This document shows, piece by piece, positions 1 through 64,000 of a DNA stretch of 64,000 nt (position 1 is the first letter of the stretch; the number at the start of each line of letters is the position of its first letter). Position numbers and translations under genes: made by a program. The DNA comes from Gari tellinella (taxonomy: Eukaryota; Mollusca; Bivalvia; Cardiida; Psammobiidae): positions 50,693,623 to 50,757,622 of the forward strand of contig OV277861.1 of the NCBI GenBank assembly GCA_922989275.2. The letters are read 5' to 3'. The notes below the pieces were generated by a model. That model was not told the DNA's origin. It searched no databases and saw only the letters and a program-made list of their open reading frames with translations.

Positions 1-231
1 TTCTTTCCCGTTTAAACGCAAACGTACGCAAACGCAAAGCGCTAAAACGTAGAAAAAAACAACTTTTGGACAATTCTGATAATTCTTGTTTATCTTGGTG
101 GCAAACAGTTTGGAGCCCGATCAGACGCCGGGTTACCCGGCGTCTGATCTGGCTCCAAACTGTTTGCACTGCACATAATAGTTTTAGCGTAAACGCGTTT
201 ATTGGGAAAGAATAACAGATTCTGCACTGTA
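1..231 (-). mobile_element. Family A hairpin MITE, cut by the window edge
   Basis: Reverse-oriented copy that begins before the window. Core hairpin at 102-166, 65 nt, with arms starting CAAACAGTTTGGAGCC and a single unpaired centre base. Right end is TTCTGCACTGTA, one change from the family end. Subterminal blocks TTTAAACG and AACGCGTTTA are present. The element has no coding capacity and is presumed non-autonomous. Confidence 0.85.
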
Positions 232-596
232 CCTGTGAATAGTGCATTTTGTCCTAGAAACAAATGTATACACTAGTAGACAAATTGGCTTCTTTAGATG
301 GATTCTTAAGAAGCCATCTGATCAGTGTATGCACTGTTTCTCTCTTTGTCATACGTGACTTTTGTATATTGTAGAAACAACCTTGAATAGTTAAAAAAAA
401 CAGCTAACTTTTTATTGGAAACTGGAATTGTCAACTTGAAATTTAAGAACTGAACGAGTTAAAGTAAACAGTGCTGATCAAATAGTTAACATTGATCAGT
501 AACCATGGTTGTTTAAATACGAGCGTTCACATACAAGTACATGTAGATTTCAGCCTTGAACGTCAACGGCCACATAATTTATTGAAACCAATTAAG
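232..596. other. Intergenic stretch without a recognised feature
   Basis: AT-rich sequence with no convincing reading frame, splice pair or complete repeat. A GATCAG-flanked piece near 285-330 is weakly self-complementary (AAGCCATCTGATC). No function is assigned. Confidence 0.4.
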
Positions 597-992
597 TACA
601 GGGAACTCCCTATAAACCGGACATGTGTGGGGACAACTGGTTTAGAGGGTTTTACGTTTTAGAGGGGGTTTAGCCCATAGCTTGTTTCTAGTATGGAAGG
701 TAGCTTCGACTTAAAGCAGGTTGAAAGTAAAGCAGAATGCGCCTTAAGGCGCATTCTGCTTTACTTTCAACCTGCTTTAAGCTATTGTCTGCTAGAATAT
801 AAAAGTATTTCTGGTGATATATATTCCTTGATGTATTTTGTCCAGTGCAGTATTAGATCAAAGGCGTAAAAGGGCATATTAATGATGTAATTGGTTAAAA
901 TGAAGAAGGGTTGGAAACGGGACCAACGTTTTTGTCCGGTTTAGAGAGAATTCCGGTATTTAGAGGTTTCGGTTTAGAGGGGTTTCATTGTA
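597..992. mobile_element. TIR element with CCGG-rich ends, containing a family B MITE
   Basis: The left end reads TACAGGGAACTCCCTATAAA and the right end GGTTTAGAGGGGTTTCATT followed by GTA. The motif TAAACCGGAC near the left (614) is mirrored by GTCCGGTTTAGAG near the right (936). The ends resemble each other as degenerate inverted repeats flanked by TA. A family B element occupies the centre (676-898), so the outer element is older. Confidence 0.55.
676..898. mobile_element. Family B hairpin MITE nested in an older element
   Basis: The core hairpin 711-780 is a perfect 70-bp palindrome (35 of 35 pairs): arms start TTAAAGCAGGTTGAAAG and the centre is GCGCCTTAAGGCGC. The left end is eroded (CCCATAGCTTGTTTCTAG remains). 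The right side ends at TTAA, 895-898. No coding capacity. Confidence 0.8.
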
Positions 993-1172
993 TTACGAAT
1001 GACACTTTACGAACAATGCCGTCTAAAAAGTGTTGAATTTGATTGCCCTTGTCGTATTGACTTAGCTACATGTACGAGACCAAACGCCGGCCTGTTGCTA
1101 TGATACCAAACATAAACTTGTATTTTGGTTATGTGATATTTGCAACGTTTGCTCTATGCTATAACAAAACCA

Positions 1173-1312
1173 GCCTTATTGCATTGCAACACTGTACGTT
1201 GTCATCCCAGGCACTGTATTTGAGTTTGGTCTACACTGCGTAGACCAAGACTGACCGTCGCGTCAAGGACGCGGCGGATTGCCTTGATCTACATTGTTTG
1301 CAATGCAATAAG
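1173..1312. mobile_element. Small TIR element with ATTGCATTGCAA ends
   Basis: Left end CTTATTGCATTGCAAC and right end TTTGCAATGCAATAAG are inverted repeats about 140 bp apart. A related copy with the same ends lies at 4802-4994. The interior contains GTAGACCAAG and CTTGATCTAC, a further inverted pair. Non-coding. Confidence 0.6.
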
Positions 1313-1535
1313 ACAAGCTTTCTCATGGCACCGCTCATACACTCAGTGCAAAAAGAAACGCACACTTTTATTACAATATTATCTGTATGTAGAAGGAACG
1401 TATTTGTGAAATAATCTTTTCATTACAGTCAGTAGTTCCGCCTTGGGCTATCAATGTTGAAAATGGGAGGTTTATCATTGAATTGGTATCATCACAACCT
1501 GTACAAATCGGTACGGTGTTCTCAACAGGCACTAG

Positions 1536-1782
1536 TTAACTCTTTCGCTGCCAAATTAATCGTGAGATTTTTATCCCACCACCGTTTCATTGTCGTCTGC
1601 TTCAATTTTGTTGTTTGTAAGATCGTTTCAAAGTAAGATTCAAAGTAGTATGACTTAAAGTATATATATACGAGTGTCAAACAGTTTGGATCCTGATCAG
1701 ACGCCGCGTTACGCGGCGTCTGATCAGGATCCAAACTGTTTGAAAACGCGCCTTTTGACGTCATTAAGAGTGAAAGGGTTAA
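1536..1782. mobile_element. Family E hairpin MITE
   Basis: TTAA-flanked (1536-1539 and 1779-1782). The core at 1678-1742 is a perfect 65-nt hairpin, 32 pairs and one centre base, with arms starting CAAACAGTTTGGATCCTG. The end sequences TTAACTCTTTC and GTGAAAGGGTTAA are inverted repeats. The subterminal block GTCGTCTGCTTC is typical of the family. Confidence 0.85.
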
Positions 1783-2150
1783 AATACAGCACAGTAATTT
1801 TAAGTATATGTTTTTCTTAACTTGTGGCAGAATTAAATTGATCTTGAGATATGGTCTTAGTATCTTAAAAAAAGTCTCTTAATCTGCGCCTGGGCACAAT
1901 GTGCGGTTTTTTTTGTACTGAGTGTATGTATCGCAAGGACCAGGCTTACAAAATTGTCAAAATATTTGCTTTGGTTGTTGATATAATTGATTTTCGTATG
2001 TTTTGGTCTTTGATGAATTTTTTTTACTTCGACTGTGTTGCCGGAAAGGAAGGGGCCCATATCAGTAATATCATGAATATGTGTATTAGTTTGGCACTGC
2101 TTTATTTTACATTCAGCTGAATATCAAAGCTCCAGATAATGGAGGTATTT
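1783..2150. other. Unassigned stretch
   Basis: AT-rich with T runs. Short frames occur on both strands but show no protein resemblance or splice context. I see no repeat ends here. Confidence 0.35.
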
Positions 2151-2153
2151 CAA

Positions 2154-2407
2154 ACACTTAACCCCGGTTACGCTTAAACTATTGTTTTCATTGCAAACAG
2201 TTTGGAGCCAGATCAGACGCCGGGTTTGCCTCTCAGATTAAAACTGGTAGTCTGAATTGTCAAAATGTTGTCATTTTCTATATTTCATTGCAATGCGCTG
2301 CGTTTGAACGAACTCGTTACGTGTTCTCCACTGTATTTCAGACCGGTAGCCAACACGCAATCGATGGCCGTCGACGGCCATCGATTTATTTACTGAACTC
2401 ATCACAG
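2154..2407. mobile_element. Family A2 hairpin element, half of the hairpin lost, with duplicated flank
   Basis: Left part ACCCCGGTTACGCTTAAAC and the left hairpin arm are present, but the right arm is missing: the sequence jumps from GACGCCGGGT to TGCCTCTCAGATTAAAAC. The segment and about 80 bp beyond its CTCCACTGTA end match 22132-22440, so the two sites share flanking DNA as well as the MITE. A 22-bp palindrome centred on CCGTCGACGG lies at about 2363-2384. Confidence 0.65.
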
Positions 2408-2417
2408 ATAATGTGGT

Positions 2418-2521
2418 TACAGTGCATCCTCCCTACAAGGCCCTCGGAACAACGACCTCCTCATTACAACGACCTCCTCATTACAACGACCATTTGGTGT
2501 TGTTGTAGAGCAGCACTGTAT
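2418..2521. mobile_element. Internally deleted family H element
   Basis: Ends TACAGTGCATCCTCCCTACA and TAGAGCAGCACTGTA are the two family H termini brought together. Two direct copies of ACAACGACCTCCTCATT sit between them. The hairpin core is absent. Confidence 0.55.
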
Positions 2522-2532
2522 TATGTCTGCTT

Positions 2533-2784
2533 TATACTGTGGAGAATCTGTTATTCTTTCCCGATAAACGCGTTTACGCTAAAACTATGTTTTCTTTTAC
2601 AAACAGTTTGGAGCCAGATCAGACGCCGGGTAACCCGGCGTCTGATCTGGCTCCAAACTGTTTGCCACCAATATAAACATGAGTTATCAGAATTGTCCAA
2701 AAATTGTTCTTTTCTACGTTTTAGGGCTTTGCGTTTGCGTACGTTTGCGTTTAAACGGGAAAGAATAACAGATTCTCCACTGTA
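2533..2784 (+). mobile_element. Family A hairpin MITE, essentially complete
   Basis: About 250 bp between TATACTGTGGAGAATCTG and GATTCTCCACTGTA. Core 2600-2664 is a perfect hairpin (32 pairs, one centre base, centre GGGTAACCC). Subterminal blocks AAACGCGTTTACGC on the left and GCGTTTGCGTACGTTTGCG on the right are family hallmarks. Stop-poor, so it produces spurious open frames on both strands. Confidence 0.88.
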
Positions 2785-2824
2785 CTCTATGTTGCTGTCA
2801 AAATCATAATGTCCAAAACATAAA

Positions 2825-2985
2825 CTATGAGTGAAAACAACAGACGGCAATTTTAAGCAAACGATACTGCAGCAGTGAAAGCGTTAGACATCATTTCTGT
2901 TTAGGGGAACAGCGGGAAGGATTGTTGGAAGAAAGGAATCGTTGTTCGGAAGTCCCTTGTAGGTAGGGAGAATACTGTACAGTAG
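2825..2985. mobile_element. Family H right-half relic
   Basis: Contains CAACAGACGGCAATTTTAAG, then GGGGAACAGCGGGAAGG, CGTTGTTCGGAAG and the end GGTAGGGAGAATACTGTA. The same order occurs in the fuller H copy ending at 34759. The hairpin half is missing. Confidence 0.55.
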
Positions 2986-3280
2986 TTGGCAATTGTCCTG
3001 TCGTTGTTTTGTTGTGTCTTATAAATGGGTCTACAATGTTTGTCAGTTTTCTTTTCTGCACACAAGCACTTATCAAAGACACTGTATTACTGGTCATGTC
3101 TTTTTAAAGATTTTTTAAATAGTCCAGATAAGGTATGCAGTGTTTTCCTTGAAAAAATTCATTTAGTAGGTAGATCCATATGTAAAGTTCTTATGACACT
3201 ACTAGAAAAATCTTTACGTACTTGACAGTTTCGATGACTAAGTACTGTCACCTTCTCAAAAATCCAACTGATTCCGTGGA

Positions 3281-3850
3281 TCATCGGCTATTTCGGTCAG
3301 CGCACTTGCTGACGAAAACCGGGTCCCAGGTGTGAGACAGCTTGTAGGCCCATTCGTCCCGGTTCATAGTCGACTTTTGTTTTCGAATCTGGATGGCCTC
3401 TTTCATTTGTCTAGCGCGAAGGTCCGACTCTCTATCCACTTGTGTGTGCCCTCCCAGTCAATGATGTGATTAGACTGCACAGAATGGTCCGTTATTCCAC
3501 TTTTGTTGTACTCGGTTAAGGAGGCTTTTCTTTCCGATCTTGTGTAATTTTTTACTTGATGAGTACAAACATCTTTCTTTTGATCGTCTAATCTATATTT
3601 GAAATTTCTGCTAGTTTCCCCGATATAAACTTTATCACATTGTTTGCATGGTATAGACTATAGAGTACACTACATCACTTTTGTTTTCAATCTTAACCTT
3701 GTCTTTGGGGTGAACTAAAATGAACCTAAGCGTTCTGTGGGGTTTCATTGCCGTAGCGATACAAGATTGGAAAGAAAAGTAAGGTGAATTCACACTAATT
3801 AGGAAATTGACTTTCATGCAATAGACCCAGTAATAATGGAACAGTTTCAT
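3281..3850 (-). pseudogene. Penelope-like element C-terminal relic with GIY-YIG endonuclease
   Basis: On the minus strand the translation runs from a linker containing KPHRTLRFILVHPKDKVKIE through VVYSI, IPCKQCDKVYIGETSRNF, then LSHTWDPVFVSKCADRNSR and a stop. VVY plus KVYIGET is the GIY-YIG nuclease signature, preceded by a CxxC pair. Penelope-like retroelements carry this nuclease after the reverse transcriptase and use it to nick the target. The domain is broken twice: a frame change at the VVYSI/IPC junction, where TATAGTC is partly repeated, and another after HKWIES before LRARQMKEAIQIRK. No reverse transcriptase is seen upstream, so this is a truncated, inactive copy. Confidence 0.8.
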
Positions 3851-4312
3851 TGATATAGTATGGTTTGATATGTAAATACACCAAGTTTATTTCCATCGAC
3901 AATTTAGTGCAGCGCATAAATAATGAGGTATTTGAATGGTCAAACGTTACAATTGTTATAAAACGTTCAAATTTGGTATGTAGTCGCATTAGGGGACGTC
4001 AAACTTAAAATAGTATGATTCTCAACAACATAGCCTCAAAATGAAGGTATTCTGTAATAACGAATGTCGTGAAAATCTAGGGCTTTGAAATGAGTTCCAC
4101 GAATTTGCTTGTTTCTTCAAAGTGTTATATTATTTTGTATATGTGCTGTCCCATTACTTTACAATTTACATGTACATGTATCTTTAATTTTTCTTAATAC
4201 AAATATCCCCATATGCGAGCATTGCTGTTTTCTAACAACTCTTGTTTATCTGTGTTAACATTTTATATTATATACATGTATATATATATGTATATAAAGA
4301 TGGTGACCTTTC
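3851..4312. other. Unassigned AT-rich stretch
   Basis: No convincing gene. A TATATATATG-rich simple tract occurs near 4266-4298. It may include further decayed Penelope-like sequence next to the endonuclease relic, but I cannot show that. Confidence 0.35.
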
Positions 4313-4537
4313 TTAACTCTTTGTATGCTGGGTAATTTTTTCGTCTGCAACAATTTTTCGTCTGCTATCGTTCTATAATATGATTTTTCAAATTTTCTTT
4401 TAAATTCAGTGTCAGAATAGCAAACTGTTTGGATCCTGATGAGACGCCGCGTTACGCGGCGTCTCATCTGGATCCAATCTGTTTGTAGAGGTAATCACTC
4501 TGGCAGGTATATCCGCCGCTAGCGTGCAAAGAGTTAA
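4313..4537. mobile_element. Family E/J hairpin MITE
   Basis: TTAA-flanked with inverted ends TTAACTCTTTGTATGC and GCGTGCAAAGAGTTAA. Core at 4421-4485 carries GATGAGACGCC paired with GGCGTCTCATC. Most E copies have GATCAG/CTGATC here, so both arms changed together. TTTTTCGTCTGC occurs on the left side. Confidence 0.8.
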
Positions 4538-4801
4538 AGACTCGAACCCTCTTGCGCGTGCAAGTCGAAAGTCAGTTCAAAACTTGGCTGAAAGAATCGT
4601 TCGCGCATAGTTTGGTAGTGACGAGAGTGGCCGATCTGTCCACGCAGAGTGCCAATATTTACCGACATAGGGTCGATTTCATTAGGGGCTTACTGCCATA
4701 AGCTTTAAATACTACAGTAAACAGTATAATCAATAATAGGGTTCCTGATAATGGTGAGCAAACTGAACAGTGTCTATATGACCTGTGCCCTGACAAAACC
4801 A

Positions 4802-4994
4802 GCATTATTGCATTGCAACATGGTACAGACCAAGCTCTGCTGTCTTACAGGCTCTGAATCTTAGTGTGGTCTTCATTGCAAGAAACCGTATATGATACAT
4901 AAAATGCTTTAGATACATGCGGGTATCAAATAGTGTACATGTAGATCACGGCCAGCCGGCCGACTTTTATCTACAATGTTTGCAATGCAATAAG
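4802..4994. mobile_element. Small TIR element with ATTGCATTGCAA ends
   Basis: Second copy of the element at 1173-1312: GCATTATTGCATTGCAAC on the left and TTTGCAATGCAATAAG on the right. The interior differs substantially in length. Non-coding. Confidence 0.6.
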
Positions 4995-5564
4995 TCATGC
5001 TACGGCTCGTTCTCCTTTATTCCCATGTTCTCACTGCAATAATACCTCTTCATTACGACCACAAAGTTGTGTAAATGTTAGGTGTTTGCTACAGGTGACT
5101 GTTTATAACAAGACGACCGTAGAACATAAAGTTCTTCTGTTTTGTCGTCACCTTGCTTTAAACTGTCACATGTCCTTAATTCGACCAATTAGCTTTCATT
5201 TTAGCGGTCGTAATAGAGAGGTTTTATTGTACTTATAAACCCAGGGTGAATGATGAGATCCTTTAAATATGCATCTCTGTACAAAATGACCTCACATGCA
5301 AGCCGTGTTATCATAATTTAGAGAATTGATCTCTGTTATCACATTACATAGAGTTTGGTAGAGACATAAGTTTGTCAGTATTTCAAATGGCCATCTTATT
5401 TTGAGCTCTGAACGCAGTTATACATGTATCTGACATTACGCTTATAAAACCTAGAGATTAGTCTGAGATCGTCCTCAGACTTTTGATATGTCAGGACCTA
5501 ACCGAACTAAAACGCATAACTAAGCAACTATCCAGAAATATCAAATAAACGTATACGCTTATAT
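4995..5564. other. Intergenic stretch with MITE debris
   Basis: Family C/H fragments are visible near 5036-5225 (ATACCTCTTCATTACGACCA, CACCTTGCTTTAAACTGTCA and GTAATAGAGAGGTTTTATTG), a decayed family C copy. The remainder is unassigned. Confidence 0.45.
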
Positions 5565-5778
5565 ACTACTCAACGTTTACGCAAACACAAAGCACTAAAC
5601 GTAGAAAAGTACAACTTTTGGACAATTCTGATATTTCATGTTTATCTTGGTGGCAAACAGTTTGGAGCCTGATCAGACGTTACCCGGCGTCTGATCTGGC
5701 TCCAAACTGTTTGCACTGCAAATAATAGTTTTAGCGTAAACGCGTTTATTGGGAAAGAATAACAGATTCTCCACTGTA
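5565..5778 (-). mobile_element. Family A hairpin MITE with a shortened stem
   Basis: Reverse orientation. The right end CAGATTCTCCACTGTA is intact and the left end is eroded. The hairpin at about 5654-5713 lost five bases from one arm (GATCAGACGTTACCC), so the pairing has a gap. It carries the T/T version of the single stem mismatch seen in many A copies. Confidence 0.75.
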
Positions 5779-5830
5779 CCAATGCATTGACCCTGTCACT
5801 TCTCATCACATAACCTCCAACATTTTGTTC

Positions 5831-6455
5831 GATTTCTTCCAAATGTGGAGATGTTTTGCCAAAGGTTTACTTTACAGATTATGATAACTTTGACAATTGT
5901 TTATGTCATGTAGGCGAAATCTGAAGAAATGCTAAAAATGTGAAAATTATGAGAATTCACCACAATCTTCAACTCCATTGGATTCTACGTTGAAATCTTC
6001 TTAGAGATGTTATTCGTTAGTTAAATAATATTTTACATTTCAATGTTTAATTGTACCTATTATAACATCTCTTACAACAATAAAAATCTAGAATTCAATG
6101 GATTTGAAAATGTTGGTGAAATCTCAGAAATTTCACATTTAGATACAGTAAAACCTCTCTATAACAGCCACTAAAACGAGGGCTTTTTGATTATATAAAT
6201 GACAGGTGACAGCTTAAAGCAATGTGACAGTAAAACAGAAAGCTCCTAAAGGAGCTTTCTGTTTCACTGTCACCTTGCTTTAAGCAGTCACCGGTCTTAG
6301 ACACCCAATAATCAAAAAAACTTAGTGGCTGTTATAGAGAGGTTCTACTGCAAGTCCTTCGAGTTTCGCCTACAGGACCTGAGCAAGCGTCAAATGATCA
6401 AAATATGTAAAGTAAACCTTTGGCCAAAACATCTCCCAATTTGGAAGAAATCAAA
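5831..6455. repeat. Long foldback element with nested hairpins
   Basis: Outer arms: GATTTCTTCCAAAT at 5831 and its inverse ending at about 6451, continuing through CCAAAGGTTTACTTTAC and CATGTAGGCGAAA. Inside lies a second inverted repeat, 5936-6143, whose arms begin AATGTGAAAATTATGAG and AAATGTGAAATTTCTGAG. A family C element (6145-6352) sits between the inner foldback and the right outer arm. No coding capacity is apparent. Confidence 0.65.
6145..6352. mobile_element. Family C hairpin MITE
   Basis: About 207 bp. Ends TACAGTAAAACCTCTCTA and TAGAGAGGTTCTACTGCA are inverted repeats. The core is a stem of about 96 bp with arms GACAGGTGACAGCTTAAAG and centre AGCTCCTAAAGGAGCT. The GACCACTAAAA subterminal block is mutated to CAGCCACTAAAA. 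Confidence 0.85.
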
Positions 6456-6771
6456 CCCTTTGTGCTTAGCAAACTTTTATATATGGACAAGGCAATATAT
6501 CGCTTACTATATCAAAGTACTCGTATGTTCAATCTAACACAGAACGTGTGATATGGCGACGCCTGTCTGAGCCCGAGAGAAATATGACTTTTCAGGACAA
6601 ATATACCTCCATATCTCCTTACAAAACGAACAATATATATAATACCGAAATTAGAATCTTCATCCGTGGCAAGAAAACTCGTTTCATTGATTGATGTTTT
6701 CTTTGTCATTATTTCATATTGAACATCATCATTACTTGTGTCTGAGAAGTCCCGAAAACATTTAACTGAAT

Positions 6772-7026
6772 TTTAATTATTTCCACCATAGAATCGCCTT
6801 TTAGCGCATTGACTGTATACCTCCACTGAAGAAAATTCATGAAGTTTAGTTTATAGTCATGAACATGAACCTTAGTATGTATTTTAAAGTTTAGCAGATT
6901 GTCGCTTAAGGTAAGCTGAAGGTAAACCATAATGCGCCTTAAAGTGCATTCTGCTATACTTTCAGTCTGCTTTAAGTTACCATCTGTCTTCAAAAACTAG
7001 AAACGGACTATGAGGTAAAGGGTTAA
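6772..7026. mobile_element. Family B hairpin MITE
   Basis: Right end GAGGTAAAGGGTTAA is intact and the left end is eroded. The core at about 6905-6975 is imperfect (CATAATGCGCCTTAAAGTGC centre). The CACTGAAGAAAATTC block is a family hallmark. Confidence 0.75.
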
Positions 7027-7061
7027 TGGTATTTTTATTATCACATTGATGTATACACCTT

Positions 7062-7307
7062 ATCCCTTTTATGATCAAATTATTCGGGAGATTTTTCCCT
7101 ATACACCGCTTTATTGTCGCCTGCTTCTGTATCGTTGTCTGCAAGACACGTTTCAAAGTTAGATTTAAGGTTGTATGACTTAAAAAATATCGATAAGAAT
7201 GTCAAACAGTTTGGACCCTGATCAGACGCCGCATTACGCGGCGTCTGATCAGGACTCAAACTGTTTTCAAACGCGCTTGAAGGCGTCATTGAGAGTGAAG
7301 CGGTTAA
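7062..7307. mobile_element. Family E hairpin MITE
   Basis: Core 7202-7267 has arms CAAACAGTTTGGACCCTGAT and the mirror with small mismatches. Right end GAGTGAAGCGGTTAA. The terminal TTAA (7304-7307) is also the first four bases of the adjacent family D element. Confidence 0.78.
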
Positions 7308-7554
7308 CCCTTTCCTCCCTGAAACTTTAAATGGAAAATTCCAGATTCCATTTTAGTCTAGTCCATTTCTGACTTTTAAGGGTTGTTTTTGTCAATGTTT
7401 GGCATTGTGACAAACAGTGAAGAACCTGATCAGAGGGCTCCTTTCGGAGCCCTCTGATCAGGGTCTTCACTGTTTGCATAGGACAAGTGTACTATTCACA
7501 TGTACACTGTTTGAAAAGCACGCCTATATGCGGGACTAGGGCACAAAGAGTTAA
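7304..7554. mobile_element. Family D hairpin MITE sharing TTAA with an E copy
   Basis: TTAACCCTTTCCTCCCTGAA to GGGCACAAAGAGTTAA. The core at 7411-7476 has arms CAAACAGTGAAGA and centre GGCTCCTTTCGGAGCC. The TTAA at 7304 is shared with the element on its left, so the two abut exactly. Confidence 0.82.
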
Positions 7555-7559
7555 TGTGG

Positions 7560-8235
7560 CATGCTATATCGTTTATTATAATGATCACTTGTCATTGCAT
7601 GATGCTATTTCATCTTGTGATTATGTTTGTATTAATTTTTTGGTGTTCCTTTTATGTTTTATCATACTAACTTGTTGTTGCATGATGCTTGTTTGATATC
7701 ATGATGAGCATTTTCCCCAATGTGATGCCATTTTAACAATATGGCATCATCGAGGCTCTATTGCTTTAGCTGATGCTAGCGTGTTATAAGATGTTTGGTC
7801 TATAGTATGTGATGAACAATTTCAAATATACGGAGTCGGTTTGTCACTATGGAGTTTCCAGAATTAAATGCGGTACTGTTTCTTTATTAAATGATAATTG
7901 TGTTCTTATATAATCAGTAATGTTAGTTTGTTGTTATATGATGTTTGTTTGATACTATATTGTGAAAATATTGCATTATGCGATGCCATTTTGACATTGC
8001 ATAATGTTTCCACAATATGATATGATCCGACTTCGTCATTACATGATGCTAGTATTTTTTCTATAATATTTATGTCTCTTGTTTGATATTATATGTACAG
8101 CTCAATAACACATAAATTGTTTGCAAATCTATTTGACTCTTTACAGCTGTGAGTCAGGTGTTGGTACTTAATCTATTTGACAGGAATATATTGTCAGTAT
8201 CCATTAAATATGTTTGCCATATTGTTCTTGTGAAA
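7560..8235. repeat. Imperfect long repeats upstream of the CR1-like LINE
   Basis: Two related blocks about 255 bp apart. One has TTGTTGTTGCATGATGCTTG (near 7671) then GATGCCATTTTAACAATATG. The other has TTGTTGTTATATGATGTTTG (near 7930) then GATGCCATTTTGACATTGC. GATGCTATTT/GATGCCATTT variants recur. They lie just upstream of the LINE endonuclease frame and could be 5'-UTR monomers of that LINE, which is inference from position only. Confidence 0.45.
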
Positions 8236-8514
8236 CTTGTTAAAAATACTAAATATACATATTAAGTACTCTGTTCAAATATTACCTTTAGCATTTTTGA
8301 CATCTATAGGTCACACTGTCGTGAGATATATTTTCGAATACACCAGATGTGTTCTGATATATTTAACCGTTTCTTCAATAGTTTTGATGTATTTACAACT
8401 TCTGCTATCATATTTAGTTATTCAATTCTGAATTTAAGAACCTCCCTAATGCGTGACATCATTTCTTATAACTCAGATGCCTTGCGTTCCTAGTACGCAT
8501 CAAATTGTATCCTG

Positions 8515-10257
8515 GTGTCTGGAGACATTGAAACAAATCCTGGATCTACTTTACCAGTTGACAACGCTTTTTCAGTTTTACACCAAAATATTCGTAGCAT
8601 ATGTAACAAACATGATTACATTACGGATACTTTTGCAGACTTTGGCATCTTATGTTTTACAGAAACTCACTTAACGGCAGATATTACAGATACATGTAGC
8701 TCAATTTTGATAGACGACCATAACATGACATATCGTAAAGACAATGCCAATCATTCTGGGGGATTATTAGCACATATAAATTCAATTCTACGGCCTAGAA
8801 GGTGTTATGAACTAGATGCATTTCTTGATGAGTCTTTATCTTTTGAAGTTCACGAGTGCAATACCACGTTCCTCATATGTGTAGTATACCGCCCTCCTCA
8901 CTATTTAATAGACTTCTGGGAAAAGCTAAATATTTATATTGACTTAGCCCAGGATATGTGTAATAATATTATTCTAGTTGGTGATATAAACGAAAACCAG
9001 ATAAATTTGAACAATAACAAATTTCGTAATAGTTTAACTATAATTATAAACAACATGAATAGCATCATCAAAGAACCTACACGATTAACACCGTTAACAC
9101 GCACCTTACTTGACCCAATTGCTATTTCAAACTCAAGTACATCTTTTACGAGTGGAACACTAAATACACCAAACAATATTAGTGATCACTTTGCTACTTT
9201 TGCTTTTATTAGAAATAATATGCCTATAATAAATGACTATAAAAGAAAAGTTTGGAATTATAAAACAGCAAATTATGACGTTCTGAACGATACGATAAAT
9301 AATACTGACTGGTCATTTCTTGATAACAGCTCTATTGATGTCTCAGCAGACTTATTTACAACACGTTTTTTAAGTATTGTAGAAGACTGTATACCTTCAA
9401 CACTTGCGAGAATTAGACCTAACGACAAACCTTGGTACAATACTGACATACGTAGAACTTCACGACAAAGAAACAGACAAAAACAAATTGCTTTGAGAAG
9501 TAAAATCCAAAACGACTGGACAAAATACAAACAGTTTAGGAAACAAGTAAATAATATGAAAAAAACATGCAAAGGAATTATTTTTTAATAATTTGGAACA
9601 TTCTATTTCAGATATTAATGTTAATAATCCTAGACAGTATTGGGAAATTGTGAAAATGCTCGTCCAAAAAAATTCGAGTTGCAATACTATAATTCCTCCT
9701 CTTTTTGATAACATTAGACCAGACTTTTCATACACAGAATTTAAGAAAGCTGATACTTTAAATAACTATTTTGCTTCAATATCTACAATTGATGACGCTA
9801 ACTCTGCTTTACACGACTTTAACTACAAGACAAATGCTAGACTGGACAGCATCGACATTACAGAACAAGTCATTCAGGACGTACTGATACATTTAAATAT
9901 ACATGAAGCTACTGGGCCCGATGGTATAAGTCACAGAATATTAAAAGAAACTGTAAATAGTGTTTCTAAACCTTTGGCAATTCGTTTTAATACATGTAGA
10001 TCCATTAGAGAGTGTTATTTTCCTAAGTGCTGGAAACATGCTAATGTAATGGCCCTTTATAAGAACGGTGAGAAGGAATCTCCATGTAATTACCGACCCA
10101 TTTCCTTAATTAGTTGTATTGGAAAAGTTATGGAACGTGTTGTGTTCAAGTATATATATACACTCATCTAAATTTAAACACTCTTATTTATAAATATCAA
10201 TCTGGCTTTCTACCAGGTTATTCAACTGTATTTTGTGACGTAAGTAAAACCTTTGAT
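8515..10257 (+). pseudogene. CR1-like LINE ORF2, 5' part: endonuclease and start of reverse transcriptase
   Basis: Non-LTR retrotransposon ORF2, whose product nicks DNA and copies its RNA at the target. The frame opens near SGDIETNPGS, a 2A-like motif that other CR1-type LINEs carry just before the endonuclease. The AP-type endonuclease follows: LHQNIRSICNKHD, CFTETHL, VVYRPPH, LVGDINENQ, and NNISDHFATF near 9180. A frame change lies in a T run at about 9580 (after KGIIF). The RT then starts with EATGPDGISHRILKE and NYRPISLISCIGKVMERVV. A second frame change lies in a TA run near 10150. About 25 residues are missing between GYSTV and FCDVSKTFD. Codon 10255-10257 (D of KTFD) is the last before a minus-strand LINE interrupts it. 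The start at 8515 is GTG, and a stop lies in frame 22 bp upstream. Confidence 0.85.
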
Positions 10258-10489
10258 TATAATAATCTTTATTCAAGTCTCATCATGGATACAACATAAT
10301 ACAGTTACATAATAATTACAAACAAAAGAATGTTCCATGTCATTCAGTTATGAATTATAAGAGACTATCATAGTGGTGTCAAAATGAACACATTCTAGGT
10401 ACTATAAAAATATCCACATTATTTACAATAAAAATGGATATAGTCATCATTATAATATACAAAGTGCATCACAAATCAAATATCACAGT
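10258..10489 (-). other. 3' UTR and tail of the inserted minus-strand LINE
   Basis: Non-coding interval between the LINE stop (10490) and its junction with the interrupted CR1 copy. On the minus strand it contains AATAAA (from CTTTATT near 10270) and ends in an ATTATTATAATC-like simple tail at about 10258-10268, as expected for a target-primed 3' end. Confidence 0.65.
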
Positions 10490-12857
10490 TTATACATTGT
10501 TATATAGCAGACTTCTACGTCTGTTTAAAATAAGATGGCAGGATTTGGCAATAGTGCGTATTAAATTTTCATTAGAAAATATAAAAACAAACTTATCTAT
10601 ATCATTTTTAGTGTTAAAAAGACTGTCAACTTCATAAGCCTTGGTAAAAATATCATTTCTTATATCATTATAAGTACAACATTTCATTATAACATGAAAT
10701 TCATTTTCCACACAGTTTTCACAAAATGGACAAATCCTGTGTTCTTCGGCCAACCTTTCGAATCTTCCCGTCTCTATGCGCAATGGAGCGACACCTGAGC
10801 GAAATTTACTTAAAGCTGACATGTGTTTTTTTGTTGGTATTATCATTTTAACATAGTTTTCAGTTCTAAAATTTTGCTTAAAAAGTTTATAAGTTCTTAA
10901 TTTGTTACCTCCATTGCCAGTTCTAGATTGTTCTGTGTTCACGGTGTCACTCCATTGGCCTTAAAACCTTCTAGTGCCGCTCTTTTTATATCATTTACAA
11001 ATACATGTTTACAAATACTATTTTCAATGAGTGTATACTTGTTTAAATTATAACTTTTTAAAATTCCAAATACTCTATGAAACCAATTTTTACATGTATG
11101 GGTAGCTTTACCAGCACAATATTTAAAAACACGCTTATTCGTTCTATTATCTTCCATATTGACACATCTTGCCCAAAAAGCACAAACAGAATTAAGCTGT
11201 CTTACTATAGCAGGATCCCATCCCATATCTCCAATGATTGCTGCATTTGGTGTATATCTACCAGTACCAAGATAAAACCTCAGTGCACGGTTAAGGACCG
11301 CGTCAATACAAGAAAACGTTTTCGTAACCCAAATAGCAGCCCCATAACTAATAACTGGCCATACCATGGAATTCAATAGTTTGGTAAAAACGTTATATGG
11401 TAGACCCCCAGCATTCTTATATTTGACTATTAATAGCCCCAACGCTCTACCAGCAGCCTGAGAAACAAATTTAGCCATTATATTATAGTCCATGTGTTCA
11501 CTAAGGTGTAAACCAAGATATACATATTTATCACATATACTAACAATATCATTTCCGCAGCTGAATATAGAAGCAGTTCGGTTAATTGAATGTGGTCTAA
11601 AATGTACTACATTACTTTTCTTACAATTTATATTCATCTTATTGGCCTTACTCCAATCAGATAACGCATCCAATAGTCGTTGTAAATCATGTTCATTTTC
11701 GGTTAATAATACTACATCATCAGCGTACATTAAAATACAAAGTTTCTCTCCGTTACCAACATCAACCCCAATTCCCAGACCCTTTGTCAACGTGGCAAGA
11801 TCGTCAATAAAACAATTAAAAATGTTCGGAGAAACACAACAACCCTGTCTTAATCCGACTGCAACATCGAACCAATCAGTGCACATGTTATTTACCCTAA
11901 CACAGGATTTTACAGAATCATATAAAGATTTGACTGCATTCAACATTTTCCCTTTCAACCCCATGGCATAAAGTTTGTTCCATAGTATATCACGATCAAT
12001 CGAGTCATAAGCTTTCTTAAAGTCGATAAAGGCCGCATAGGTAGACTGCTTCTTTTTTATTCTGGTTTCAACAATTGATGTTAAAGTAGATAGATGGTCG
12101 ATAGTACTCCTCTTAGATCTTAAACCGTTCTGCTCATCGTTTAATATGCTTTCTGACTCGATCCATCGTGATATTCTATGATTCAAAACAGTGCAGTATA
12201 ATTTGTACATGACAGGAGCTAAAGTGATACCTCGGTAACAAAGTGGGTCCCGGGGGTCTGTGGTTCCAGACTTGGGTATGGGGTTAATTACTCCCTTACC
12301 CCAGTCTGTAGGTAACTTTCCAGTACTAAAACAAACATTAAAAAGTATATGTAAAAAAGATATTGCTGTATCATTTTTAAAGAGTTCAGCATACATTTGA
12401 TCGAAACCACAGGCTTTACCCTTGTTTGCACTGTTTACCGCACGTCTCACTTCATCTATAGCTATAGCATTATTAAAATCTCTATCCTCCTCTTGGATAT
12501 GCTGAGCGGCATTATAAATATTATTTAAGGTATGATCCTGTTGATTCTGCTGTATAGTGTCTTGAGGATTATATAAATTATAGAAACATGATCTCCACTT
12601 CTCAAGCACAACACTTTTATCTCTGTCTATAGACCCATCATCTAAAACAACTTCTAGAGGTATATTATATTTTTTAGAATGTGAAATACCAACTTTACCT
12701 ATCGTTTTCCAAAATTCTGTATTATTATTAGCTGCGTTGTCACTCAATTCTAGCTGTAGTATATACCAATGTTTACGTTTTGATCTTTGCACTGCCCGAC
12801 CAAAGGATTTTCTTTTAGCAACATAAACAGTCTTAAGCTTGCGTTTTTCCGATAAGA
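10490..12857 (-). pseudogene. 5'-truncated LINE (reverse transcriptase to C-terminal zinc knuckle) inserted in another LINE
   Basis: Minus-strand ORF2 with a complete reverse transcriptase. Motifs in order: KACGFDQMYAELFK, INPIPKSG, YRGITLAPVMYKLYC, NGLRSKRSTIDHL, AAFIDFKKAYDSIDRD, GLRQGCCVSPNIFNCFIDDL and the catalytic LMYADDVVLLTE. The C-terminal part continues in another frame from 10942 (GGNKLRTYKLFKQNF) to CPFCENCVENEFHVIMKC, a CxxC/H/C zinc knuckle typical of LINE C-termini. One frame change at about 10940 separates it from the upstream 652-codon frame. No endonuclease is present. The first residues of that frame (12897 to about 12858) are host CR1 sequence read backwards, so the true element starts near SEKRKLKTVYV. 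Clade not assigned. It has few lesions, so it looks younger than its host LINE. Confidence 0.85.
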
Positions 12858-13836
12858 TAGAGTATGGTATAAAGGACTTCTTTTTAAACTCAAACAATAT
12901 GGCTTATGTGACCATCTCTACAACTGGTTATCGGATTATCAACAAAGAGTCTTATCGGACCATCTTTCTCTCAATATAAAACACTTAATGCCGTAGTACC
13001 GCAAGGATCTGTTCTTGGCCCTCTTCTGTTTTTAAGCTTTGTTAATGATATTGCAGACAATTTATTAAGTACTACACGTTTATTTGCTGACGATAGTTCC
13101 TTAGCACATTCATCTGATAATATACTAGTAGCTGTAATTGAAGCCACTATAAACTCAGATCTACAGAAAGTATCTGAATGGTCAAAACAATGGTTAGTCC
13201 AGTTAAACCCAAATAAAACAGAGGTCATGTTCTTTTCATTTTTACAATCTGGCAGACCAAACATTATTTTTTAGGATTCATCATTATATTTTACTGAAAA
13301 TCATAAACATTTAGGTTTAACTTTTAGCTCAAACGGTACTTGGCATGAATACATTAACCAAATCACTTTAAAAGTGAGCAACACTTGGGTCATTTAGGGC
13401 ATTAAAGTACAAGATCAGTAGAAAAACACTTCATCAGATTTATTTGTCATATTTAAGACCATATATCCTAGTCCAATATCTGCAAGTTATGTAGATAACA
13501 ATTGAGTGTATCTGGGCTGGGTGGTCACATGTGGGGGAGGACATATGGATTTTCTTTTCTTCTTTATACTTGAATTAAGTTTTCCTTTTCCTTTTCTTTT
13601 TGTAAACTAAGATAGAAATATTTTCTTCTGCATTACAGCATAACGTACTTACAATTGACATCAAGGGAAGGGCCTTCTCTAATGTGGGTATAACTTGTGG
13701 CCCAACCCGTTTGCAATATTTTATAATCGTTTGATAATTTGTATACATATATGCTGTAAAAACTGTGTACATGTTAGTCGATAAATGTATATGACATCTG
13801 ATATATCCAATAAAATATGATTAAATCAAATAAAAA
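12858..13836 (+). pseudogene. CR1-like LINE ORF2, 3' part and 3' UTR
   Basis: Continuation of the copy broken at 10257. RVWYKGLLFKLKQYGLCDHL resumes the protein exactly after the D of KTFD. Then come VPQGSVLGPLLFL, TRLFADDSSLAHSS (the catalytic block, here FADD) and NPNKTEVMFFS. Stops and frame changes follow (HKHLGLTFSSNGTWHEYINQ is still clear), and similarity fades at SYVDNN near 13500. The remainder is T-rich 3' UTR ending near AATAAAATATGATTAAATC at 13810-13830. It is inactive. One base, or GAT, at the junction is the only candidate target duplication. Confidence 0.82.
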
Positions 13837-14257
13837 ATATTAAAGGCTATGCCTTTATCTTTTATGAGTGGTCACTTAATGCAAGTTTGCTTGTATAACA
13901 AGTATGGTTGCAGGGCTCGAGATAAGGGGAGTATTTCAAAAACTATAATCTTTATTTCTGCAGACAACAATATTAAAGCAGACGACAATATGGCGGTGAA
14001 GGGGTAAAAACCTCACGACAAAGTTGATCATGAAAGGGGTAAACTGATTTCAGTAACCTAAATAGAATGCAGTTTTACAGTAGAATTATATACTGTTTAT
14101 ATATAAAACATGTCAAAGTGTTATGAGCCGATAAATATTCTGAGTTCTGAGCACAGGGTTTGTTTAAAGTTTAAAGTTTTATAACCTCGGAACCATATCA
14201 TTAAAAAGGTAGCATGCCATGTAAAGGTCAGCACATCAAACAACGGTTCTACTCGTA
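13837..14257. other. Chimeric MITE debris
   Basis: Contains a family G left end (AGGGCTCGAGATAAGGGG to CTTTATTTCTG, 13913-13962). It runs directly into a family E right end (GCAGACGACAATATGG, GGTGAAGGGGTAAAA, 13975-14040), a fusion of two decayed elements. No gene is seen. Confidence 0.5.
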
Positions 14258-14485
14258 TTAACCCATTTGTGCCCACGATCATATATATGGGACATAAGCA
14301 AACAGTGTAGACTCTGATCAGACGCCGCATTATGCGGCGTCTTATCAGAGTCTACACTGTTTGCTGATAGGAATTTCAATATAAAACAAAATGAAAATGA
14401 AAATTTTGACCATGCATCCCTTTGATAAAAAGGGACTAATCCAATATATAAACATGGAAGAATCCACTGGGTATAAATGGGTTAA
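14258..14485. mobile_element. Family J hairpin MITE
   Basis: TTAA-flanked with inverted ends TTAACCCATTTGTGCCC and GGGTATAAATGGGTTAA. Core 14299-14363 has arms CAAACAGTGTAGACTCTGAT. The inner motif GACGCCGCAT pairs with ATGCGGCGTC. Relative to family E, the outer stem differs on both arms together. Confidence 0.85.
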
Positions 14486-14976
14486 TGTAGCTATGGCGTT
14501 CAATAATATGCGATAATTCCTGGCGTATTGTCTGCGACACTGAGATGCAAGAAGCTTTTTTAACGTCGGATACAATATAACAGTAATCATAATCTGTAAC
14601 AGCTATTTTACGAGAAACACAAGTATAATATAAATAAGATTAAAAATGCTGTAAACAGAAAAGGCTGTAAAAGAAAGTATAAGAAAGCGCTTTGAGATAC
14701 GCTGACGTGTAGGTCGTGTGACGTTTTCTGACAAATCATAGACACTCTTATATCTATTGACTTCCACTGATTTTTATAAATAATGTATATTTCGAACGCC
14801 ACTGACCATTATAAATAACAAAGTACCATGTATATATATGTGGTAATGGTAGACACATTGACCTTATTTCCTGAATAAAATATATCTAAAAGTATAAGAA
14901 TAAGTATGGACATGAATTTTTCTGACATTTATCCTTCAATTTTCCACCGCCATGAATAGTAAAATATCAATGGCCA
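14486..14976. other. Unassigned stretch
   Basis: AT-rich. It contains a family-like TATATATATG tract near 14830. No reading frame with recognisable similarity. Confidence 0.35.
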
Positions 14977-14989
14977 TGACATGTCTTCT

Positions 14990-15228
14990 TCGAAAATAAT
15001 TGGCACATTCACCGTTGTCCTGAAATATACAGTCAAAATATCGTCTGCATTGATAGTGTCGTCAGTAATATTTTTTAAGTCAGAATTATGGCATTTTACT
15101 GAAGAAAAAACGAAAAGAGTGACAAACGGTTTGGATCCACATCAGATGCGACCATTACGCGGCGTCTAATCTGGATCCAAACTGTTTGCAAAGTTAGCCA
15201 AGTCTCGGTTAGCATGATAAGGGTTAAT
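14990..15228. mobile_element. Family E hairpin MITE
   Basis: Core 15123-15188 starts CAAACGGTTTGGATCCACAT and is partly unpaired because of ATGCGACCATTACGC at the centre. Right end GCATGATAAGGGTTAA. Left end poorly defined. The block AAATATCGTCTGCATTGATA matches the family subterminal region. Confidence 0.65.
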
Positions 15229-15699
15229 ACGATTACTCAACAAAATGTTATGTGGTTAAAGACATCACATGGCCAAGCTTGGGTGGTAACACCTACCCCT
15301 GTAGATAGTTTGAGTCAAAGCATGCACTAACGGTGGTAGCGTCTAGGTAAAGAACCATCCAGGCGTCTCATGTGAGGCCCGCACCTAATATTTGATAGCT
15401 TGGTTAGTAAAACCCATTGAAAAACCTATTGAGATCTATTATGTAAGGGCCTCTTTTCAAAGCTGAGCCATCGCCTGAAAAAATTTCTCATGCTGTATAC
15501 CGGTATATACCTGGATTTTGACACCTAATGAACAATGGAGGGGGAATCAATGAATGGACTGGCTTAATGTCTTTAAATTTAGAAGCGCTTTACCTTAAAA
15601 CAAATCTGACTTAGCCATTGCACTGCCGTCATGGCGTAATAACCCGACACCTTAACAGTCTCGTCGCCATATGACCATATTTTGTGTCGCGATGCCGTC
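15229..15699. other. Unassigned stretch
   Basis: No frame, repeat end or RNA gene recognised. GC content is slightly higher than the surroundings. It could be unique sequence. Confidence 0.35.
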
Positions 15700-15891
15700 A
15701 ATTCCAACTCAATCAATTAAAACCTTAATATCTGCTTTTACTTATAAATTTTTTGAATCATATGCGTTTTGACTGAAAAGGCATTGATATAAGTGTCAAA
15801 AGTGTGTGTCCTACATGTTACACGGCGTCTGGTCGGGATCTAAACTGTTTAAAAATGTTAGTGATATCGGCATTGGCAGTGACAGGGTTAA
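15700..15891. mobile_element. Decayed family E MITE sharing TTAA with a D copy
   Basis: Right hairpin arm CACGGCGTCTGGTCGGGATC survives and the left arm is lost. Right end GCAGTGACAGGGTTAA ends at the TTAA (15888-15891) from which the next element starts. Confidence 0.6.
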
Positions 15892-16137
15892 CATATTCAA
15901 CCTTAGCGACGAGTATACTCGTCATTTACAAACAGTGTACCTGTAAAGATAACACTTGTCCCATGCAAACATTGTAAACCCTGACCAGAGGGCTCCTTAA
16001 GGAGCCATCTGATCAGGGTCTACACTGTTTGTCGTTTTGCATATTACTGTTAAAATCAACCCTTATTAGTAAAAAAGGACAAGACTTATTTCGAAATTGG
16101 AATTTTCCATTTAAAGTTTCAGGGGTGAATGAGTTAA
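15888..16137 (-). mobile_element. Family D hairpin MITE
   Basis: Reverse orientation: TTAACATATTCAACCTTAGC to TTTCAGGGGTGAATGAGTTAA. The core at 15965-16031 centres on GGCTCCTTAAGGAGCC with a few mismatches. The element shares TTAA 15888-15891 with the E relic on its left. Confidence 0.82.
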
Positions 16138-16309
16138 ACCTTCCGTATCTATGCCTGGATATGGCAATTAAAATTATCCGTACGTGTTTGTCGGAAAAGT
16201 TTATTTCCGATAAAAATGGTTAGCTAAACACAAGTTACACTGTGTCTCTATAGCAAAACATTTCATATGAAATAGCAAACTGTATGCCTACATACCGTGA
16301 TGGCTTTAC

Positions 16310-16505
16310 ACTATATAAAGCTCACCAGGATGTGATACCGCTCAGTCCGGAGTCCGTCGTTCGTCCGTCCGTCCATCAACAATTGCAAACAACTTCTTCC
16401 TTGAAACCAACAGTCCCAGCGTAACCAGACTTATTCAAATACATGATGTTTGTTTAAGCTTCAAAGGTTGTTCAAAGAAAGTATAAATGGGGCTAATGGT
16501 ATTGT
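16310..16505. repeat. Unclassified repeat with GTCCGTCC block, left part
   Basis: Contains CGTTCGTCCGTCCGTCCATC and CAATTGCAAACAACTTCTTCC. A related segment resumes at 16762 (GCCTTCTTCTCCGAAGCTAC). TTGTTCAAAGAA occurs on both sides, so the intervening element (16506-16760) interrupted an older tandem-type repeat. Confidence 0.45.
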
Positions 16506-16760
16506 CAGGGCTGCCATTTCTCCGGATTTTTCCTAAATATTCGGATTTTTTTCTAGTACATGGTAACTTAAAGCAGGCTGAAAGTAAAGTAGAATGCGCC
16601 TTAAGGCGCATTCTGCTTTACTTCCAGTCTGCTTTAAGCAGCCACATGTCAACGAACATAGAACCAGGCGATGGGGTAAAGGTACGATTCGTAAAATGGC
16701 ACTTGAAAAATGCAAATTTGGAAATCTTGGGATTTCTCATGTCAACTTATGGCAGCCCTG
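16506..16760. mobile_element. TIR element with CAGGGCTGCCAT ends, disrupted by family B
   Basis: Left end CAGGGCTGCCATTTCTCCGG and right end CTTATGGCAGCCCTG are inverted. A family B core sits inside (about 16568-16637, centre GCGCCTTAAGGCGC). The B right end GATGGGGTAAAGG is present, so B inserted here. Another end of the same outer family is at 18990-19052 (GGAGAAATGGCAGCCCTG). Confidence 0.65.
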
Positions 16761-17690
16761 TATTGTTGCAATGGCAACCGTGCACAATATCTAAGAAAAG
16801 CCTTCTTCTCCGAAGCTACTGGTCCGATTTCAATTGGGTTATCACCAAAATACCCCTCAATGGTTAGACTTTAAAACTTGTTCAAAGAATTTTCATCCGT
16901 AAAAAACATAGCCACCAGAGGGCGTGGGTATTTTCCATTCAATCTCCAAGATATTGTAAGCGCATTGTGCATTATAATGTATGCAAATAATTATATGTGT
17001 AAAATATATATGAGAAGAAAATGTATATTTAAATGGTATGCTATGTCATCAAATGTCAAGGTCACAGTTGCTAACATATATTTATTCACTGTTTACAGTC
17101 TAAACTTGATATGTATACAGCTGTTGCCTTGAACCATTACCAATCCATCTACTAGTATATCACCCAACATTGATTTTGACCTTGACCTAATCTGGACTTA
17201 GGAAAGGTTTCAAATATAATGCCAATGATGACACAGTGGGCATAAGCGTTTATTTAACATCGTCTTGTTTTTCGTATGATATGCTGCTTCTGACGGCGCT
17301 TATTTTCGAAGCTTTTGCGAATGTCTTATTTAACCATTGTTTTTCGATGTGTATGATTCAAATACTAGTATAGGTGTAGTATTGTGAAACCATCACAGTG
17401 GTAGATCTACACAAGTTGTAAGGGTTTTTGGCGAAAACATGCATGGTATCACTTGTTCTTTTCGGGAATTGTTTGACAACGAATGTGGGACGAATTTACA
17501 CCAAATGATAAATTTGGAACAAGCAGTTCTAATCTATAAACTCTTAGATTTACCAATTGTTATGACGGTTGCTAACAAACTTGTTGAAAAGTCATTCAAC
17601 CCCATCACTTCCGTGACGTCATCTGCTTTAAAGAAGTGTTGTCTGATTTTGTTTCTCAAATTAAAAGTTGAGGTATTTCAACTATTTTGA
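16761..17690. other. Unassigned stretch with part of an older repeat
   Basis: The first about 150 bp continue the repeat at 16310. The remainder (16910-17690) shows no confirmed gene. A frame at 17439-17690 lacks recognisable similarity and has no splice or start context that persuades me. Confidence 0.35.
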
Positions 17691-17691
17691 C

Positions 17692-17825
17692 ATTAGGAAT
17701 ATGGAAATCAGTGACAACACGAATGAAGAACGACGTTCTTCATTCGTGGTGACAACAGTTTCGATAAAGATCAACAAAGATAAAGATCGCGGTCATTAGT
17801 TGGTGTAAAGCAGTGAAGGGGTTAA
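17692..17825. repeat. Palindrome with a novel stem in an E-like end
   Basis: CACGAATGAAGAACG is followed by its mirror CGTTCTTCATTCGTG at about 17716-17747, flanked by TGACAACA on both sides. The right flank ends GCAGTGAAGGGGTTAA, an E-type terminus. The stem sequence is unrelated to the usual E core. Confidence 0.55.
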
Positions 17826-17845
17826 ACGAAAATTGAATACAGTTT

Positions 17846-18095
17846 TACAGTGGAGAATCTGTTATTCTTTCCCAATAAACGCGTTTACGCTAAAACTATT
17901 ATTTGCAGTGCAAACAGTTTGGAGCCAGATCAGACGCCGGGTAACCCGGCGTCTGATCAGGCTCCAAACTGTTTGCCACCAAGATAAACAAGAATTATCA
18001 GAATTGCCCAAAAATTGTACTTTTCTACGTTTTAGTGCTTTGAGTTTGCGTACGTTTGCGTTTAAACGGGAAAGAATAACAGATTCTCCACTGTA
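17846..18095 (+). mobile_element. Family A hairpin MITE, complete
   Basis: 250 bp from TACAGTGGAGAATCTG to GATTCTCCACTGTA, with TA at both edges. Core 17911-17975 pairs throughout except one A/A mismatch, GAGCCAGATC against GATCAGGCTC. The same mismatch occurs in the copies at 29280, 39334 and 52769. Confidence 0.9.
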
Positions 18096-18201
18096 CCATA
18101 TCGATTTCCTTATAAATAGGCAGTTTTACATTTTGAGCCTATTGTGTTTAGAGGGTTTGTTTACACTAAAACTGGTATAAACCACAAATATGACTGATCA
18201 C

Positions 18202-18418
18202 AACCCTTTTGCACGCTATGAAATATGTCGTTTGCTAAAGTTTTTGTCTGAAACAATTCACACATTCGATTTATCTGTATTTTCTTCTAAAATATTTAAT
18301 CAGAGTGTCAAACAGTTTGAAAAAAGATGAGACGCCGGGCTACCCGGCGTCTCATCTGGAACCAAACTGTTTGCAATAGTTATTGCAAGTTCGTCTGCAG
18401 CGTGGAAAAGGATAAAAC
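18202..18418. mobile_element. Family E hairpin MITE
   Basis: Core at about 18309-18373. Left arm start CAAACAGTTTG is followed by AAAAAAGATGAG where GGACCAGATGAG would be expected. The inner stem GACGCCGGG/CCCGGCGTC is perfect. Ends are eroded (ACAACCCTTTTGCACGC on the left). Confidence 0.7.
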
Positions 18419-18419
18419 C

Positions 18420-18989
18420 TGAGAACAGCTGCCACTCTGGACAACGAATTTGTGGTAATTTGCGGTATTATTGTTTTTAAAAACTTTTTAGCGAGACGAG
18501 AATATGAAGATAATTTCTTTAGGGTCTTTCTGTATTATTCGTAACAAGTATTAAACAGTGACATGCGCTTAGAAAACACTTTGTTATATTGGATGGTCGT
18601 TTTATACAAGTGTTTGTGTGTTTAGACGGAAATGGGGTCTATCGATTTATTGGGAGTTATAATGGTATATCGTGTATGGACAAGGCATTGTAATGTATTA
18701 CCCAAACTCTAAGTCATTCACCACAAAAACTTTTATTGAACATTTCCAATTTCCAGTCCATTGTTTGATTATTAAAGGTTTATGAAAAATATTCCTAAAA
18801 GGGAATTAATGTTGGAGTAAAATATTAAAATTGATCTTTTCTAATATTAATGTTCGACCTTTATATGCCTTTATGAAAGAAAACCATGTCCATGTATTAT
18901 GAACTTTGATTTTATGGCAAAATGCGTGAAACAATAATGTGACATGATTTTCTTTGACAAGTGGCCATACAGGTAGAAATTATACCATA
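18420..18989. other. Unassigned AT-rich stretch
   Basis: No gene or repeat end recognised. Confidence 0.3.
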
Positions 18990-19052
18990 TATACCATATA
19001 CTAGTAAAAAAAATCCGAAGATTTAGGAAAAATCCGGAGAAATGGCAGCCCT
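18990..19052. mobile_element. Right end of the CAGGGCTGCCAT TIR element
   Basis: AAAATCCGAAGATTTAGGAA and GGAGAAATGGCAGCCCTG match, in inverse, the left end of the element at 16506. Only this end is present. Confidence 0.5.
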
Positions 19053-19079
19053 GGAGTAATTAAATAATGTAAGGATTTT

Positions 19080-19281
19080 CAGGGTTCCAGATAAGGGGAA
19101 GTAAACTGAACAAATCCAGCATTTTCTCACTTATTTCAGCACCAAATCCTATAGTGTTACTTCTCATTAGAATCGTCTCTTCGAGACGATTCTGATAAGT
19201 AGTGACACCATAGGGTTTAAAGTAGAAATAAAGATTTTAACTTTTTAAATACATGTACTCCCTTTATCTGGAACCCTGGGT
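19080..19281. mobile_element. Family G hairpin MITE
   Basis: Ends CAGGGTTCCAGATAAGGG and CCTTTATCTGGAACCCTG are inverted. The stem includes CCTATAGTGTTACTTCTCAT, is centred on CGTCTCTTCGAGACG, and is mirrored by GTAGTGACACCATAGG. About 200 bp, non-coding. Confidence 0.8.
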
Positions 19282-19369
19282 TTATTTTACAATATATATT
19301 GCAAAATATTAAATAGTTCATACCCTGTTTAGATGGCTACTTTATGGTCTCGCTGTTAGGAAAGGACAC

Positions 19370-19440
19370 ATTTATACTGCACAGGTACAATGATTGTAAA
19401 TGACGAGTAAAGTCGTCGGTAGGGCTGAATGTGTTAATGC
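19370..19440. mobile_element. Family D right-end relic
   Basis: GTACAATGATTGTAAATGACG, then GTCGGTAGGGCTGAATGTG and TTAA. This is the right terminus of family D, and the hairpin is gone. Confidence 0.55.
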
Positions 19441-19687
19441 CAAAAATGCCGCCCAAAAACACAAAAGTCTCCCGAAACTAAAATTAGGCGATTTTATGTA
19501 GATCTATGTAGACCTATTTAGATTGTTTCTGTTGTCTGAAGCCTGTATTAAAAAATCTGTATTCACTACCATTATTATGTATATAAAGTAGTTCTTTTTA
19601 CACGGCTAAAGAAAGGTACTACTTTATATGCATCATTCCTGCTAAATGAACATATTCTCCAACCCATTAGTATGTGTTTATTATACG

Positions 19688-20322
19688 GTTTTGTCATAAA
19701 ATTATTGCCAGTATTTAGGCAAGTTTAATCATGAGAGATGTAGGCCAATTTTATTCAACTGGCAGGGCGGAGCTAACCTTTGGCAAAGATGAACTAATTT
19801 ACTTTTGATTTTAGGGTTGATAGGTATAGTTCCGTATTAAATCGTTATTGTCCGATGCTTTCAAGTTGAAGAAACACAATTTATGTGTGCACCAATATCC
19901 AGTGCAATTGGTATATACAGTGCTCCCTCTGTAAAACAACACCCAATGGAAGACAAAGATTGCATGTGTTGTTCGTAGGGAATTTTTATAGGAAGGGAAA
20001 TTAAGACTTGGTTAACATTTGCAAACAGCTTTAATCCAGATCAGACGCCGCGTAACGCGGCGTCTGGTCTGGATTCAAGCTGTTTGTCATTCTTCATTAT
20101 CTTCCTTCTGCCAAAATGTCCATTGATATGTAGTATTGAGAAAAAACCGGCAGACGACAACGGTAAATTCCGATAATAAAAAAGCGTGCTGTCGCCCCCT
20201 AAGTTGAAATGCAATGGTCCGCATCGAAACTCCGCCCTGACAGGTCAATAAAATCGGTATATATATTGGTTTGTCATAATATTATTGCCAGTTTTAGGCA
20301 AGTTTAATCATGAGAGGTAGAA
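19688..20322. repeat. Element with inverted repeats inside direct repeats, holding a nested H MITE
   Basis: Inverted pair: ATTTTATTCAACTGGCAGGG (19752) and CCCTGACAGGTCAATAAAAT (ends 20254). Outside it is a direct repeat of about 50 bp, TATTGCCAGTTTTAGGCAAG with TTTAATCATGAGAG, at about 19690-19745 and 20268-20322. A family H element lies inside. The arrangement (direct, inverted, inverted, direct) suggests an insertion with a long target duplication or a local duplication. Confidence 0.55.
19919..20175. mobile_element. Family H hairpin MITE
   Basis: Left end ACAGTGCTCCCTCTGTAAAA. Core 20022-20086 has arms CAAACAGCTTTAATCCAGAT, centre CGCGTAACGCG and a near-perfect mirror. The right part GGCAGACGACAACGG is typical and the right end is lost. 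Confidence 0.75.
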
Positions 20323-20340
20323 TTTCTACTGCATCGGGTT

Positions 20341-20559
20341 ATAATTGACCACTTCACTGCCATACCCCGAATACACTAGTATTTACACACTATTTGAATC
20401 CTGATCAGACGCCGAGTAACTCGGCTTTTGATCAGAATCACTACTGTTTAACACTCGGATCAAAGTTTCTTCAGTCAAATGCCTAAAATCTAAATTTGAG
20501 ATATAAAAGCAGACTACAATTGTTTAAAACCAATGACGTCAAGGCAGAAAAGTGGTTAA
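20341..20559. mobile_element. Family E hairpin MITE
   Basis: Core at about 20388-20450, centre CCGAGTAACTCGG, several mismatches in the outer arms. Right end GCAGAAAAGTGGTTAA (TTAA 20556-20559). GAAGCAGACTACAATTG-like subterminal block. Confidence 0.65.
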
Positions 20560-20790
20560 TTTTGTTAAGAGCTTACTCGGCAAAACAGAAATGTATAACC
20601 GCTCGTCTGGTATTTGCACACAGTATTGTGTTGTTCTTTATTTGAAGTATAGCTAAGACATGTATAATCGCGGCCTAATCGGGTAAACAATTCAAGGCTA
20701 TACTCTTACCTCTTGTTGTAGTCTTGTATTTATCTAACCCTTCTATATTCGTAAGAGTGTTTGCTTTAAATTTGCCATATGCAAATTTTC

Positions 20791-21065
20791 TTAACCCATA
20801 ACTCAATAGATAGAGCTAATCATGTTAACGTCGAATTTATTTTTCCACTGAAGAAAACAGTTCCAATATAATACAGACATTATTACAGTCATGAATATGT
20901 ACCATAAGAAATAGTTTCTAAATATTTGAGAGGGTAGCTTTAATCAGGCTGAAAGTAAAACGGAATCGGCCTGAAAGCGCATTCTGCTTTACTTTGAGGT
21001 TTCAAACTGCTTTGAGTGGCCACCCGTCTTCAAAACTAGAAACAGATTATTGAGTAAAGGGTTAA
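20791..21065. mobile_element. Degraded family B MITE
   Basis: TTAACCCATAACTCAATAGA to TTGAGTAAAGGGTTAA. The hairpin is decayed: GGAATCGGCCTGAAAGCGC replaces the perfect centre, and an extra GAGGTTTCAAA lies in the right arm. Confidence 0.7.
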
Positions 21066-21137
21066 GTTAAGTCTCATGTATTTTGAATTGAAGAAAATTA
21101 AAGACACTCTAGACACAGACTGTTAATATAAATACTA

Positions 21138-21335
21138 TACTCAACAAAAAAAGTTAAGGAATTTGCAGAAAATCATCGCAAAAATGTACACCGAAACTAA
21201 CCATTATCATTTTTTTTATTTATTTGAATAGATCCATTTCTTCGCTTGAAAGAAACATTTCCTTTAGTTTGATATCACTTATATCCTCGCTGTAGCACTG
21301 TTTCAAGTAAATTCCTTAACTTTTTTTGTTGAGTA
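21138..21335. mobile_element. TIR MITE with TACTCAACAAAAAAAGTTAA ends
   Basis: 198 bp. Left TACTCAACAAAAAAAGTTAA and right TTAACTTTTTTTGTTGAGTA are exact inverses, extended by GGAATTT/AAATTCC. TA lies at the borders, as in Tc1/mariner-type elements. There is no long central hairpin, so it is a conventional MITE. Confidence 0.8.
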
Positions 21336-21364
21336 CTAGTAAGGTTTTATCGAAGTAAAAGAGT

Positions 21365-21440
21365 ACAGTCGAACTTCGATATCTGAAACTCGTTAAACTG
21401 CTATTGGGCAGATATAGGTTATACAGCAAAGCAACTTTTT
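21365..21440. mobile_element. Family I left-end fragment
   Basis: ACAGTCGAACTTCGATATCT matches the left end of the complete copy at 32123, then diverges. Confidence 0.5.
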
Positions 21441-21728
21441 TATCAGTATTATGTTGAAAATATTAATTCAACCGAGTAGAGTTGGAAGTCAGTCAGAAGC
21501 CATTGTAACAATAGGCTGGATGGATGTTGGTATATACCTTTACTTGTAGGGCCTGTAAATAACTCATTCATCCTTAAAACTTTTAATAGACGCGATTCGA
21601 GGTTCCAAATAAGTCCATTTATGACGTTTTGTGGGGTTTTATGGTTGTTTAAGATTGCAAAATTGCAAAGAGTACATAATTATGCTCCTTTACTGTAATT
21701 TCTCCATGTTTACAAAATCTTCTCGTAT

Positions 21729-21823
21729 GGGTCTACACTTTTTGCATAGGAGAAGTTTATTATTCACAGGTACAATATTATATAAATGACGATTATACAC
21801 GTCGCTAGGGTTCCATTTGTTAA
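21729..21823. mobile_element. Family D right-half relic sharing TTAA with an E copy
   Basis: GGGTCTACACTTTTTGCATAGG, then CGTCGCTAGGGTTCCATTTG and TTAA. The left half of the element is absent. Confidence 0.6.
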
Positions 21824-22035
21824 TCCTTATCGTGCTTAGCACGACTTTGTTGACACTTAAAACAGTTTGGATCTAGAACAGACGCCACGTTACGCGGCGT
21901 CTGTTCTGGATCTAAACTGTTTGACACTCATATTCAACTTGCCTTTAGCTCAAAATACTAAAAACTTACTTTGAGGTTATTTTCGCAGACGATATATTTT
22001 AAGCAGACGACAATAATTCAGAATGATAAGGGTTA
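21820..22035. mobile_element. Family E hairpin MITE
   Basis: TTAATCCTTATCGTGC to GAATGATAAGGGTTAA. Core about 21860-21923. The stem has GAACAGACGCC paired with GGCGTCTGTTC, where other copies have GATCAG/CTGATC: a two-sided change. GCAGACGACAATAATTC subterminal block. Confidence 0.82.
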
Positions 22036-22131
22036 ACTGGTACTATTTACATGTTCTGTATGTGTTCAGTTACCACTGTTTACTGTTTAGGTCAGCAGTG
22101 TGTGTCCCGTGTGCAGCGTGCAGAGTACAGT

Positions 22132-22440
22132 AGAGAAAACGTTTTATTTCCAAATAACCCCGGTTACGCTTAAACAATTATTTTCATTGCAAACAGTTTG
22201 GACCAAGATCAGACGCCGGGTAACCCGGCTTCTGATCAGACTCCAAACTGTTTGCCATTCAGATTAAAACTGGTAGTCTGAATTGTCAAAATGTTGTCAT
22301 TTTCTATATTTCATTGCAATGCGTTTGCTTTTGAACGAAAGAATTACGTTTTCTCCACTGTATTTCAGACCGGTAGCCAACTCGCAATCTATGGCTATCG
22401 ACGGCCATCGATTTCTTGACTGAACTCATCACTGATGACA
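22132..22440. mobile_element. Family A2 hairpin element with duplicated flank
   Basis: AGAGAAAACGTTTTATTTCC to ACGTTTTCTCCACTGTA (about 22361). Core at about 22191-22255, imperfect. The following about 80 bp (TTTCAGACCGGTAGCCAAC and beyond) also match 2341-2407, so this copy and the one at 2154 descend from one larger unit. Confidence 0.7.
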
Positions 22441-22821
22441 ACTCGAGATATTTTATGATTCTGTCCTTTATTATTCCATTCATCTCTACGAAAACAATGC
22501 GACTTGGTATCAACATAGCTTTTTGTAAACACTGTCGACACTCGATAATTCGATCTCGATTTACCCTGTACCCCGTACAAACGCAGTTTGACGCCGTCAG
22601 TTTTTTATACCCTTAGAAATGATGGCTAAAATATTTGAAAGGTTCAGGTTACTTTGACCTTGACCTTTGACCTCCTGCAAAGAAAACGTTTTTCCAGGGA
22701 CATCTTCGGATGCTCACATACAAAATTAGTCATCTCTATCTGATGTGGTGTACAACATATGCCCCGGACAGAACATTTTCTATGAATTAGGTCAACGGTC
22801 AAGGTAATACTAGTACATGTA
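22441..22821. other. Unassigned stretch
   Basis: Contains CTTTGACCTTGACCTTTGACC near 22652-22672, a motif also typical of the satellite at 52390. No gene recognised. Confidence 0.35.
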
Positions 22822-23154
22822 GGGCGTTTTCACCTGAGACTCGCGAGTCTAGTAGAGTTTACCAAATGACGTAAAATGGCGCTAAAATCTGAATGCGCAC
22901 GCACTTTTCACCAGAAGACAAACCCTTCAGACGAGTAAGTAATGGGTCAAATTAGGTAGTCTGGTACCCGACTATTGGGATTTTGCGTTGTCATTTTCTG
23001 ACGCCATTTTGAAACTCGACTAACTCTGCGCAGGGACTGGGTTAGCCTAGAGTTCGGTTCAGATGTCATATGACGTCATTCGAGTACGAACGCGTTGTTC
23101 ACCTGTAACCTGAGGAACTCGGGTCGACTCGAGGATCTCAGGTGAACACGCTCG
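22822..23154. mobile_element. TIR element with GCGTTTTCACCTGAGACTCG ends
   Basis: Left GGGCGTTTTCACCTGAGACT and right GATCTCAGGTGAACACGCTC are inverted repeats 333 bp apart. Interior lacks a frame. A GGGCG...CGCTC end style is seen in hAT-like MITEs, but I cannot assign the superfamily. Confidence 0.65.
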
Positions 23155-23211
23155 TAGTTACCTGAAAATATTACGATACGATCCGTATGTTAGTACACCT
23201 TTGGATATACC

Positions 23212-23440
23212 GGCGGATGTGGTCCAGTGGTAACGCGTTCGACTATGATATCATTGGTATTGTGGTCGATCCCACGCCGGACGAAGTCCTTCGGGTGATA
23301 CTTTATAAACAGAGGTCCGACGTATCAGTGCTTATCACTGGGCATCCGAAAGGATCAGAGATATCTGTCGATAATAAGAGTTGGGTTTTCTGTATTCGCT
23401 CCCCTCTCTCTGAGCCAGTCTTGTGCGTACAATCAGCCAT
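23212..23440 (+). mobile_element. tRNA-derived SINE
   Basis: Head 23212-23283 has a polymerase III A box (GTGGTCCAGTGGTAACGC) and B box (GTGGTCGATCCCAC). The body continues to about 23440. The anticodon arm (TTCGACTATGATATCATTGG) does not fold as a proper seven-base loop, so it is not a functional tRNA gene. Confidence 0.65.
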
Positions 23441-23918
23441 GCATGGGTCCGTCTAAAGACCCCAAACCTCCCCAAACCACTCCAAACCTCTCCAAACCTG
23501 CCTAAAACACTTGAAAACAATTCAAACCACTTAAATTCCTTAATATCTAATCAAAAAGAGCTTATAAATGGCAAATTTAAGCTAAAACAATGAAAAAAAT
23601 GTTAATTTAAAATTAAATATTCGATGTTTTTCTTTTCAAGGGGAACAACTCGAACAAAACTTAAGATCACTTTACACAGTTACCTCTAAATATTAACTCA
23701 CTATCCTAATAGCCTGTTCCTGGTTTTGAAGACAAGTATTCTCTTAAAGCAGGTTGAAAGTTAAGCAGAATGCGCCTTAAGGCGCATTCTGCTTTACTTT
23801 CAGCCTGCTTTAAGCTACAATCTGCTAGAATTATAAAAACTTGCTTTTAAAAGTGGTTTAGGAGGTTTGGATAAGTTTGGGGAGGTTTTGGGTCTTTAGA
23901 CGGACCGGCCATGCATAG
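23441..23918. mobile_element. TIR element with GTCCGTCTAAAGACCC ends around a family B core
   Basis: Left GGTCCGTCTAAAGACCCCAA runs into CCTCCCCAAACC. The right end is the inverse, GGGGAGGTTTTGGGTC and TTTAGACGGACCGG. The repeats extend about 75 bp on each side with repeated CCAAACCTC blocks. A family B hairpin (23744-23813) is nested inside. Confidence 0.7.
23695..23840. mobile_element. Family B hairpin MITE, right part missing
   Basis: Core 23744-23813, near-perfect 70-bp palindrome (GCGCCTTAAGGCGC centre). Left side CCTAATAGCCTGTTCCTGG is the family end with erosion. After CTACAATCTGCTAGAATTAT the element stops. Confidence 0.75.
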
Positions 23919-24222
23919 ACGGCAGAAACGGATGTTAACAGCCAACCAAACGTCTTAGGATAGCAACATGTGGCATACCTTTTTGAGGCCAATGTGACAT
24001 TGACCATAGTTGTATAAAAGTGTGTTTGTGACTGATTTGCTCTTACTATATTAGCTAGATATATCAAATTGACTAGACTAAATTTGAAACTGGAATTGCC
24101 CACTAAAAGGTTCCAGAGTTATTGAGGTACACACTAATTCATATGATTTTCGAAAACGTCACATTGTGCAATTTATTTTAATTAGAACAATATCTTATTC
24201 ATATTCTGCAATATACTTTCAG

Positions 24223-24546
24223 GACATAATGAGACGAGCGTACAGACCCAACCTTCTTCTGACAAAAATCCGCCGGAAACTACCCCGCTCTAGATCATGG
24301 CGACTGCTGGCTCCCTTTCTGTTCTGTTTATATATAGGACATCCGATTTTATTCCGGGGACCAACCAAAGTCGACCTTCCGGACGGTATTGACTACCGGT
24401 TGTACGAACCGTTCGAACCGGAAGTGATGGTCGATTTTCCAAGAGGCAAAACGAACGAGCCGAAGATTCCACGAATCATACATCAAACATGGAAAGATCG
24501 GCTCATCCCACACAAATTTAAATCAAATATCGAATCGTTCGTACAG
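24223..24546 (+). CDS. DXD-type glycosyltransferase, first coding exon
   Basis: Coding starts at ATG 24229. The six bases before it follow a good acceptor (CAATATACTTTCAG), so a 5' UTR exon probably lies upstream. Residues 1-106. A basic N-terminus (RRAYRPN, KIRRKLPRSRS) precedes a hydrophobic segment, about residues 26-42 (LLAPFLFCLYIGHPILF), giving a type II Golgi-style signal anchor. Residues 80-90, IPRIIHQTWKD, form the hallmark entry to the catalytic domain of the Gly_transf_sug (Och1/inositol-phosphoceramide mannosyltransferase-like) family. The exon ends at GTACAG with donor GTAAGC, phase 0. The other exon is at 34787, after a 10,240-bp intron packed with mobile elements. Sugar donor and acceptor cannot be told from sequence. 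Confidence 0.88.
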
Positions 24547-24577
24547 GTAAGCATTAACCCTAGCAATACGTGAAATA

Positions 24578-25800
24578 TATAGTAAAACCTCTCTAATACG
24601 ACCATTAAAACGAAGACTACAGCGTTCCCTCTCTACAACGGCCCTCCCAACAACGTCTCCCTCCATACAACGACCCTTGTCGCAGTTCCCTACACAGGAC
24701 AATTATGTCCAACCTATTCACGACTAAAATGTAATCTGTTTAAAATTACCGTCTGCTTTTTATCTCGACTATTCGAAGAATATGGAGGGCTATTACAGTC
24801 GCACTGGCGGTGTCGCCGTTGGCGTCGGCGTTGCACTGGTTAAGGTTTTTTGTGCAACCTACAGATAAGCTTGTGTTTCTACAACCAATACTTGTATTGC
24901 ATTATAACTTCACCACATCCTCCCCACTACTGCAACAAATCATGGCTGGTAACTCTGGTTTGGATTTTGTGTGAGTTATGGCCCTTGATGGACTTAGAAA
25001 TTTTGGTTAAGGTTTTTTGTGCAACCTAAAAATAAGCTTATATCTCTGCAGCTGCTGTTTGTATGGGATTATAACTTCACCACAACCTTGCCACTAGTGC
25101 AGTCAATCAAGGCAGGTAATTCAAGTTTGCATTTAGTATGAGTTGTGGCCCTTGATGGACTTATATATTTTGGTTAAGGTTTTTTGTGCAACCTACAAAT
25201 AAGCTTATATCTCTGCAACTGCTGCAATCTGACCTGTCTTCATCTATTCAATTCTAAACCTCTACAAATCTATAATATTAATAAACAAACTATGCAAATT
25301 TTACAACATTAATACCATGTAATTTTAAAGTAAACTAACAACCAATATGGGTCTAATACTACACATAAATTATCATGCATACCAACTTCTTCCATAATCG
25401 TCTGCAAAAGCCATTTACAGTCATGTGTTCAAATGACTACCATCAAACATGCTTATCCAATATATTTATATTAGTACCCTTATCAAATTTCCAATAACGA
25501 AAAGAACCTGGAATAGTCGAGCGTGCCATCTTGCGATGGCTCTGGTTTTTCTCAAAGTTACATATTGGACATTAGACAGAAAAAAACTTAATGAAGAGTG
25601 ACAAACAGCTTGAATCCAGATCAGACGCTGGATTGAAGCTGTTTGCAAATATAAACCAATGTCCCTCGAGATAACGACTCCCTCCGAACAACGCACACAA
25701 CTTTTGTCTCCCGTTGGATGTCGTTGTAGACAGAGGCACTGTAAATGATTGTATAAAAGACAGGTGACAGCTAAAAGCAAAGTGACAGTCACCTTGCTTT
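24578..25800. mobile_element. Family C MITE split by family H, itself split by a Helitron-like element
   Basis: C left end TAGTAAAACCTCTCTAATAC, then a family H left end (CAGCGTTCCCTCTCTACAAC from about 24624), then a tandem-core Helitron-like element (24763-25546). H resumes with AAACAGCTTGAATCCAGATC and its shortened hairpin, and ends at GAGGCACTGTA (25742). C resumes at ATGATTGTATAAAAGACAGG. The CTA/GTA junctions are consistent with a TA target duplication for H. C here lost its inner stem (GTGACAGTCACCTTGC). Confidence 0.75.
24763..25546 (+). mobile_element. Helitron-like non-autonomous element (HINE/pearl-like), copy 1
   Basis: Starts TCTCGACTATTCGAAGAATA and ends with AATAGTCGAGC followed by a hairpin, GCCATC-TTGC-GATGGC, then TCTGG. 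CTCGACTATT and AATAGTCGAG are sub-terminal inverted repeats. The core contains units of 167 bp marked by GGTTAAGGTTTTTTGTGCAA at 24838, 25005 and 25172. Sub-terminal repeats, a central tandem array and a 3' hairpin match the Helentron-associated elements to which oyster pearl repeats belong. No Rep/helicase is present. Confidence 0.7.
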
Positions 25801-25814
25801 AAATTAACACAATC

Positions 25815-26790
25815 AAGTCTGTATTAAATCCATAAGTGCATTTTTCATAGTACCTATTCTATCATGTTTATTTTGGGAGAATTGTTCATGATATGTGAAA
25901 AAATAGAAGAAACAACATACGTTGGTGTGAATTTCTTTGCATTACGGCAATCTGGGAGAAGTATGTCAAATTCGATTTTTTTTCTCAAATTGTGTCAAAT
26001 TTAAAGTATAAGCTTCAGTAAAATCTATTTTAGATGAAGATATTATTTATAAACACGGTAATTTAAATTTTTGTTTTGCATTATTTTGTATGTCATGTCT
26101 ATGAGAGGTTTTTTTCACATAAATAAACCAAATTAAGAGCAAACAGGCACCAGATTTGAAAAGTATGACTCTCTGAAACATCAGCATCATTTTCATAGGA
26201 AATGATATTTATTTGTAAAATAAATTATTTGTGAAAAAATAGTAAAAACATATTTCTAGTATTTTTTTTCTTATATTGTATCAGATGAAAGTCTATAGAA
26301 AGGCAATTCAAAATATGAAAATAAATTGATATAGGCTAGTTTTTTTAGTTATAAAGGAAAAGGAGTTTCCTTTTCGCTTTACAAAATTTACACACAAAAA
26401 ACCATATCGATGCTATTTAGAGCTTCATAAAATTCACATTTGGTGTCTGTTTTGTAAATTATTTTTTCTATGAGGAAATACTACCGTAGACATGGAATCA
26501 ATAATACAAAACAAACTGCCCTGTTTGTTTTCATTTGAAATAGATTTTATTGAAGCGGATTCTTTAGAGAGGACTTAATAAAAAAAAAATCAATTTCTAA
26601 CCTGACGCACCTTTTAGAAATGGCCGTAGGACCAAAAATTGTCAACCGATATATTATATGTGTTTTGTGTTTTTTTCCAATCCTCTTAAATAGCTCTTCA
26701 AAACAAAACCATGATAGAGTGTTTTATATACTTTAAAAAATTCACAAATTAATTAGTTTAATACACCCTTAAATCAGGACTGCTATAAGT
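25815..26790. repeat. Long degenerate foldback element
   Basis: Two arms of about 450 bp. Left blocks CTATTCTATCATG (25855), AGTAAAATCTATTTTAGATG (26022) and GTCATGTCTATGAGAGG (26090) reappear inverted: GAAATAGATTTTATTGAAG (26540), CTACCGTAGACATGG (26484) and ACCATGATAGAGTG (26708). The centre is near 26350, where AAAGGAAAAGGAGTTTCCTTTT is itself palindromic. No reading frame. Probably an old foldback or composite transposon. Confidence 0.6.
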
Positions 26791-26837
26791 TGACGTGAAA
26801 AAACCTAGGATTACTAAATTGCATTTTGCGAAATCGT

Positions 26838-27224
26838 ACCTTTACCCCATAGTCTGTTTCTAGTATTGTTGACATGCGATAAGATGACATAACTCGATCA
26901 GTAACTATTGTACTCGGGGTAAGACAGTGAAAAAGTCAGCATCCGAAGAGGCAATAATTTAGCACCCCTTTGCATGTTGAGAAGAGTGAGATTTAAGTTG
27001 ACAAAGGACATGACACCATGAAAAGCTGTTATATTAGCCTACTACTAGACATTTAACGGGTTTTTTTTGACAGAAATATCACTCGATTGCGTCTATTTTT
27101 ATTTCTTATCAGGTAACCCTAAGACCGTTAACACTACAATTTTGATACACAAGTATAGCTTAAAAATATGTAATTATATATATGTTAGTATCCAATGTTT
27201 ACAATTGCTATAGTGACGAAATGG
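26838..27224. other. Family B end fragment and unassigned sequence
   Basis: CCTTTACCCCATAGTCTGTTTC (about 26841-26863) is a family B end without the rest of the element. The remainder of the interval shows no feature. Confidence 0.4.
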
Positions 27225-27621
27225 TTTAGTGGTTGAAATTATTTTTTGACCAATTAGAGTTGAGTTTTTGTGAAAAATTTTCGAGGATTAATTTTTGTAA
27301 GTCAGTACTATCAAACACTAAACAACGACTAAAAAATTTAATCCTGCGCGTGCGTATTTGGGTTGATTCAAAGGTTTTTCTTTCGGTGCGGCCGTCTGAA
27401 GTACTAGTAGCGGAGAACCTCAAAGAGCCTTTGATTAGATGACTGAAAAACAGATTGCAAGTGCAATGTCGGGTTTGGGGAATCTACAATAAACAGAAAA
27501 AAAAACAGAAAAAACACACAAAAAACCCCAAACATGTTTAGTTATAGTGACTGTAGATATTTAATTATACAAAACTAGAAAAGGATTGTCTTAACAGTAA
27601 ACTAGCACAGTGCTTCTTCTC

Positions 27622-28072
27622 TTAACCCCTTACTCCATAGATACACATTTTAACGTATTTGATTTGATCCTCTTCCATTTTATACAGTCAAGTATATGCA
27701 CCATGAGAAATATTACCTATATCCTCGCAGATAGTATCTTAACCCTTTGGCTGTGGTCGCGACTTTCATGACTTTACTGATTTTCGAATACAGTTTGGAT
27801 CCAGATCAGACGCCACGTTACGCTGCGTCTGATCTGGATCCAAACTGTTTGACACTCGTTTTTAGGATTATTTACTTAAAAATTGTATAAATCTAGATTT
27901 AAAAAAGTTTGCAGACGACAATTTTGAAGCAGACTATATTACCGCAGGATAAGGGTTAAAGCAGGCTGAAAATAATGCAGACTATTCCTAAAGGAGCATT
28001 CTGCTTTACATTCAGTCTATTTTAAGCAACCATATGTGTTCGATACTGAAAACAGGCTATGGAGTAAAGAAA
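27622..28072. mobile_element. Family B MITE interrupted by family E at a stem TTAA
   Basis: Left end TTAACCCCTTACTCCATAG. The left arm stops at GATAGTATC and TTAA. After the insertion TTAA and AGCAGGCTGAAAATAATGC resume the arm. The right end is GGCTATGGAGTAAAG. In uninterrupted copies the arm reads GGTAGCTTAAAGCAGGC, so the interruption lies exactly at TTAA. Confidence 0.85.
27739..27959. mobile_element. Family E MITE nested in a family B arm
   Basis: TTAACCCTTTGGCTG to GGATAAGGGTTAA (TTAA 27739-27742 and 27956-27959). The core has arms TACAGTTTGGATCCAGATC and mirror, one mismatch at CACGTTACGCTG. GCAGACGACAATTTTG block. The flanking TTAA copies are the target duplication. Confidence 0.88.
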
Positions 28073-28344
28073 TTTATTTCCTCACACGATTATGATTGCA
28101 TCTGGAGCCTATCCGCCAGCTGAGAAATGAAACGCAGATTGTCATTTCGGCGCAAACCATTCTAATTTGGAAAGGATATAAATGAACTGATTTTTGTTTC
28201 TTTTTAAAAGTATGTCCATTTCCTTTGACATCTCTTTGTCGGTACTATTTAAAAAGGGTGTTTTGGGAAGAACAAACGTTTTGTACCAAAAAAATAATTT
28301 CAACCACTAAATTGGTTAGTGTCTATTAGTTATGGAATGCCGGT

Positions 28345-28655
28345 CACGACATGCCAATTGCTAAATGCTAATTGCTGCTTTGCCAGTTGCTAAATGCCAT
28401 ACCATCCAAAATAGCTTACTTGGCTGGAATTTTCAGATCAAACTACAGCACCAGGCTTCACCAGATGTTGTCCTTAGACATTGCCGTGGAGGTAAAGTGA
28501 AATATTGTAGCATGTTTTCCTTTACAATTGATGCAGGCTATATTCTAATACATGTATAGAATAATTAAGCAACTGGCAAGTGGCATATTGACAATTGGCA
28601 AATTAGCATTATAGAACTAGCAAGTGACATATTAGCATTTAGCAAAGGGAAAATC
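28345..28655. repeat. Imperfect inverted repeat of AATTGCTAAATGC units
   Basis: Left arm: GCCAATTGCTAAATGCTAAT and GCCAGTTGCTAAATGCC. Right arm, inverted: AACTGGCAAGTGGCATATTG, ACAATTGGCAAATTAGC and GCATTTAGCAAAG. Each arm also has an internal short repeat. Non-coding. Confidence 0.55.
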
Positions 28656-28700
28656 GCTGGTACCGTAGTCCAATGTGTTAACCATTGGGCCACTACCGCC
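28656..28700 (-). mobile_element. tRNA-derived SINE head fragment
   Basis: On the minus strand GGCGGTAGTGGCCCAATGG and TTAACAC form an A-box region. No B box follows. It abuts the right half of a family B hairpin and probably replaced the left half. Confidence 0.45.
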
Positions 28701-28789
28701 TCAAGGCACATTCTGCTTTACTTTCAACCTGCTTTAAGTAGTTCCATGTCTACAAAACAAGAAACAGGCTATGGGATAAAGGGTTAATG
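28697..28789. mobile_element. Family B right-half relic
   Basis: AAGGCACATTCTGCTTTACT, CAACCTGCTTTAAG and GGCTATGGGATAAAGGGTTAA form the right hairpin arm and terminus. The left half is missing. Confidence 0.7.
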
Positions 28790-28913
28790 CATGTATATAT
28801 TTCATGCAAAAAAAAACAATTATAATACGTTTCTGTATTATTCCACCATGAAATAAGCAGTCAATTGTATCGACGACTACCGGTCGGTCTTCTGCTACAT
28901 ATAAATGGTTTTA

Positions 28914-29128
28914 AACCTTTTGACGTTGTAATTTCGTCTGCTTCTAAATTTTCGTCTGTTTTAATTTTTCAAGTTAAATTTTAACCATTTTTACCGAAGA
29001 AAAATCGACACGGTTGTCGAACAGCTTGGATGAAGATCAGACGCCGCGTAATGCGCCGTCTGATCTTGATCCAAACTGTTTGCATGTTTGATCAATTCAT
29101 GACCAGCAACGTAAGAGAAAATGCGTAA
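28914..29128. mobile_element. Family E hairpin MITE
   Basis: Core at about 29017-29083: CGAACAGCTTGGATGAAGATC, centre CGCGTAATGCG, mirror CTTGATCCAAACTGTTTG with mismatches. TTTCGTCTGCTTC block on the left. Termini decayed. Confidence 0.6.
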
Positions 29129-29212
29129 CTATATCTAAACATGACATGTTCGTAATAACAGCTCACTTAGTGCTTGTACAAACATGAGAGTCATATTGAA
29201 TAGCTATTACAT

Positions 29213-29450
29213 GTACAATTGAGAAAACGTTATTCTTTCCAAATAAATGCGTTTACACTAAAAACTATTATTTAAAATGCAAACAGTTTGGAGCCAGATC
29301 AGACGCCGGGTAACCCGGCGTCTGATCAGGCTCCAAACTGTTTGCCACCAAGATGAACATGAATTATCAGAATTGTCCAAAAATAGTACTTTTCTGGGGT
29401 TTAGTGCTTTGCGTTTCGTTTGCGTTTAAACGGGAAAAATAATGTTTTCG
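29213..29450 (+). mobile_element. Family A hairpin MITE
   Basis: Left end ACAATTGAGAAAACGTTATTC, an A variant. Core 29280-29344 has the single A/A mismatch otherwise perfect. Right end degenerates after AACGGGAAAAATAATG. Confidence 0.8.
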
Positions 29451-29844
29451 CCTGCCTAAAAATAAGCCGTCTGCATATTAAAACCACCGTTAGTCTTGTC
29501 CGTTCCTCCAAAGGAGTGTCAGTCATCAGTTTTTGTATCATCCAGACGCTTGTTATTGTCGTCTGATCTGAAGCTCTATTTTCGTATTTTATTTGTATTT
29601 TATTTGTAATTTAGAGTAATAGAAGTCTACAAATGCTTGGTTTGATTGTACCAGCGGAATTTGATAATGGTTTTGGGTAAATCTATTTTTGGTAGCTTAT
29701 ATTGTTGCCTTCAAAAGTAGATTTACTGATTAAACAAAAAATCCGAATGTGTATTGAAACGGTTTGTGCGGTAGAGTACTAAAGTTACATAAAAGAAGTG
29801 GCATACAATGCCTTTCTAGCATTGTCTCTTTATCTGTCGTATAA
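29451..29844. other. E-like debris and unassigned sequence
   Basis: AGCCGTCTGCATATTAAAAC and CGTCTGATCTGAAGC suggest a decayed E copy at 29460-29575. Nothing else recognised. Confidence 0.35.
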
Positions 29845-30075
29845 AATAGAAACTCGATAACTCGAACTCCCTTTAGTCGAAAGTACTCTTATTTCGAAGT
29901 TAGAGTAGCAATACCCATGTTACGTATAAACTTCGAAAAAAGGGTAACTTCGAGTAAAATGTAAACGAACTACGAAATTCAACTATGTACAGTCGACACT
30001 CGATACTTCGAACTCGCTTAAATCAATCTTACCAGTATTTCGTAGGTTGAATTTTGATAAGTCGATCTCGCTTAA
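29845..30075. mobile_element. Two family I elements, decayed, in tandem
   Basis: AAACTCGATAACTCGAACTC at 29848 and ACAGTCGACACTCGATACTT at 29990 are two left-type ends. ATTTCGAAGTTAGAG and its inverse ACTTCGAGTAAAAT are seen between. Same family as the complete copy at 32123. Confidence 0.5.
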
Positions 30076-30089
30076 CTCGAAAATCCCTA

Positions 30090-30345
30090 AACTCCATAGC
30101 CTGTTTCCAGAGCTGAAAATTGTTGACCACTTAAAGCAGGCTGAATGCACGGTAGAATGCACCTTAAGGCGCATTCTGCTAAAATACGTTCGGCCTGCTT
30201 GAAGCTATCATCTTCTAGGATATAGCAAACATTTCATATGGTGTATAGTCGTGACTAATTAAAGTGGAACTGTTTTCTTCAGTGGAAGAATACATTTTAA
30301 ATGCGTGAACATGAGTATTTATAAATGGAGAACGGTAGAGGTTAA
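30090..30345. mobile_element. Family B hairpin MITE
   Basis: AACTCCATAGCCTGTTTCC left end. Core at about 30130-30204 with centre GCACCTTAAGGCGC and mismatched arms. GTTTTCTTCAGTGGAAGAAT block, right end near GGTTAATGCG. Confidence 0.7.
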
Positions 30346-30473
30346 TGCGTTTAGATGCGTCATGCCTGTTAATGCATACATGTAGTTTTCGCTCAAATTT
30401 TTCAATGTTTTCTCCTATTGTGTACATAATATTCCCTTGACTACTGGCTTGTGTGATAATTGATCAAATCTTT

Positions 30474-32052
30474 GGGGGCAGTACACAGTAAGAGAAGAAA
30501 ATCAGTCCAATTGAGGGGCCACATCACAGATTCCATCTTATTTTTGGATTTTATTACCAGCCTCAAATAAAATGCCCATTAACTCAATGATATATATCCA
30601 CAGGCATGGCAAAACACCCAAAACTGACCTTGTAAACATACATTCAGGCTACAGTGTGGCCAGTTGAATATCAGTTTTAAGTGCGGAAAATTTTGAACAA
30701 AAATGTTCAAATCGTGCCGTTTCAAGATTTTTTTGTGAACTGTTTGCGCTCATATATCACATTGGGAAAATTATTTTTCACATATTCAAAATAAGTCCAT
30801 CTGGATTATTTAGCCAAAACAAGGCGGTTACCTTCTACCCTTTTCACAATTTCAGCTTTTTTTACCCTACCCATAAACAAGAAATATCTTTAAAAAAGAT
30901 ATTCAGCGGAATGGGTGGTGGAATTCATGCTGTAGATGGGTGTGCAAAATTGAATGAAATTGGGTTTTTTTCAAAGAATTTTAATATCTTGGATTGAAAA
31001 GCAAAAAATACACATTCAAGGATAACTATAACTCTGACTAAAAAACTATAAATGTACAGAAATGCAAAACAATAATATAACCCATATCCTAGCTACTGGT
31101 AGGAGATCCTCAGATTAAACTACTGTTCTATATATCAAACTTCATTCATGGGGAGTTTCTTGAAACAAACTATAACTAAATAAACTGTGCATGCCCTTAC
31201 AGAACACCTCACTCTTGTGAATAAATGATGAAACAACACAATTGTGTTTAACTCACTCAAGGCCATTTATGATATTGCTATCAATGTATGGTAAATTTGT
31301 ACAAATAGTTAACAATTAAATAAATTGGTAGTAAACCGTAACAAAACACCTTAGAGGTACCACTGTCTATCTATAGAAAGACAAATTGTCATAATCTTAA
31401 AATAGAAGCATGATGTCATCAGCTCAGTATTAGTAAACACTGCACTGTGTCTCACAATTAGACCAGTAGCACTGGCTACAGTTTATCAGGGCTCTAGATA
31501 AGAGGGAGTAAACTGAACAAATCTAACATTTTCTCACTCATTTCATCACCAAACCCTATGGTGTTACCACTCATTTTTATCGTCTCGAAGAGACTATTCA
31601 ATTGAGTAGGACACCATAGGGTTTAATGCACAAATAAAGTTTTTAAGTTTTGAAATAATTCTCTTATCTGGAGCCCTGGCTACTATCCAATCAGACAATT
31701 CAGTTTCAACAGGTGCTCTTAATTCTAAATTTCTGATCAAATATGATTGGTTGAAATGTTTTTCTAAATAAAAATGTAGGTCTAAATAGATAATAGGCAG
31801 CTCCGCTGAAAAAGCTACAAAAATACACAGACCCCCAGTTTCGCATCTAACACTCAGTGGCATATGCAGGAGCAGCAAAGGTCATGACCTTGGTCATATT
31901 TAAAGTGTTTTAGTGCTGTTCAACCACATTATAATACAATTAAATCATTTTAAAGGCTCACAGTACACTAGAATTCTTCCCATACCTAAAATTAAGGAAT
32001 TTGACCCGGGGCCAATTCGAATATTTCCCAACCTTATTGTGTACTGCCCCCT
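30474..32052. mobile_element. 1.6-kb TIR element with GGGGGCAGTACACA ends, holding a G MITE
   Basis: Left GGGGGCAGTACACAGTAAG and right CTTATTGTGTACTGCCCCC are inverted repeats. A weaker inner match is CCAATTGAGGGGCC against GGGGCCAATTCG. No transposase frame was found. A family G element (31487-31679) is nested inside. Likely a non-autonomous or decayed DNA transposon. Confidence 0.6.
31487..31679. mobile_element. Family G hairpin MITE
   Basis: Ends CAGGGCTCTAGATAAGAGG and TCTTATCTGGAGCCCTGG are inverted. Stem ACCCTATGGTGTTACCACTC, centre CGTCTCGAAGAGAC, mirror ACACCATAGGGTTT. About 193 bp. Confidence 0.8.
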
Positions 32053-32122
32053 TTTCCCTGAATAAACACTAGCGTGTGCTTCGTAGACTGATGCATGCAA
32101 AGTTCACAAAATAAGTTTTATG

Positions 32123-32318
32123 TACAGTCGAACTTCGATATCTCGACATCGCTTAACTCGAACTATCCGATAGTTTAATACATGAACTGCATAGTTTCAT
32201 GCACGGTTAGGTCGAACATACCCATATTTCAAAGTTAAAACGTGGCTCAGCCACGTTTTAACTTTAAAATACGGGTATTTTCGACTTAAGCGAGTCGAGA
32301 TATCGAAGTTCGACTGTA
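32123..32318. mobile_element. Family I hairpin MITE, complete
   Basis: TACAGTCGAACTTCGATATC and GATATCGAAGTTCGACTGTA are exact inverse ends with TA borders. The centre AAAACGTGGCTCAGCCACGT is a second perfect hairpin at about 32237-32262. Long arms pair over most of the 196 bp. Confidence 0.85.
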
Positions 32319-32512
32319 TTTCTAACTGGAGGAAATCTTTGGACAGTGTTTCATGACATGTTTAATATGAAATGATCTTCTGTTTATACCAACACTGCAG
32401 TGTCTTTAGATCAGCTTTATAATCTTAAATGAAAGCGTCCTGCAAACAATATTCATTCAGGCATATACGAGCTAAGCAAACAAATTCGAGAATACGGTAA
32501 ATTACACAGTGG
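32319..32512. other. Unassigned intronic spacer
   Basis: No feature recognised between the I and A elements. Confidence 0.3.
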
Positions 32513-32756
32513 AGAAAACGTAATTCTTTCCCAATAAACGCGTTAACGCTAACACTATTATTTCCATAACAAACAGTTTGAAGCCAGATCAGACGCCGGG
32601 TAACCCGGCGTCTGATCTGGCTCCAAACTGTTTGTCACTCAGATAAAAATAGATAGAGAACAATTTCAAAACGTTGTTATTTTCTACATTTTAGTGTTTT
32701 ACGTTTGCGTTTTGTTTGCGTTTTAAACAGGAAAGAATAACGTTTTCTCCACTGTA
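32513..32756 (+). mobile_element. Family A variant hairpin MITE
   Basis: TACACAGTGGAGAAAACGTA to ACGTTTTCTCCACTGTA. Core 32570-32634, one mismatch in the outer arm (TTTGAAGCC). The ends use GAAAACGT rather than GAATCTG, a second A subfamily shared with 22132 and 34115. Confidence 0.85.
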
Positions 32757-32859
32757 GGCATTCACCTAAAACAAATAAAACTCAAAGCAGACAGTCGATA
32801 AATGCTGCATGACATTAATCCCCATGGTATGAAGCGCGACTACATCTGAAGTGCTAGTT

Positions 32860-33188
32860 GGTTGTATCTAGATTAGACGCTTAGTAACTCCGCGTCAGAT
32901 CTGGATCCAAGTTTTTACACTTGTTTTGATGTTTCATGATAATGCAAAATTGCTTGAACCCTTGCAATGCACATTTTTCGTGAGATTGTTACCCCTTCAC
33001 CGTTTCATTCACCGTCTGCTTCAATTTTGTTGCCTGCAATGTATTTTCAAAGGAAAAAATAAGGCAGTGTGGCTGGAGACTTTTCAAAACGAGTGTCATA
33101 CAGTTTGGATCCTGTTTCACGGCGTCTGATCAGAATCCAAACTGTTTGCAAACGCGCTTTTAAGCGTCATTGAGAGCTAAAGAGTTAA
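32860..33188. mobile_element. Two decayed family E MITEs
   Basis: First piece, 32860-32925: AGATTAGACGCTTAGTAACTC and TCAGATCTGGATCCAAG, a worn hairpin. Second, 32990-33188: TACCCCTTCACCGTTTCATTC, stem reduced to TTTGGATCCTG plus CGGCGTCTGATCAG, right end GAGAGCTAAAGAGTTAA. The inner left arm of the second was deleted. Confidence 0.6.
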
Positions 33189-33322
33189 AACTTGCAGACA
33201 GCATTTTCACACAGGATTTTTCAGGATGATAACGGCATTGGAATTAATCGGTGCGCAAATACGGATTTGTCGAACAATACTCATCATCTACCGAGAATTG
33301 AAGATCATTCCATGGGTAATGG

Positions 33323-33547
33323 TTTAACCCACGCAACCCTAGCGACGAGTAACCCCGTCATTTACAAACAGTTTACTTGAAAAGAGTACACTTTGACTAT
33401 AGGAGCCCTCTGATCAGGGTCTTCACTGTTTGTCATTTTGTAATATATGGCAAGAACAAACCCTAAATAGTCAAACATGAACTGGAGTTCATTATAAATT
33501 GGATTTGTCTATTTGAAGTTTCAGGGGTGAATGGGTGAATGGGTTAA
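33323..33547 (-). mobile_element. Family D MITE with one hairpin arm deleted
   Basis: Reverse orientation: TTAACCCACGCAACCCTAGC to GGGGTGAATGGGTGAATGGG and TTAAG. Only GGAGCCCTCTGATCAGGGTC of the stem remains. GGTGAAT is duplicated at the right end. Confidence 0.75.
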
Positions 33548-33645
33548 GGCATTGTGAACGTATTTAGTAGTATACGAATTTTGCAAATATCTCTGCACGG
33601 TGCGGATGAATTCGTTTCAACAAATATGCGCACTTACGATTCTGT

Positions 33646-33870
33646 GGCCCGTTCCATAAAACTTCGTACGACAAAAACGGTCGTAAGTCAGATTATGAAA
33701 TTTATTTCTCCATATCCTGTCTTGTGACATCTCTTTGGAATCGTCTTGAAAAGACGATTCCAAAGAGATGTCTCAAGACAGGATTAGATACAGAAATCAC
33801 AAATTAAATGTATTTTAAAGTTTTGATTTACGACCGTTTTTACAGTACGAAGTTTAATGAAACGGGCCCC
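33646..33870. mobile_element. Family F hairpin MITE
   Basis: GGCCCGTTCCATAAAACTTC and GAAGTTTAATGAAACGGGCC ends are inverted. Further inside CGTACGACAAAAACGGTCG pairs with CGACCGTTTTTACAGTACG. The core stem TCCTGTCTTGTGACATCTC is centred on CGTCTTGAAAAGACG. About 225 bp. Confidence 0.85.
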
Positions 33871-34114
33871 AGGTAAGACGCAGATTACTTATACGTCTGA
33901 CTTGGATAAAATTATTCGACATTCAATGCGATGATATTTTCTGAAAGAAATATTTTATCCTGAGACCTGTTGCAGACAACAATAGCCTGGTGCACTAGAA
34001 TTAGAATTAGCGTCACCATGCGCGGATCCAGATAGACACCCCCCCCCCCCCTTTTTTCAAAATTCAAAACAGGGATAGACTTAGAGAAAGGCACTGAAGT
34101 TATGTTTGAAGTGG

Positions 34115-34322
34115 AGTAGACGTTATTCTTTCCCGTTTAAACTACACGCAAATGCAATGCATTACACTGTATAGAAAGTGGCAATTTCTTGAAAATGTTG
34201 AGTTTATTGGTCTGAAGTCGGGTTACCTTGCGTCTGATATGGCTCCAAAACCGTTTGTAACTCAAATGTTTTTTACATTGAATGTGTTTATTTGGAAAGA
34301 AATGATGTCTTCTCCAGTGTAT
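34115..34322. mobile_element. Decayed family A variant
   Basis: GAAGTGGAGTAGACGTTATTC to TGTCTTCTCCAGTGTA. The hairpin survives only as CGGGTTACCTTGCGTCTGAT and ATGGCTCCAAAACCGTTTG. A 10-base C run lies just upstream, at about 34040-34050. Confidence 0.6.
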
Positions 34323-34389
34323 GCTAAATATTCTCAATTGGACCTCACAGTATGTGGAAATAATCGCTGTAGCTGCGCACTTTGTCTTT

Positions 34390-34759
34390 GGTATCACAGC
34401 GTTCCATCTCTACAACCACATCCAATGGGAGACAAAAACTGTGTGCGTTGTTCGGAGGAAGTCGTTATAGGGAGGGAAATTGGCTTACAATTGCAAACAG
34501 TTTGAATCCAGATCAGACGCCGCGTAACGCGGCGTCTGATCAGGATTCAAGCTGTCTGTAACTCATTATTAAGTTTTTCGGTCAAAATGTCCATTATGTA
34601 ACTTTGAGAAAAACAGCAGACGACAAATTTAAGCAAACTGTAAATATTACAGCCATAAAAAGCGTTAGACATAATTGTCTTATTTGGGGAACAGCAGCAA
34701 GGGGCGTTGTAAGGAGGGAGTCGTTGTTGAGAGGGTCGTTGTAGGGAGGGAACACTGTA
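34390..34759. mobile_element. Family H hairpin MITE next to the glycosyltransferase acceptor
   Basis: CAGCGTTCCATCTCTACAAC to GGTAGGGAGGG-like end GGAACACTGTA. Core at about 34494-34559: CAAACAGTTTGAATCCAGAT, centre CGCGTAACGCG, mirror GATTCAAGCTGTCTG. It ends 27 bp before exon 2 of the glycosyltransferase gene, just outside its pyrimidine tract. Confidence 0.75.
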
Positions 34760-34786
34760 TATTTACCGGTTTTGTTCTACTTTCAG

Positions 34787-35626
34787 AATAACCCCAACTG
34801 GGAATACTACCTGTGGACGGATGACAACTTGCGTTCCCTGGTAAAGGACCACTACCCCATGCTTCTGCCTCTATGGGACGACTGCGTCGTGTACGACAAA
34901 CGTCAACGTCTCTTCAATATCATACGTTACGTCATATTGTACGTTTACGGTGGAGTATTCGCCGATATTGACACGATCAACTACCGACCCTTGGATACCG
35001 CTATTACAAAATACAGCTGCATTATCCCAACCGAACCGTTTGAACACGCATTCCGAACAAATGTACCGTATACGTTGACACATAGCGTCATGTTTTGTCG
35101 TCCTGGTCACCCGTTCTTTAAATACATCCTGGACAACTTACACATGTACGAGCACCTGAACAATCATTGGGACGCTGTGGGACCAGGGTTCTTCACCACA
35201 CAGTATAAAATATACATGCAGCGATATAGACAACAAAACGAGAACACCATCAACTCGGATCTGAGCATGGGCAACACGTACCCGTACTTCTACCACGAGC
35301 CAATTCCGTCGGAACACCCGGATGCTGTGTATATTGCGAATTCTCAATATTTCACCGGGCTGGGGGATTCAAGTTTATATTCGCTGATGTATAGGGAGTG
35401 CCAAAACTTCCACAACCTTCATTTCCTACATCAAAAAGCGTGTATACATTTACAGTTACAGGGCCTCGTGCGAGGGAGAAATGAGTTCACATACATACAG
35501 CATTTGTGGCAAAATAACTGGTATGCTTGGAATAAACAGACTATCTATGTAAAAGCATACAGGTATTTCTTTGGGTATGATATACGTTCTATTGTTCCTC
35601 ACGTTAAGATTTATAAAAGTTTCTGA
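34787..35626 (+). CDS. DXD-type glycosyltransferase, second coding exon
   Basis: Acceptor TTTTGTTCTACTTTCAG precedes AATAACCC, phase 0. Residues 107-385, stop TGA at 35624. NNPNWEYYLWTDDN (107-120) continues the family core. RQRLFNIIRYVILYVYGGVF leads to the metal/nucleotide-sugar DXD motif ADID (D166 and D168). Next come THSVMFCRPGHPFF and GPGFFT-type motifs. The length of 385 fits a complete animal protein of this family. With exon 1 the protein reads through without a break, so the gene is probably functional despite its repeat-filled intron. The family transfers hexoses in the Golgi; its animal members are poorly characterised, so a specific substrate is not claimed. AATAAA at 35760 is a candidate polyadenylation signal, about 135 bp after the stop. 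Confidence 0.9.
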   Translation, partial: NNPNWEYYLWTDDNLRSLVKDHYPMLLPLWDDCVVYDKRQRLFNIIRYVILYVYGGVFADIDTINYRPLDTAITKYSCIIPTEPFEHAFRTNVPYTLTHSVMFCRPGHPFFKYILDNLHMYEHLNNHWDAVGPGFFTTQYKIYMQRYRQQNENTINSDLSMGNTYPYFYHEPIPSEHPDAVYIANSQYFTGLGDSSLYSLMYRECQNFHNLHFLHQKACIHLQLQGLVRGRNEFTYIQHLWQNNWYAWNKQTIYVKAYRYFFGYDIRSIVPHVKIYKSF

Positions 35627-35759
35627 TAATGACGGTCATTTTAAAACAATGAGATTAGATTATATTTTCAAAATTCGCATGCTCCTCAATTTCCTAGGTG
35701 TACCGATTGTGATGGGCTATAATTATGGGACATGTCAACATGCTTTATTGCACACAAAA

Positions 35760-35765
35760 AATAAA
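35760..35765 (+). terminator. Candidate polyadenylation signal of the glycosyltransferase gene
   Basis: AATAAA about 135 bp downstream of the stop, in the A-rich context CACACAAAAAATAAAG. No other signal is closer. Confidence 0.5.
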
Positions 35766-35868
35766 GTTTACTGACACTTCAATCAATGTAGACCCAGATG
35801 AGAAAGCCTGACTTTAGTAAGCATTGTGATTGATTTTGGGTCTACAATGATAACTGTAAACAACATCA

Positions 35869-36109
35869 GGGCCCGTTTCATAAAACTTCGTACGACAAAA
35901 ACGATCGTAAGTCTAAACTTTAAAATAATTTTAATTTCTGATTTCTCCATCTAATCCTGTCTTGTGACATCTTTTTGGAATCGTCTTGAAAAGACGATTC
36001 CAAAAAGATGTCACAAAACAGGATTAGATGGAGAAATAAATAATTATTGAGGCTTTTATAATCTGACTTAGGACCATTGTCGTACGAAGTTTTATGAAAC
36101 GTGTCCCAG
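35869..36109. mobile_element. Family F hairpin MITE
   Basis: GGGCCCGTTTCATAAAACTT and AAGTTTTATGAAACGTGTCC ends. Long stem 35948-36036, TCCATCTAATCCTGTCTTGT, centred on CGTCTTGAAAAGACG and almost perfect. Lies just downstream of the glycosyltransferase polyadenylation signal. Confidence 0.87.
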
Positions 36110-36306
36110 GCCCAGAGAACGGTCTCAGCCTCACCCTCCAACGATTTATAACATCAGGCCCTGTGTACAAAACTATTTGACAATTGTCGAGGAAGGATAC
36201 CAGTGCCAGGCGCTCGGCTGTGAGTGGGGATTCTGTCCTCCGGTTGTGTTTTCTCGGTGACCTATCTCATGTGGTGATTTGCTGATTATGCAATATGTTG
36301 GTTTTT

Positions 36307-37027
36307 AGCTCGACTATTCGAAGAATATGGAGAGCTATTACATTCACCCTTGCGTCGGCTGCTTGTTAAGATTGTTGATCAACATAGAAAATGCCATCCT
36401 TTTAAAGCATATATCACTTATGTTGCATTTTAATTTTACCATTTACTAGTACATCTAACCTGCCCTCAATCACCAAGGAGGACAATTCTAGATGGTAGTT
36501 TGGGCGAATTATCTCCCCTTTTGCACTTAGACATCCACGTTAAGATGTTTGACCAACCTGGAAAATGCCATCCTCTTAAAGCATATATCACTGCAACTTA
36601 TGTTTTTATTCAATAATCGCTTTACCTCAAACATCTTACTTGCTCCAGACTAGATGCGCACCATTCCAGATGGTATTTTGTATGAATTATCTTCCCTTTT
36701 GAACTTAGACATCCACGTTAAAAAGATTTTTGATCAACCTAGAAAATGCCCTTCACTTGAGGCATTTATCACTACAACTAATATTTTCATTCAATAATCG
36801 CTTCACCTCAAACATATTACTTGTCCTACACTAGATGCACATAATTCTAGATGGTATTTTGTATGAATTATCTCTCTTTTTACTTAGACATCCACATTAA
36901 GATGTTTGATCAACCTATAGAAAATGCCCTTCACTTAAAGCATACATCACTAATGTTTTAATTCCATAACTGCTTTCAGTACAAAGGAGCAGATAGTCGA
37001 GCTTGCTGTCTTACGGACAGCTCTTGT
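36307..37027 (+). mobile_element. Helitron-like non-autonomous element (HINE/pearl-like), copy 2
   Basis: Starts AGCTCGACTATTCGAAGAAT and ends with ATAGTCGAGCT, hairpin GCTGTC-TTAC-GGACAGC, then TCTTG. AGCTCGACTAT/ATAGTCGAGCT is a perfect 11-bp sub-terminal inverted repeat. Four tandem core units of about 178 bp are marked by GAAAATGCC at 36386, 36560, 36741 and 36919. Core units differ from copy 1 while the ends agree. Confidence 0.75.
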
Positions 37028-37029
37028 TT

Positions 37030-37411
37030 ATATTCTATATTTTTGCTAACTCGTACACTCTATAAGTCGAATGCAACCCGTAATTCAAAGTTTAATGGAC
37101 ATAAGTTTATAAAACGAAGACGCGTGTGTTTGGGAAAAGGGGGGATGGGGAGGGGGCGATCTTTAACCTCATTTCCTCCCAAAACACATTTTACTTATTA
37201 GTGTAGATGAAAATTACGGAAAGCATATATTGTACGCTGTTTTTATTGTTGAATACCTAAATCATGAAATGGTGGACAATTCCTGCATAATATAATGTAA
37301 ACTGTTGTGACACCACTCAGGTCTGCGAATCCCAGATCATCGTCGTCATCATCTTCACTAATTTCATCACTGGACAGGGTATACTCACACGTCGCGATAC
37401 GGTTAATACAC
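37030..37411. other. Unassigned stretch
   Basis: Includes a GGGGGGATGGGGAGGGGGCG purine tract near 37139-37158. No gene recognised. Confidence 0.35.
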
Positions 37412-37662
37412 TTAACCCTTTACCTCATAGCCTATTTCTAGTTTTGAAGACAGGTGACCACTTAAAGCAGGTTGAAAGTAAAGCAGAATGTGCCTTAAGG
37501 CACATTCTGCTTTACTTTCAGCCTGCTTTAAGCTAAAATCTGCTAGGCTAAATAAAATAGTTGTAATAATAATTGTTCCTGAGGGTATAAACTAGAACAT
37601 TTTTCTTCAGAGTAGGAATAAATTAAATACGCTAAAAGTCGCTTCTATGGGGGAAAGGGTTA
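37412..37662. mobile_element. Family B hairpin MITE with compensated centre
   Basis: TTAACCCTTTACCTCATAG to ATGGGGGAAAGGGTTA. Core 37462-37531. The centre is GTGCCTTAAGGCAC rather than GCGCCTTAAGGCGC, so both sides of one base pair changed and pairing is kept. Confidence 0.87.
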
Positions 37663-37679
37663 TGCATAGTGTCTACTAA

Positions 37680-37770
37680 GTGGTCATTGGCAAACAGTGT
37701 AGACTCTTATGAGACGCCGCGTTACGCCGCGTCTCATCAGAGTCTACACTGTTTGCTAGATCATGTGAAA
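37680..37770. mobile_element. Family J hairpin core
   Basis: Hairpin at about 37690-37754: arms CAAACAGTGTAGACTCTTAT and mirror, inner GAGACGCCGCG/CGCGTCTC with one mismatch. Termini of the element are not clear. Confidence 0.65.
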
Positions 37771-38001
37771 TATTTTCTGTATGGACAAACAATGCAGTGT
37801 CTATAGATCGCCCTTGTAGATCCACAATGAACTCTTCCTGCAAGTATACAGGTAGAGTTAGTTGCAATATCCAGGCATAAATGGGCCCAGCTGACAGAAG
37901 GGGCTTTTCATCTGAATATGTATCTTTGTACATTCTTTTAACTCACTCACCCCAGAGGACAGTATATCGTTATTTTCACAGTGATGAGCCGATGCTGACC
38001 A

Positions 38002-38235
38002 GGGGCCCGTTTCATAAAACTTCGTACGACAAATATTGTCGTTAGTCAGATTATAAAATTATTTCTCCATCTAATCCTGTCTTGTGACATATCTTTGGAG
38101 TCGTCTTTTCAAGACGATTCCAAAGAGATGTCACAAGAGATAATATAAGATAGAGAAATCAGAAATCAAATGTATTTTAAAGTTTTTGACTTACGACCGT
38201 TTTTTTCGTACGAAGTTTTATGAAACGGGACCCAG
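38002..38235. mobile_element. Family F hairpin MITE, first of a tandem pair
   Basis: GGGGCCCGTTTCATAAAACT to TTTTATGAAACGGGACCCAG. Stem about 38070-38150 with small mismatches (GGAGTCGTCTTTTCAAGACG centre). Confidence 0.82.
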
Positions 38236-38453
38236 GATCCCGTTTTATGAAACATCGTACGACAAAATGGTCGTAGTCAGATTCTAAAAATATCAAAAAA
38301 TTTTTCTCCATCTTGAAAAGACTATTCCCAAGAGATGTCGCAAGACATGATTAGATAGAGAAATCAGAAATTATAATAATAATATTATGTATTTTAAAGT
38401 TTTGACTTATGACCGTTTTTTGTCTTGCGAAGTTTTATAAAAACGGGCCCCAG
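38236..38453. mobile_element. Family F MITE, second of a tandem pair, degenerate
   Basis: GATCCCGTTTTATGAAACAT to AAAAACGGGCCCCAG. The left inner arm is deleted (TTTTTCTCCATCTTGAAAAG). Starts immediately after the preceding F copy. Confidence 0.7.
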
Positions 38454-38515
38454 AGCCGCAAGGCTGGGATGAAGCATCATTGTATTTGGCTTTGAGTGGA
38501 TGTTAATCCTTCTAA

Positions 38516-38541
38516 TAAATCATCATCATCATCATCATCTT
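38516..38541. repeat. (ATC)n microsatellite
   Basis: AATCATCATCATCATCATCA tract of about 8 units after TCTAATAA. May be the simple tail of a retroelement 3' end (preceding GGCTGGGATGAAGCATC). Confidence 0.6.
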
Positions 38542-38739
38542 GGGTAACTCCGAGTAGTTTGCGGTATTGGTAGGCATCAAAGGTGTGTGGTTGTGCAAGA
38601 TGTTGTAAGTTCAAGTTACCAAATGTATTTTAAGTGGTTGTATAGCTGGGCGGGAGTGTTGTTATGTTTAATACGTTATCTTACAATTTGTATTACAAAA
38701 TAGTCCTATCACGGTCTCATGAGTGTGCCTTTTCGTATG

Positions 38740-38834
38740 CTTACGAAAGCTTACGGAGCTTTCTGTTTAACTGTCACCTTGCTTTAAGCTGCCCCCTGTG
38801 TTTTGTACGACTAATTAGTTAGAGAGGTTTTACT
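38740..38834. mobile_element. Family C right-half relic
   Basis: CGGAGCTTTCTGTTTAACTG, CACCTTGCTTTAAGCTG and TTAGAGAGGTTTTACTG are the right arm and end. Left half absent. Confidence 0.65.
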
Positions 38835-38913
38835 GCTTATTGTTTTACTGTACATTGTATGTAAACATATATATACATGTATATATAAACCATTAGTACG
38901 TGAGTCCCACATA

Positions 38914-39163
38914 TACAGTGGAGAATCTGTTATTATTTCCCGTTTAAACGCAAACGTACGCAAACGCAAAACACTAAAACGTAGAAAAGTACAACTTTTG
39001 GACAATTCTGATAATTCATATTTATCTTGGTGGCAAACAGTTTGGAGCCTGATCAGACGCCGGGTTACCCGGCGTCTGATCTGGCTCCAAACTGTTTGCA
39101 CTGCAAATAATAGTTTTAGCGTAAACGCGTTTATTGGGAAAGAATAACAGATTCTCCACTGTA
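38914..39163 (-). mobile_element. Family A hairpin MITE, complete, reverse orientation
   Basis: 250 bp, TACAGTGGAGAATCTG and CAGATTCTCCACTGTA ends. Core 39034-39098 carries a T/T mismatch, GAGCCTGATC against GATCTGGCTC, which is the A/A mismatch of other copies read on the other strand. TA at both edges. Confidence 0.9.
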
Positions 39164-39287
39164 CATTAAATGTATATCATAAGTACGCATCTTGTTGATT
39201 TCATATGGTGATATTATGAGTGAAGTATTTTGGGGCCAAAACATTGATCGTCATCACAGTTTCAGTAAAATATAAATTATAAGCAGT

Positions 39288-39518
39288 TACAGTGGAGAAA
39301 TGGTGTATACGTTAAAGCTATTATTTCCAGTACAAACAGTTTGGAGCCAGATCAGACGCCGGGTAACCTGGCGTCTGATCAGGCTCCAAAGTGTTTGCCA
39401 CTCAGATTAAAATTAAAAATCAGGATCGTCAATAAGTTGTCATTTTCTATATTTCATAGCAATGCGTTTACGTTTTGTTTGCGTTTAAACGGGAAAGAAA
39501 TACGTGTTATCCACTGTA
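39288..39518 (+). mobile_element. Family A variant hairpin MITE
   Basis: TACAGTGGAGAAATGGTG to GTGTTATCCACTGTA. Core 39334-39398 with the A/A mismatch plus two more (GTAACCTGGCG, CCAAAGTGTTTG). The left subterminal part is about 18 bp shorter than usual. Confidence 0.82.
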
Positions 39519-39689
39519 ACCCCTTTGCTCTGAAACGGTACCTGGGTTTGTTCACTCTATCTTAAAAGCTGATTACGATACATCCAACTGTTGTTTTTAA
39601 CTGTCGCTATGAAAAATGTGTGTACGTTTTCGCATTCGTCATATTCTGCTTGAATAGTAGATTTGAACCAAAAGCATTGCACACATTAT

Positions 39690-39985
39690 TAAAGCAGACA
39701 GTATTTTGTCGGTGAAGGGGGTAAAGAAAACGGCTAATTTTGTCAGTGAAAGGGGGAAAGAAAACGGTTAATTTTGTCAGGGAAAGGGGTAAAGAAAACG
39801 GTTAATTTTGTCAATGAAAGGGGGTAGAAAAAAGGCTAATTTTGTCAGTGAAAGGGGGAAAGAAAACGGTTAATTTTGTCAGGGAAAGGGGGACAGAAAG
39901 CGGTTAATTTTGTCAGTGAAAGGGGGGAAGAAAACGTTTAATTTTGTCAGTGAAAGGGGTAAAGAAAACGGTTAAACTTTGGTTA
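39690..39985. repeat. 34-bp minisatellite grown from a MITE end
   Basis: TTTTGTC recurs at 39704, 39738, 39772, 39806, 39840, 39874, 39908 and 39942: exactly 34 bp each time, eight units. The unit is TTTTGTCAGTGAAAGGGGG followed by AAAGAAAACGGTTAA. The first unit follows AAAGCAGACAG and reads GTCGGTGAAGGGGG, the usual right terminus of an E/J MITE, so the array appears to include the MITE end plus flank. Confidence 0.8.
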
Positions 39986-40359
39986 AATGGTTAAAGAAAG
40001 GAAGTGGTTAGAGTTACGGGTCCGTAACTCACGCCTCCCAGGCTAGTTTTACGAACCGGCATCTAGCCCGTCCTCATAGGATTCGCTAGGGTAATAATTT
40101 AAAAGTTCAATAATAGTTGGCATGTACTTGTTATTATCCCATAATATGCATATAAACAACTTTAAATACCTACTTTCAGTATTGTTTTCAGCTATAAACC
40201 AATATTTTAGATAATATGTCTCTGTCGGTATCAGTATTGTTAGAATTATGAATGGGTGATCAATAAAATTAAAGGGACCTTGTACTGATAATAGTTACTC
40301 ATCGTATTTGTTTTGATTATGAACTTACTATAATGTTATAAAACCAAGTTAAAACTTAC
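39986..40359. other. Unassigned stretch
   Basis: A small inverted pair AGTTACGGGTCCGTAACT lies at 40012-40029. No gene recognised. Confidence 0.4.
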
Positions 40360-40830
40360 ACTAAGACATTCCTCTTCCAGTATTGAAGACAGAAAATTGC
40401 TTAACCCGTACACTCTCATTGGTGCCTAAAAGTGCGTTTGCAAAAAATTTGAATCCTGATCAGACGCCGCGTCACGCGGCGTCTGATCAGGATCCAAACT
40501 GTTTGACATTCTTTTTGAAATTTCTTCAGTCATACTGCCTTAAATTTAACTTTGAAACGATATTGCAAGCAACAGTATTGAAGCAGACGACAATGAAACG
40601 GTAAAGGGGTAAATATCTCACGATAAATTTTATCATAAAAGGGTTAAAGCAAGCTTAAAGTAAATCAAAATGTTTCTGTAGGACCATTCTGCTTTATTTT
40701 CCACCTGCTTTAAGCTACCAACTTTAAAATACCGGAGATACATTGTGTGTTTTATGTTCAGGACGTCTTATCTTAGATGGGTATTTTTTTATTTGTTTTG
40801 AAATAATTAGAAGCGTAAAAGAGGTACTAT
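40360..40830. mobile_element. Family B MITE interrupted by family E at a stem TTAA
   Basis: Left part TCCAGTATTGAAGACAG stops at AATTGC and TTAA. TTAA and AGCAAGCTTAAAGTAAATC resume after the insertion. The right arm CCACCTGCTTTAAGCTACC and the right side AGAAGCGTAAAAG follow. Termini eroded. Second independent case of E in the same B stem site. Confidence 0.75.
40401..40646. mobile_element. Family E MITE nested in a family B arm
   Basis: TTAACCCGTACACTCTC to TCATAAAAGGGTTAA. Core at about 40446-40505, centre CGCGTCACGCG. The left outer arm has AAAAATTTGAATCC in place of AACAGTTTGGATCC. GCAGACGACAATGAAACGG block. Confidence 0.82.
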
Positions 40831-40839
40831 TAGTGCAAT

Positions 40840-41059
40840 TTGGGTTTACTCCTAAAACTTTTGATGGCCAATTGCAATTTCAAAATAACTATTTATGGGG
40901 TTGATTTTAACAATGTTTTTTTTTCAAAATGACAGTGTAGTCCCTGATCAGAGGGCGCCTTAATCAGGGTCTACACTGTTTGCATGGGACTAGTGTAATC
41001 TTTACATGTACACTGTTTGTAAATGACAGTATACTCGTCGATAAGTTTGAATGTATTAA
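40840..41059. mobile_element. Family D hairpin MITE with shortened stem
   Basis: TTACTCCTAAAACTTTTGATGG to AGTTTGAATGTATTAAG. Stem TGTAGTCCCTGATCAGAGGG, GCGCC, then TTAATCAGGGTCTACA: part of the right inner arm is gone. Right flank AAATGACAGTATACTCGTCG is typical. Confidence 0.75.
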
Positions 41060-41290
41060 GAGATACAGCTGGCAGTAAAATGGTAAAATATTTGCAGCTG
41101 AAAAATATATAGGTAATACATGTTCTTCTTTTGTCTTTGTACAATTCTTGAATCCAAACGATAGGTTGAATACGTGTAAATATATTTAGGTATGTCATTA
41201 TGCAACGTTCAATAACATATTTATATTAATTTTTGTGGAATGAAGGTTTGATTGGAAACTATGCTCTTACATTGAAAACAGTGTATACCA

Positions 41291-41526
41291 GGGGCCCGTT
41301 TCATAAAACTTTGTTCGACAAAAACGATCGTAAGTCAAAACTTTAAAATACATTTAATTTCAGATTTCTCTATGCAATCCTGTCTTGTGACATCTCTTTG
41401 GAATCGTCTTTTCAAGACGATTCCACAGAGATGTCACAAAACAGGGATTAGATGAAGAAATAAATAATAATTGAGACTTTTATAATCTGACTTACGACAA
41501 CATTAATCGTACAAAGTTTTATGCCC
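41291..41526. mobile_element. Family F hairpin MITE
   Basis: GGGGCCCGTTTCATAAAACT, stem centred on CGTCTTTTCAAGACG, right end ACAAAGTTTTATG then decayed. Central stem pairs almost completely. Confidence 0.82.
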
Positions 41527-41974
41527 CCAATGAGTTTCAGTTACCTTGTCCAAGAGCTACGTTTGATCAGTGTTTAGAGCGAGTGTTAACAAAACACATT
41601 GAGTATCATGAGTGCCAAGCAATGTAGACCCTGGCCAAAAACAATGCTGATAACGTGGGTAAATAAATAAAAAATATTTAAAAGGTTCTTCTACATGTAT
41701 GAAGCACCTTTTAGTGCATTTAAATTTAATTTATTCACTCACTGATGTGTGGTATGAAGTTGGAATTGATGTGCTTGACGGTTTTCCATACATTATTTAA
41801 ATTTGTGGATGCAATGTCTTAAGTTATGCAATAAATGAATAAACAGGTTTTATATGGCATTAGTCTTCCTATATCATACCCAACCTAGGTCGGTCTCAGT
41901 TAGTGAGTTCGAATTATTGTACTTCCAACACTGAACAGTATTTCAGTTACAGTCCAATCTATGTATCTTGAAGC
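41527..41974. other. Unassigned stretch
   Basis: No gene or repeat end recognised. GAAGCACCTTTTAGTGC near 41700 is weakly self-complementary. Confidence 0.3.
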
Positions 41975-42154
41975 AGAGCTCCAGATATGGGGAGTATTTC
42001 AAAAACTAAAATCTTTATTTCTGCATTAAACCCTATGGTGTCACTACTCATTAGAATTGTCTCCAAGAGACGAGTCACACCATAGGATTTGGTGGCAAAA
42101 TGAGTGAGAAAAATATAGGATTTATTCAGTTTATTCCCTCTTATCTGAAGCCCT
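41975..42154. mobile_element. Family G hairpin MITE
   Basis: AGAGCTCCAGATATGGGG to CTCTTATCTGAAGCCCTG. Stem AAACCCTATGGTGTCACTAC, centre TGTCTCCAAGAGACG, mirror with a short right-arm loss. Confidence 0.78.
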
Positions 42155-42169
42155 GTTAAATTCACCACT

Positions 42170-42352
42170 GTACAGTGGAGAATCTGTTGTTCTTTCCCGA
42201 TAAACGCGTCTGATCTGGCTCCAAACTGTTTGCCACCAATATAAACATGAGTTATCAGAATTGTCCAAAAATTGTTCTTTTCTACGTTTAAGTGCTTTGC
42301 GTTTGCGTACGTTTGCGTTTAAACGGGAAAGAATAACAGATTCTCCACTGTA
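42170..42352 (+). mobile_element. Family A MITE with the left hairpin arm deleted
   Basis: TACAGTGGAGAATCTG and GATTCTCCACTGTA ends are intact, but CGATAAACGCG joins directly to TCTGATCTGGCTCC. The deletion removed the left subterminal part and left arm, with GCG at the junction on both sides. Confidence 0.85.
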
Positions 42353-42716
42353 GTGTCTTCTAAAGAAGACATTGGCAAACAGTGTAAACACTGATGAGAT
42401 GCAGTGTGGATGCGCCAGAGAGAAGGGAGCAGATATAGAAAACACAGGTGTGATGCCCTACTTTTATAATCCACAGACTAACCATGTAGACTCACTATGG
42501 CAAAACAAAATAAAAGACAAATCAAATGCTGTATTACTAACTGGGCATTTTTATTAGAAATGCCATAAACTTATTAAAATAAAACAAAACATTTGTTGAT
42601 TAATCTTATAGACAAGAACCTGCCAATATTAATCATTTAAAACAATAATCAATAACAAATATACAAGTTAAAATAAATTCAATAACAAATAATACAGTTT
42701 GGCTATTTTACTGCCA

Positions 42717-42945
42717 TTAACGCCAAAAGGCGACTTTGCAAACAAGTTTTGATCTGATCAGACGCCGCATAATGCAGCTTCTGATCAGGATCCAAACTGT
42801 TTGACACTCGTATCGATATGTTTTAAGTCAAACTACATTGAATCCTACTTTGAAACAATCTTGCAAACAACAAAATTGAATAAGACAACAATGAAATGAT
42901 GAAGGGGTAAAAATCTCACGAATAATTTGGCAGGGAAAGAGTTAA
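42717..42945. mobile_element. Family E hairpin MITE
   Basis: TTAACGCCAAAAGGCG to GGCAGGGAAAGAGTTAA. Core at about 42740-42803, several mismatches (CATAATGCAGC centre). AATAAGACAACAATG block. Confidence 0.72.
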
Positions 42946-42978
42946 CAAAACAAGGGTAAATAACAGAGTTAAACCATA

Positions 42979-43320
42979 GATTATTATTATTATTATTATT
43001 ATACGGGGATTACCAGATTTATATAGCGCTCTTTTCACACAGGAGTTGTGCGTTCAAAAGCGCTTCACATGAAATTATATAAATGTACCTACAAAGCGAG
43101 AAAGACGAATAACTACATTCACAATAAAAATGATACAATATTGAGATGCATGGAAACATGGAAATAGATAAATTTAACATTATAAATAGTTGGTGGTCTT
43201 TTACAATAACTAAATAGCCACTGACAACTTCTAAAGTCTTCCCAACAAGGGTGGGGTGCCACTGATTGTTGATAAAAAGTATTGAAAAGGTAGCTGATTA
43301 ATTTGTACTCATCAAATAGT
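42979..43320 (-). mobile_element. Retroelement 3' end with (ATT)n tail
   Basis: (ATT)n at 42979-43002 followed by ACCAGATTTATATAGCGC and GTTCAAAAGCGCTTCACATG. Read on the minus strand this is an AAGCGCTT...GCGCTATATAAA 3' region followed by an (AAT)n tail, as in LINE/SINE tails. No protein similarity was found further in. Confidence 0.5.
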
Positions 43321-43329
43321 AAATCAAAG

Positions 43330-43478
43330 TAATGACAAGTAGTGTAGACCTTGATCAGAAGATTCCTTCAGGAACCCTCTGATCAGGGTCTAAACTGTTT
43401 GCTTAGGACAAGTGATCTCTCGAGTAGTGTACAGTTTGTAATTAACAAGTATACTTTTCACTATGGTTCGGTGGGTTA
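43330..43478. mobile_element. Family D hairpin MITE, left flank missing
   Basis: Core 43334-43403: AGTGTAGACCTTGATCAG, imperfect centre TTCCTTCAGGAA, mirror GATCAGGGTCTAAACTG. Right flank AAGTATACTTTTCAC then TTAA. Confidence 0.65.
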
Positions 43479-43646
43479 AAAGCTGTATTAAAGAAAAAGA
43501 ATAAAGCCTCTGTAGAAGTTTCTGCTTTTCTTTCAGCCTGCTTTCATACGACATGTCTCTATAATATTTATAGTTTCATTTTAAGTATCATATTGCAAAA
43601 GCTACAAATTCAATAGACATCTACCAAGTTACAAGTTTATACAATG

Positions 43647-43855
43647 TACAGTAAAACCTCTCTATAACGACCACTAAAATAAATGCTAATTAGATGTATA
43701 AAAGACAGGTGACAGCTTAAAGCAAGGTGACAGTGAAACAGAAAGCTCCTAAAGGAGCTTTCTGTTTAACTGTCACCTTGCTTTAAGCAGTCACCTGTCA
43801 AAAACAAAAAATAATTAACATAATTTAGTGGCCGTTATAGACAGGTTCTACTGTA
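43647..43855. mobile_element. Family C hairpin MITE, complete
   Basis: TACAGTAAAACCTCTCTATA to GACAGGTTCTACTGTA. Stem 43704-43799, 96 bp, GACAGGTGACAGCTTAAAGC arms, centre AGCTCCTAAAGGAGCT. Few mismatches. Confidence 0.9.
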
Positions 43856-43941
43856 TTTGTAAGTCAAGGCCCGTTCTGGGCACAAGACATAGAACATGTT
43901 TACAGCATTTGGGTAGACTTATATAACAGAAAAAACAGTGT

Positions 43942-44192
43942 TTAACCCTTTCCCTTATAGAAGCGACTTTTAGCACATTCATTTTATTCATCCGCCAAAG
44001 AAAATAGTTCCAAATTATACCGTAATGAATATGTGTCATATTTAATACTTTCCTTATTCTAGCAGTTAATAGCTTAAAGCAGGCTGAAAGTAAAGCAGAA
44101 TGCGCCTTAGGGCGCATTCTGCTTTACTTTCAACCTGCTTTAAGTAGCCACATATCTTCAATACTAAAACAATGCTATCAGGTAAAGGGTTA
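43942..44192 (-). mobile_element. Family B hairpin MITE, complete
   Basis: TTAACCCTTTCCCTTATAG to ATCAGGTAAAGGGTTAA. Core 44073-44143 with one centre mismatch (GCGCCTTAGGGCGC). GCCAAAGAAAATAGTTCC block. Confidence 0.88.
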
Positions 44193-44347
44193 ACATGAAA
44201 AGACATTGCAAAAGCAAAAGTAATCAACTAAAACTATTGATAAATTATAATTAAATAACAACTTAAGTTTTAAACTAAATTGCAAACCAGCAAAAAAAAA
44301 AAAGTAAGCACTTTAATGTTTGAGAACGAGAATGCTAGGATTTAGAC

Positions 44348-44392
44348 ATAATAATGACTGTTTTAATAATGATTATTAAAACTGTCATTATT
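44348..44392. repeat. Short near-perfect palindrome
   Basis: AATAATGACTGTTTTAATAA followed by its near mirror TTATTAAAACTGTCATTATT. Sits at the end of a LINE relic. Confidence 0.6.
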
Positions 44393-44394
44393 CT

Positions 44395-44700
44395 GCAAGA
44401 AAATCATTTATTATTGCATGTACTAATGTTAATTTATCTTTATTATTCATCAGATTATTGAACTTGACTGTGTTAGGAAACTCCCAGAAACTTCTATTCA
44501 AATACTTCTTTCTGTCTTCTATGAAAACGAAGCACTCAAACAGATAATGAAATTCATCACCAATTATGTTTTTATCACATAAACTACAAAATCATTGATG
44601 TCTTACGACATTAAAATATCGCCTACTTTCAATCATTTGAATGGGTATTTTATGGTTTGTACAATGAAATTTACAAAAGGTGATAGCAATATCGCTTTGT
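44395..44700 (-). pseudogene. LINE ORF2 C-terminal relic with zinc knuckle
   Basis: Minus-strand translation includes SLCDKNIIGDEFHYLFECF, FIEDRKKYLNRSF and LTLVHAIIND. The LC...GDEFHYLFEC pattern is the C-terminal CxxC/H/C module of LINE ORF2 proteins. It is preceded by a stop in frame and there is no RT. Different from the element at 10490. Confidence 0.7.
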
Positions 44701-44766
44701 TATAATTTGAGTATTTCTACTTGATACATGCATGATTCATTAAAAATCTGACATACTCATGTTTTA

Positions 44767-44974
44767 TACAGTAAATCCTCACCATTACGACCACTAAAAT
44801 GGAGGCTAATTGATTGTATAAAGACAAGTGACAGTTTAAAGCAAGATGACAGTAAAACAGAAAGCTCCTTTAGGAGCTTTCTGTTTTACTGTCACCTTGC
44901 TTTAAGCAGTCACCTGTCTTAAAAACCTTATAATTATCAAAATTTAGTGGTCATATTAGAGAGGTTTTACTGTA
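44767..44974. mobile_element. Family C hairpin MITE, complete
   Basis: TACAGTAAATCCTCACCATT to AGAGAGGTTTTACTGTA. Stem 44826-44919, centre AGCTCCTTTAGGAGCT. GACCACTAAAATGGAGGC on the left pairs with ATTTAGTGGTC on the right. Confidence 0.88.
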
Positions 44975-45085
44975 CTTTAATACCACTTTTACCTTTGCTC
45001 TTGTATCAATTTGTGGACTAAAACTTATAACTATTACAAGAAACCTGAGCAAGTGCATATGTAAACCTTAAAATCCTTCTATATT

Positions 45086-45530
45086 ACAGTGGACAGGATG
45101 TTATTCTTTGACATTAAACACATGCTAAAAACTGTATTTCTCACATAACTACCCCTAATTTCTATAGCGAACAACGATCACGAATATCCTTGTCTCCAAC
45201 GTGTGTAAGACAAATTTTATGAAGTCACTATAACATCATTGTTTATAAAGGCATTTTGACATTACCAGGGTTCCAAAAAAAATGCATACTGCTTTGATAA
45301 ATAGCTTAGATCCGATATGTGAGAAAAGAATCTGTCACTGGTAGATGTTTAAGACAAGTTGATCTCAAACTCGTCTAGAATAGAAAAGTTATTAAGCTCG
45401 CCAAGGCTTGCTTAATAACATTTCAATTCTAGACTCATTTGAGATCAGCTTGTCTTAAACATTGACTCATGATAGATCCTATATGTCCATTGCAAACAAC
45501 TGGAACCAGATCAGACACCAGGTAAGTGAT
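45086..45530. mobile_element. Family A remnant split by another element
   Basis: A left end TACAGTGGACAGGATGTTATTC at 45086 and hairpin start GCAAACAACTGGAACCAGATC at 45485 are about 345 bp apart instead of about 70. The insert contains the foldback at 45348-45463. Confidence 0.5.
45348..45463. repeat. 116-bp foldback with a unique stem
   Basis: GTTTAAGACAAGTTGATCTC and GAGATCAGCTTGTCTTAAAC are inverse arms, continuing through CTAGAAT and GTTATTAAGC, with centre near CGCCAAGGC. Stem sequence is unrelated to families A-J. Confidence 0.75.
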
Positions 45531-45539
45531 ATAACCCTT

Positions 45540-45850
45540 TGTCCTATCAGGCTCCTTAACCCATTACCCCATAAATATGCCTTTTTAGGCCTTTAATTTA
45601 TTTCTCCACTGATGAAAATAGCTACAATTTATACAGTTATAATTATGTATGCTAAGAAATAGTTTCTTATTCTAGCAGATGGTAGCTTAAAGCAGGCTGA
45701 AAGTAAAGCAGAATGTGCCTTAGGGCACATTCTGCTTTACTTTCAACCTGCTTTAAGCAGTAACATATTTTCAAAATAAGAAACAGGCTATGGGGTAATG
45801 GGTTAAGGAGCATTCTGCTTAACGTTCAACCTGCTTTAAGTAGTAACATG
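45540..45850. mobile_element. Family B copy hosting a second B at its dyad centre
   Basis: CAGGCTCC and TTAA precede the inserted copy (45556-45805). TTAA and GGAGCATTCTGCTTAACGTT, CAACCTGCTTTAAG follow it. GCTCC-TTAA-GGAGC is the dyad centre of a B variant. Much of the left arm of this outer copy is missing. Confidence 0.6.
45556..45805. mobile_element. Family B hairpin MITE, complete reference copy
   Basis: 250 bp between TTAA copies. TTAACCCATTACCCCATA and TATGGGGTAATGGGTTAA are exact inverses. Stem 70 bp, centre GTGCCTTAGGGCAC. TTAA flanks and ends are what a piggyBac-type transposase would leave; no such gene is in the window. Confidence 0.92.
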
Positions 45851-45979
45851 TCTTCCAAACTAAGAACAGACTATGGGTCAATACTCTTAGATTGCAAGCT
45901 TGCATTCACACCTTGACAGAAGCAAAAGCAAAACTGACAATTTGAGCTGGAGTTAAATGGGGATGTGGGATTATTATTC

Positions 45980-46472
45980 ACTGTAACCTTTTACTCCATA
46001 GATATGCTTATTTAAGTCTTTTTTAAATTTATTCCTTCTCTAATGAATAAAGTTCCTTTTTAAATAGTAATGATTGTGCAACATACATATAAATTTCCTA
46101 TATCCTAGCAGCTGGTAGCTAAAAGGCTTAAAGCAATATGAAAGAAAATCAGATTGTGCCTTAAGGTGCATTCTGCTTTACTTTTGATCTGCTTTAAGTG
46201 GTCACCTGTATTTACCCTTTACTCTATAGCCTGTTTCTAGTTTTGAAGACAGATGTTCTTAAAGCAGGCTGAATGTCAAGCAGAATGCACCTTAAGGCAT
46301 GATATTCTACTTTACTTTCACCCTGCATAAAGCTTCCATCTTCTAGAATATAGGCCTAATTTCTTATGTTGCATATTCATGACTATCAAACTTGCAAGTA
46401 TTTTCTTCAGTGGAGGAATGACTTAACTGCATAAAATGGTGTATCTATGGAGTAAAGGAATCTGTATCATGA
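45980..46472. mobile_element. Two family B MITEs in opposite orientation
   Basis: First: ACCTTTTACTCCATAGATATG to about 46212. Second: TACCCTTTACTCTATAGCCTG to ATCTATGGAGTAAAGG. Stems are imperfect (extra CATGAT in the second centre). Confidence 0.7.
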
Positions 46473-46591
46473 GGTAAAGGATTTAAAACGTGTGATACTA
46501 AAGCAGGCACAAATTCTTACATCATGGACTAGCTGATTCACTAATCAATGTATTTCTTGCAATGCATAGATGGCTAAGGCATATCACACTG

Positions 46592-46914
46592 TTAAAGGTA
46601 CCGATCCTTGGCTAAGGTAGCCACAAACACCTTGTGTCTGATACTGTCTGGCAGACTCTCCATTGCACGGTGAATGTGCTGAGAGCTGTATTTATCCGAG
46701 AAATGAATCAGGAGTATATTTTCAACGTTTTCAAACAGTTCTGCGTTCTGGAAGAACTCCACTAGATCAATGTGTCCGTATCTTCTTGCTGTATTCACAC
46801 AGTCTTCATATGTATCACCATTGTTGATGTAGGTTGCTTCAACAATAAGCAAGTGCACTCTGAACAGGTCTGGATTGGCAACTCCATTTGTAAATATTTC
46901 AAACGTTGTGTCTC
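46592..46914 (-). CDS. tRNase Z (short form), exon 4
   Basis: Acceptor TTGTAG (minus strand) then GAGACACAACG, completing the split Gly codon. Residues 229-335, stop at 46592. It contains GDTTFEIF (metal-ligand Asp in GD-T, residue 230), LLIVEATYIN, TARRYGHIDL and LLIHFSDKY (metal-ligand His 299). These are the C-terminal halves of the tRNase Z metallo-beta-lactamase fold, matching the order in plant and bacterial short tRNase Z. The frame is intact. Confidence 0.9.
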
Positions 46915-46970
46915 CTACAATTTAAAACAAGTTAAAAAACAGCATGATACATTTCCTAGTGCAAACTTTC

Positions 46971-47231
46971 TTAACCCTTTCCCCCATAGAAGCGTATTTT
47001 AGTGAATTCAGTTTCTTCCTCCGCTGAAGAAAATAGCTCCAATTTATGAGTCATGAATAATGTATTATGAGGAATATTTTCTTTATTCTAGCAGGCTGTA
47101 GCTTAAAGCAGACTGAAAGTAAAGCAGAATGCGCCTTAAGGCGCATTCTGCTTTACTTTCAACCTGCTTGAGTGGTCACCTATTTTCAAAACTAGAATGT
47201 CGTAGAAACAAGCTATGGGGTCAAAGGTTAA
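46971..47231 (-). mobile_element. Family B hairpin MITE in a tRNase Z intron
   Basis: TTAACCCTTTCCCCCATAG to GCTATGGGGTCAAAGGTTAA. Core has centre GCGCCTTAAGGCGC. It lies 57 bp upstream of exon 4 on the transcript and shares TTAA 47228-47231 with the next B copy. Confidence 0.87.
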
Positions 47232-47490
47232 CCAATTACCTCATAGTCTGTTTCTAGTCTTAAAGCAAGCAGACTACTTGAAGCAGGTTGAAAGTAAAGC
47301 AAGATGTGCCTTTTGGTGCATTACAGTGACTACTTTCAGTCTGCTAGAAGCTTCAGTCTGCTTTAAGCTATCATCTGCCAGGATATAAATATTTCTTAAA
47401 GTACATAAAATACTCATGAATTTACAAAACAGAACTTGTTCCTTCAGTGAATAAATAAATTAAAGGTGTAAAAGGTATATTTATGGAATA
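47228..47490. mobile_element. Family B MITE, degenerate, abutting another B
   Basis: TTAACCAATTACCTCATAG to AGGTATATTTATGG. Hairpin is rearranged: AAAGCAAGATGTGCCTTTTG and a duplicated CAGTCTGCT block. Orientation opposite to the copy on its left. Confidence 0.7.
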
Positions 47491-47839
47491 CAAATATTTT
47501 AGCAATACTTTAATCTTATTCTTAACTTCAGCCTAAAACTAGTATCTTAATGTACAAGTATTTACATACCAAGATGGGATAAAATGATCATCAAAACAGT
47601 GATAAAACTCAACTTATATTGTATTTTACCCTAACAGACCTAGATACAGGTATTGACGTAAAGCTGGCTACAAAGAATGCTAAATTGCCAAATACAAGCC
47701 AGTTTCAGCAAATGAGTAAAGGGCAATAACTCAAAAAATTATGAACCAGATTGTAAATGTATGTAAATAGACTTTTCATGATTCATACTTATACCATGTT
47801 TAAGTTCCACTGAAACATTTTGCTGTATAATACAGTATT

Positions 47840-47935
47840 ATGACAGGTTGATGCTTAAAGCAGGTTTAAAGTATTAACTAAAGCTTTACTTTCAGTCTAC
47901 TTTAAGTAACTACCTGTCTACAAAACAGAAAACAT
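47840..47935. mobile_element. Family B core relic
   Basis: GATGCTTAAAGCAGGTTTAAAG, then AAGCTTTACTTTCAGTCTAC. Inner stem lost. Confidence 0.5.
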
Positions 47936-47938
47936 GTT

Positions 47939-48163
47939 TACCCTTTGAAACCTAGTCCCGCATATAGGTGTCCTTATCAAACAGTGAAGATCCAGATCAG
48001 AGGGCTCCTTAAGGACTATAATAAGGAGCCCTCTGATCAGGGTCTTCACTGTTTGTCATAATGCCAAACATTGACAAAAACAACCCTTTAAAGTCATAAA
48101 TGGACTAGACTAAAATATAAACTGGAATTGTCCATTTAAAGTTTTAGGGAGGAAAGAGTAAAG
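47939..48163 (-). mobile_element. Family D MITE with an asymmetric loop at the dyad
   Basis: Stem 47979-48055: arms CAAACAGTGAAGATCCAGAT. The usual GGCTCCTTAAGGAGCC centre is replaced by GGCTCCTTAAGGACTATAAT and AAGGAGCC, i.e. about 11 extra bases. Ends TTTACCCTTTG and GGGAGGAAAGAGTAAA. Confidence 0.78.
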
Positions 48164-48186
48164 GGGTGTAGGGTTCAATTACCTAC

Positions 48187-48379
48187 CTGTATATGCTATT
48201 TCTGGGGTGACGGTAACATCATGAATCTCTCCTCCCTTCTGTTTTATTGCCCCTATTTCTGGAGGTGACAACCCTTGATACTCCTGCTTAAGCTTTCTGT
48301 GTGTTTTGTAAACAATGTAGCCTTGGCTATTCACTCTGTGCACAGTTGGAAAGGACACAGCAAAATAGTTCCTTTGCAG
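48187..48379 (-). CDS. tRNase Z (short form), exon 3
   Basis: Minus-strand acceptor TATCCTACAG before CTGCAAAGG and donor ACAG-GTAGGT. Residues 165-229 (last codon split). Contains FPTVHRVNSQGYIVYKTHRK: His 178 and the SxGY element of the conserved T-x-H-x-x-x-S-x-GY motif, followed by LKQEYQGLSPPEI, highly typical of tRNase Z. Phase 0 in, phase 1 out. Confidence 0.9.
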
Positions 48380-48413
48380 CTGTAGGATAAAAACATGTTT
48401 AAAAACTTTGAAC

Positions 48414-48486
48414 TACAGTAAAGCCCCCCTGTTATGACAACTGAAATAAAGGCTAATTAATTGTATAGAAGACAGGTGACAGCTTA
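48414..48486. mobile_element. Family C left-end relic
   Basis: ACAGTAAAGCCCCCCTGTTA to GACAGGTGACAGCTTAAAG, then unrelated sequence begins at GTTCTCGGTTACGC. Confidence 0.6.
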
Positions 48487-48840
48487 AAGTAACAGGGTTC
48501 TCGGTTACGCATGATTGTCAGTTCTTGTATGCATGTTTGCTCGGGATGAACGCAAGTTTTTAAATGAAGAAAGTTCAGTACGCATGTTTTTACCTGTCAA
48601 ACACATTTTTTGAGACCATGAAAATCAGTTAAGTGTTGGAAAATTAGGACATTAGCTTGAAACCAAAACGCAATGTGTAATGTTATGCATTGCTTTGCCA
48701 ATGTTATAATGTAATTGTTATTTCATGCATTACAATTGTAAAAGTTGAGTAATTGTAATTTCATGCACTGTTTTTGCAATGTAATTGAACTATGCACTGT
48801 TTGGGCAATGCAATTGTAATCAAATGCATTATATTCTGAT
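48487..48840. repeat. Degenerate GCAATGTAATTG repeats
   Basis: Variants of TGCATTGCTTTGCCAATG, ATGTAATTGTTATTTCATGC and GCAATGCAATTGTAATC recur between about 48670 and 48835. Intronic and non-coding. Confidence 0.45.
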
Positions 48841-48900
48841 ATTCAAGTAATTCAGCCCATGCCTGATTGTATATAAATTAAATATTACTTTTAAGTTTAC

Positions 48901-49108
48901 CTGAAAAGTTTCTCCATGATTAATCGGGACAAAATCAGGCCAGACCCTGTCCTCTGAGTTTTCACTTATCTGCAAGCACTTTTGATAAATCTCTTTGGAT
49001 GGTTCAGTTAGGTGAGGTAGCATGTAGTATTTACTGGGTTTCAGTCCCATCAAATCTCGCTTCCGACTGTGCTGGGGAATTGCCGAAATGTGATCCATGT
49101 GTCCATGA
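48901..49108 (-). CDS. tRNase Z (short form), exon 2
   Basis: Minus-strand acceptor CTATTTTTCAG before TCATGGAC and donor CAG-GTAAAC. Residues 95-164. The joined codon gives ISHGHMDHISAIP: HGHMDH (residues 96-101) is the HxHxDH zinc motif of the metallo-beta-lactamase fold, the catalytic centre of tRNase Z. RKRDLMGLKPSKYYMLPHL follows as in the family. Phase 2 in, phase 0 out. Confidence 0.92.
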
Positions 49109-49177
49109 CTGAAAAATAGTTTCAAAGTGTATTATAGTAAAGCAGGTAAACTTTGAAAACCTAACTTCTCAACACGT

Positions 49178-49262
49178 TAACCCTTTACTCCATAGCCTGT
49201 TTAATGCCATCTGCTTTACTTTCAGCCTGCTTTATCTTTAAGTCTCCATTTTCTACCATGTA
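49178..49262. mobile_element. Family B MITE with one arm deleted
   Basis: TTAACCCTTTACTCCATAG, CCTGTTT joined to AATGCCATCTGCTTTACTTTC: the left hairpin arm is gone. Right side CAGCCTGCTTTAT follows. Confidence 0.65.
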
Positions 49263-49339
49263 GATAATAGAAAATATTTATATTGCATACATGTATTCTT
49301 TTCATCAATGACAGAAAAAATAAGCTGTTTAAACTTTAA

Positions 49340-49430
49340 CAAGAGGTCCACCCAGGCCTAAATATCGCTCACCTGGGAAAACCCAGACAAGGATCACATG
49401 ACCCAGATGTGGGATGATTTAATTTAAAAA
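49340..49430. mobile_element. 5' end of a Helitron-like repeat with GCTCACCTG
   Basis: AACAAGAGGTCCACCCAGGC and ATCGCTCACCTGGGAAAA resemble a repeat start whose matching 3' end (AGCTCACC...GGTGAGCT) occurs at 56603-56632. Truncated. Confidence 0.4.
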
Positions 49431-49439
49431 ATCTTGCGG

Positions 49440-49870
49440 ATGAACCTGCAAATGAAGTGTTCGAATTGACGAAATATAAGAAATATGGCATAAAAGGGAC
49501 AGTACATTCATGGATTGAAGACATTCTTCTTGGCAGAACGCAGAGAGTGTCTATCCTTTACAGACATACATCAAACTGGGCTGAAGTGACAAGTGGCATC
49601 CCCAAGGCAGTGTGCTGGGCCTATTATCTTATTCCTCATATTCTAGGAGAAACTGTCAGACATCACCAAAAACAGAGAACACTGGCTGAAACTGAAGAAA
49701 CCACACAGTCACTTAAACATCAGGAAATATTCACATGGCATGAGAGTTGTGAATGACTGGTACTGTTTGCCTGGTAGGGTTGTCACTTATCAGTGGGAAA
49801 GACTTAAAAAGACTTCAAGTTCAAGAGAAAGATCGATAAAGCACTGAGCAATACCTAACTAGACCCACAC
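49440..49870 (+). pseudogene. LINE relic (RT piece fused to C-terminal tail) in a tRNase Z intron
   Basis: KYKKYGIKGTVHSWIEDIL, GRTQRV, NWAEVTSGIPKAVCWAY match the RT block before GSVLGP in CR1-like LINEs. Then, after a deletion, RVVNDWYCLPGRVVT and KFKRKIDKALSN match the C-terminal tail (VVNDWNSLP..VV style). The catalytic (F/Y)ADD region is missing. Dead copy, plus strand, opposite to the gene. Confidence 0.7.
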
Positions 49871-50479
49871 ATGCAGCGATGTGTTCCCATAGAAGACTTG
49901 AGCAGGAGTTCAAAGCCAAGCCTTTTTACTGTAGACTACAGTATCAACGGTTCTATGTTAACCTTATCTTCAACTTGCCTGTACGTCAACTAAAATCATA
50001 CTTTGGTGCAAAAAGGATCTAGAACATATTCAGTCTTAGACATGATGTGACTGATGTCTTCTAAGATATCAGTAAAAACTTTGGTATTTCTGTATACTTC
50101 CAGTACCCGAATGTCAGGGATTTTCCCAGGCCGTATCTGCCTATCGCGGGTGACATGCCTATCTTCCAGACAGTCTCTTTGTGACATGCTTTGATCTGGC
50201 CGTCATGCCTTTATCTGTCAACTTCAAGTTTTATCAGGGCTCTGTGTTGTGCACTCAGGTAAATGTTTCATATATATGTCAAACACCTACTAATACTATG
50301 AGTATGGTAGTCTCATTAATGAACCCCTGGGATGACATGCTTATTTTGTAACAGTTGCCATCCCTCAGGATATGACCAATATGAGAAATAGCTCCATAAC
50401 TGCACACATGGATTATGAGTATGACTGCTGTGATAATAACCTGAATTACTCTTGAACTGTTTTACACGCTATATCGTCA
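49871..50479. other. Unassigned intronic stretch
   Basis: No exon, repeat end or RNA gene is recognised. Short frames on both strands have no similarity I know. Confidence 0.35.
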
Positions 50480-50870
50480 ATTCTCGTATTCTCGGGGTTT
50501 CTCATAATCTCGTGTCTTACGAAAACGAATTAAATGGACACTCCTGACATCCAGAAATATTTAAACTCTTTTCCTCGGATAAATTTATGTTGGAAAATGT
50601 TGCAAGGACCAATAAAACATCAATTGGGTTTGAATTATCTTTTTTCGAAATTTCACATGTAAAACGTGTTGGATATTGTAATTCATTTAATACTAGTGTT
50701 TTATTAAAAATAAATAAACAAACAAAAATTGATGCCACAGCCGCAGAAATTGTCCATATGATAGATTTAAAGTGACTCTACAAACAATTCTCTGAACTGA
50801 AGAGTTAACCCCCTCCATAGCAACAAACGTTGACAACCAATCAGAAGGCACGAGAATACGAGAAACATCT
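50480..50870. mobile_element. Possible TIR element with TTCTCGTATTCTCG ends
   Basis: Left ATTCTCGTATTCTCGGGGTT with TCTCGTGTCTTACG and right AGGCACGAGAATACGAGAAA are inverse. Interior about 390 bp, with overlapping open frames on both strands but no transposase motif. Confidence 0.45.
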
Positions 50871-51147
50871 GACTGATTCAGATCCTGCAGGGAGGTGTAT
50901 TCAAACGTAGAAATGACCAAGATATTATTTTATTATTATTATTTTTATGGATGATATACTTTAGTCCGGGTTTCAACTGCTTTTTAAGACACAAAGAAAA
51001 AATCTTATAAGCAATGTATGTGCTTTATATATATTTTAAGGCTTAGCCACACGAGAATAGGAGACAACAGTATATATTCACACTACCAGAGCTCTAAATA
51101 ACATTTTGTTATAGAGTTTCCTTGTTTACAATAATTTATACTTAACT

Positions 51148-51390
51148 GCCTGTATAGCTCAGTGGTAGAGCATCCGCTTGCAGTGCGGGAGGTTGCGGGT
51201 TCAATCCCCGGCTGGTCAAACCAAAGACTTGAAAATTGGTAGTAATGGCTTCCCTCATTGGCGCTGATTTCGGATTAGCATTACGACTGGTTCGTCTATT
51301 TCAGGATAAAGTGACCAGCAGGGTACAGTTGGTGCCCCTAAAAAGTGCCCCTTCTCACAATCATCAGAATTGATGGCGTAAAAGTATTAG
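51148..51390 (+). mobile_element. tRNA-derived SINE (tRNA-Cys-like head)
   Basis: Head 51148-51218: A box TAGCTCAGTGGTAGAGCA, anticodon loop TTGCAGT giving GCA, B box GGTTCAATCCC. The 5' GCCTGTA and 3' CTGGTCA do not pair as an acceptor stem, and a body (ACTTGAAAATTGGTAGTAAT and beyond) follows with no RNA polymerase III terminator. It is therefore a SINE rather than a tRNA gene. Lies in tRNase Z intron 1, antisense. Confidence 0.7.
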
Positions 51391-51458
51391 TAACAAATAG
51401 AAATATAAATGTATTCAGTACACGGGAAACTTTCTTTCATTATGAAACCTTAGCTCAC

Positions 51459-51742
51459 CTGATGAGGACGTGGTCACACTTGACACTCGTTCGACATGCA
51501 TAGCCCATATCAAAACAACAGGAAAACCCATCGTCAGGCTGTTTCGCCACTACAGTTGTCTCTATCCCTGACAATGACCAGGCAAATATATTGTAACGTC
51601 CAATATTTAGAAATCCTTCAGGTAAATTCTGCATTCTGTAATTTTTGAAAAGTTTGTGCATGTGTATCCACACTGACTGCGACGTCGTGCCACTATTCTG
51701 CTTCAGATGGTGCAGAAACAAATTTAAGTTTCTGAAAGGCAT
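51459..51742 (-). CDS. tRNase Z (short form), exon 1
   Basis: tRNase Z removes the 3' trailer of pre-tRNAs. First in-frame ATG on the minus strand is 51742 (MPFRNLNLFLHHLKQ). The frame stays open about 60 bp upstream without another ATG, so a further 5' exon is possible. GRYNIFAWSLSGIETTVVAK and GFSCCFDMGYACRTSVKCDH lead into the HxHxDH exon, as in plant TRZ-type enzymes. Donor ATCAG-GTGAGC, phase 2. The four exons together give 335 residues, near the 280-360 of short tRNase Z and far below the long ELAC2 form (about 800). No signal sequence is obvious, so nuclear, cytosolic or organellar location is open. Confidence 0.85.
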
Positions 51743-51793
51743 TGGTAACTCTTTGTGACATTCTTCGACCAATATTCGTTGTCTTTGTTCCAA

Positions 51794-52389
51794 TAAAAAT
51801 ATTTATGGCATTATGTTTTTGTTTTCACGCCTTGATCATTCATATCACTCGTGCAAAGGTCTTTAGTCACACAGACGCTTTGTTTACGTAAGGCAGTGGC
51901 TATAGTTCCGGACCCGTTTACTTTTTTTAATGAAATGGCTATAAAGACGTCAACATGTGACTAAGAAAATACTGTAGCATTGGGCCTTTGGTTGTTTTAT
52001 TTATTCGTGTAGCAAAGCTCCAATAACGCAGAAAAAATCATAAGTTTGTTATGAAGTCATTGCTAAAAACTTTGTTTCAAGGAATCCACATTTAAAACGC
52101 TTATGTTTACATCAATTGAATTTTTCATTGATCAAATGGCGTGTTTCTCGGACTCTGATCTGGCGCTTAAGAAATGACAAAGGACATTTTTTTTATAGAT
52201 CTATCACTCTTTTTTATTGGTAAGAATAACAGTTTCTCTATGTTTACCTCATTCACTTCCCACTCAAACTTTACTGCTTGGTCCATCCAGAATTTGTCAA
52301 ATCTATTTCAAACCTCTGAACGAAGAAAAAATAACAACACAGAAGTTAAGGTAAAAGGTCACCAAACTTCTATGCAGCATACTTAATAG
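51794..52389. other. Upstream region of the tRNase Z gene
   Basis: Probable promoter/5' UTR region on the minus strand. I see no clear TATA box. A splice-like pair around 52280-52350 (minus) would frame MDQAVKFEWEVNE but does not join exon 1 in phase. Confidence 0.35.
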
Positions 52390-53455
52390 GGTGCATACGC
52401 GTGTGAAGTTGCTTGACTGTAACTGACAATAACTGACCATATTCAGTCAATAACTGACCTAAATGCAAAAGTAACTTAACGTTAACCCCAAAGGTAAAGG
52501 TCAATGGTAAAGGTCACATCAGAATATGTTTAATTACTCCACGAAATCATTAGAATGCAATACAACATGGTGTTCTAATTGGGGCTTATACGCATGTGGA
52601 GTATGACCATAGCTGCAGTAGGCTACTTAGTTCGTAACTGACATAAACTCAAACACTTAACGTTGGTCCCATGGTCAAGGTCAAAGTCAGCAAACTGCAA
52701 CGCAACATGCTGTACAGTGTTATTCTTTCCCAATAAACGCGTTTACGCTAAAACTATTATTTGCAGTGCAAACAGTTTGGAGCCAGATCAGACGCCGGGT
52801 AACCCGGCGTCTGATCAGGCTCCAAACTGTTTGCCACCAAGATAAACAAGAATTATCAGAATTGTCCAAAAGTTGTTCTTTTCTACGTTTTAGTGCTTTG
52901 CGTTTGCGTACGTTTGCGTTTAAACGGGAAAGAATAACAGATTCTCCACTGTATTCATTGAGGTACACACTCATGTGAAGTTGTGATATCATGCCTCCAG
53001 TACTTAGTCAAGTCCATAAAGCACAATCATATACATGTACATGTACATGTAAATGCAAAACAATTACGTTTGCAAAGGAGTCAAAGACCAATAGCAAAGG
53101 TCACTAAACCTTATTGCAAAATGCTTTACCAATTGGAGTGCACATTTATATAAGCATGTAAAGCCGGGAGGTCGTGATGTCCAGCAGTACAAAGTCTAAA
53201 ACTAACCTAAACGTGAAAAAGTAATGTTGGCCTCACAGTTCATAGGGCAAGGTCACATAACTAAAATACAACATGTACTGATTATATGATATGAAGTTGC
53301 ACGACTGTATCTGCAGTGCTTAGTCCATAACTGATCTAAACGCATACCCTTTCTGAAGGTCCTAATTGCTATAAGGTCAAAGTCAAGATCACCAAACTGC
53401 CATTTAACATGCTGTACTTATTGAGTCGCAAAAACATGGGAAAGTATAGAGATTG
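52390..53455. repeat. Satellite-like tandem array, unit about 190 bp, broken by a family A MITE
   Basis: Markers of the type GAAGTTG...GACTGTA...CAGT..TTAGTC..TAACTGACCTAAA recur near 52406, 52604, 52977, 53159 and 53292. Each unit contains GGTCAAGGTCA-like and GCAACATGCTG-like blocks. Allowing for the 240-bp MITE at 52713, spacing is 130-200 bp. Units are diverged. Confidence 0.6.
52713..52953 (+). mobile_element. Family A hairpin MITE inside the satellite
   Basis: TACAGTGTTATTCTTTCCC on the left lacks about 10 bases of the usual end. Right end GATTCTCCACTGTA. Core 52769-52833, one A/A mismatch. TA borders. Confidence 0.88.
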
Positions 53456-53662
53456 TTAACACGAATAATATGTATCCTGAAAGGAACAGCCATAACTGTC
53501 AGGGAACGCAACAAAATGATTCGCGTAGAGCATATCAATAAGCTCCGCCTCCACTGCAAGGATATTAACAAGTCCCGCCCCTAGAAAAATTGCGTTTATA
53601 CGAAAGATAGAAACATCACTTTGGTCAATAGAATCGAATGGGGCAAATGCAAATATTGGTTC

Positions 53663-54113
53663 TACAGTAAACATCTTTATTACGACTATGTTAAAGAAGG
53701 CTAATATAGAATGTATGAAAGGCAGGTGACAGCTTAAAGCAAGATGTTCCGAAAGAAGCTTTCTGATTTACTTTCAACTTGCTTCAACTCATTCACCCCT
53801 GAAACTTTTAATGGACAACTCCAATTTCAAAATAAGTCTAGTCCAATTTTGACTATTTAGGGTTGATTTTAACAATATATCTAAAAATGACAAACAGTGC
53901 AGACCCTGACCAGAGAGCTCCTTAAGGATCCATTTGAACAGGGTCTACACTGTTTGCGTATGACAAGTGTAATCCTCACAGGTACACTGATTGTAAATGA
54001 CGAGTATACGCGTCGTTTGGACTGAATGTGTTAAGCAGCCACATGCCTTGCACGACCAGTAGTTGACATAGATAATTTAGTGCATGTCGTCGTATTAGAG
54101 GGGATTTACTGTA
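53663..54113. mobile_element. Family C MITE interrupted by family D
   Basis: C left: CTACAGTAAACATCTTTATT, GGTGACAGCTTAAAGCAAG and arm CTTGCT. C right: GCAGCCACATGCC and GGGGATTTACTGTA. Between them is D, 53783-54034, placed where uninterrupted C arms read GCTTTAAGCAG. Confidence 0.75.
53783..54034 (+). mobile_element. Family D MITE nested in a family C arm
   Basis: Left TCAACTCATTCACCCCTGAA (TTAA mutated to TCAA) and right GGACTGAATGTGTTAA. Stem about 53890-53956, arms CAAACAGTGCAGACCCTGAC, centre AGCTCCTTAAGGATCC. Confidence 0.8.
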
Positions 54114-54270
54114 CATGGGCATATCTAAAACATTTATTTCCAGTCTAAAAAGAGACAATCGTCTATTGAAATAGATACCCTATATTTCACGGGACATTTG
54201 ACTACCAATGGGTAGAAATGGGTTTGCAAACAGTATGACATAAGTATCGATATTCTTTTCTTCTACACTG

Positions 54271-54600
54271 TAACAGTGCTCCCTCACTTCAACGGCCCTC
54301 CGAACAACGATTCCATCCCTACAACAACGCTTGCTGCTGTTACCCAAACTGCTTCAATATTGTCTTCCAAATTTATTGTTTACATTTTTTCTCTCACAAA
54401 GTTACGTAATTGACATTTTGACAGAAGAAACATCAATACAAGCGACAAACAGTTTGAACCCAGTTCAGACGCCGCGTTATGCGGCGTCTGATCTAGGTTC
54501 AAACTGTTTGCAAATGTACCAAAAGGGTATTATTCGCCCTCCCTATAACAACTCCCTACGAACAACACCCACATTATTCGTTTCTCATTACTATAGAGAG
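54271..54600. mobile_element. Family H hairpin MITE
   Basis: TAACAGTGCTCCCTCACTTC start. Core 54446-54510: CAAACAGTTTGAACCCAGTT, centre CGCGTTATGCG, mirror with mismatches. The right side has CCTCCCTATAACAACTCCC and decays after TATAGAGAG. Confidence 0.75.
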
Positions 54601-54700
54601 TGAGCTGAGCATATATAAATGATATCTAGCCGTCGGTAACGACGATGCAAACAGTGTACAAAGGTGACATCGTAGTCCAAACACCGAAACAATTTAAATA

Positions 54701-54912
54701 TTAACCCTTAGCCTGCCACTCACGACTAGCTCCATATGCAAACAGCTTGGATCCGGATGAGACGCCGAGTAACTCGGCGTCTCATCCGGATCCAAGCTGT
54801 TTGACACTCGGACAACATTTTCAGCAGTTTTGAGCAACTTTGAAGCACTTTGAAACTTGAAGCAGACGAGAAATATAGCAGACGACAATTTATTTGGCGG
54901 GCTAAGGGTTAA
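54701..54912. mobile_element. Family E hairpin MITE, intact, with a fully covaried stem
   Basis: TTAACCCTTAGCCTGCC and GGCGGGCTAAGGGTTAA ends are inverse. Core 54739-54803, perfect 32 pairs plus one centre base: CAGCTTGGATCCGGATGAGA with exact mirror. Compared with 1678-1742, at least five base pairs changed on both arms. GCAGACGACAATTTATT block. Confidence 0.92.
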
Positions 54913-54934
54913 GCATTTTGACCACATAAACAAA

Positions 54935-55030
54935 GATCTATCCGCGTTACGAGGTGTCTGATCAGGAATGCAAACTGTTTGCAAATAACCATTGTACTCG
55001 GAGTAAGGCATCTAAATGTGTTAAAGAGAC
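54935..55030. mobile_element. E-like right-arm relic
   Basis: CGCGTTACGAGGTGTCTGATC, AATGCAAACTGTTTGCAAAT. A single worn arm, then GTACTCGGAGTAAGGC. Confidence 0.45.
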
Positions 55031-55480
55031 TGAACCCCAAAAAGTATTATATATTTTAGGGCATTACTTGTTTTGCTATCTCCGTACGGTTTCAATCCCG
55101 ACCGAACTCATCGACCGATCTCATTTTTCTACCGAGGGTGGGGCGTGTTAAATTTAGTTTTGTAATTTCAAATTTTTTTCCTAAACGAATAGTTACGTGT
55201 TTATACAGACGCATTGCATCCATTTACAAAAGCACACAAAAATAAGTTTTATGCAAATTACATGTATAGTTATCAGCCTCTTTAATGCAAGTTTCAATAG
55301 TCAATATTGGGCATGGGCTCTGTTTACAAGGTATTTCACGGTAGTCGTTTGTACCCAAAGAGAGAGAGAGAGTTTCATCCGTTTTAATCTAAGTCCATTC
55401 AAATTTGTAGTAAAGCATGTAAATAATATTGGAATACGACCTGTTGTAGTAGGTCTGGTAGAGTATATCAAGGACAGATA
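55031..55480. other. Unassigned stretch
   Basis: A short GAGAGAGAGAG tract is near 55362-55372. No gene recognised. Confidence 0.3.
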
Positions 55481-56632
55481 ACTAGAATCTAAACAATTCT
55501 GAAATGAAGCATTTTCTAGCATTTCAAAGTATATCAAGGGCAGATAGCTCTTTCCACAATGATACGATTTAAACAATAATTACACTCCTTCGAGAACATA
55601 TAGCTACATGTATATAGAAATGTGTACAAATATAATCAAAATCTATTGATTACTGTACTTGCAAGAGTGTAAACACTGTTAGACATGACATTTTCAACTC
55701 ATCAAGGGCAGATAACTCTCGATCAATTTGTCCGACTTCAACAATTTTCAATCTCATGCAAGACAAAGATGGGATAATGAGTGTGGCTTATAAAGTGTAA
55801 ACACTGTCAGATTTGGCATTTTCAACACATCCCATTTCAGCCAAAATTAAACTCATTTGAGAACGTATGGCTATATACAATCTGAGCTAGTTTTAAAAAG
55901 ATTGGATAAATATTGTGATATCTGGAGTATAAAACGCTGTCAGCTATGGCATTTTCAGCAACTCAAGGGCAGAAAAATCTTGTCATATTCGTCCGATTTC
56001 AACCATAATCAAACTGATATGAACTCTTTTAGTCGTATACAATCAGAGCAAGTTTGAGAAGGATGGGATAAAAATGATGGACTCTAGAGTGTAAACACTG
56101 TTAAATATGACATTTTCAGCAATTCAAGAGTATATCACTCTTGACCTATTCGTCCGATTTCAACCATAGTTTTACTAATCTGAACTCTTATATAGTCATA
56201 TACAATCTGAACACGTTTGAGATAGATTGGGTAAAGAGTGTGGCCTCTAGAGTGTAAACATCGTTAAATATGGCATTTTCAGCCATTCAAGGGTAGATAA
56301 CTGTTGATCTATTTGTCCAATTTCAACCATAATCCAACTTATCAAAGCTCTTATAGTAATATACAATCTGAGCAAGTTTGAGAAAGATTGGATAAAGAGT
56401 GTGGCCTCTTGAATGTAAACATTGTCAGATTTTGCATTTTCAACACATCAAGGGTAGATAACTCATGACTTAATGATCCCATATATATATATACAATCTG
56501 AGCTAGATTCAGAAAGATAGGATAAAAATTGTGGCCTCTAGAGTGTAATCACTAAAAGTGTTGGCGACGGACGACGGGCGCCGGACATTCAAGGATTGCA
56601 AAAGCTCACCCTTACCAAGCTCAGGTGAGCTA
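55481..56632 (+). mobile_element. Tandem-core Helitron-like repeat with 3' hairpin, copy 3 (different family)
   Basis: GTGTAAACACTG-type markers at about 55667, 55795, 55927, 56089, 56251, 56413 and 56541 give mainly 162-bp spacing (three intervals), others 128-132. Units contain TTTCAACCATAATCAAACT and GGGCAGATAACTCT. The 3' end has GACGGACGACGGGCGCCGG, then AGCTCACC...GGTGAGCT (56603-56632), a hairpin. The 5' end is not visible. No coding capacity. Confidence 0.6.
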
Positions 56633-56685
56633 AAAATTCATGAGCGGATCCAGAGATTCTTCTAAGAGGGTCATACAGGGGAGGT

Positions 56686-56863
56686 TTAACTCTTTCCTCC
56701 CTGAAACTTCAAATGGTCAATCCCGGTTTCCATTTTAGTCTAGTCCATTTCTGACTTTTAAGGGTTGTTTTTTGTCAATGGTTTGCATAGGACAAGTGCA
56801 CTTATCACATGTATACTGTTTGAAAAGGACGCATATATGCGGGACTAGGGTTCAAAGGGTTAA
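56686..56863 (+). mobile_element. Family D MITE lacking its whole hairpin
   Basis: TTAACTCTTTCCTCCCTGAA to CTAGGGTTCAAAGGGTTAA, 178 bp. Both flanks are well preserved compared with 7304-7554, but GTCAATG joins directly to GTTTGCATAGGAC: the about 70-bp palindrome is absent and the rest intact. Confidence 0.85.
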
Positions 56864-56865
56864 TA

Positions 56866-57070
56866 TACAGAGGAGAAAGAAGACATTATTCTTTGCAAAT
56901 AAACATTTTTAAAAATAAACATTACTGTAAGTGTCAATAGTTAGGGGCCATATCAGACGCCGGACAACCCGGCGTCTGATCAGGCTCCAGGCTATTTTCC
57001 ACTCATAATAACCAGAACCGTCAACGTGACAATTTCAAGAAATTGACATGCTCGACAATCTAGAGCAGTA
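56866..57070. mobile_element. Decayed family A variant
   Basis: ACAGAGGAGAAAGAAGACATT left. Core about 56935-57000: AGGGGCCATATCAGACGCC, inner GGCGTCTGATCAGGCTCC. Confidence 0.6.
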
Positions 57071-57289
57071 CGTGTCTTTAAAAGCGGTAAAGGAAATCGT
57101 CTTTTCCTCTGTATAATATAAATTCGATCTGTGTATTCTTATCTTCTTTTCCCCCTTTTTTAAGGATATTCAGGTGCATTTGGGTTTCACCCTCCTGAGT
57201 ATGAATGGTCGGTCCCATGCCAGTTTCTAATGCGACTGGAGGTGTTATCAATTCCTTAATTTCCCTGCATACTATCACACAATGTTACC

Positions 57290-57537
57290 ATGTAGACACG
57301 CAATTTGAAAAATAACGTAATTTGAAAAAGTATTTCAAATTGCGTTTAGAATCGGTACTCCGTAACGAAAATTGGAAAATTGAAAAACTTTACACCGACA
57401 AGAAATGTTACATGATCGTAATGTTATTTGAAAAATCATGTTGCTTTACGGTGCCCCGATTCTTAACGCAATTTGAAATGCACGTATTTCTTTTTCAAAT
57501 ACACTTGTATTGTTATTTTTCAAATTACGTGTCTACA
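57290..57537. mobile_element. TIR element with GTAGACACG-AATTTG ends
   Basis: ATGTAGACACGCAATTTGAA and TTTTTCAAATTACGTGTCTA with CAT are inverse. CAATTTGAAA/TTTCAAATTG blocks recur within each arm. Arms pair over about 70 bp. 248 bp. Confidence 0.7.
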
Positions 57538-57613
57538 TTGCCGCACTGTACATCTGCCCAAAGCAGGAAAAAGAATGAATCATCGTCTCCATATAACTGA
57601 AATTGGTCGGACG

Positions 57614-57808
57614 TTAACCCGTTCACTTTCAGTTACGCTTTAAAGCGTATTTGCAAACAGTATGGGTCCTGATCAGACGCCGCGTAACGCGGCGTCTGAT
57701 CAGGACCCAAACTGTTTGACACTCTAATCGATATTTATTAAGTCACACAACCTTAAATCTAACAATGAAACGTGTCTTGCAGACAACAATAATGAAGCAG
57801 ACGACAAG
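57614..57808. mobile_element. Family E hairpin MITE
   Basis: TTAACCCGTTCACTTTC left end. Core 57654-57718: GGGTCCTGATC paired with GATCAGGACCC, a two-sided A-T to G-C change relative to GGATCC/GGATCC. One mismatch (GTATGG). Right end lost after GCAGACGACAAG. Confidence 0.82.
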
Positions 57809-58520
57809 TCACGCATTCACTAACAAGTGGTAGTTAGTAGTATTTTATTTGTTTCCTCCATACCTGGAGAAGTATAATACATACACAGATATCAAATTAT
57901 TAATACAAACATTATTTACACATGTTACCATAAAAATGTCATTCAAACATAATTAAAGTTTGAAATCTCTGGTTTGAAGCGTATTGCATTTAATGGGCAT
58001 GTACTGTCTTCAATCGTGTACTTTGTAATTATCATTACAAGCTAAAGTCAATTCAGTTATTTCGTATAATGGCTGAAGGTGTTTTTCAATCATTTCATGC
58101 AATGACTGATTTCACTCAAATGTTTTATTTTCCGGAGAATTTATGCATGGTCATATATTTTCATCAAGTTTGATTTATTGCCATCCAAAATTGCAGACAA
58201 TACAGTGTAAATAAGAATGAAATATGCCATATATCCTAGCATGTCTTAGCACTGGTCTGAGTTCAGCCATAATCGAACATATTCAAGATCTGATTACTCG
58301 TGAAGTTTATGTTCAAGTTATCTTAAAATCCATTCAATGCTGAAATTAAAAGACATGCACAGTTCAATCACTATAAATGCGTCCAAAGCTAAACTTTGGA
58401 TACATAATCACTCATTTAAATATTAGTCGTTAACTCACTAGAAAAAACCCCGGTCGTGCACAAACACCGTACCGTTGTTCAATTTAGACGTTATTTCCCG
58501 CTATTAAAGGCATGTATACA
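57809..58520. other. Probable 3' flank of the orphan gene
   Basis: AT-rich, no gene. Downstream of the minus-strand frame that ends at 58769. No secure polyadenylation signal chosen. Confidence 0.35.
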
Positions 58521-58712
58521 CCTAACCCATTACCCAATATACATGCCTTTTTACACCTCTAATTTATTCCTTCAGTATACAAAATATGTTCTAGACCCAT
58601 GTAGAATCATGTAATGGCTTAAAGCAGGCTGAAAGTAAAGCAGAATGCGCCTTACTTTCTACCTGTTTTAAGTGGCCACCTGTCTACGAAACTTTTAAGC
58701 GGGGTTAATTGG
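58521..58712. mobile_element. Family B MITE with half of the stem deleted
   Basis: TAACCCATTACCCAATATAC to AGCGGGGTTAA. Left arm CTTAAAGCAGGCTGAAAG runs to AATGCGCCTT, then jumps to ACTTTCTACCTG. Confidence 0.75.
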
Positions 58713-58768
58713 TTCAAATCTAAGAGTAACCAGTGTTATCCATATACCTTTTTTCTATTTAATGGAGT

Positions 58769-60070
58769 TTAAATGACTTTTGGTTCAAATTCCCTTTCCC
58801 ATACAACAGACCACGAATTGAAATCATTTACGGTAGTGTTTGTTCGAACTTGCGCTTTCAGCCTTGGTGACAGAGTGTTAAATCCGTCCCTCTGCCTCAG
58901 GTTGTCCAGCATATCCATGACACTTTGGTACCTGTAAGTCATAACCAACTTTCTGTTATCTGGGGAATGCCGGGTCGTTTTATTAGCTCCGTCGACGCAA
59001 CTGACTGATGCCGAAGTTGTAGATTCAGGCGAGGTTTGCTTGGCTGGAGCTGCTTTATCGTTCGTTGATGTTTCGTCTGTTAAAACGTTATTGGGTTCAG
59101 AATTTTGTTTCAGGCTATCGTTTTCGCCGCTTACAAGTTCATAGTTTCTTCTTACTTCTTTCCTTACTTCAATGTTGGCAATAGGTGTTTTGCTTCTTCT
59201 CAGAGACGTGTGACATTCTGGGTAGCTCACTGTCATTTTGTCAAACACGAGGTCCTCATACCCCTTCAACATCGCATACTGGGCCTCCGCGGATAACATC
59301 GAGGCGAATCTTGGTTGCTCTGGCATCGTCTTAATAACGAACATTTCTTCATCAAATTCATGTAAGGTTGCTTTGTCAACAGTTACTGTTGAACTTTTGC
59401 GACGAAACGCATTCTTTGCCCGTATCATACCCGTAAGCTTATTACCTAAGCTCTTCCATGACATTTTGTTCTGGCGGAATGTATTTTCAAAGTCCTTTGC
59501 AAAGCTATTCAGGGGGATTTTGCTACTGTCAAAGTTTCCACACGTATTTGCCCGTCTCATTACCCTTCGCCCCGTCTTGTTATTTCCGTTGTCCGTTTTT
59601 TCTGAGTGTTTGTATAATGAAGAAACGCTTTTACTCAATCGTGGAACTTCAACGCATTCTGTTGCTTTTATCCCAACTTTGGTGCGCAACGAAGACACTG
59701 GCTGCTTGATAATTGATTCGCTTGTATAAGACCGTTTCAAGATACCCTTCGGCGACCCATTACCATGCTTGTCTTGTACGTACTTGATACAATTTGCCGA
59801 CCATACGAGTGTACCATCCATACTTTTACTTCTCAAATGTGTGTCTAACAAAGACACGTTTGATGAAGATCTCGATAGAACACAGTTCCGTTGAGATTTC
59901 AGGTTTTCACTTAATGGCGGCATTTTAACTTTCTCACTATTCTCAGACACTACACTCAACGTTGACGGTGCTAATGAAAGTCTTTTCAAATGACACGGCG
60001 TCCCCTGTTTTAAATGGGCACCTTTTATGTCCACTGCACGCACCTGTCCGAACGTAGCTGACCCAATCAT
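58769..60070 (-). CDS. Orphan 433-residue basic, Ser-rich protein
   Basis: Starts at ATG 60070 (MIGSATFGQVRAVDIKG) and stops at 58769 (EREFEPKVI). Upstream, TTGCCAG-GGATG resembles an acceptor, so a 5' UTR exon may exist. No domain, signal peptide or membrane segment is recognised. Residues 1-300 are basic and rich in Ser, with RRKSS and RRANT sites of the type basophilic kinases use. About 310-370 is low complexity (KQTSPESTTSASVS). The C-terminal part, MDMLDNLRQRDGFNTLSPRL, looks more ordered. The long stop-free frame and lack of repeat similarity argue for a real gene, perhaps lineage-restricted. Function not assigned. Confidence 0.7.
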   Translation of the reverse strand: MIGSATFGQVRAVDIKGAHLKQGTPCHLKRLSLAPSTLSVVSENSEKVKMPPLSENLKSQRNCVLSRSSSNVSLLDTHLRSKSMDGTLVWSANCIKYVQDKHGNGSPKGILKRSYTSESIIKQPVSSLRTKVGIKATECVEVPRLSKSVSSLYKHSEKTDNGNNKTGRRVMRRANTCGNFDSSKIPLNSFAKDFENTFRQNKMSWKSLGNKLTGMIRAKNAFRRKSSTVTVDKATLHEFDEEMFVIKTMPEQPRFASMLSAEAQYAMLKGYEDLVFDKMTVSYPECHTSLRRSKTPIANIEVRKEVRRNYELVSGENDSLKQNSEPNNVLTDETSTNDKAAPAKQTSPESTTSASVSCVDGANKTTRHSPDNRKLVMTYRYQSVMDMLDNLRQRDGFNTLSPRLKAQVRTNTTVNDFNSWSVVWEREFEPKVI

Positions 60071-60142
60071 CCCTGGCAATGTCTATAGTACGTTCTTTTA
60101 CCTTGTCACAATGTGTTTATTGTCCTGTTAATCTTGACTATA

Positions 60143-60331
60143 AATTATAAATCATCTTTATTATGACCACTAAATTGAGTTAATTAAAGGTGTTTAAGTA
60201 AGGTGATTACTTAAAGCAATGTGTCAGTAAAACAGAAAGCTCCCTGTCACATTGCTTTAAGCTGTCACCTGTCTTTTATAAATCAATTCTCCCTCTTTTT
60301 AGTAGTCGTAATAGAGAGGTTTTACTGTATT
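60143..60331. mobile_element. Family C MITE with shortened stem
   Basis: Left TTTATTATGACCACTAAATTG, right AATAGAGAGGTTTTACTGTA. Stem arm TTACTTAAAGCAATGTGTCAG, AGCTCC, then CTGTCACATTGCTTTAAG: the inner right arm is lost. Confidence 0.75.
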
Positions 60332-60617
60332 TATGTGTTAATCCCGTTTCACACAATGCGGAATATCGCTATATAATCTTGTATAATTTTGGTTTCTTTA
60401 GCGCCCAGTCTTGTAATATTGTACAATATTAATTCTCTGCTCTTATGAAAGCTAGACGATATTATATCGCGTTTCGAAAGAAAAACCTCCATAAGTCGTT
60501 AACTGGCGATCGCCACGGCACAGATACACATGCAGAGAAAACTATCATCCGTTTAATGTCAACCTTTGATTGATCGTGCTGCCTCATTGATCGGTTCTTC
60601 AATAAAGCACAGTGAAG

Positions 60618-60824
60618 AACAGTAAAATATATATCACGACCCCTAAAACGATAGGTAATTGGTTGTATAAAAGACAGATGACAGCTTAAAGCAAGGTGAC
60701 AATAAAGCAGAAAGCTCCTGTAGGAGCTTTCTGTTTTATTGTCACCTTGCTTAAAACAGCCACCTGCCCAATACATTTAAGAATTAAGATAATTTTATGG
60801 TCGTAAAAGAGAAGGTTTACTGTA
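60618..60824. mobile_element. Family C hairpin MITE
   Basis: AACAGTAAAATATATATCAC to GAGAAGGTTTACTGTA. Stem about 60675-60770, centre AGCTCCTGTAGGAGCT (G/T centre pair differs from other copies). Confidence 0.85.
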
Positions 60825-60866
60825 TTCGCTTCTACGGCCACTCATACAAAGACGTATTGATGATGT

Positions 60867-61268
60867 TAAACCTATTCCTCTCTAAAACTTCAAACAGACA
60901 GTTCCAGTTTAGTTTTGTCCATTTTTTCCTATTTAGGATAGTTTTTGTCAATGTATACTAACACGACAAAGAAACTGTACGTTTGGCTCGAGGGACTTTT
61001 GTTTACAATTGGTTTGAGAGACTTTTGTTATACTTATACAGTTATAAGTGCAAACCATAGACAAATTTGGTATTTAAATGCGCAAAAATGTATTGGCTAC
61101 ACGAAAGCGTATGTTTGAATGTGATTTGATAATGTTGTGCATGAATGACGATGGTGTGAAAAGTAAAATTTGCAAATGTTACTCTTTGCGTAGGACAAGT
61201 GTACTATTTATAGGTACACTGTTAGCAAAGGATGCATATATATGCGGGACTAAGGTTCAAAATGTTAG
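60867..61268. mobile_element. Family D element with a 200-bp non-hairpin insert
   Basis: TTAAACCTATTCCTCTCTAAA and GGATAGTTTTTGTCAATG on the left. GCGTAGGACAAGTGTACTATT and GGGACTAAGGTTCAAAATG on the right. The palindrome is replaced by sequence containing TGTACGTTTGGCTCGAGG. Confidence 0.55.
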
Positions 61269-61366
61269 GACAGGATGAACTAAATCAAGAAGGGTGGAAA
61301 TAAAGTATGAATCGCCGTTAGGAGTTTTCTATTTTACTTTCATCGTGCACCAAACAGCGCATGCCC

Positions 61367-61618
61367 TTAACCTTTGCGCCAAAAGTACTAATGTATATAA
61401 GCATTTAATTTATTCACCCATTGAAGAATATAGTTCCAATTTATACCGTCATAAATATGTATCATAAGAAATAGTTTCTAGGAGATTATAGCTTAAAGCA
61501 GGCTGAACGTATAGCACAATGCGCCTTAAGGCGCATTCTACTATACTTTCAACCTGCTTTAAGACATAGTGGTCATTAGTCTTCAACCCTAGAAACAGGT
61601 TTTGGAGTAAAGGATTAA
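61367..61618. mobile_element. Family B hairpin MITE
   Basis: TTAACCTTTGCGCCAAAAG to TTTGGAGTAAAGGATTAA. Core 61492-61562, centre GCGCCTTAAGGCGC, with a few arm mismatches (GTATAGCACAATG versus CATTCTACTATAC). Confidence 0.8.
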
Positions 61619-61666
61619 ACGAAAGGCTTTGTTTAAGAATTTCTCCGCCAAATTTAACCATCCGTT

Positions 61667-61858
61667 TTAACCCTTTCACACAGACAAAACAACTTCTGCT
61701 CAACATTGTCGTCTGCAGTTTGATGTAAATTTATCTTTTGGCACTTTTGATCGTTGGAATATTGCAACGAGTGCCAAACATCCTGATCAGACGCCGTGTT
61801 ACGATCAAAACTGCTTGCAAAGTCACATGTTGGTGCCATCGGCAGTGAAAGAGTGAAG
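61667..61858. mobile_element. Family E MITE with stem deleted
   Basis: TTTTAACCCTTTCACACAG to GGCAGTGAAAGAGTGAAG. Stem reduced to GCCAAACATCCTGATCAGAC, CGTGTTACG then ATCAAAACTGCTTG. Confidence 0.65.
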
Positions 61859-61865
61859 TTATTGC

Positions 61866-62115
61866 TACAGTGGAGAATCTGTTATTCTTTCCCAATAAAC
61901 GCGTTTACGCTAAAACTATTATTTGCAGTGCAAACAGTTTGGAGCCAGATCAGACGCCGGGTAACCCGGCGTCTGATCTGGCTCCAAACTGTTTGCCACC
62001 AAGATAAACAAGAATTATCAGAATTGTCCAAAAGTTGTTCTTTTCTACGTTTTAGTGCTTTGCGTTTGCGTACGTTTGCGTTTAAACGGGAAAGAATAAC
62101 AGATTCTCCACTGTA
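61866..62115 (+). mobile_element. Family A hairpin MITE, complete reference copy
   Basis: 250 bp, TACAGTGGAGAATCTG to GATTCTCCACTGTA, TA borders. Core 61931-61995 is perfect: 32 pairs, one unpaired centre base in GGGTAACCC. Confidence 0.92.
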
Positions 62116-62235
62116 TGTCGACTTTAATCACTTATATCACGGTGAAAGTTTTCTTCATTGCATCTGTCATGATTGAAGTCTTTCCAGCTTTTGGCGCAAA
62201 TATTCATTTTTCTAATATTTTTTACACTTCAAAAT

Positions 62236-62395
62236 TGCAAACAGTACACACCTCGATCAAACGAGTCATTTAGGACCCCTTTGATCTTTTGATCTTGTTC
62301 TACACTGTAAGTAAAGAACACAGTACACTCTTTACTGGTAGATATAAACTGTTTGTAAAGGACGTCGTTGCTAGGGTTGAATGTTATATGGTTAA
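62236..62395. mobile_element. Family D relic, first of three in tandem
   Basis: AAACAGTACACACCTCGATC, degenerate centre, TTGTTCTACACTGTAAG, right end CGTTGCTAGGGTTGAATG then TTAA at 62392. Confidence 0.55.
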
Positions 62396-62620
62396 ATCAT
62401 TGAACCCTGACACTTTTAATGGACAATTAAAATATGAAAATATGTGTTGTCCCTTTTTGACTATTTAGGGTTGATTTAAACAATTAACATGCATGTTAAA
62501 AAGACAAACACTGTAGACCCTGATCAGGGTCTACACTGTTTGCATGGGACAAGTATAATTGTCACATGTGCACTGTTTGTAAATGACGAGTATATTCGTC
62601 GACAGTGTTGAATTTGTTAA
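62392..62620 (+). mobile_element. Family D MITE with a symmetric stem contraction
   Basis: TTAAATCATTGAACCCTGAC to CAGTGTTGAATTTGTTAA. The stem is only CAAACACTGTAGACCCTGAT joined to CAGGGTCTACACTGTTTG (62502-62541): the inner about 28 bp between the two GATC copies is missing and what remains is still palindromic. Confidence 0.82.
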
Positions 62621-62840
62621 CTCAATAAACCCTTAAAATTCAAATGGACAATTATAGTTTCCATTTAAGTACATGTATATATATAGTGTAATTTTGGCCA
62701 GTTAGTTTTGATTTATAACATATAACATAATGACAAACACTGCAGATCCTGAGCACAGGGTCTGTATAGGACAAGTGTGCTCTTTCAATGTACATTGGTT
62801 ATAAATGACTCGTATACTTGTCGCTAGGGTTTAATGTGTT
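62617..62840 (+). mobile_element. Family D MITE, third of the tandem
   Basis: TTAACTCAATAAACCCTTAA to CGCTAGGGTTTAATGTGTTT. Stem further decayed: CAAACACTGCAGATCCTGAG, CACAGGGTCTG. Confidence 0.7.
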
Positions 62841-62989
62841 TATCAATAGAAACTGATATTGAATTTGTCTCGAATGAACAGAAGTGGGACCACAGAAGTG
62901 ACTTAGATCTAAGCACAGCCAGTCAATAATGTGTACTAACAATGCGCTATAGTTCGACCACTCTTAAGGCTTTTAATTTCAGCTTTACG

Positions 62990-63075
62990 ACAGAGGGCTA
63001 CTTAAAACGGACTGAACGTAAAAACAAAATGACCCGAGCGAACATTTTGCTTTACTTTTATCGTGCTTTATAGAG
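62990..63075. mobile_element. B/C-like hairpin relic
   Basis: GGCTACTTAAAACGGACTG, AACGTAAAAACAAAATG, CATTTTGCTTTACTTTTATC, GTGCTTTATAG. Worn stem of about 70 bp. Confidence 0.45.
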
Positions 63076-63281
63076 TAAGAACAAGTGTTTTTCACTAAAT
63101 AACACCCTCCAATAAATGGTCGTGTTTATTAGGTTTACCAATACTAGAACTAGGTCGTCAAAACAATGCTTGCAAATCACGGCCACAATACACGAGGGAC
63201 GGAAATGGATAGCGTTACAATATGGAAAACTCGGTGCATTAAACAAACCCCATTAACAACATTTAGACCTATGATTGAAAA

Positions 63282-63526
63282 CATTCAACCCTAGCGACGA
63301 GTATACTCGTCATTTACAAACAGTGTACATGTGAGGATTACACATGTCCTATGCAAACAGTGTAGACCCTGATCAGAGGGCTACTTCAGGAGCCCTCTGA
63401 TCAAGGTCTACACTGTTTGTTACTTTGAAATGCATTGTAAAAATCAACCCTAAATAGTTAAAATGGACTAGATTTATCTTGAAATTGGAATTGTCCATTA
63501 AAAGTTTCAGGGGTGAATGAGTTAAA
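63282..63526 (-). mobile_element. Family D hairpin MITE
   Basis: ATTCAACCCTAGCGACGAGT to GGGGTGAATGAGTTAA. Core 63353-63419: arms CAAACAGTGTAGACCCTGAT, centre GGCTACTTCAGGAGCC with two mismatches. Confidence 0.85.
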
Positions 63527-63724
63527 CAAAACCCATTAAGACCTGTGATTGAAGACCCTGAAGACAAGAACGCAGTTGGAAGTCTCAATTACAGGCATCG
63601 GCTTACTGCATGCAGAATAAAAGTTCTGCAGAAATATTCCGATTTTTCATAATTATTATTTCGGTAAGAATTAAAGAGACAGAAAACTTAATGGTGTAGT
63701 TTGCGCCAAAAAAAGAAAGTAAAT

Positions 63725-64000
63725 ACAATGCTCCCTCCCTACAACGACCCTCTGAACAACGAGTCCCTGCTTACAACGACGTTGCCACTGTTACCCAAAC
63801 ACGAACCTTTTCACGATGGCAAGTCACGTATTGGACATTTTGACCAAATCAACCATAATGACGAGTGAAAAACAGCTTGAACCCAGATCAGACGCCGAGT
63901 TACGGGGCGTCTGATCTGGATTGAAGCTGTTCGCAAATGTAAGCCAATTTTCCTACCTATAGCATCTAATAACATCCTCAAGAAGAAACCATTGAACCTC
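63725..64000. mobile_element. Family H hairpin MITE, cut by the window edge
   Basis: TACAATGCTCCCTCCCTACA start, CGACCCTCTGAACAACG. Core about 63866-63931: AACAGCTTGAACCCAGATC, centre CGAGTTACGGGGC, mirror GATTGAAGCTGTTCG. Confidence 0.78.

What the first reader, a model, noticed from the sequence alone, without database searches (positions are those of the whole stretch)
1678..61995. One 65-nt hairpin core is carried by element families with unrelated ends
Families A (61931-61995), E/J (1678-1742, 54739-54803) and H (20022-20086) have different termini and different flanks (TA for A and H, TTAA for E/J). All enclose the same design: CAAACAG outer arm, GATCAGACGCCG inner arm, centre GTNAC, 32 pairs plus one base. 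Family D keeps the CAAACAG and GATCAG blocks but has a TTAA dyad. Ordinary MITE families do not share an interior while differing at the ends. Either the hairpin moves between families as a module, or a cellular factor selects it. This is the strongest candidate for an undescribed system here.
Basis: partly seen in the sequence, partly recalled or inferred. Interest (0 to 1): 0.88.

Follow-up and report, generated by a model that had tools for sequence, protein, structure and literature searches.

The report
Hairpin shared by chimeric mini-transposons
A 65-letter DNA hairpin, present in well over a hundred thousand copies in this genome, sits in small transposons whose ends belong to different classes, probably because elements nested in one another and were copied again while the hairpin stayed unusually well preserved.

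Summary
The named hairpins are real (30-32 of 32 pairs). The core is common: 82 inner-block hits in 264 kb and 139,314 exact copies of its 31-nt centre genome-wide, reversed control 0.
"Unrelated families" is not the whole truth. H (TA ends) carries a fossil TTAA-type end 107 nt from the core: 38 of 47 positions match family M, 0 of 1000 shuffles. H is therefore read as a TTAA element nested in a TA element. For A the flank evidence is weak. A second hairpin group (P2 in TTAA ends, P4 in pogo-like TA ends) also shares its flank across end classes, 0 of 2000.
Best reading: chimeric MITEs made by nesting and re-amplification, with a palindrome that helps its carriers amplify. That function is inferred.

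The parts
1536..1782 (+). TTAA element of family EJ (TTAA..TTAA): 142-nt long arm, core 1678-1742, 40-nt short arm
   Evidence: core pairs 32/32
1678..1742 (.). P1 hairpin core, EJ
54701..54912 (-). TTAA element of family K: long arm 109 nt, core 54739-54803, short arm 38 nt (ends read from the sequence; the script cut the long arm too far out, 221 nt)
54739..54803 (.). P1 hairpin core, K (GATGAG variant, both arms changed)
61866..62115 (-). TA-ended element of family A (TACAGTGGAGAATC..) around core 61931-61995
61931..61995 (.). P1 hairpin core, A
20022..20086 (.). P1 hairpin core of an H variant (30/32 pairs); short-arm TA end starts at 19916 (read from the sequence), far end not resolved
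34395..34759 (-). complete TA-ended H element (365 nt) with core 34494-34558; contains the fossil TTAA-type end
63354..63419 (.).
37412..37663 (+). TTAA-ended element with P2 hairpin (core 37465-37528), arms 53 and 135 nt
6144..6352 (.). TA-ended pogo-like element with P4 hairpin (core 6217-6280), arms 73 and 72 nt; its right end reads TGCA, not TGTA
43647..43855 (.). second pogo-like P4 element (core 43720-43783), arms 73 and 72 nt

Best explanation
The P1 hairpin belongs to an old kind of short non-autonomous TTAA transposon of about 214 nt: long arm ~109, hairpin 65, short arm ~40. Such elements inserted into (or were flanked by) TA-type elements, lost part of their own ends, and the composite was amplified again with the new ends, giving H and perhaps A. 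Something similar happened between the TTAA elements with hairpin P2 and the pogo-like TA elements with the related hairpin P4. SHOWN: the fossil TTAA-type end in H; the flank shared by P2 and P4; piggyBac elements of this genome whose ends match some of these MITEs but that lack the core; slower evolution of the core, most on internal branches; mostly compensatory changes between families. INFERRED: the direction of the end changes (best supported for H); that piggyBac transposases move the TTAA forms and Tc1/mariner-pogo-type transposases the TA forms; and that the palindrome is kept because copies with an intact palindrome amplify better. It would act as a DNA structure (cruciform or hairpin), helping the ends to meet or helping copying during repair after excision, whichever transposase is used.
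For: Long arms EJ-H: score 41, null max 37, 0/500. H fossil end (48 nt) vs M: 38/47 identical, score 59 vs 11.9+-4.8, 0/1000; 0/1000 also vs EJ, EJ2, K and M2, 5/1000 vs K2; it lies 107 nt from the core, against 108-113 nt in the ten non-EJ TTAA rows measured correctly. EJ: the last 109 nt of its 142-nt arm begin with a stretch similar to the ends of M, K and M2 (0/1000 each), EJ2 (1/1000) and K2 (16/1000). P2 and P4 elements share 20/24 nt next to the core, score 32, null max 29, 0/2000. PF13843: 86 matches, several with open frames; PB1 ends TTAA-CCCTTTCGGCGCC, 22/22 (TTAA included) identical to MITE L026; no P1 or P2 palindrome between the ends of PB1 (three copies), PB2 (one) or PB3 (one). 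A, 28 flank-selected copies: core/arm change ratio 0.63-0.65 on terminal and 0.16-0.20 on internal branches, p<0.001 on both trees. P2, 54 copies: 0.53-0.63 and 0.30-0.36. Nine P1 rows: 12 of 32 pairs changed on both sides (shuffled mean 5.1, 0/500), 1 G.U in 288 cells. Inner palindrome in 28 of 60 de novo TIR elements vs 4 of 60 size-matched stretches.
Against: For A the flank test is weak: 9/1000 vs EJ2, 6/1000 vs M2, 77/1000 vs H, 100/1000 vs K, no signal vs EJ, M, K2 (seven tests), and none with the 22-copy A consensus. The part of the long arm between the outer 48 nt and the core is not similar in most H comparisons: H-M 135/1000, H-K 559, H-M2 253, H-K2 461, H-EJ 38, H-EJ2 2; H-K, H-M and H-K2 reached only 32, 18 and 36 of 500. 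The 48-nt windows also hold the GTCGTCTGC motifs, which add to the scores. No clean empty H was found (two short H-like pieces without a core are ambiguous), and no clean empty A among 33. No partner of A or H was found in the three DDE_1 stretches read. The P2 terminal/internal contrast is not significant on the all-site tree (p=0.073). Within A copies core changes are mostly one-sided (82 vs 4 two-sided, 2.2 expected). M, M2 and K2 rest on 2, 1 and 1 copies. 18 of 56 P1 palindromes had no recognised ends.
Confidence: 0.62

Rival explanations
1. The hairpin itself is a mobile module that inserts into different MITEs.
For: Same 65-nt unit in TTAA and TA elements; for A little more than the core is demonstrably shared; related arms in P1-P4 (P1-P2 0/3000, P3-P4 1/3000).
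Against: In the TTAA families and H the core comes with the same asymmetric flank (..GAGTGW-core-CA..) and, in H, a fossil TTAA-type end. I saw no direct repeats at the hairpin edges in the listed copies (by eye, no formal test).
Confidence: 0.12
2. A host RNA pathway (small RNAs, double-stranded-RNA binding or editing) selects the hairpin.
For: Size like a pre-miRNA stem (recalled); invariant blocks AAACAG and AGACGCCG among nine rows; very stable fold (DNA parameters).
Against: Only 1 G.U among 288 cells, and 9 of 15 two-sided pair types are transversions, so Watson-Crick DNA palindromy rather than RNA pairing seems kept; inserted A copies change mostly on one side. In P2 copies, though, 93 of 1726 cells are G.U and 1487 Watson-Crick. 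No expression data.
Confidence: 0.15
3. The core is homogenised by gene conversion between the very many genomic copies or by arm-to-arm template switching, without selection.
For: Core changes are rarer also on terminal branches (0.53-0.65). In P2, same-branch complementary changes exceed the random-partner means (8 vs 2.2 terminal; 4 vs 0.25 internal, all four at one pair), though they only equal the random maxima of 8 and 4.
Against: Conversion should also act on standing copies, yet A copies keep one-sided changes and family-specific cores persist.
Confidence: 0.2
4. Each family made its palindrome independently and they resemble each other by chance.
For: Palindromes also occur with unrelated sequence (P5-P8).
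Against: Core identity between A, EJ and H consensuses is 86-92%.
Confidence: 0.01

Closest known systems
MITEs of piggyBac elements (TTAA)
   Same: TTAA target; ends of MITE L026 match a piggyBac of this genome and P2 ends resemble another
   Different: Central near-perfect palindrome (arms of about 32 bp) that the piggyBac elements read here lack
MER6, a mariner-type MITE that carries a SINE V domain (PMC6887750, abstract seen)
   Same: A conserved module spread by DNA-transposon ends that are not its original carrier
   Different: There the module is a SINE domain; here it is a palindrome found in both TTAA and TA elements, in two hairpin groups
Palindromic CRD-binding sites of piggyBac and piggyBat (PMC11707139, passages seen)
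   Same: Palindromes close to piggyBac-type ends
   Different: Those are short (19 bp in piggyBac, about 14 bp in piggyBat) and bound by the transposase; ours is 65 nt, central, absent from the piggyBac elements read, and also present in TA elements
Coding palindromes of Nematomorpha mitochondria (PMC6649704, start of abstract seen in a search listing)
   Same: Numerous long perfect inverted repeats in one genome
   Different: In mitochondrial genes, not transposons

Membership tests
piggyBac-type MITE (EJ, K, M, EJ2, P2) | TTAA at both ends | tested here: met
   18 P1 rows were collected by TTAA-type ends with up to 1 mismatch, so this is partly by selection; exact TTAA in 14 of 18 on the left and 17 of 18 on the right. 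34 P2 short arms with TTAACCCATT-type ends, likewise selected
piggyBac-type MITE (EJ, K, M, EJ2, P2) | Ends match an autonomous piggyBac of the same genome | tested here: inconclusive
   Met for one EJ copy, L026 (22/22 to PB1); P2 ends resemble PB2 CCCATTACC (by eye); K, M, EJ2 not matched
piggyBac-type MITE (EJ, K, M, EJ2, P2) | Excision and reinsertion by piggyBac transposase | not testable with these tools
   needs an assay
Tc1/mariner-pogo-type MITE (A, H, P4) | TA target and inverted ends starting CAGT | tested here: met
   (similarity between copies stops at TA, by eye); 3 of 8 P4 copies have an imperfect or cut end; the class name is from recall
Tc1/mariner-pogo-type MITE (A, H, P4) | Autonomous partner with the same ends | tested here: inconclusive
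   none in the three stretches read of 150 DDE_1 matches scored
Self-mobile hairpin (REP/REPIN-like) | Hairpin inserted alone at unrelated sites | tested here: not met
   flanks shared beyond the hairpin for EJ/H and P2/P4; not decided for A
Known RNA family | Rfam match at the gathering score | tested here: not met
   one match in the window, a tRNA at 51153-51214

The most novel reading that the evidence does not exclude
A palindromic DNA module acts as a transposase-independent amplification aid: whichever ends enclose it (piggyBac-type TTAA, A, H or pogo-like TA), its carriers multiply, so it passes from one transposon class to another and keeps its palindrome by compensatory change. Well over a hundred thousand copies would then be the footprint of a cis-acting element that works with a host replication or repair factor.
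Probability: 0.2. Interest if true: 0.8.

Novelty: new variant of a known kind. Interest (0 to 1): 0.5.

Why it matters
MITEs are usually explained as deletion products of one autonomous element. Here an interior module outlives its ends: each of two hairpin groups (P1, P2/P4) is found in both TTAA-ended and TA-ended elements with shared flank, and in A and P2 the core evolves more slowly than its flanks. If the palindrome promotes amplification regardless of transposase, that addresses the old question of why some MITEs reach enormous numbers, and it can be tested directly in a transposition assay. It also warns repeat annotation that interior similarity does not define a MITE family.

Tried and rejected
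Rejected: hairpin as an exogenous or viral sequence (viral contigs 0; genome contigs 0; records near this genome may be left out there). Hairpin inherited from the piggyBac elements read: no P1 or P2 palindrome between the ends of PB1, PB2 or PB3; one 12-nt half-block match with 2 substitutions falls inside PB3. A constant 65-nt size for all palindromes: not so, median arms run from 32 (P1) to 44 (P4) nt. Core divergence in A from core-selected copies was biased and was replaced by flank-selected copies. D (P3) flank against P1 families: not significant (EJ2 111, EJ 319, H 53, M 1664, K 1109 of 2000). A DNA search of the own genome with 61900-62020 found nothing, as very common words are skipped. 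Text search for core letters in PMC: 16 papers hold at least one of six 11-12-nt strings, none on transposons of molluscs by title; none was opened. Searches for palindromic or chimeric MITEs showed no paper that describes this, judged by the titles and abstract starts listed (lists capped at 20 of 98, 6 of 6, 15 of 36, 9 of 10, 12 of 28, 5 of 5); only open-licence PMC is held. My notebook calls L001-L020 'random' and says each MITE family has a central hairpin: the stretches were taken at round positions, and 32 of 60 de novo TIR elements showed no inner palindrome.
Full report
WHAT IS THERE. The four named hairpins exist at the stated places; three pair 32 of 32 and 20022-20086 pairs 30 of 32. 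They are a small part of what the genome holds. The 31-nt centre of P1 with exact arms occurs 139,314 times in the 1.6-Gb genome, the reversed control never.

ENDS. Of 56 P1 palindromes, fuzzy end patterns found TTAACCCTT-type ends in 17, A ends in 18, H ends in 2, TTAACCCATTA ends in 1 and none in 18. Of 78 P2/P4, TTAACCC-type patterns fit 48 (two overlapping patterns, 30 and 18), pogo-like ends 8, H-type 1 (at 4 mismatches per end) and none 21.

HOW THE P1 FAMILIES RELATE. Clustering of flanks put arms of E/J (TTAA) and H (TA) in one cluster. With the longer arm to the left, the TTAA families and H read ...GTCGTCTGC...GAGTGW-core-CA..., with variants. Of 18 TTAA rows, ten non-EJ rows have long arms of 108-113 nt; 54739 was cut too far out (221; 109 when read from the sequence); five EJ rows have 142-144 nt (171 in one); two more EJ rows (L001:8147, L033) were matched at an inner end, 109 and 106 nt from the core. 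Short arms are 38-53 nt, mostly 39-42. E/J thus seems to hold a second, older TTAA-type end inside its present one: the last 109 nt of its consensus arm start TTTTACCCCTACACCG and match the ends of M, K and M2 (0 of 1000 shuffles each), EJ2 (1) and K2 (16).

H LOOKS NESTED. Between its TA end and the core, H has 91 nt of TA-element sequence, then CTAACCTTTTTACGGCTGCAATATCGTCTGC..., 107 nt from the core. These first 48 nt match the TTAA end of family M at 38 of 47 positions (score 59; shuffles 11.9+-4.8; 0 of 1000); against EJ, EJ2, K and M2 also 0 of 1000, against K2 5 of 1000. One listed H copy has an intact TTAA there (L030). The rest of the arm up to the core is less similar: H-EJ2 2, H-EJ 38, H-M 135, H-M2 253, H-K2 461 and H-K 559 of 1000; with whole arms EJ-H reaches 0 of 500, but H-M 18, H-K 32 and H-K2 36 of 500. 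By eye the short arm keeps only CAAATGTAAGCCAATTT before TA-element sequence resumes.

A IS LESS CLEAR. A consensus of 22 copies shows no flank similarity to the others. The older A copies (10 of 42, those with GAGTG or a close form before the core) give 9 of 1000 against EJ2, 6 against M2, 77 against H, 100 against K and no signal against EJ, M and K2 over 44 nt (seven tests). The A core is 92% identical to EJ and 86% to H. I take A as a heavily truncated chimera with modest confidence; capture of little more than the core is possible.

A SECOND CASE. P2 hairpins sit in TTAA elements with TTAACCCATTACCCCATA-type ends; the related P4 hairpins sit in TA elements with TACAGTAAAACCTCTCTA ends (eight pogo-ended copies, three with an imperfect or cut end; seven of them were labelled P2 by the lax pattern). 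The 24 nt next to the core agree at 20 positions (score 32, null mean 13.7, maximum 29, 0 of 2000). The direction is not shown. P1-P4 arms are themselves related: P1-P2 0, P3-P4 1, P3-P4b 2 and P3-P2 3 of 3000; but P1-P4 105 of 3000 and P1-P4b above the print limit of 150 (arms chosen by hand, 36 pairs tested). P5 and P6 form another group (0 of 3000).

AUTONOMOUS PARTNERS. PF13843 gives 86 matches in this genome (a lower bound), several with open frames. Three kinds were read: PB1 (L063, L065, L066; about 3.1 kb; TTAA-CCCTTTCGGCGCC, 13/13), PB2 (L069:1481-5660, TIR 10 of 12) and PB3 (L070:1177-5552, 12 of 12). MITE L026 shares 22 of 22 end bases with PB1. None of these has a P1 or P2 palindrome between its ends; PB3 has two AT-rich palindromes of another sequence and one 12-nt half-block match with 2 substitutions. 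For A and H no partner was found in three stretches chosen from 150 DDE_1 matches; one of these (L073) has pogo-like ends resembling those of P7 elements.

CONSTRAINT. To avoid selecting on the core, A copies were picked by flanks alone, with profiles built from core-selected copies: 46 pairings of left and right flank, 13 dropped as cross-hits between the two ends, 33 kept; 10 left and 8 right hits were unpaired. Core divergence is 5.2%, against 14.1% and 12.0% in the arms and 7.9% in the left TIR; core below the arm mean in 32 of 33. On a tree of the 28 with cores of at least 57 nt, changes per site in core relative to arm are 0.65 on terminal and 0.20 on internal branches (Fisher p=0.00045); with a tree from all sites 0.63 and 0.16 (p=0.00047). 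In P2, 54 of 86 flank pairings have a core of 58-70 nt (22 shorter, 10 longer) and give 0.63 and 0.30 (p=0.0004), or 0.53 and 0.36 with all sites (p=0.073). So the core is protected most in lineages that kept amplifying, and to a lesser degree on terminal branches. Young and old A consensuses differ at 17 of 124 arm sites, 6 of 63 TIR sites and 1 of 65 core sites.

PALINDROMY. Among nine P1 rows (seven typed family rows, M2 resting on one copy, and two window copies) 96.9% of cells pair, 12 of 32 pairs have two-sided changes (shuffled mean 5.1, 0 of 500 as high), further pair types are 16 (18 of 500 as high), and 1 of 288 cells is G.U. Nine of 15 two-sided pair types are transversions, which cannot pass through G.U. 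Positions free in sequence (8, 9, 14, 17, 21, 30) still covary, which a plain protein-binding site would not demand. Inside A copies the changes are 82 one-sided and 4 two-sided (3 complementary; 2.2 expected), so standing copies are not seen to be kept palindromic. In P2 the same-branch complementary changes (8 terminal, 4 internal, the latter all at one CpG pair) exceed the random-partner means (2.2, 0.25) but only equal the random maxima: inconclusive for arm-to-arm correction.

ENRICHMENT. Of 60 de novo TIR elements (33 TTAA, 27 TA; 0 in one shuffle each) 28 have an inner palindrome, against 4 of 60 size-matched stretches; from their end letters some of the 32 without look like false picks inside the palindromes themselves.

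MECHANISM. Nesting, truncation and re-amplification make chimeric MITEs; given the density of elements this is expected. What needs explaining is that successful chimeras keep the hairpin and that it evolves slowly in amplifying lineages with different ends. I infer that an intact palindrome helps amplification as a DNA structure, for instance by bringing ends together or during repair synthesis after excision. This step is inference, not shown.

LITERATURE. The full-text searches listed no description, by title and abstract start, of this hairpin or of palindromic cores passing between TTAA and TA MITEs. Nearest are MER6 (PMC6887750, abstract) and the palindromic CRD sites of piggyBat and piggyBac (PMC11707139, passages). 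PMC10294476 (passages) reports that MITEs occupy a considerable part of bivalve genomes; the search found no 'palindrom' or 'hairpin' in its main text.

Noticed in passing
L063, L064, L065, L066 (G000 C1, C4, C5, C17): piggyBac copies with equal scores and long open frames (616-633 aa), three of them with matching TIRs: probably a recently active family.
   Followed up: partly
window 1536-1782 and other EJ copies: E/J elements seem to carry two TTAA-type left ends, one inside the other, as if a new end had been added outside an old one.
   Followed up: partly
window 19149-19213, 33717-33781, 35957-36021, 41380-41444: P5/P6: a second group of near-perfect hairpins; 4 of 13 P5/6 palindromes showed GGGCCCGTTTCATAAAAC-type ends.
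   Followed up: partly
window 32216-32280; L003:1189; L073: P7 hairpins in elements with pogo-like ends (CAGTTGAACTTCGA; 3 of 4); L073 holds an open-frame DDE_1 element with similar ends (CAGTAGAACTTCGATG).
   Followed up: partly
window 14299-14363 and 37691-37755: Hairpins with a P3-type outer stem and a P1-type tip: look like mosaics between P1 and P3.
   Followed up: no
L004:3243-3306 and L017:6923-6987: Hairpins with a P1-like outer stem or a GATCAGAG block but a new tip or stem, still paired.
   Followed up: no
L017:5848-5911; L003:6181-6244: Palindromes that look like two elements of one family lying head to head at TA or TTAA.
   Followed up: no
window 20022 and L027: H variant whose long-arm side continues into a different repeat (GACCTGTCAGGGCGGAGTTTC...): perhaps another change of end.
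   Followed up: no
window 51153-51214: tRNA match (Rfam RF00005, 39 bits).
   Followed up: no
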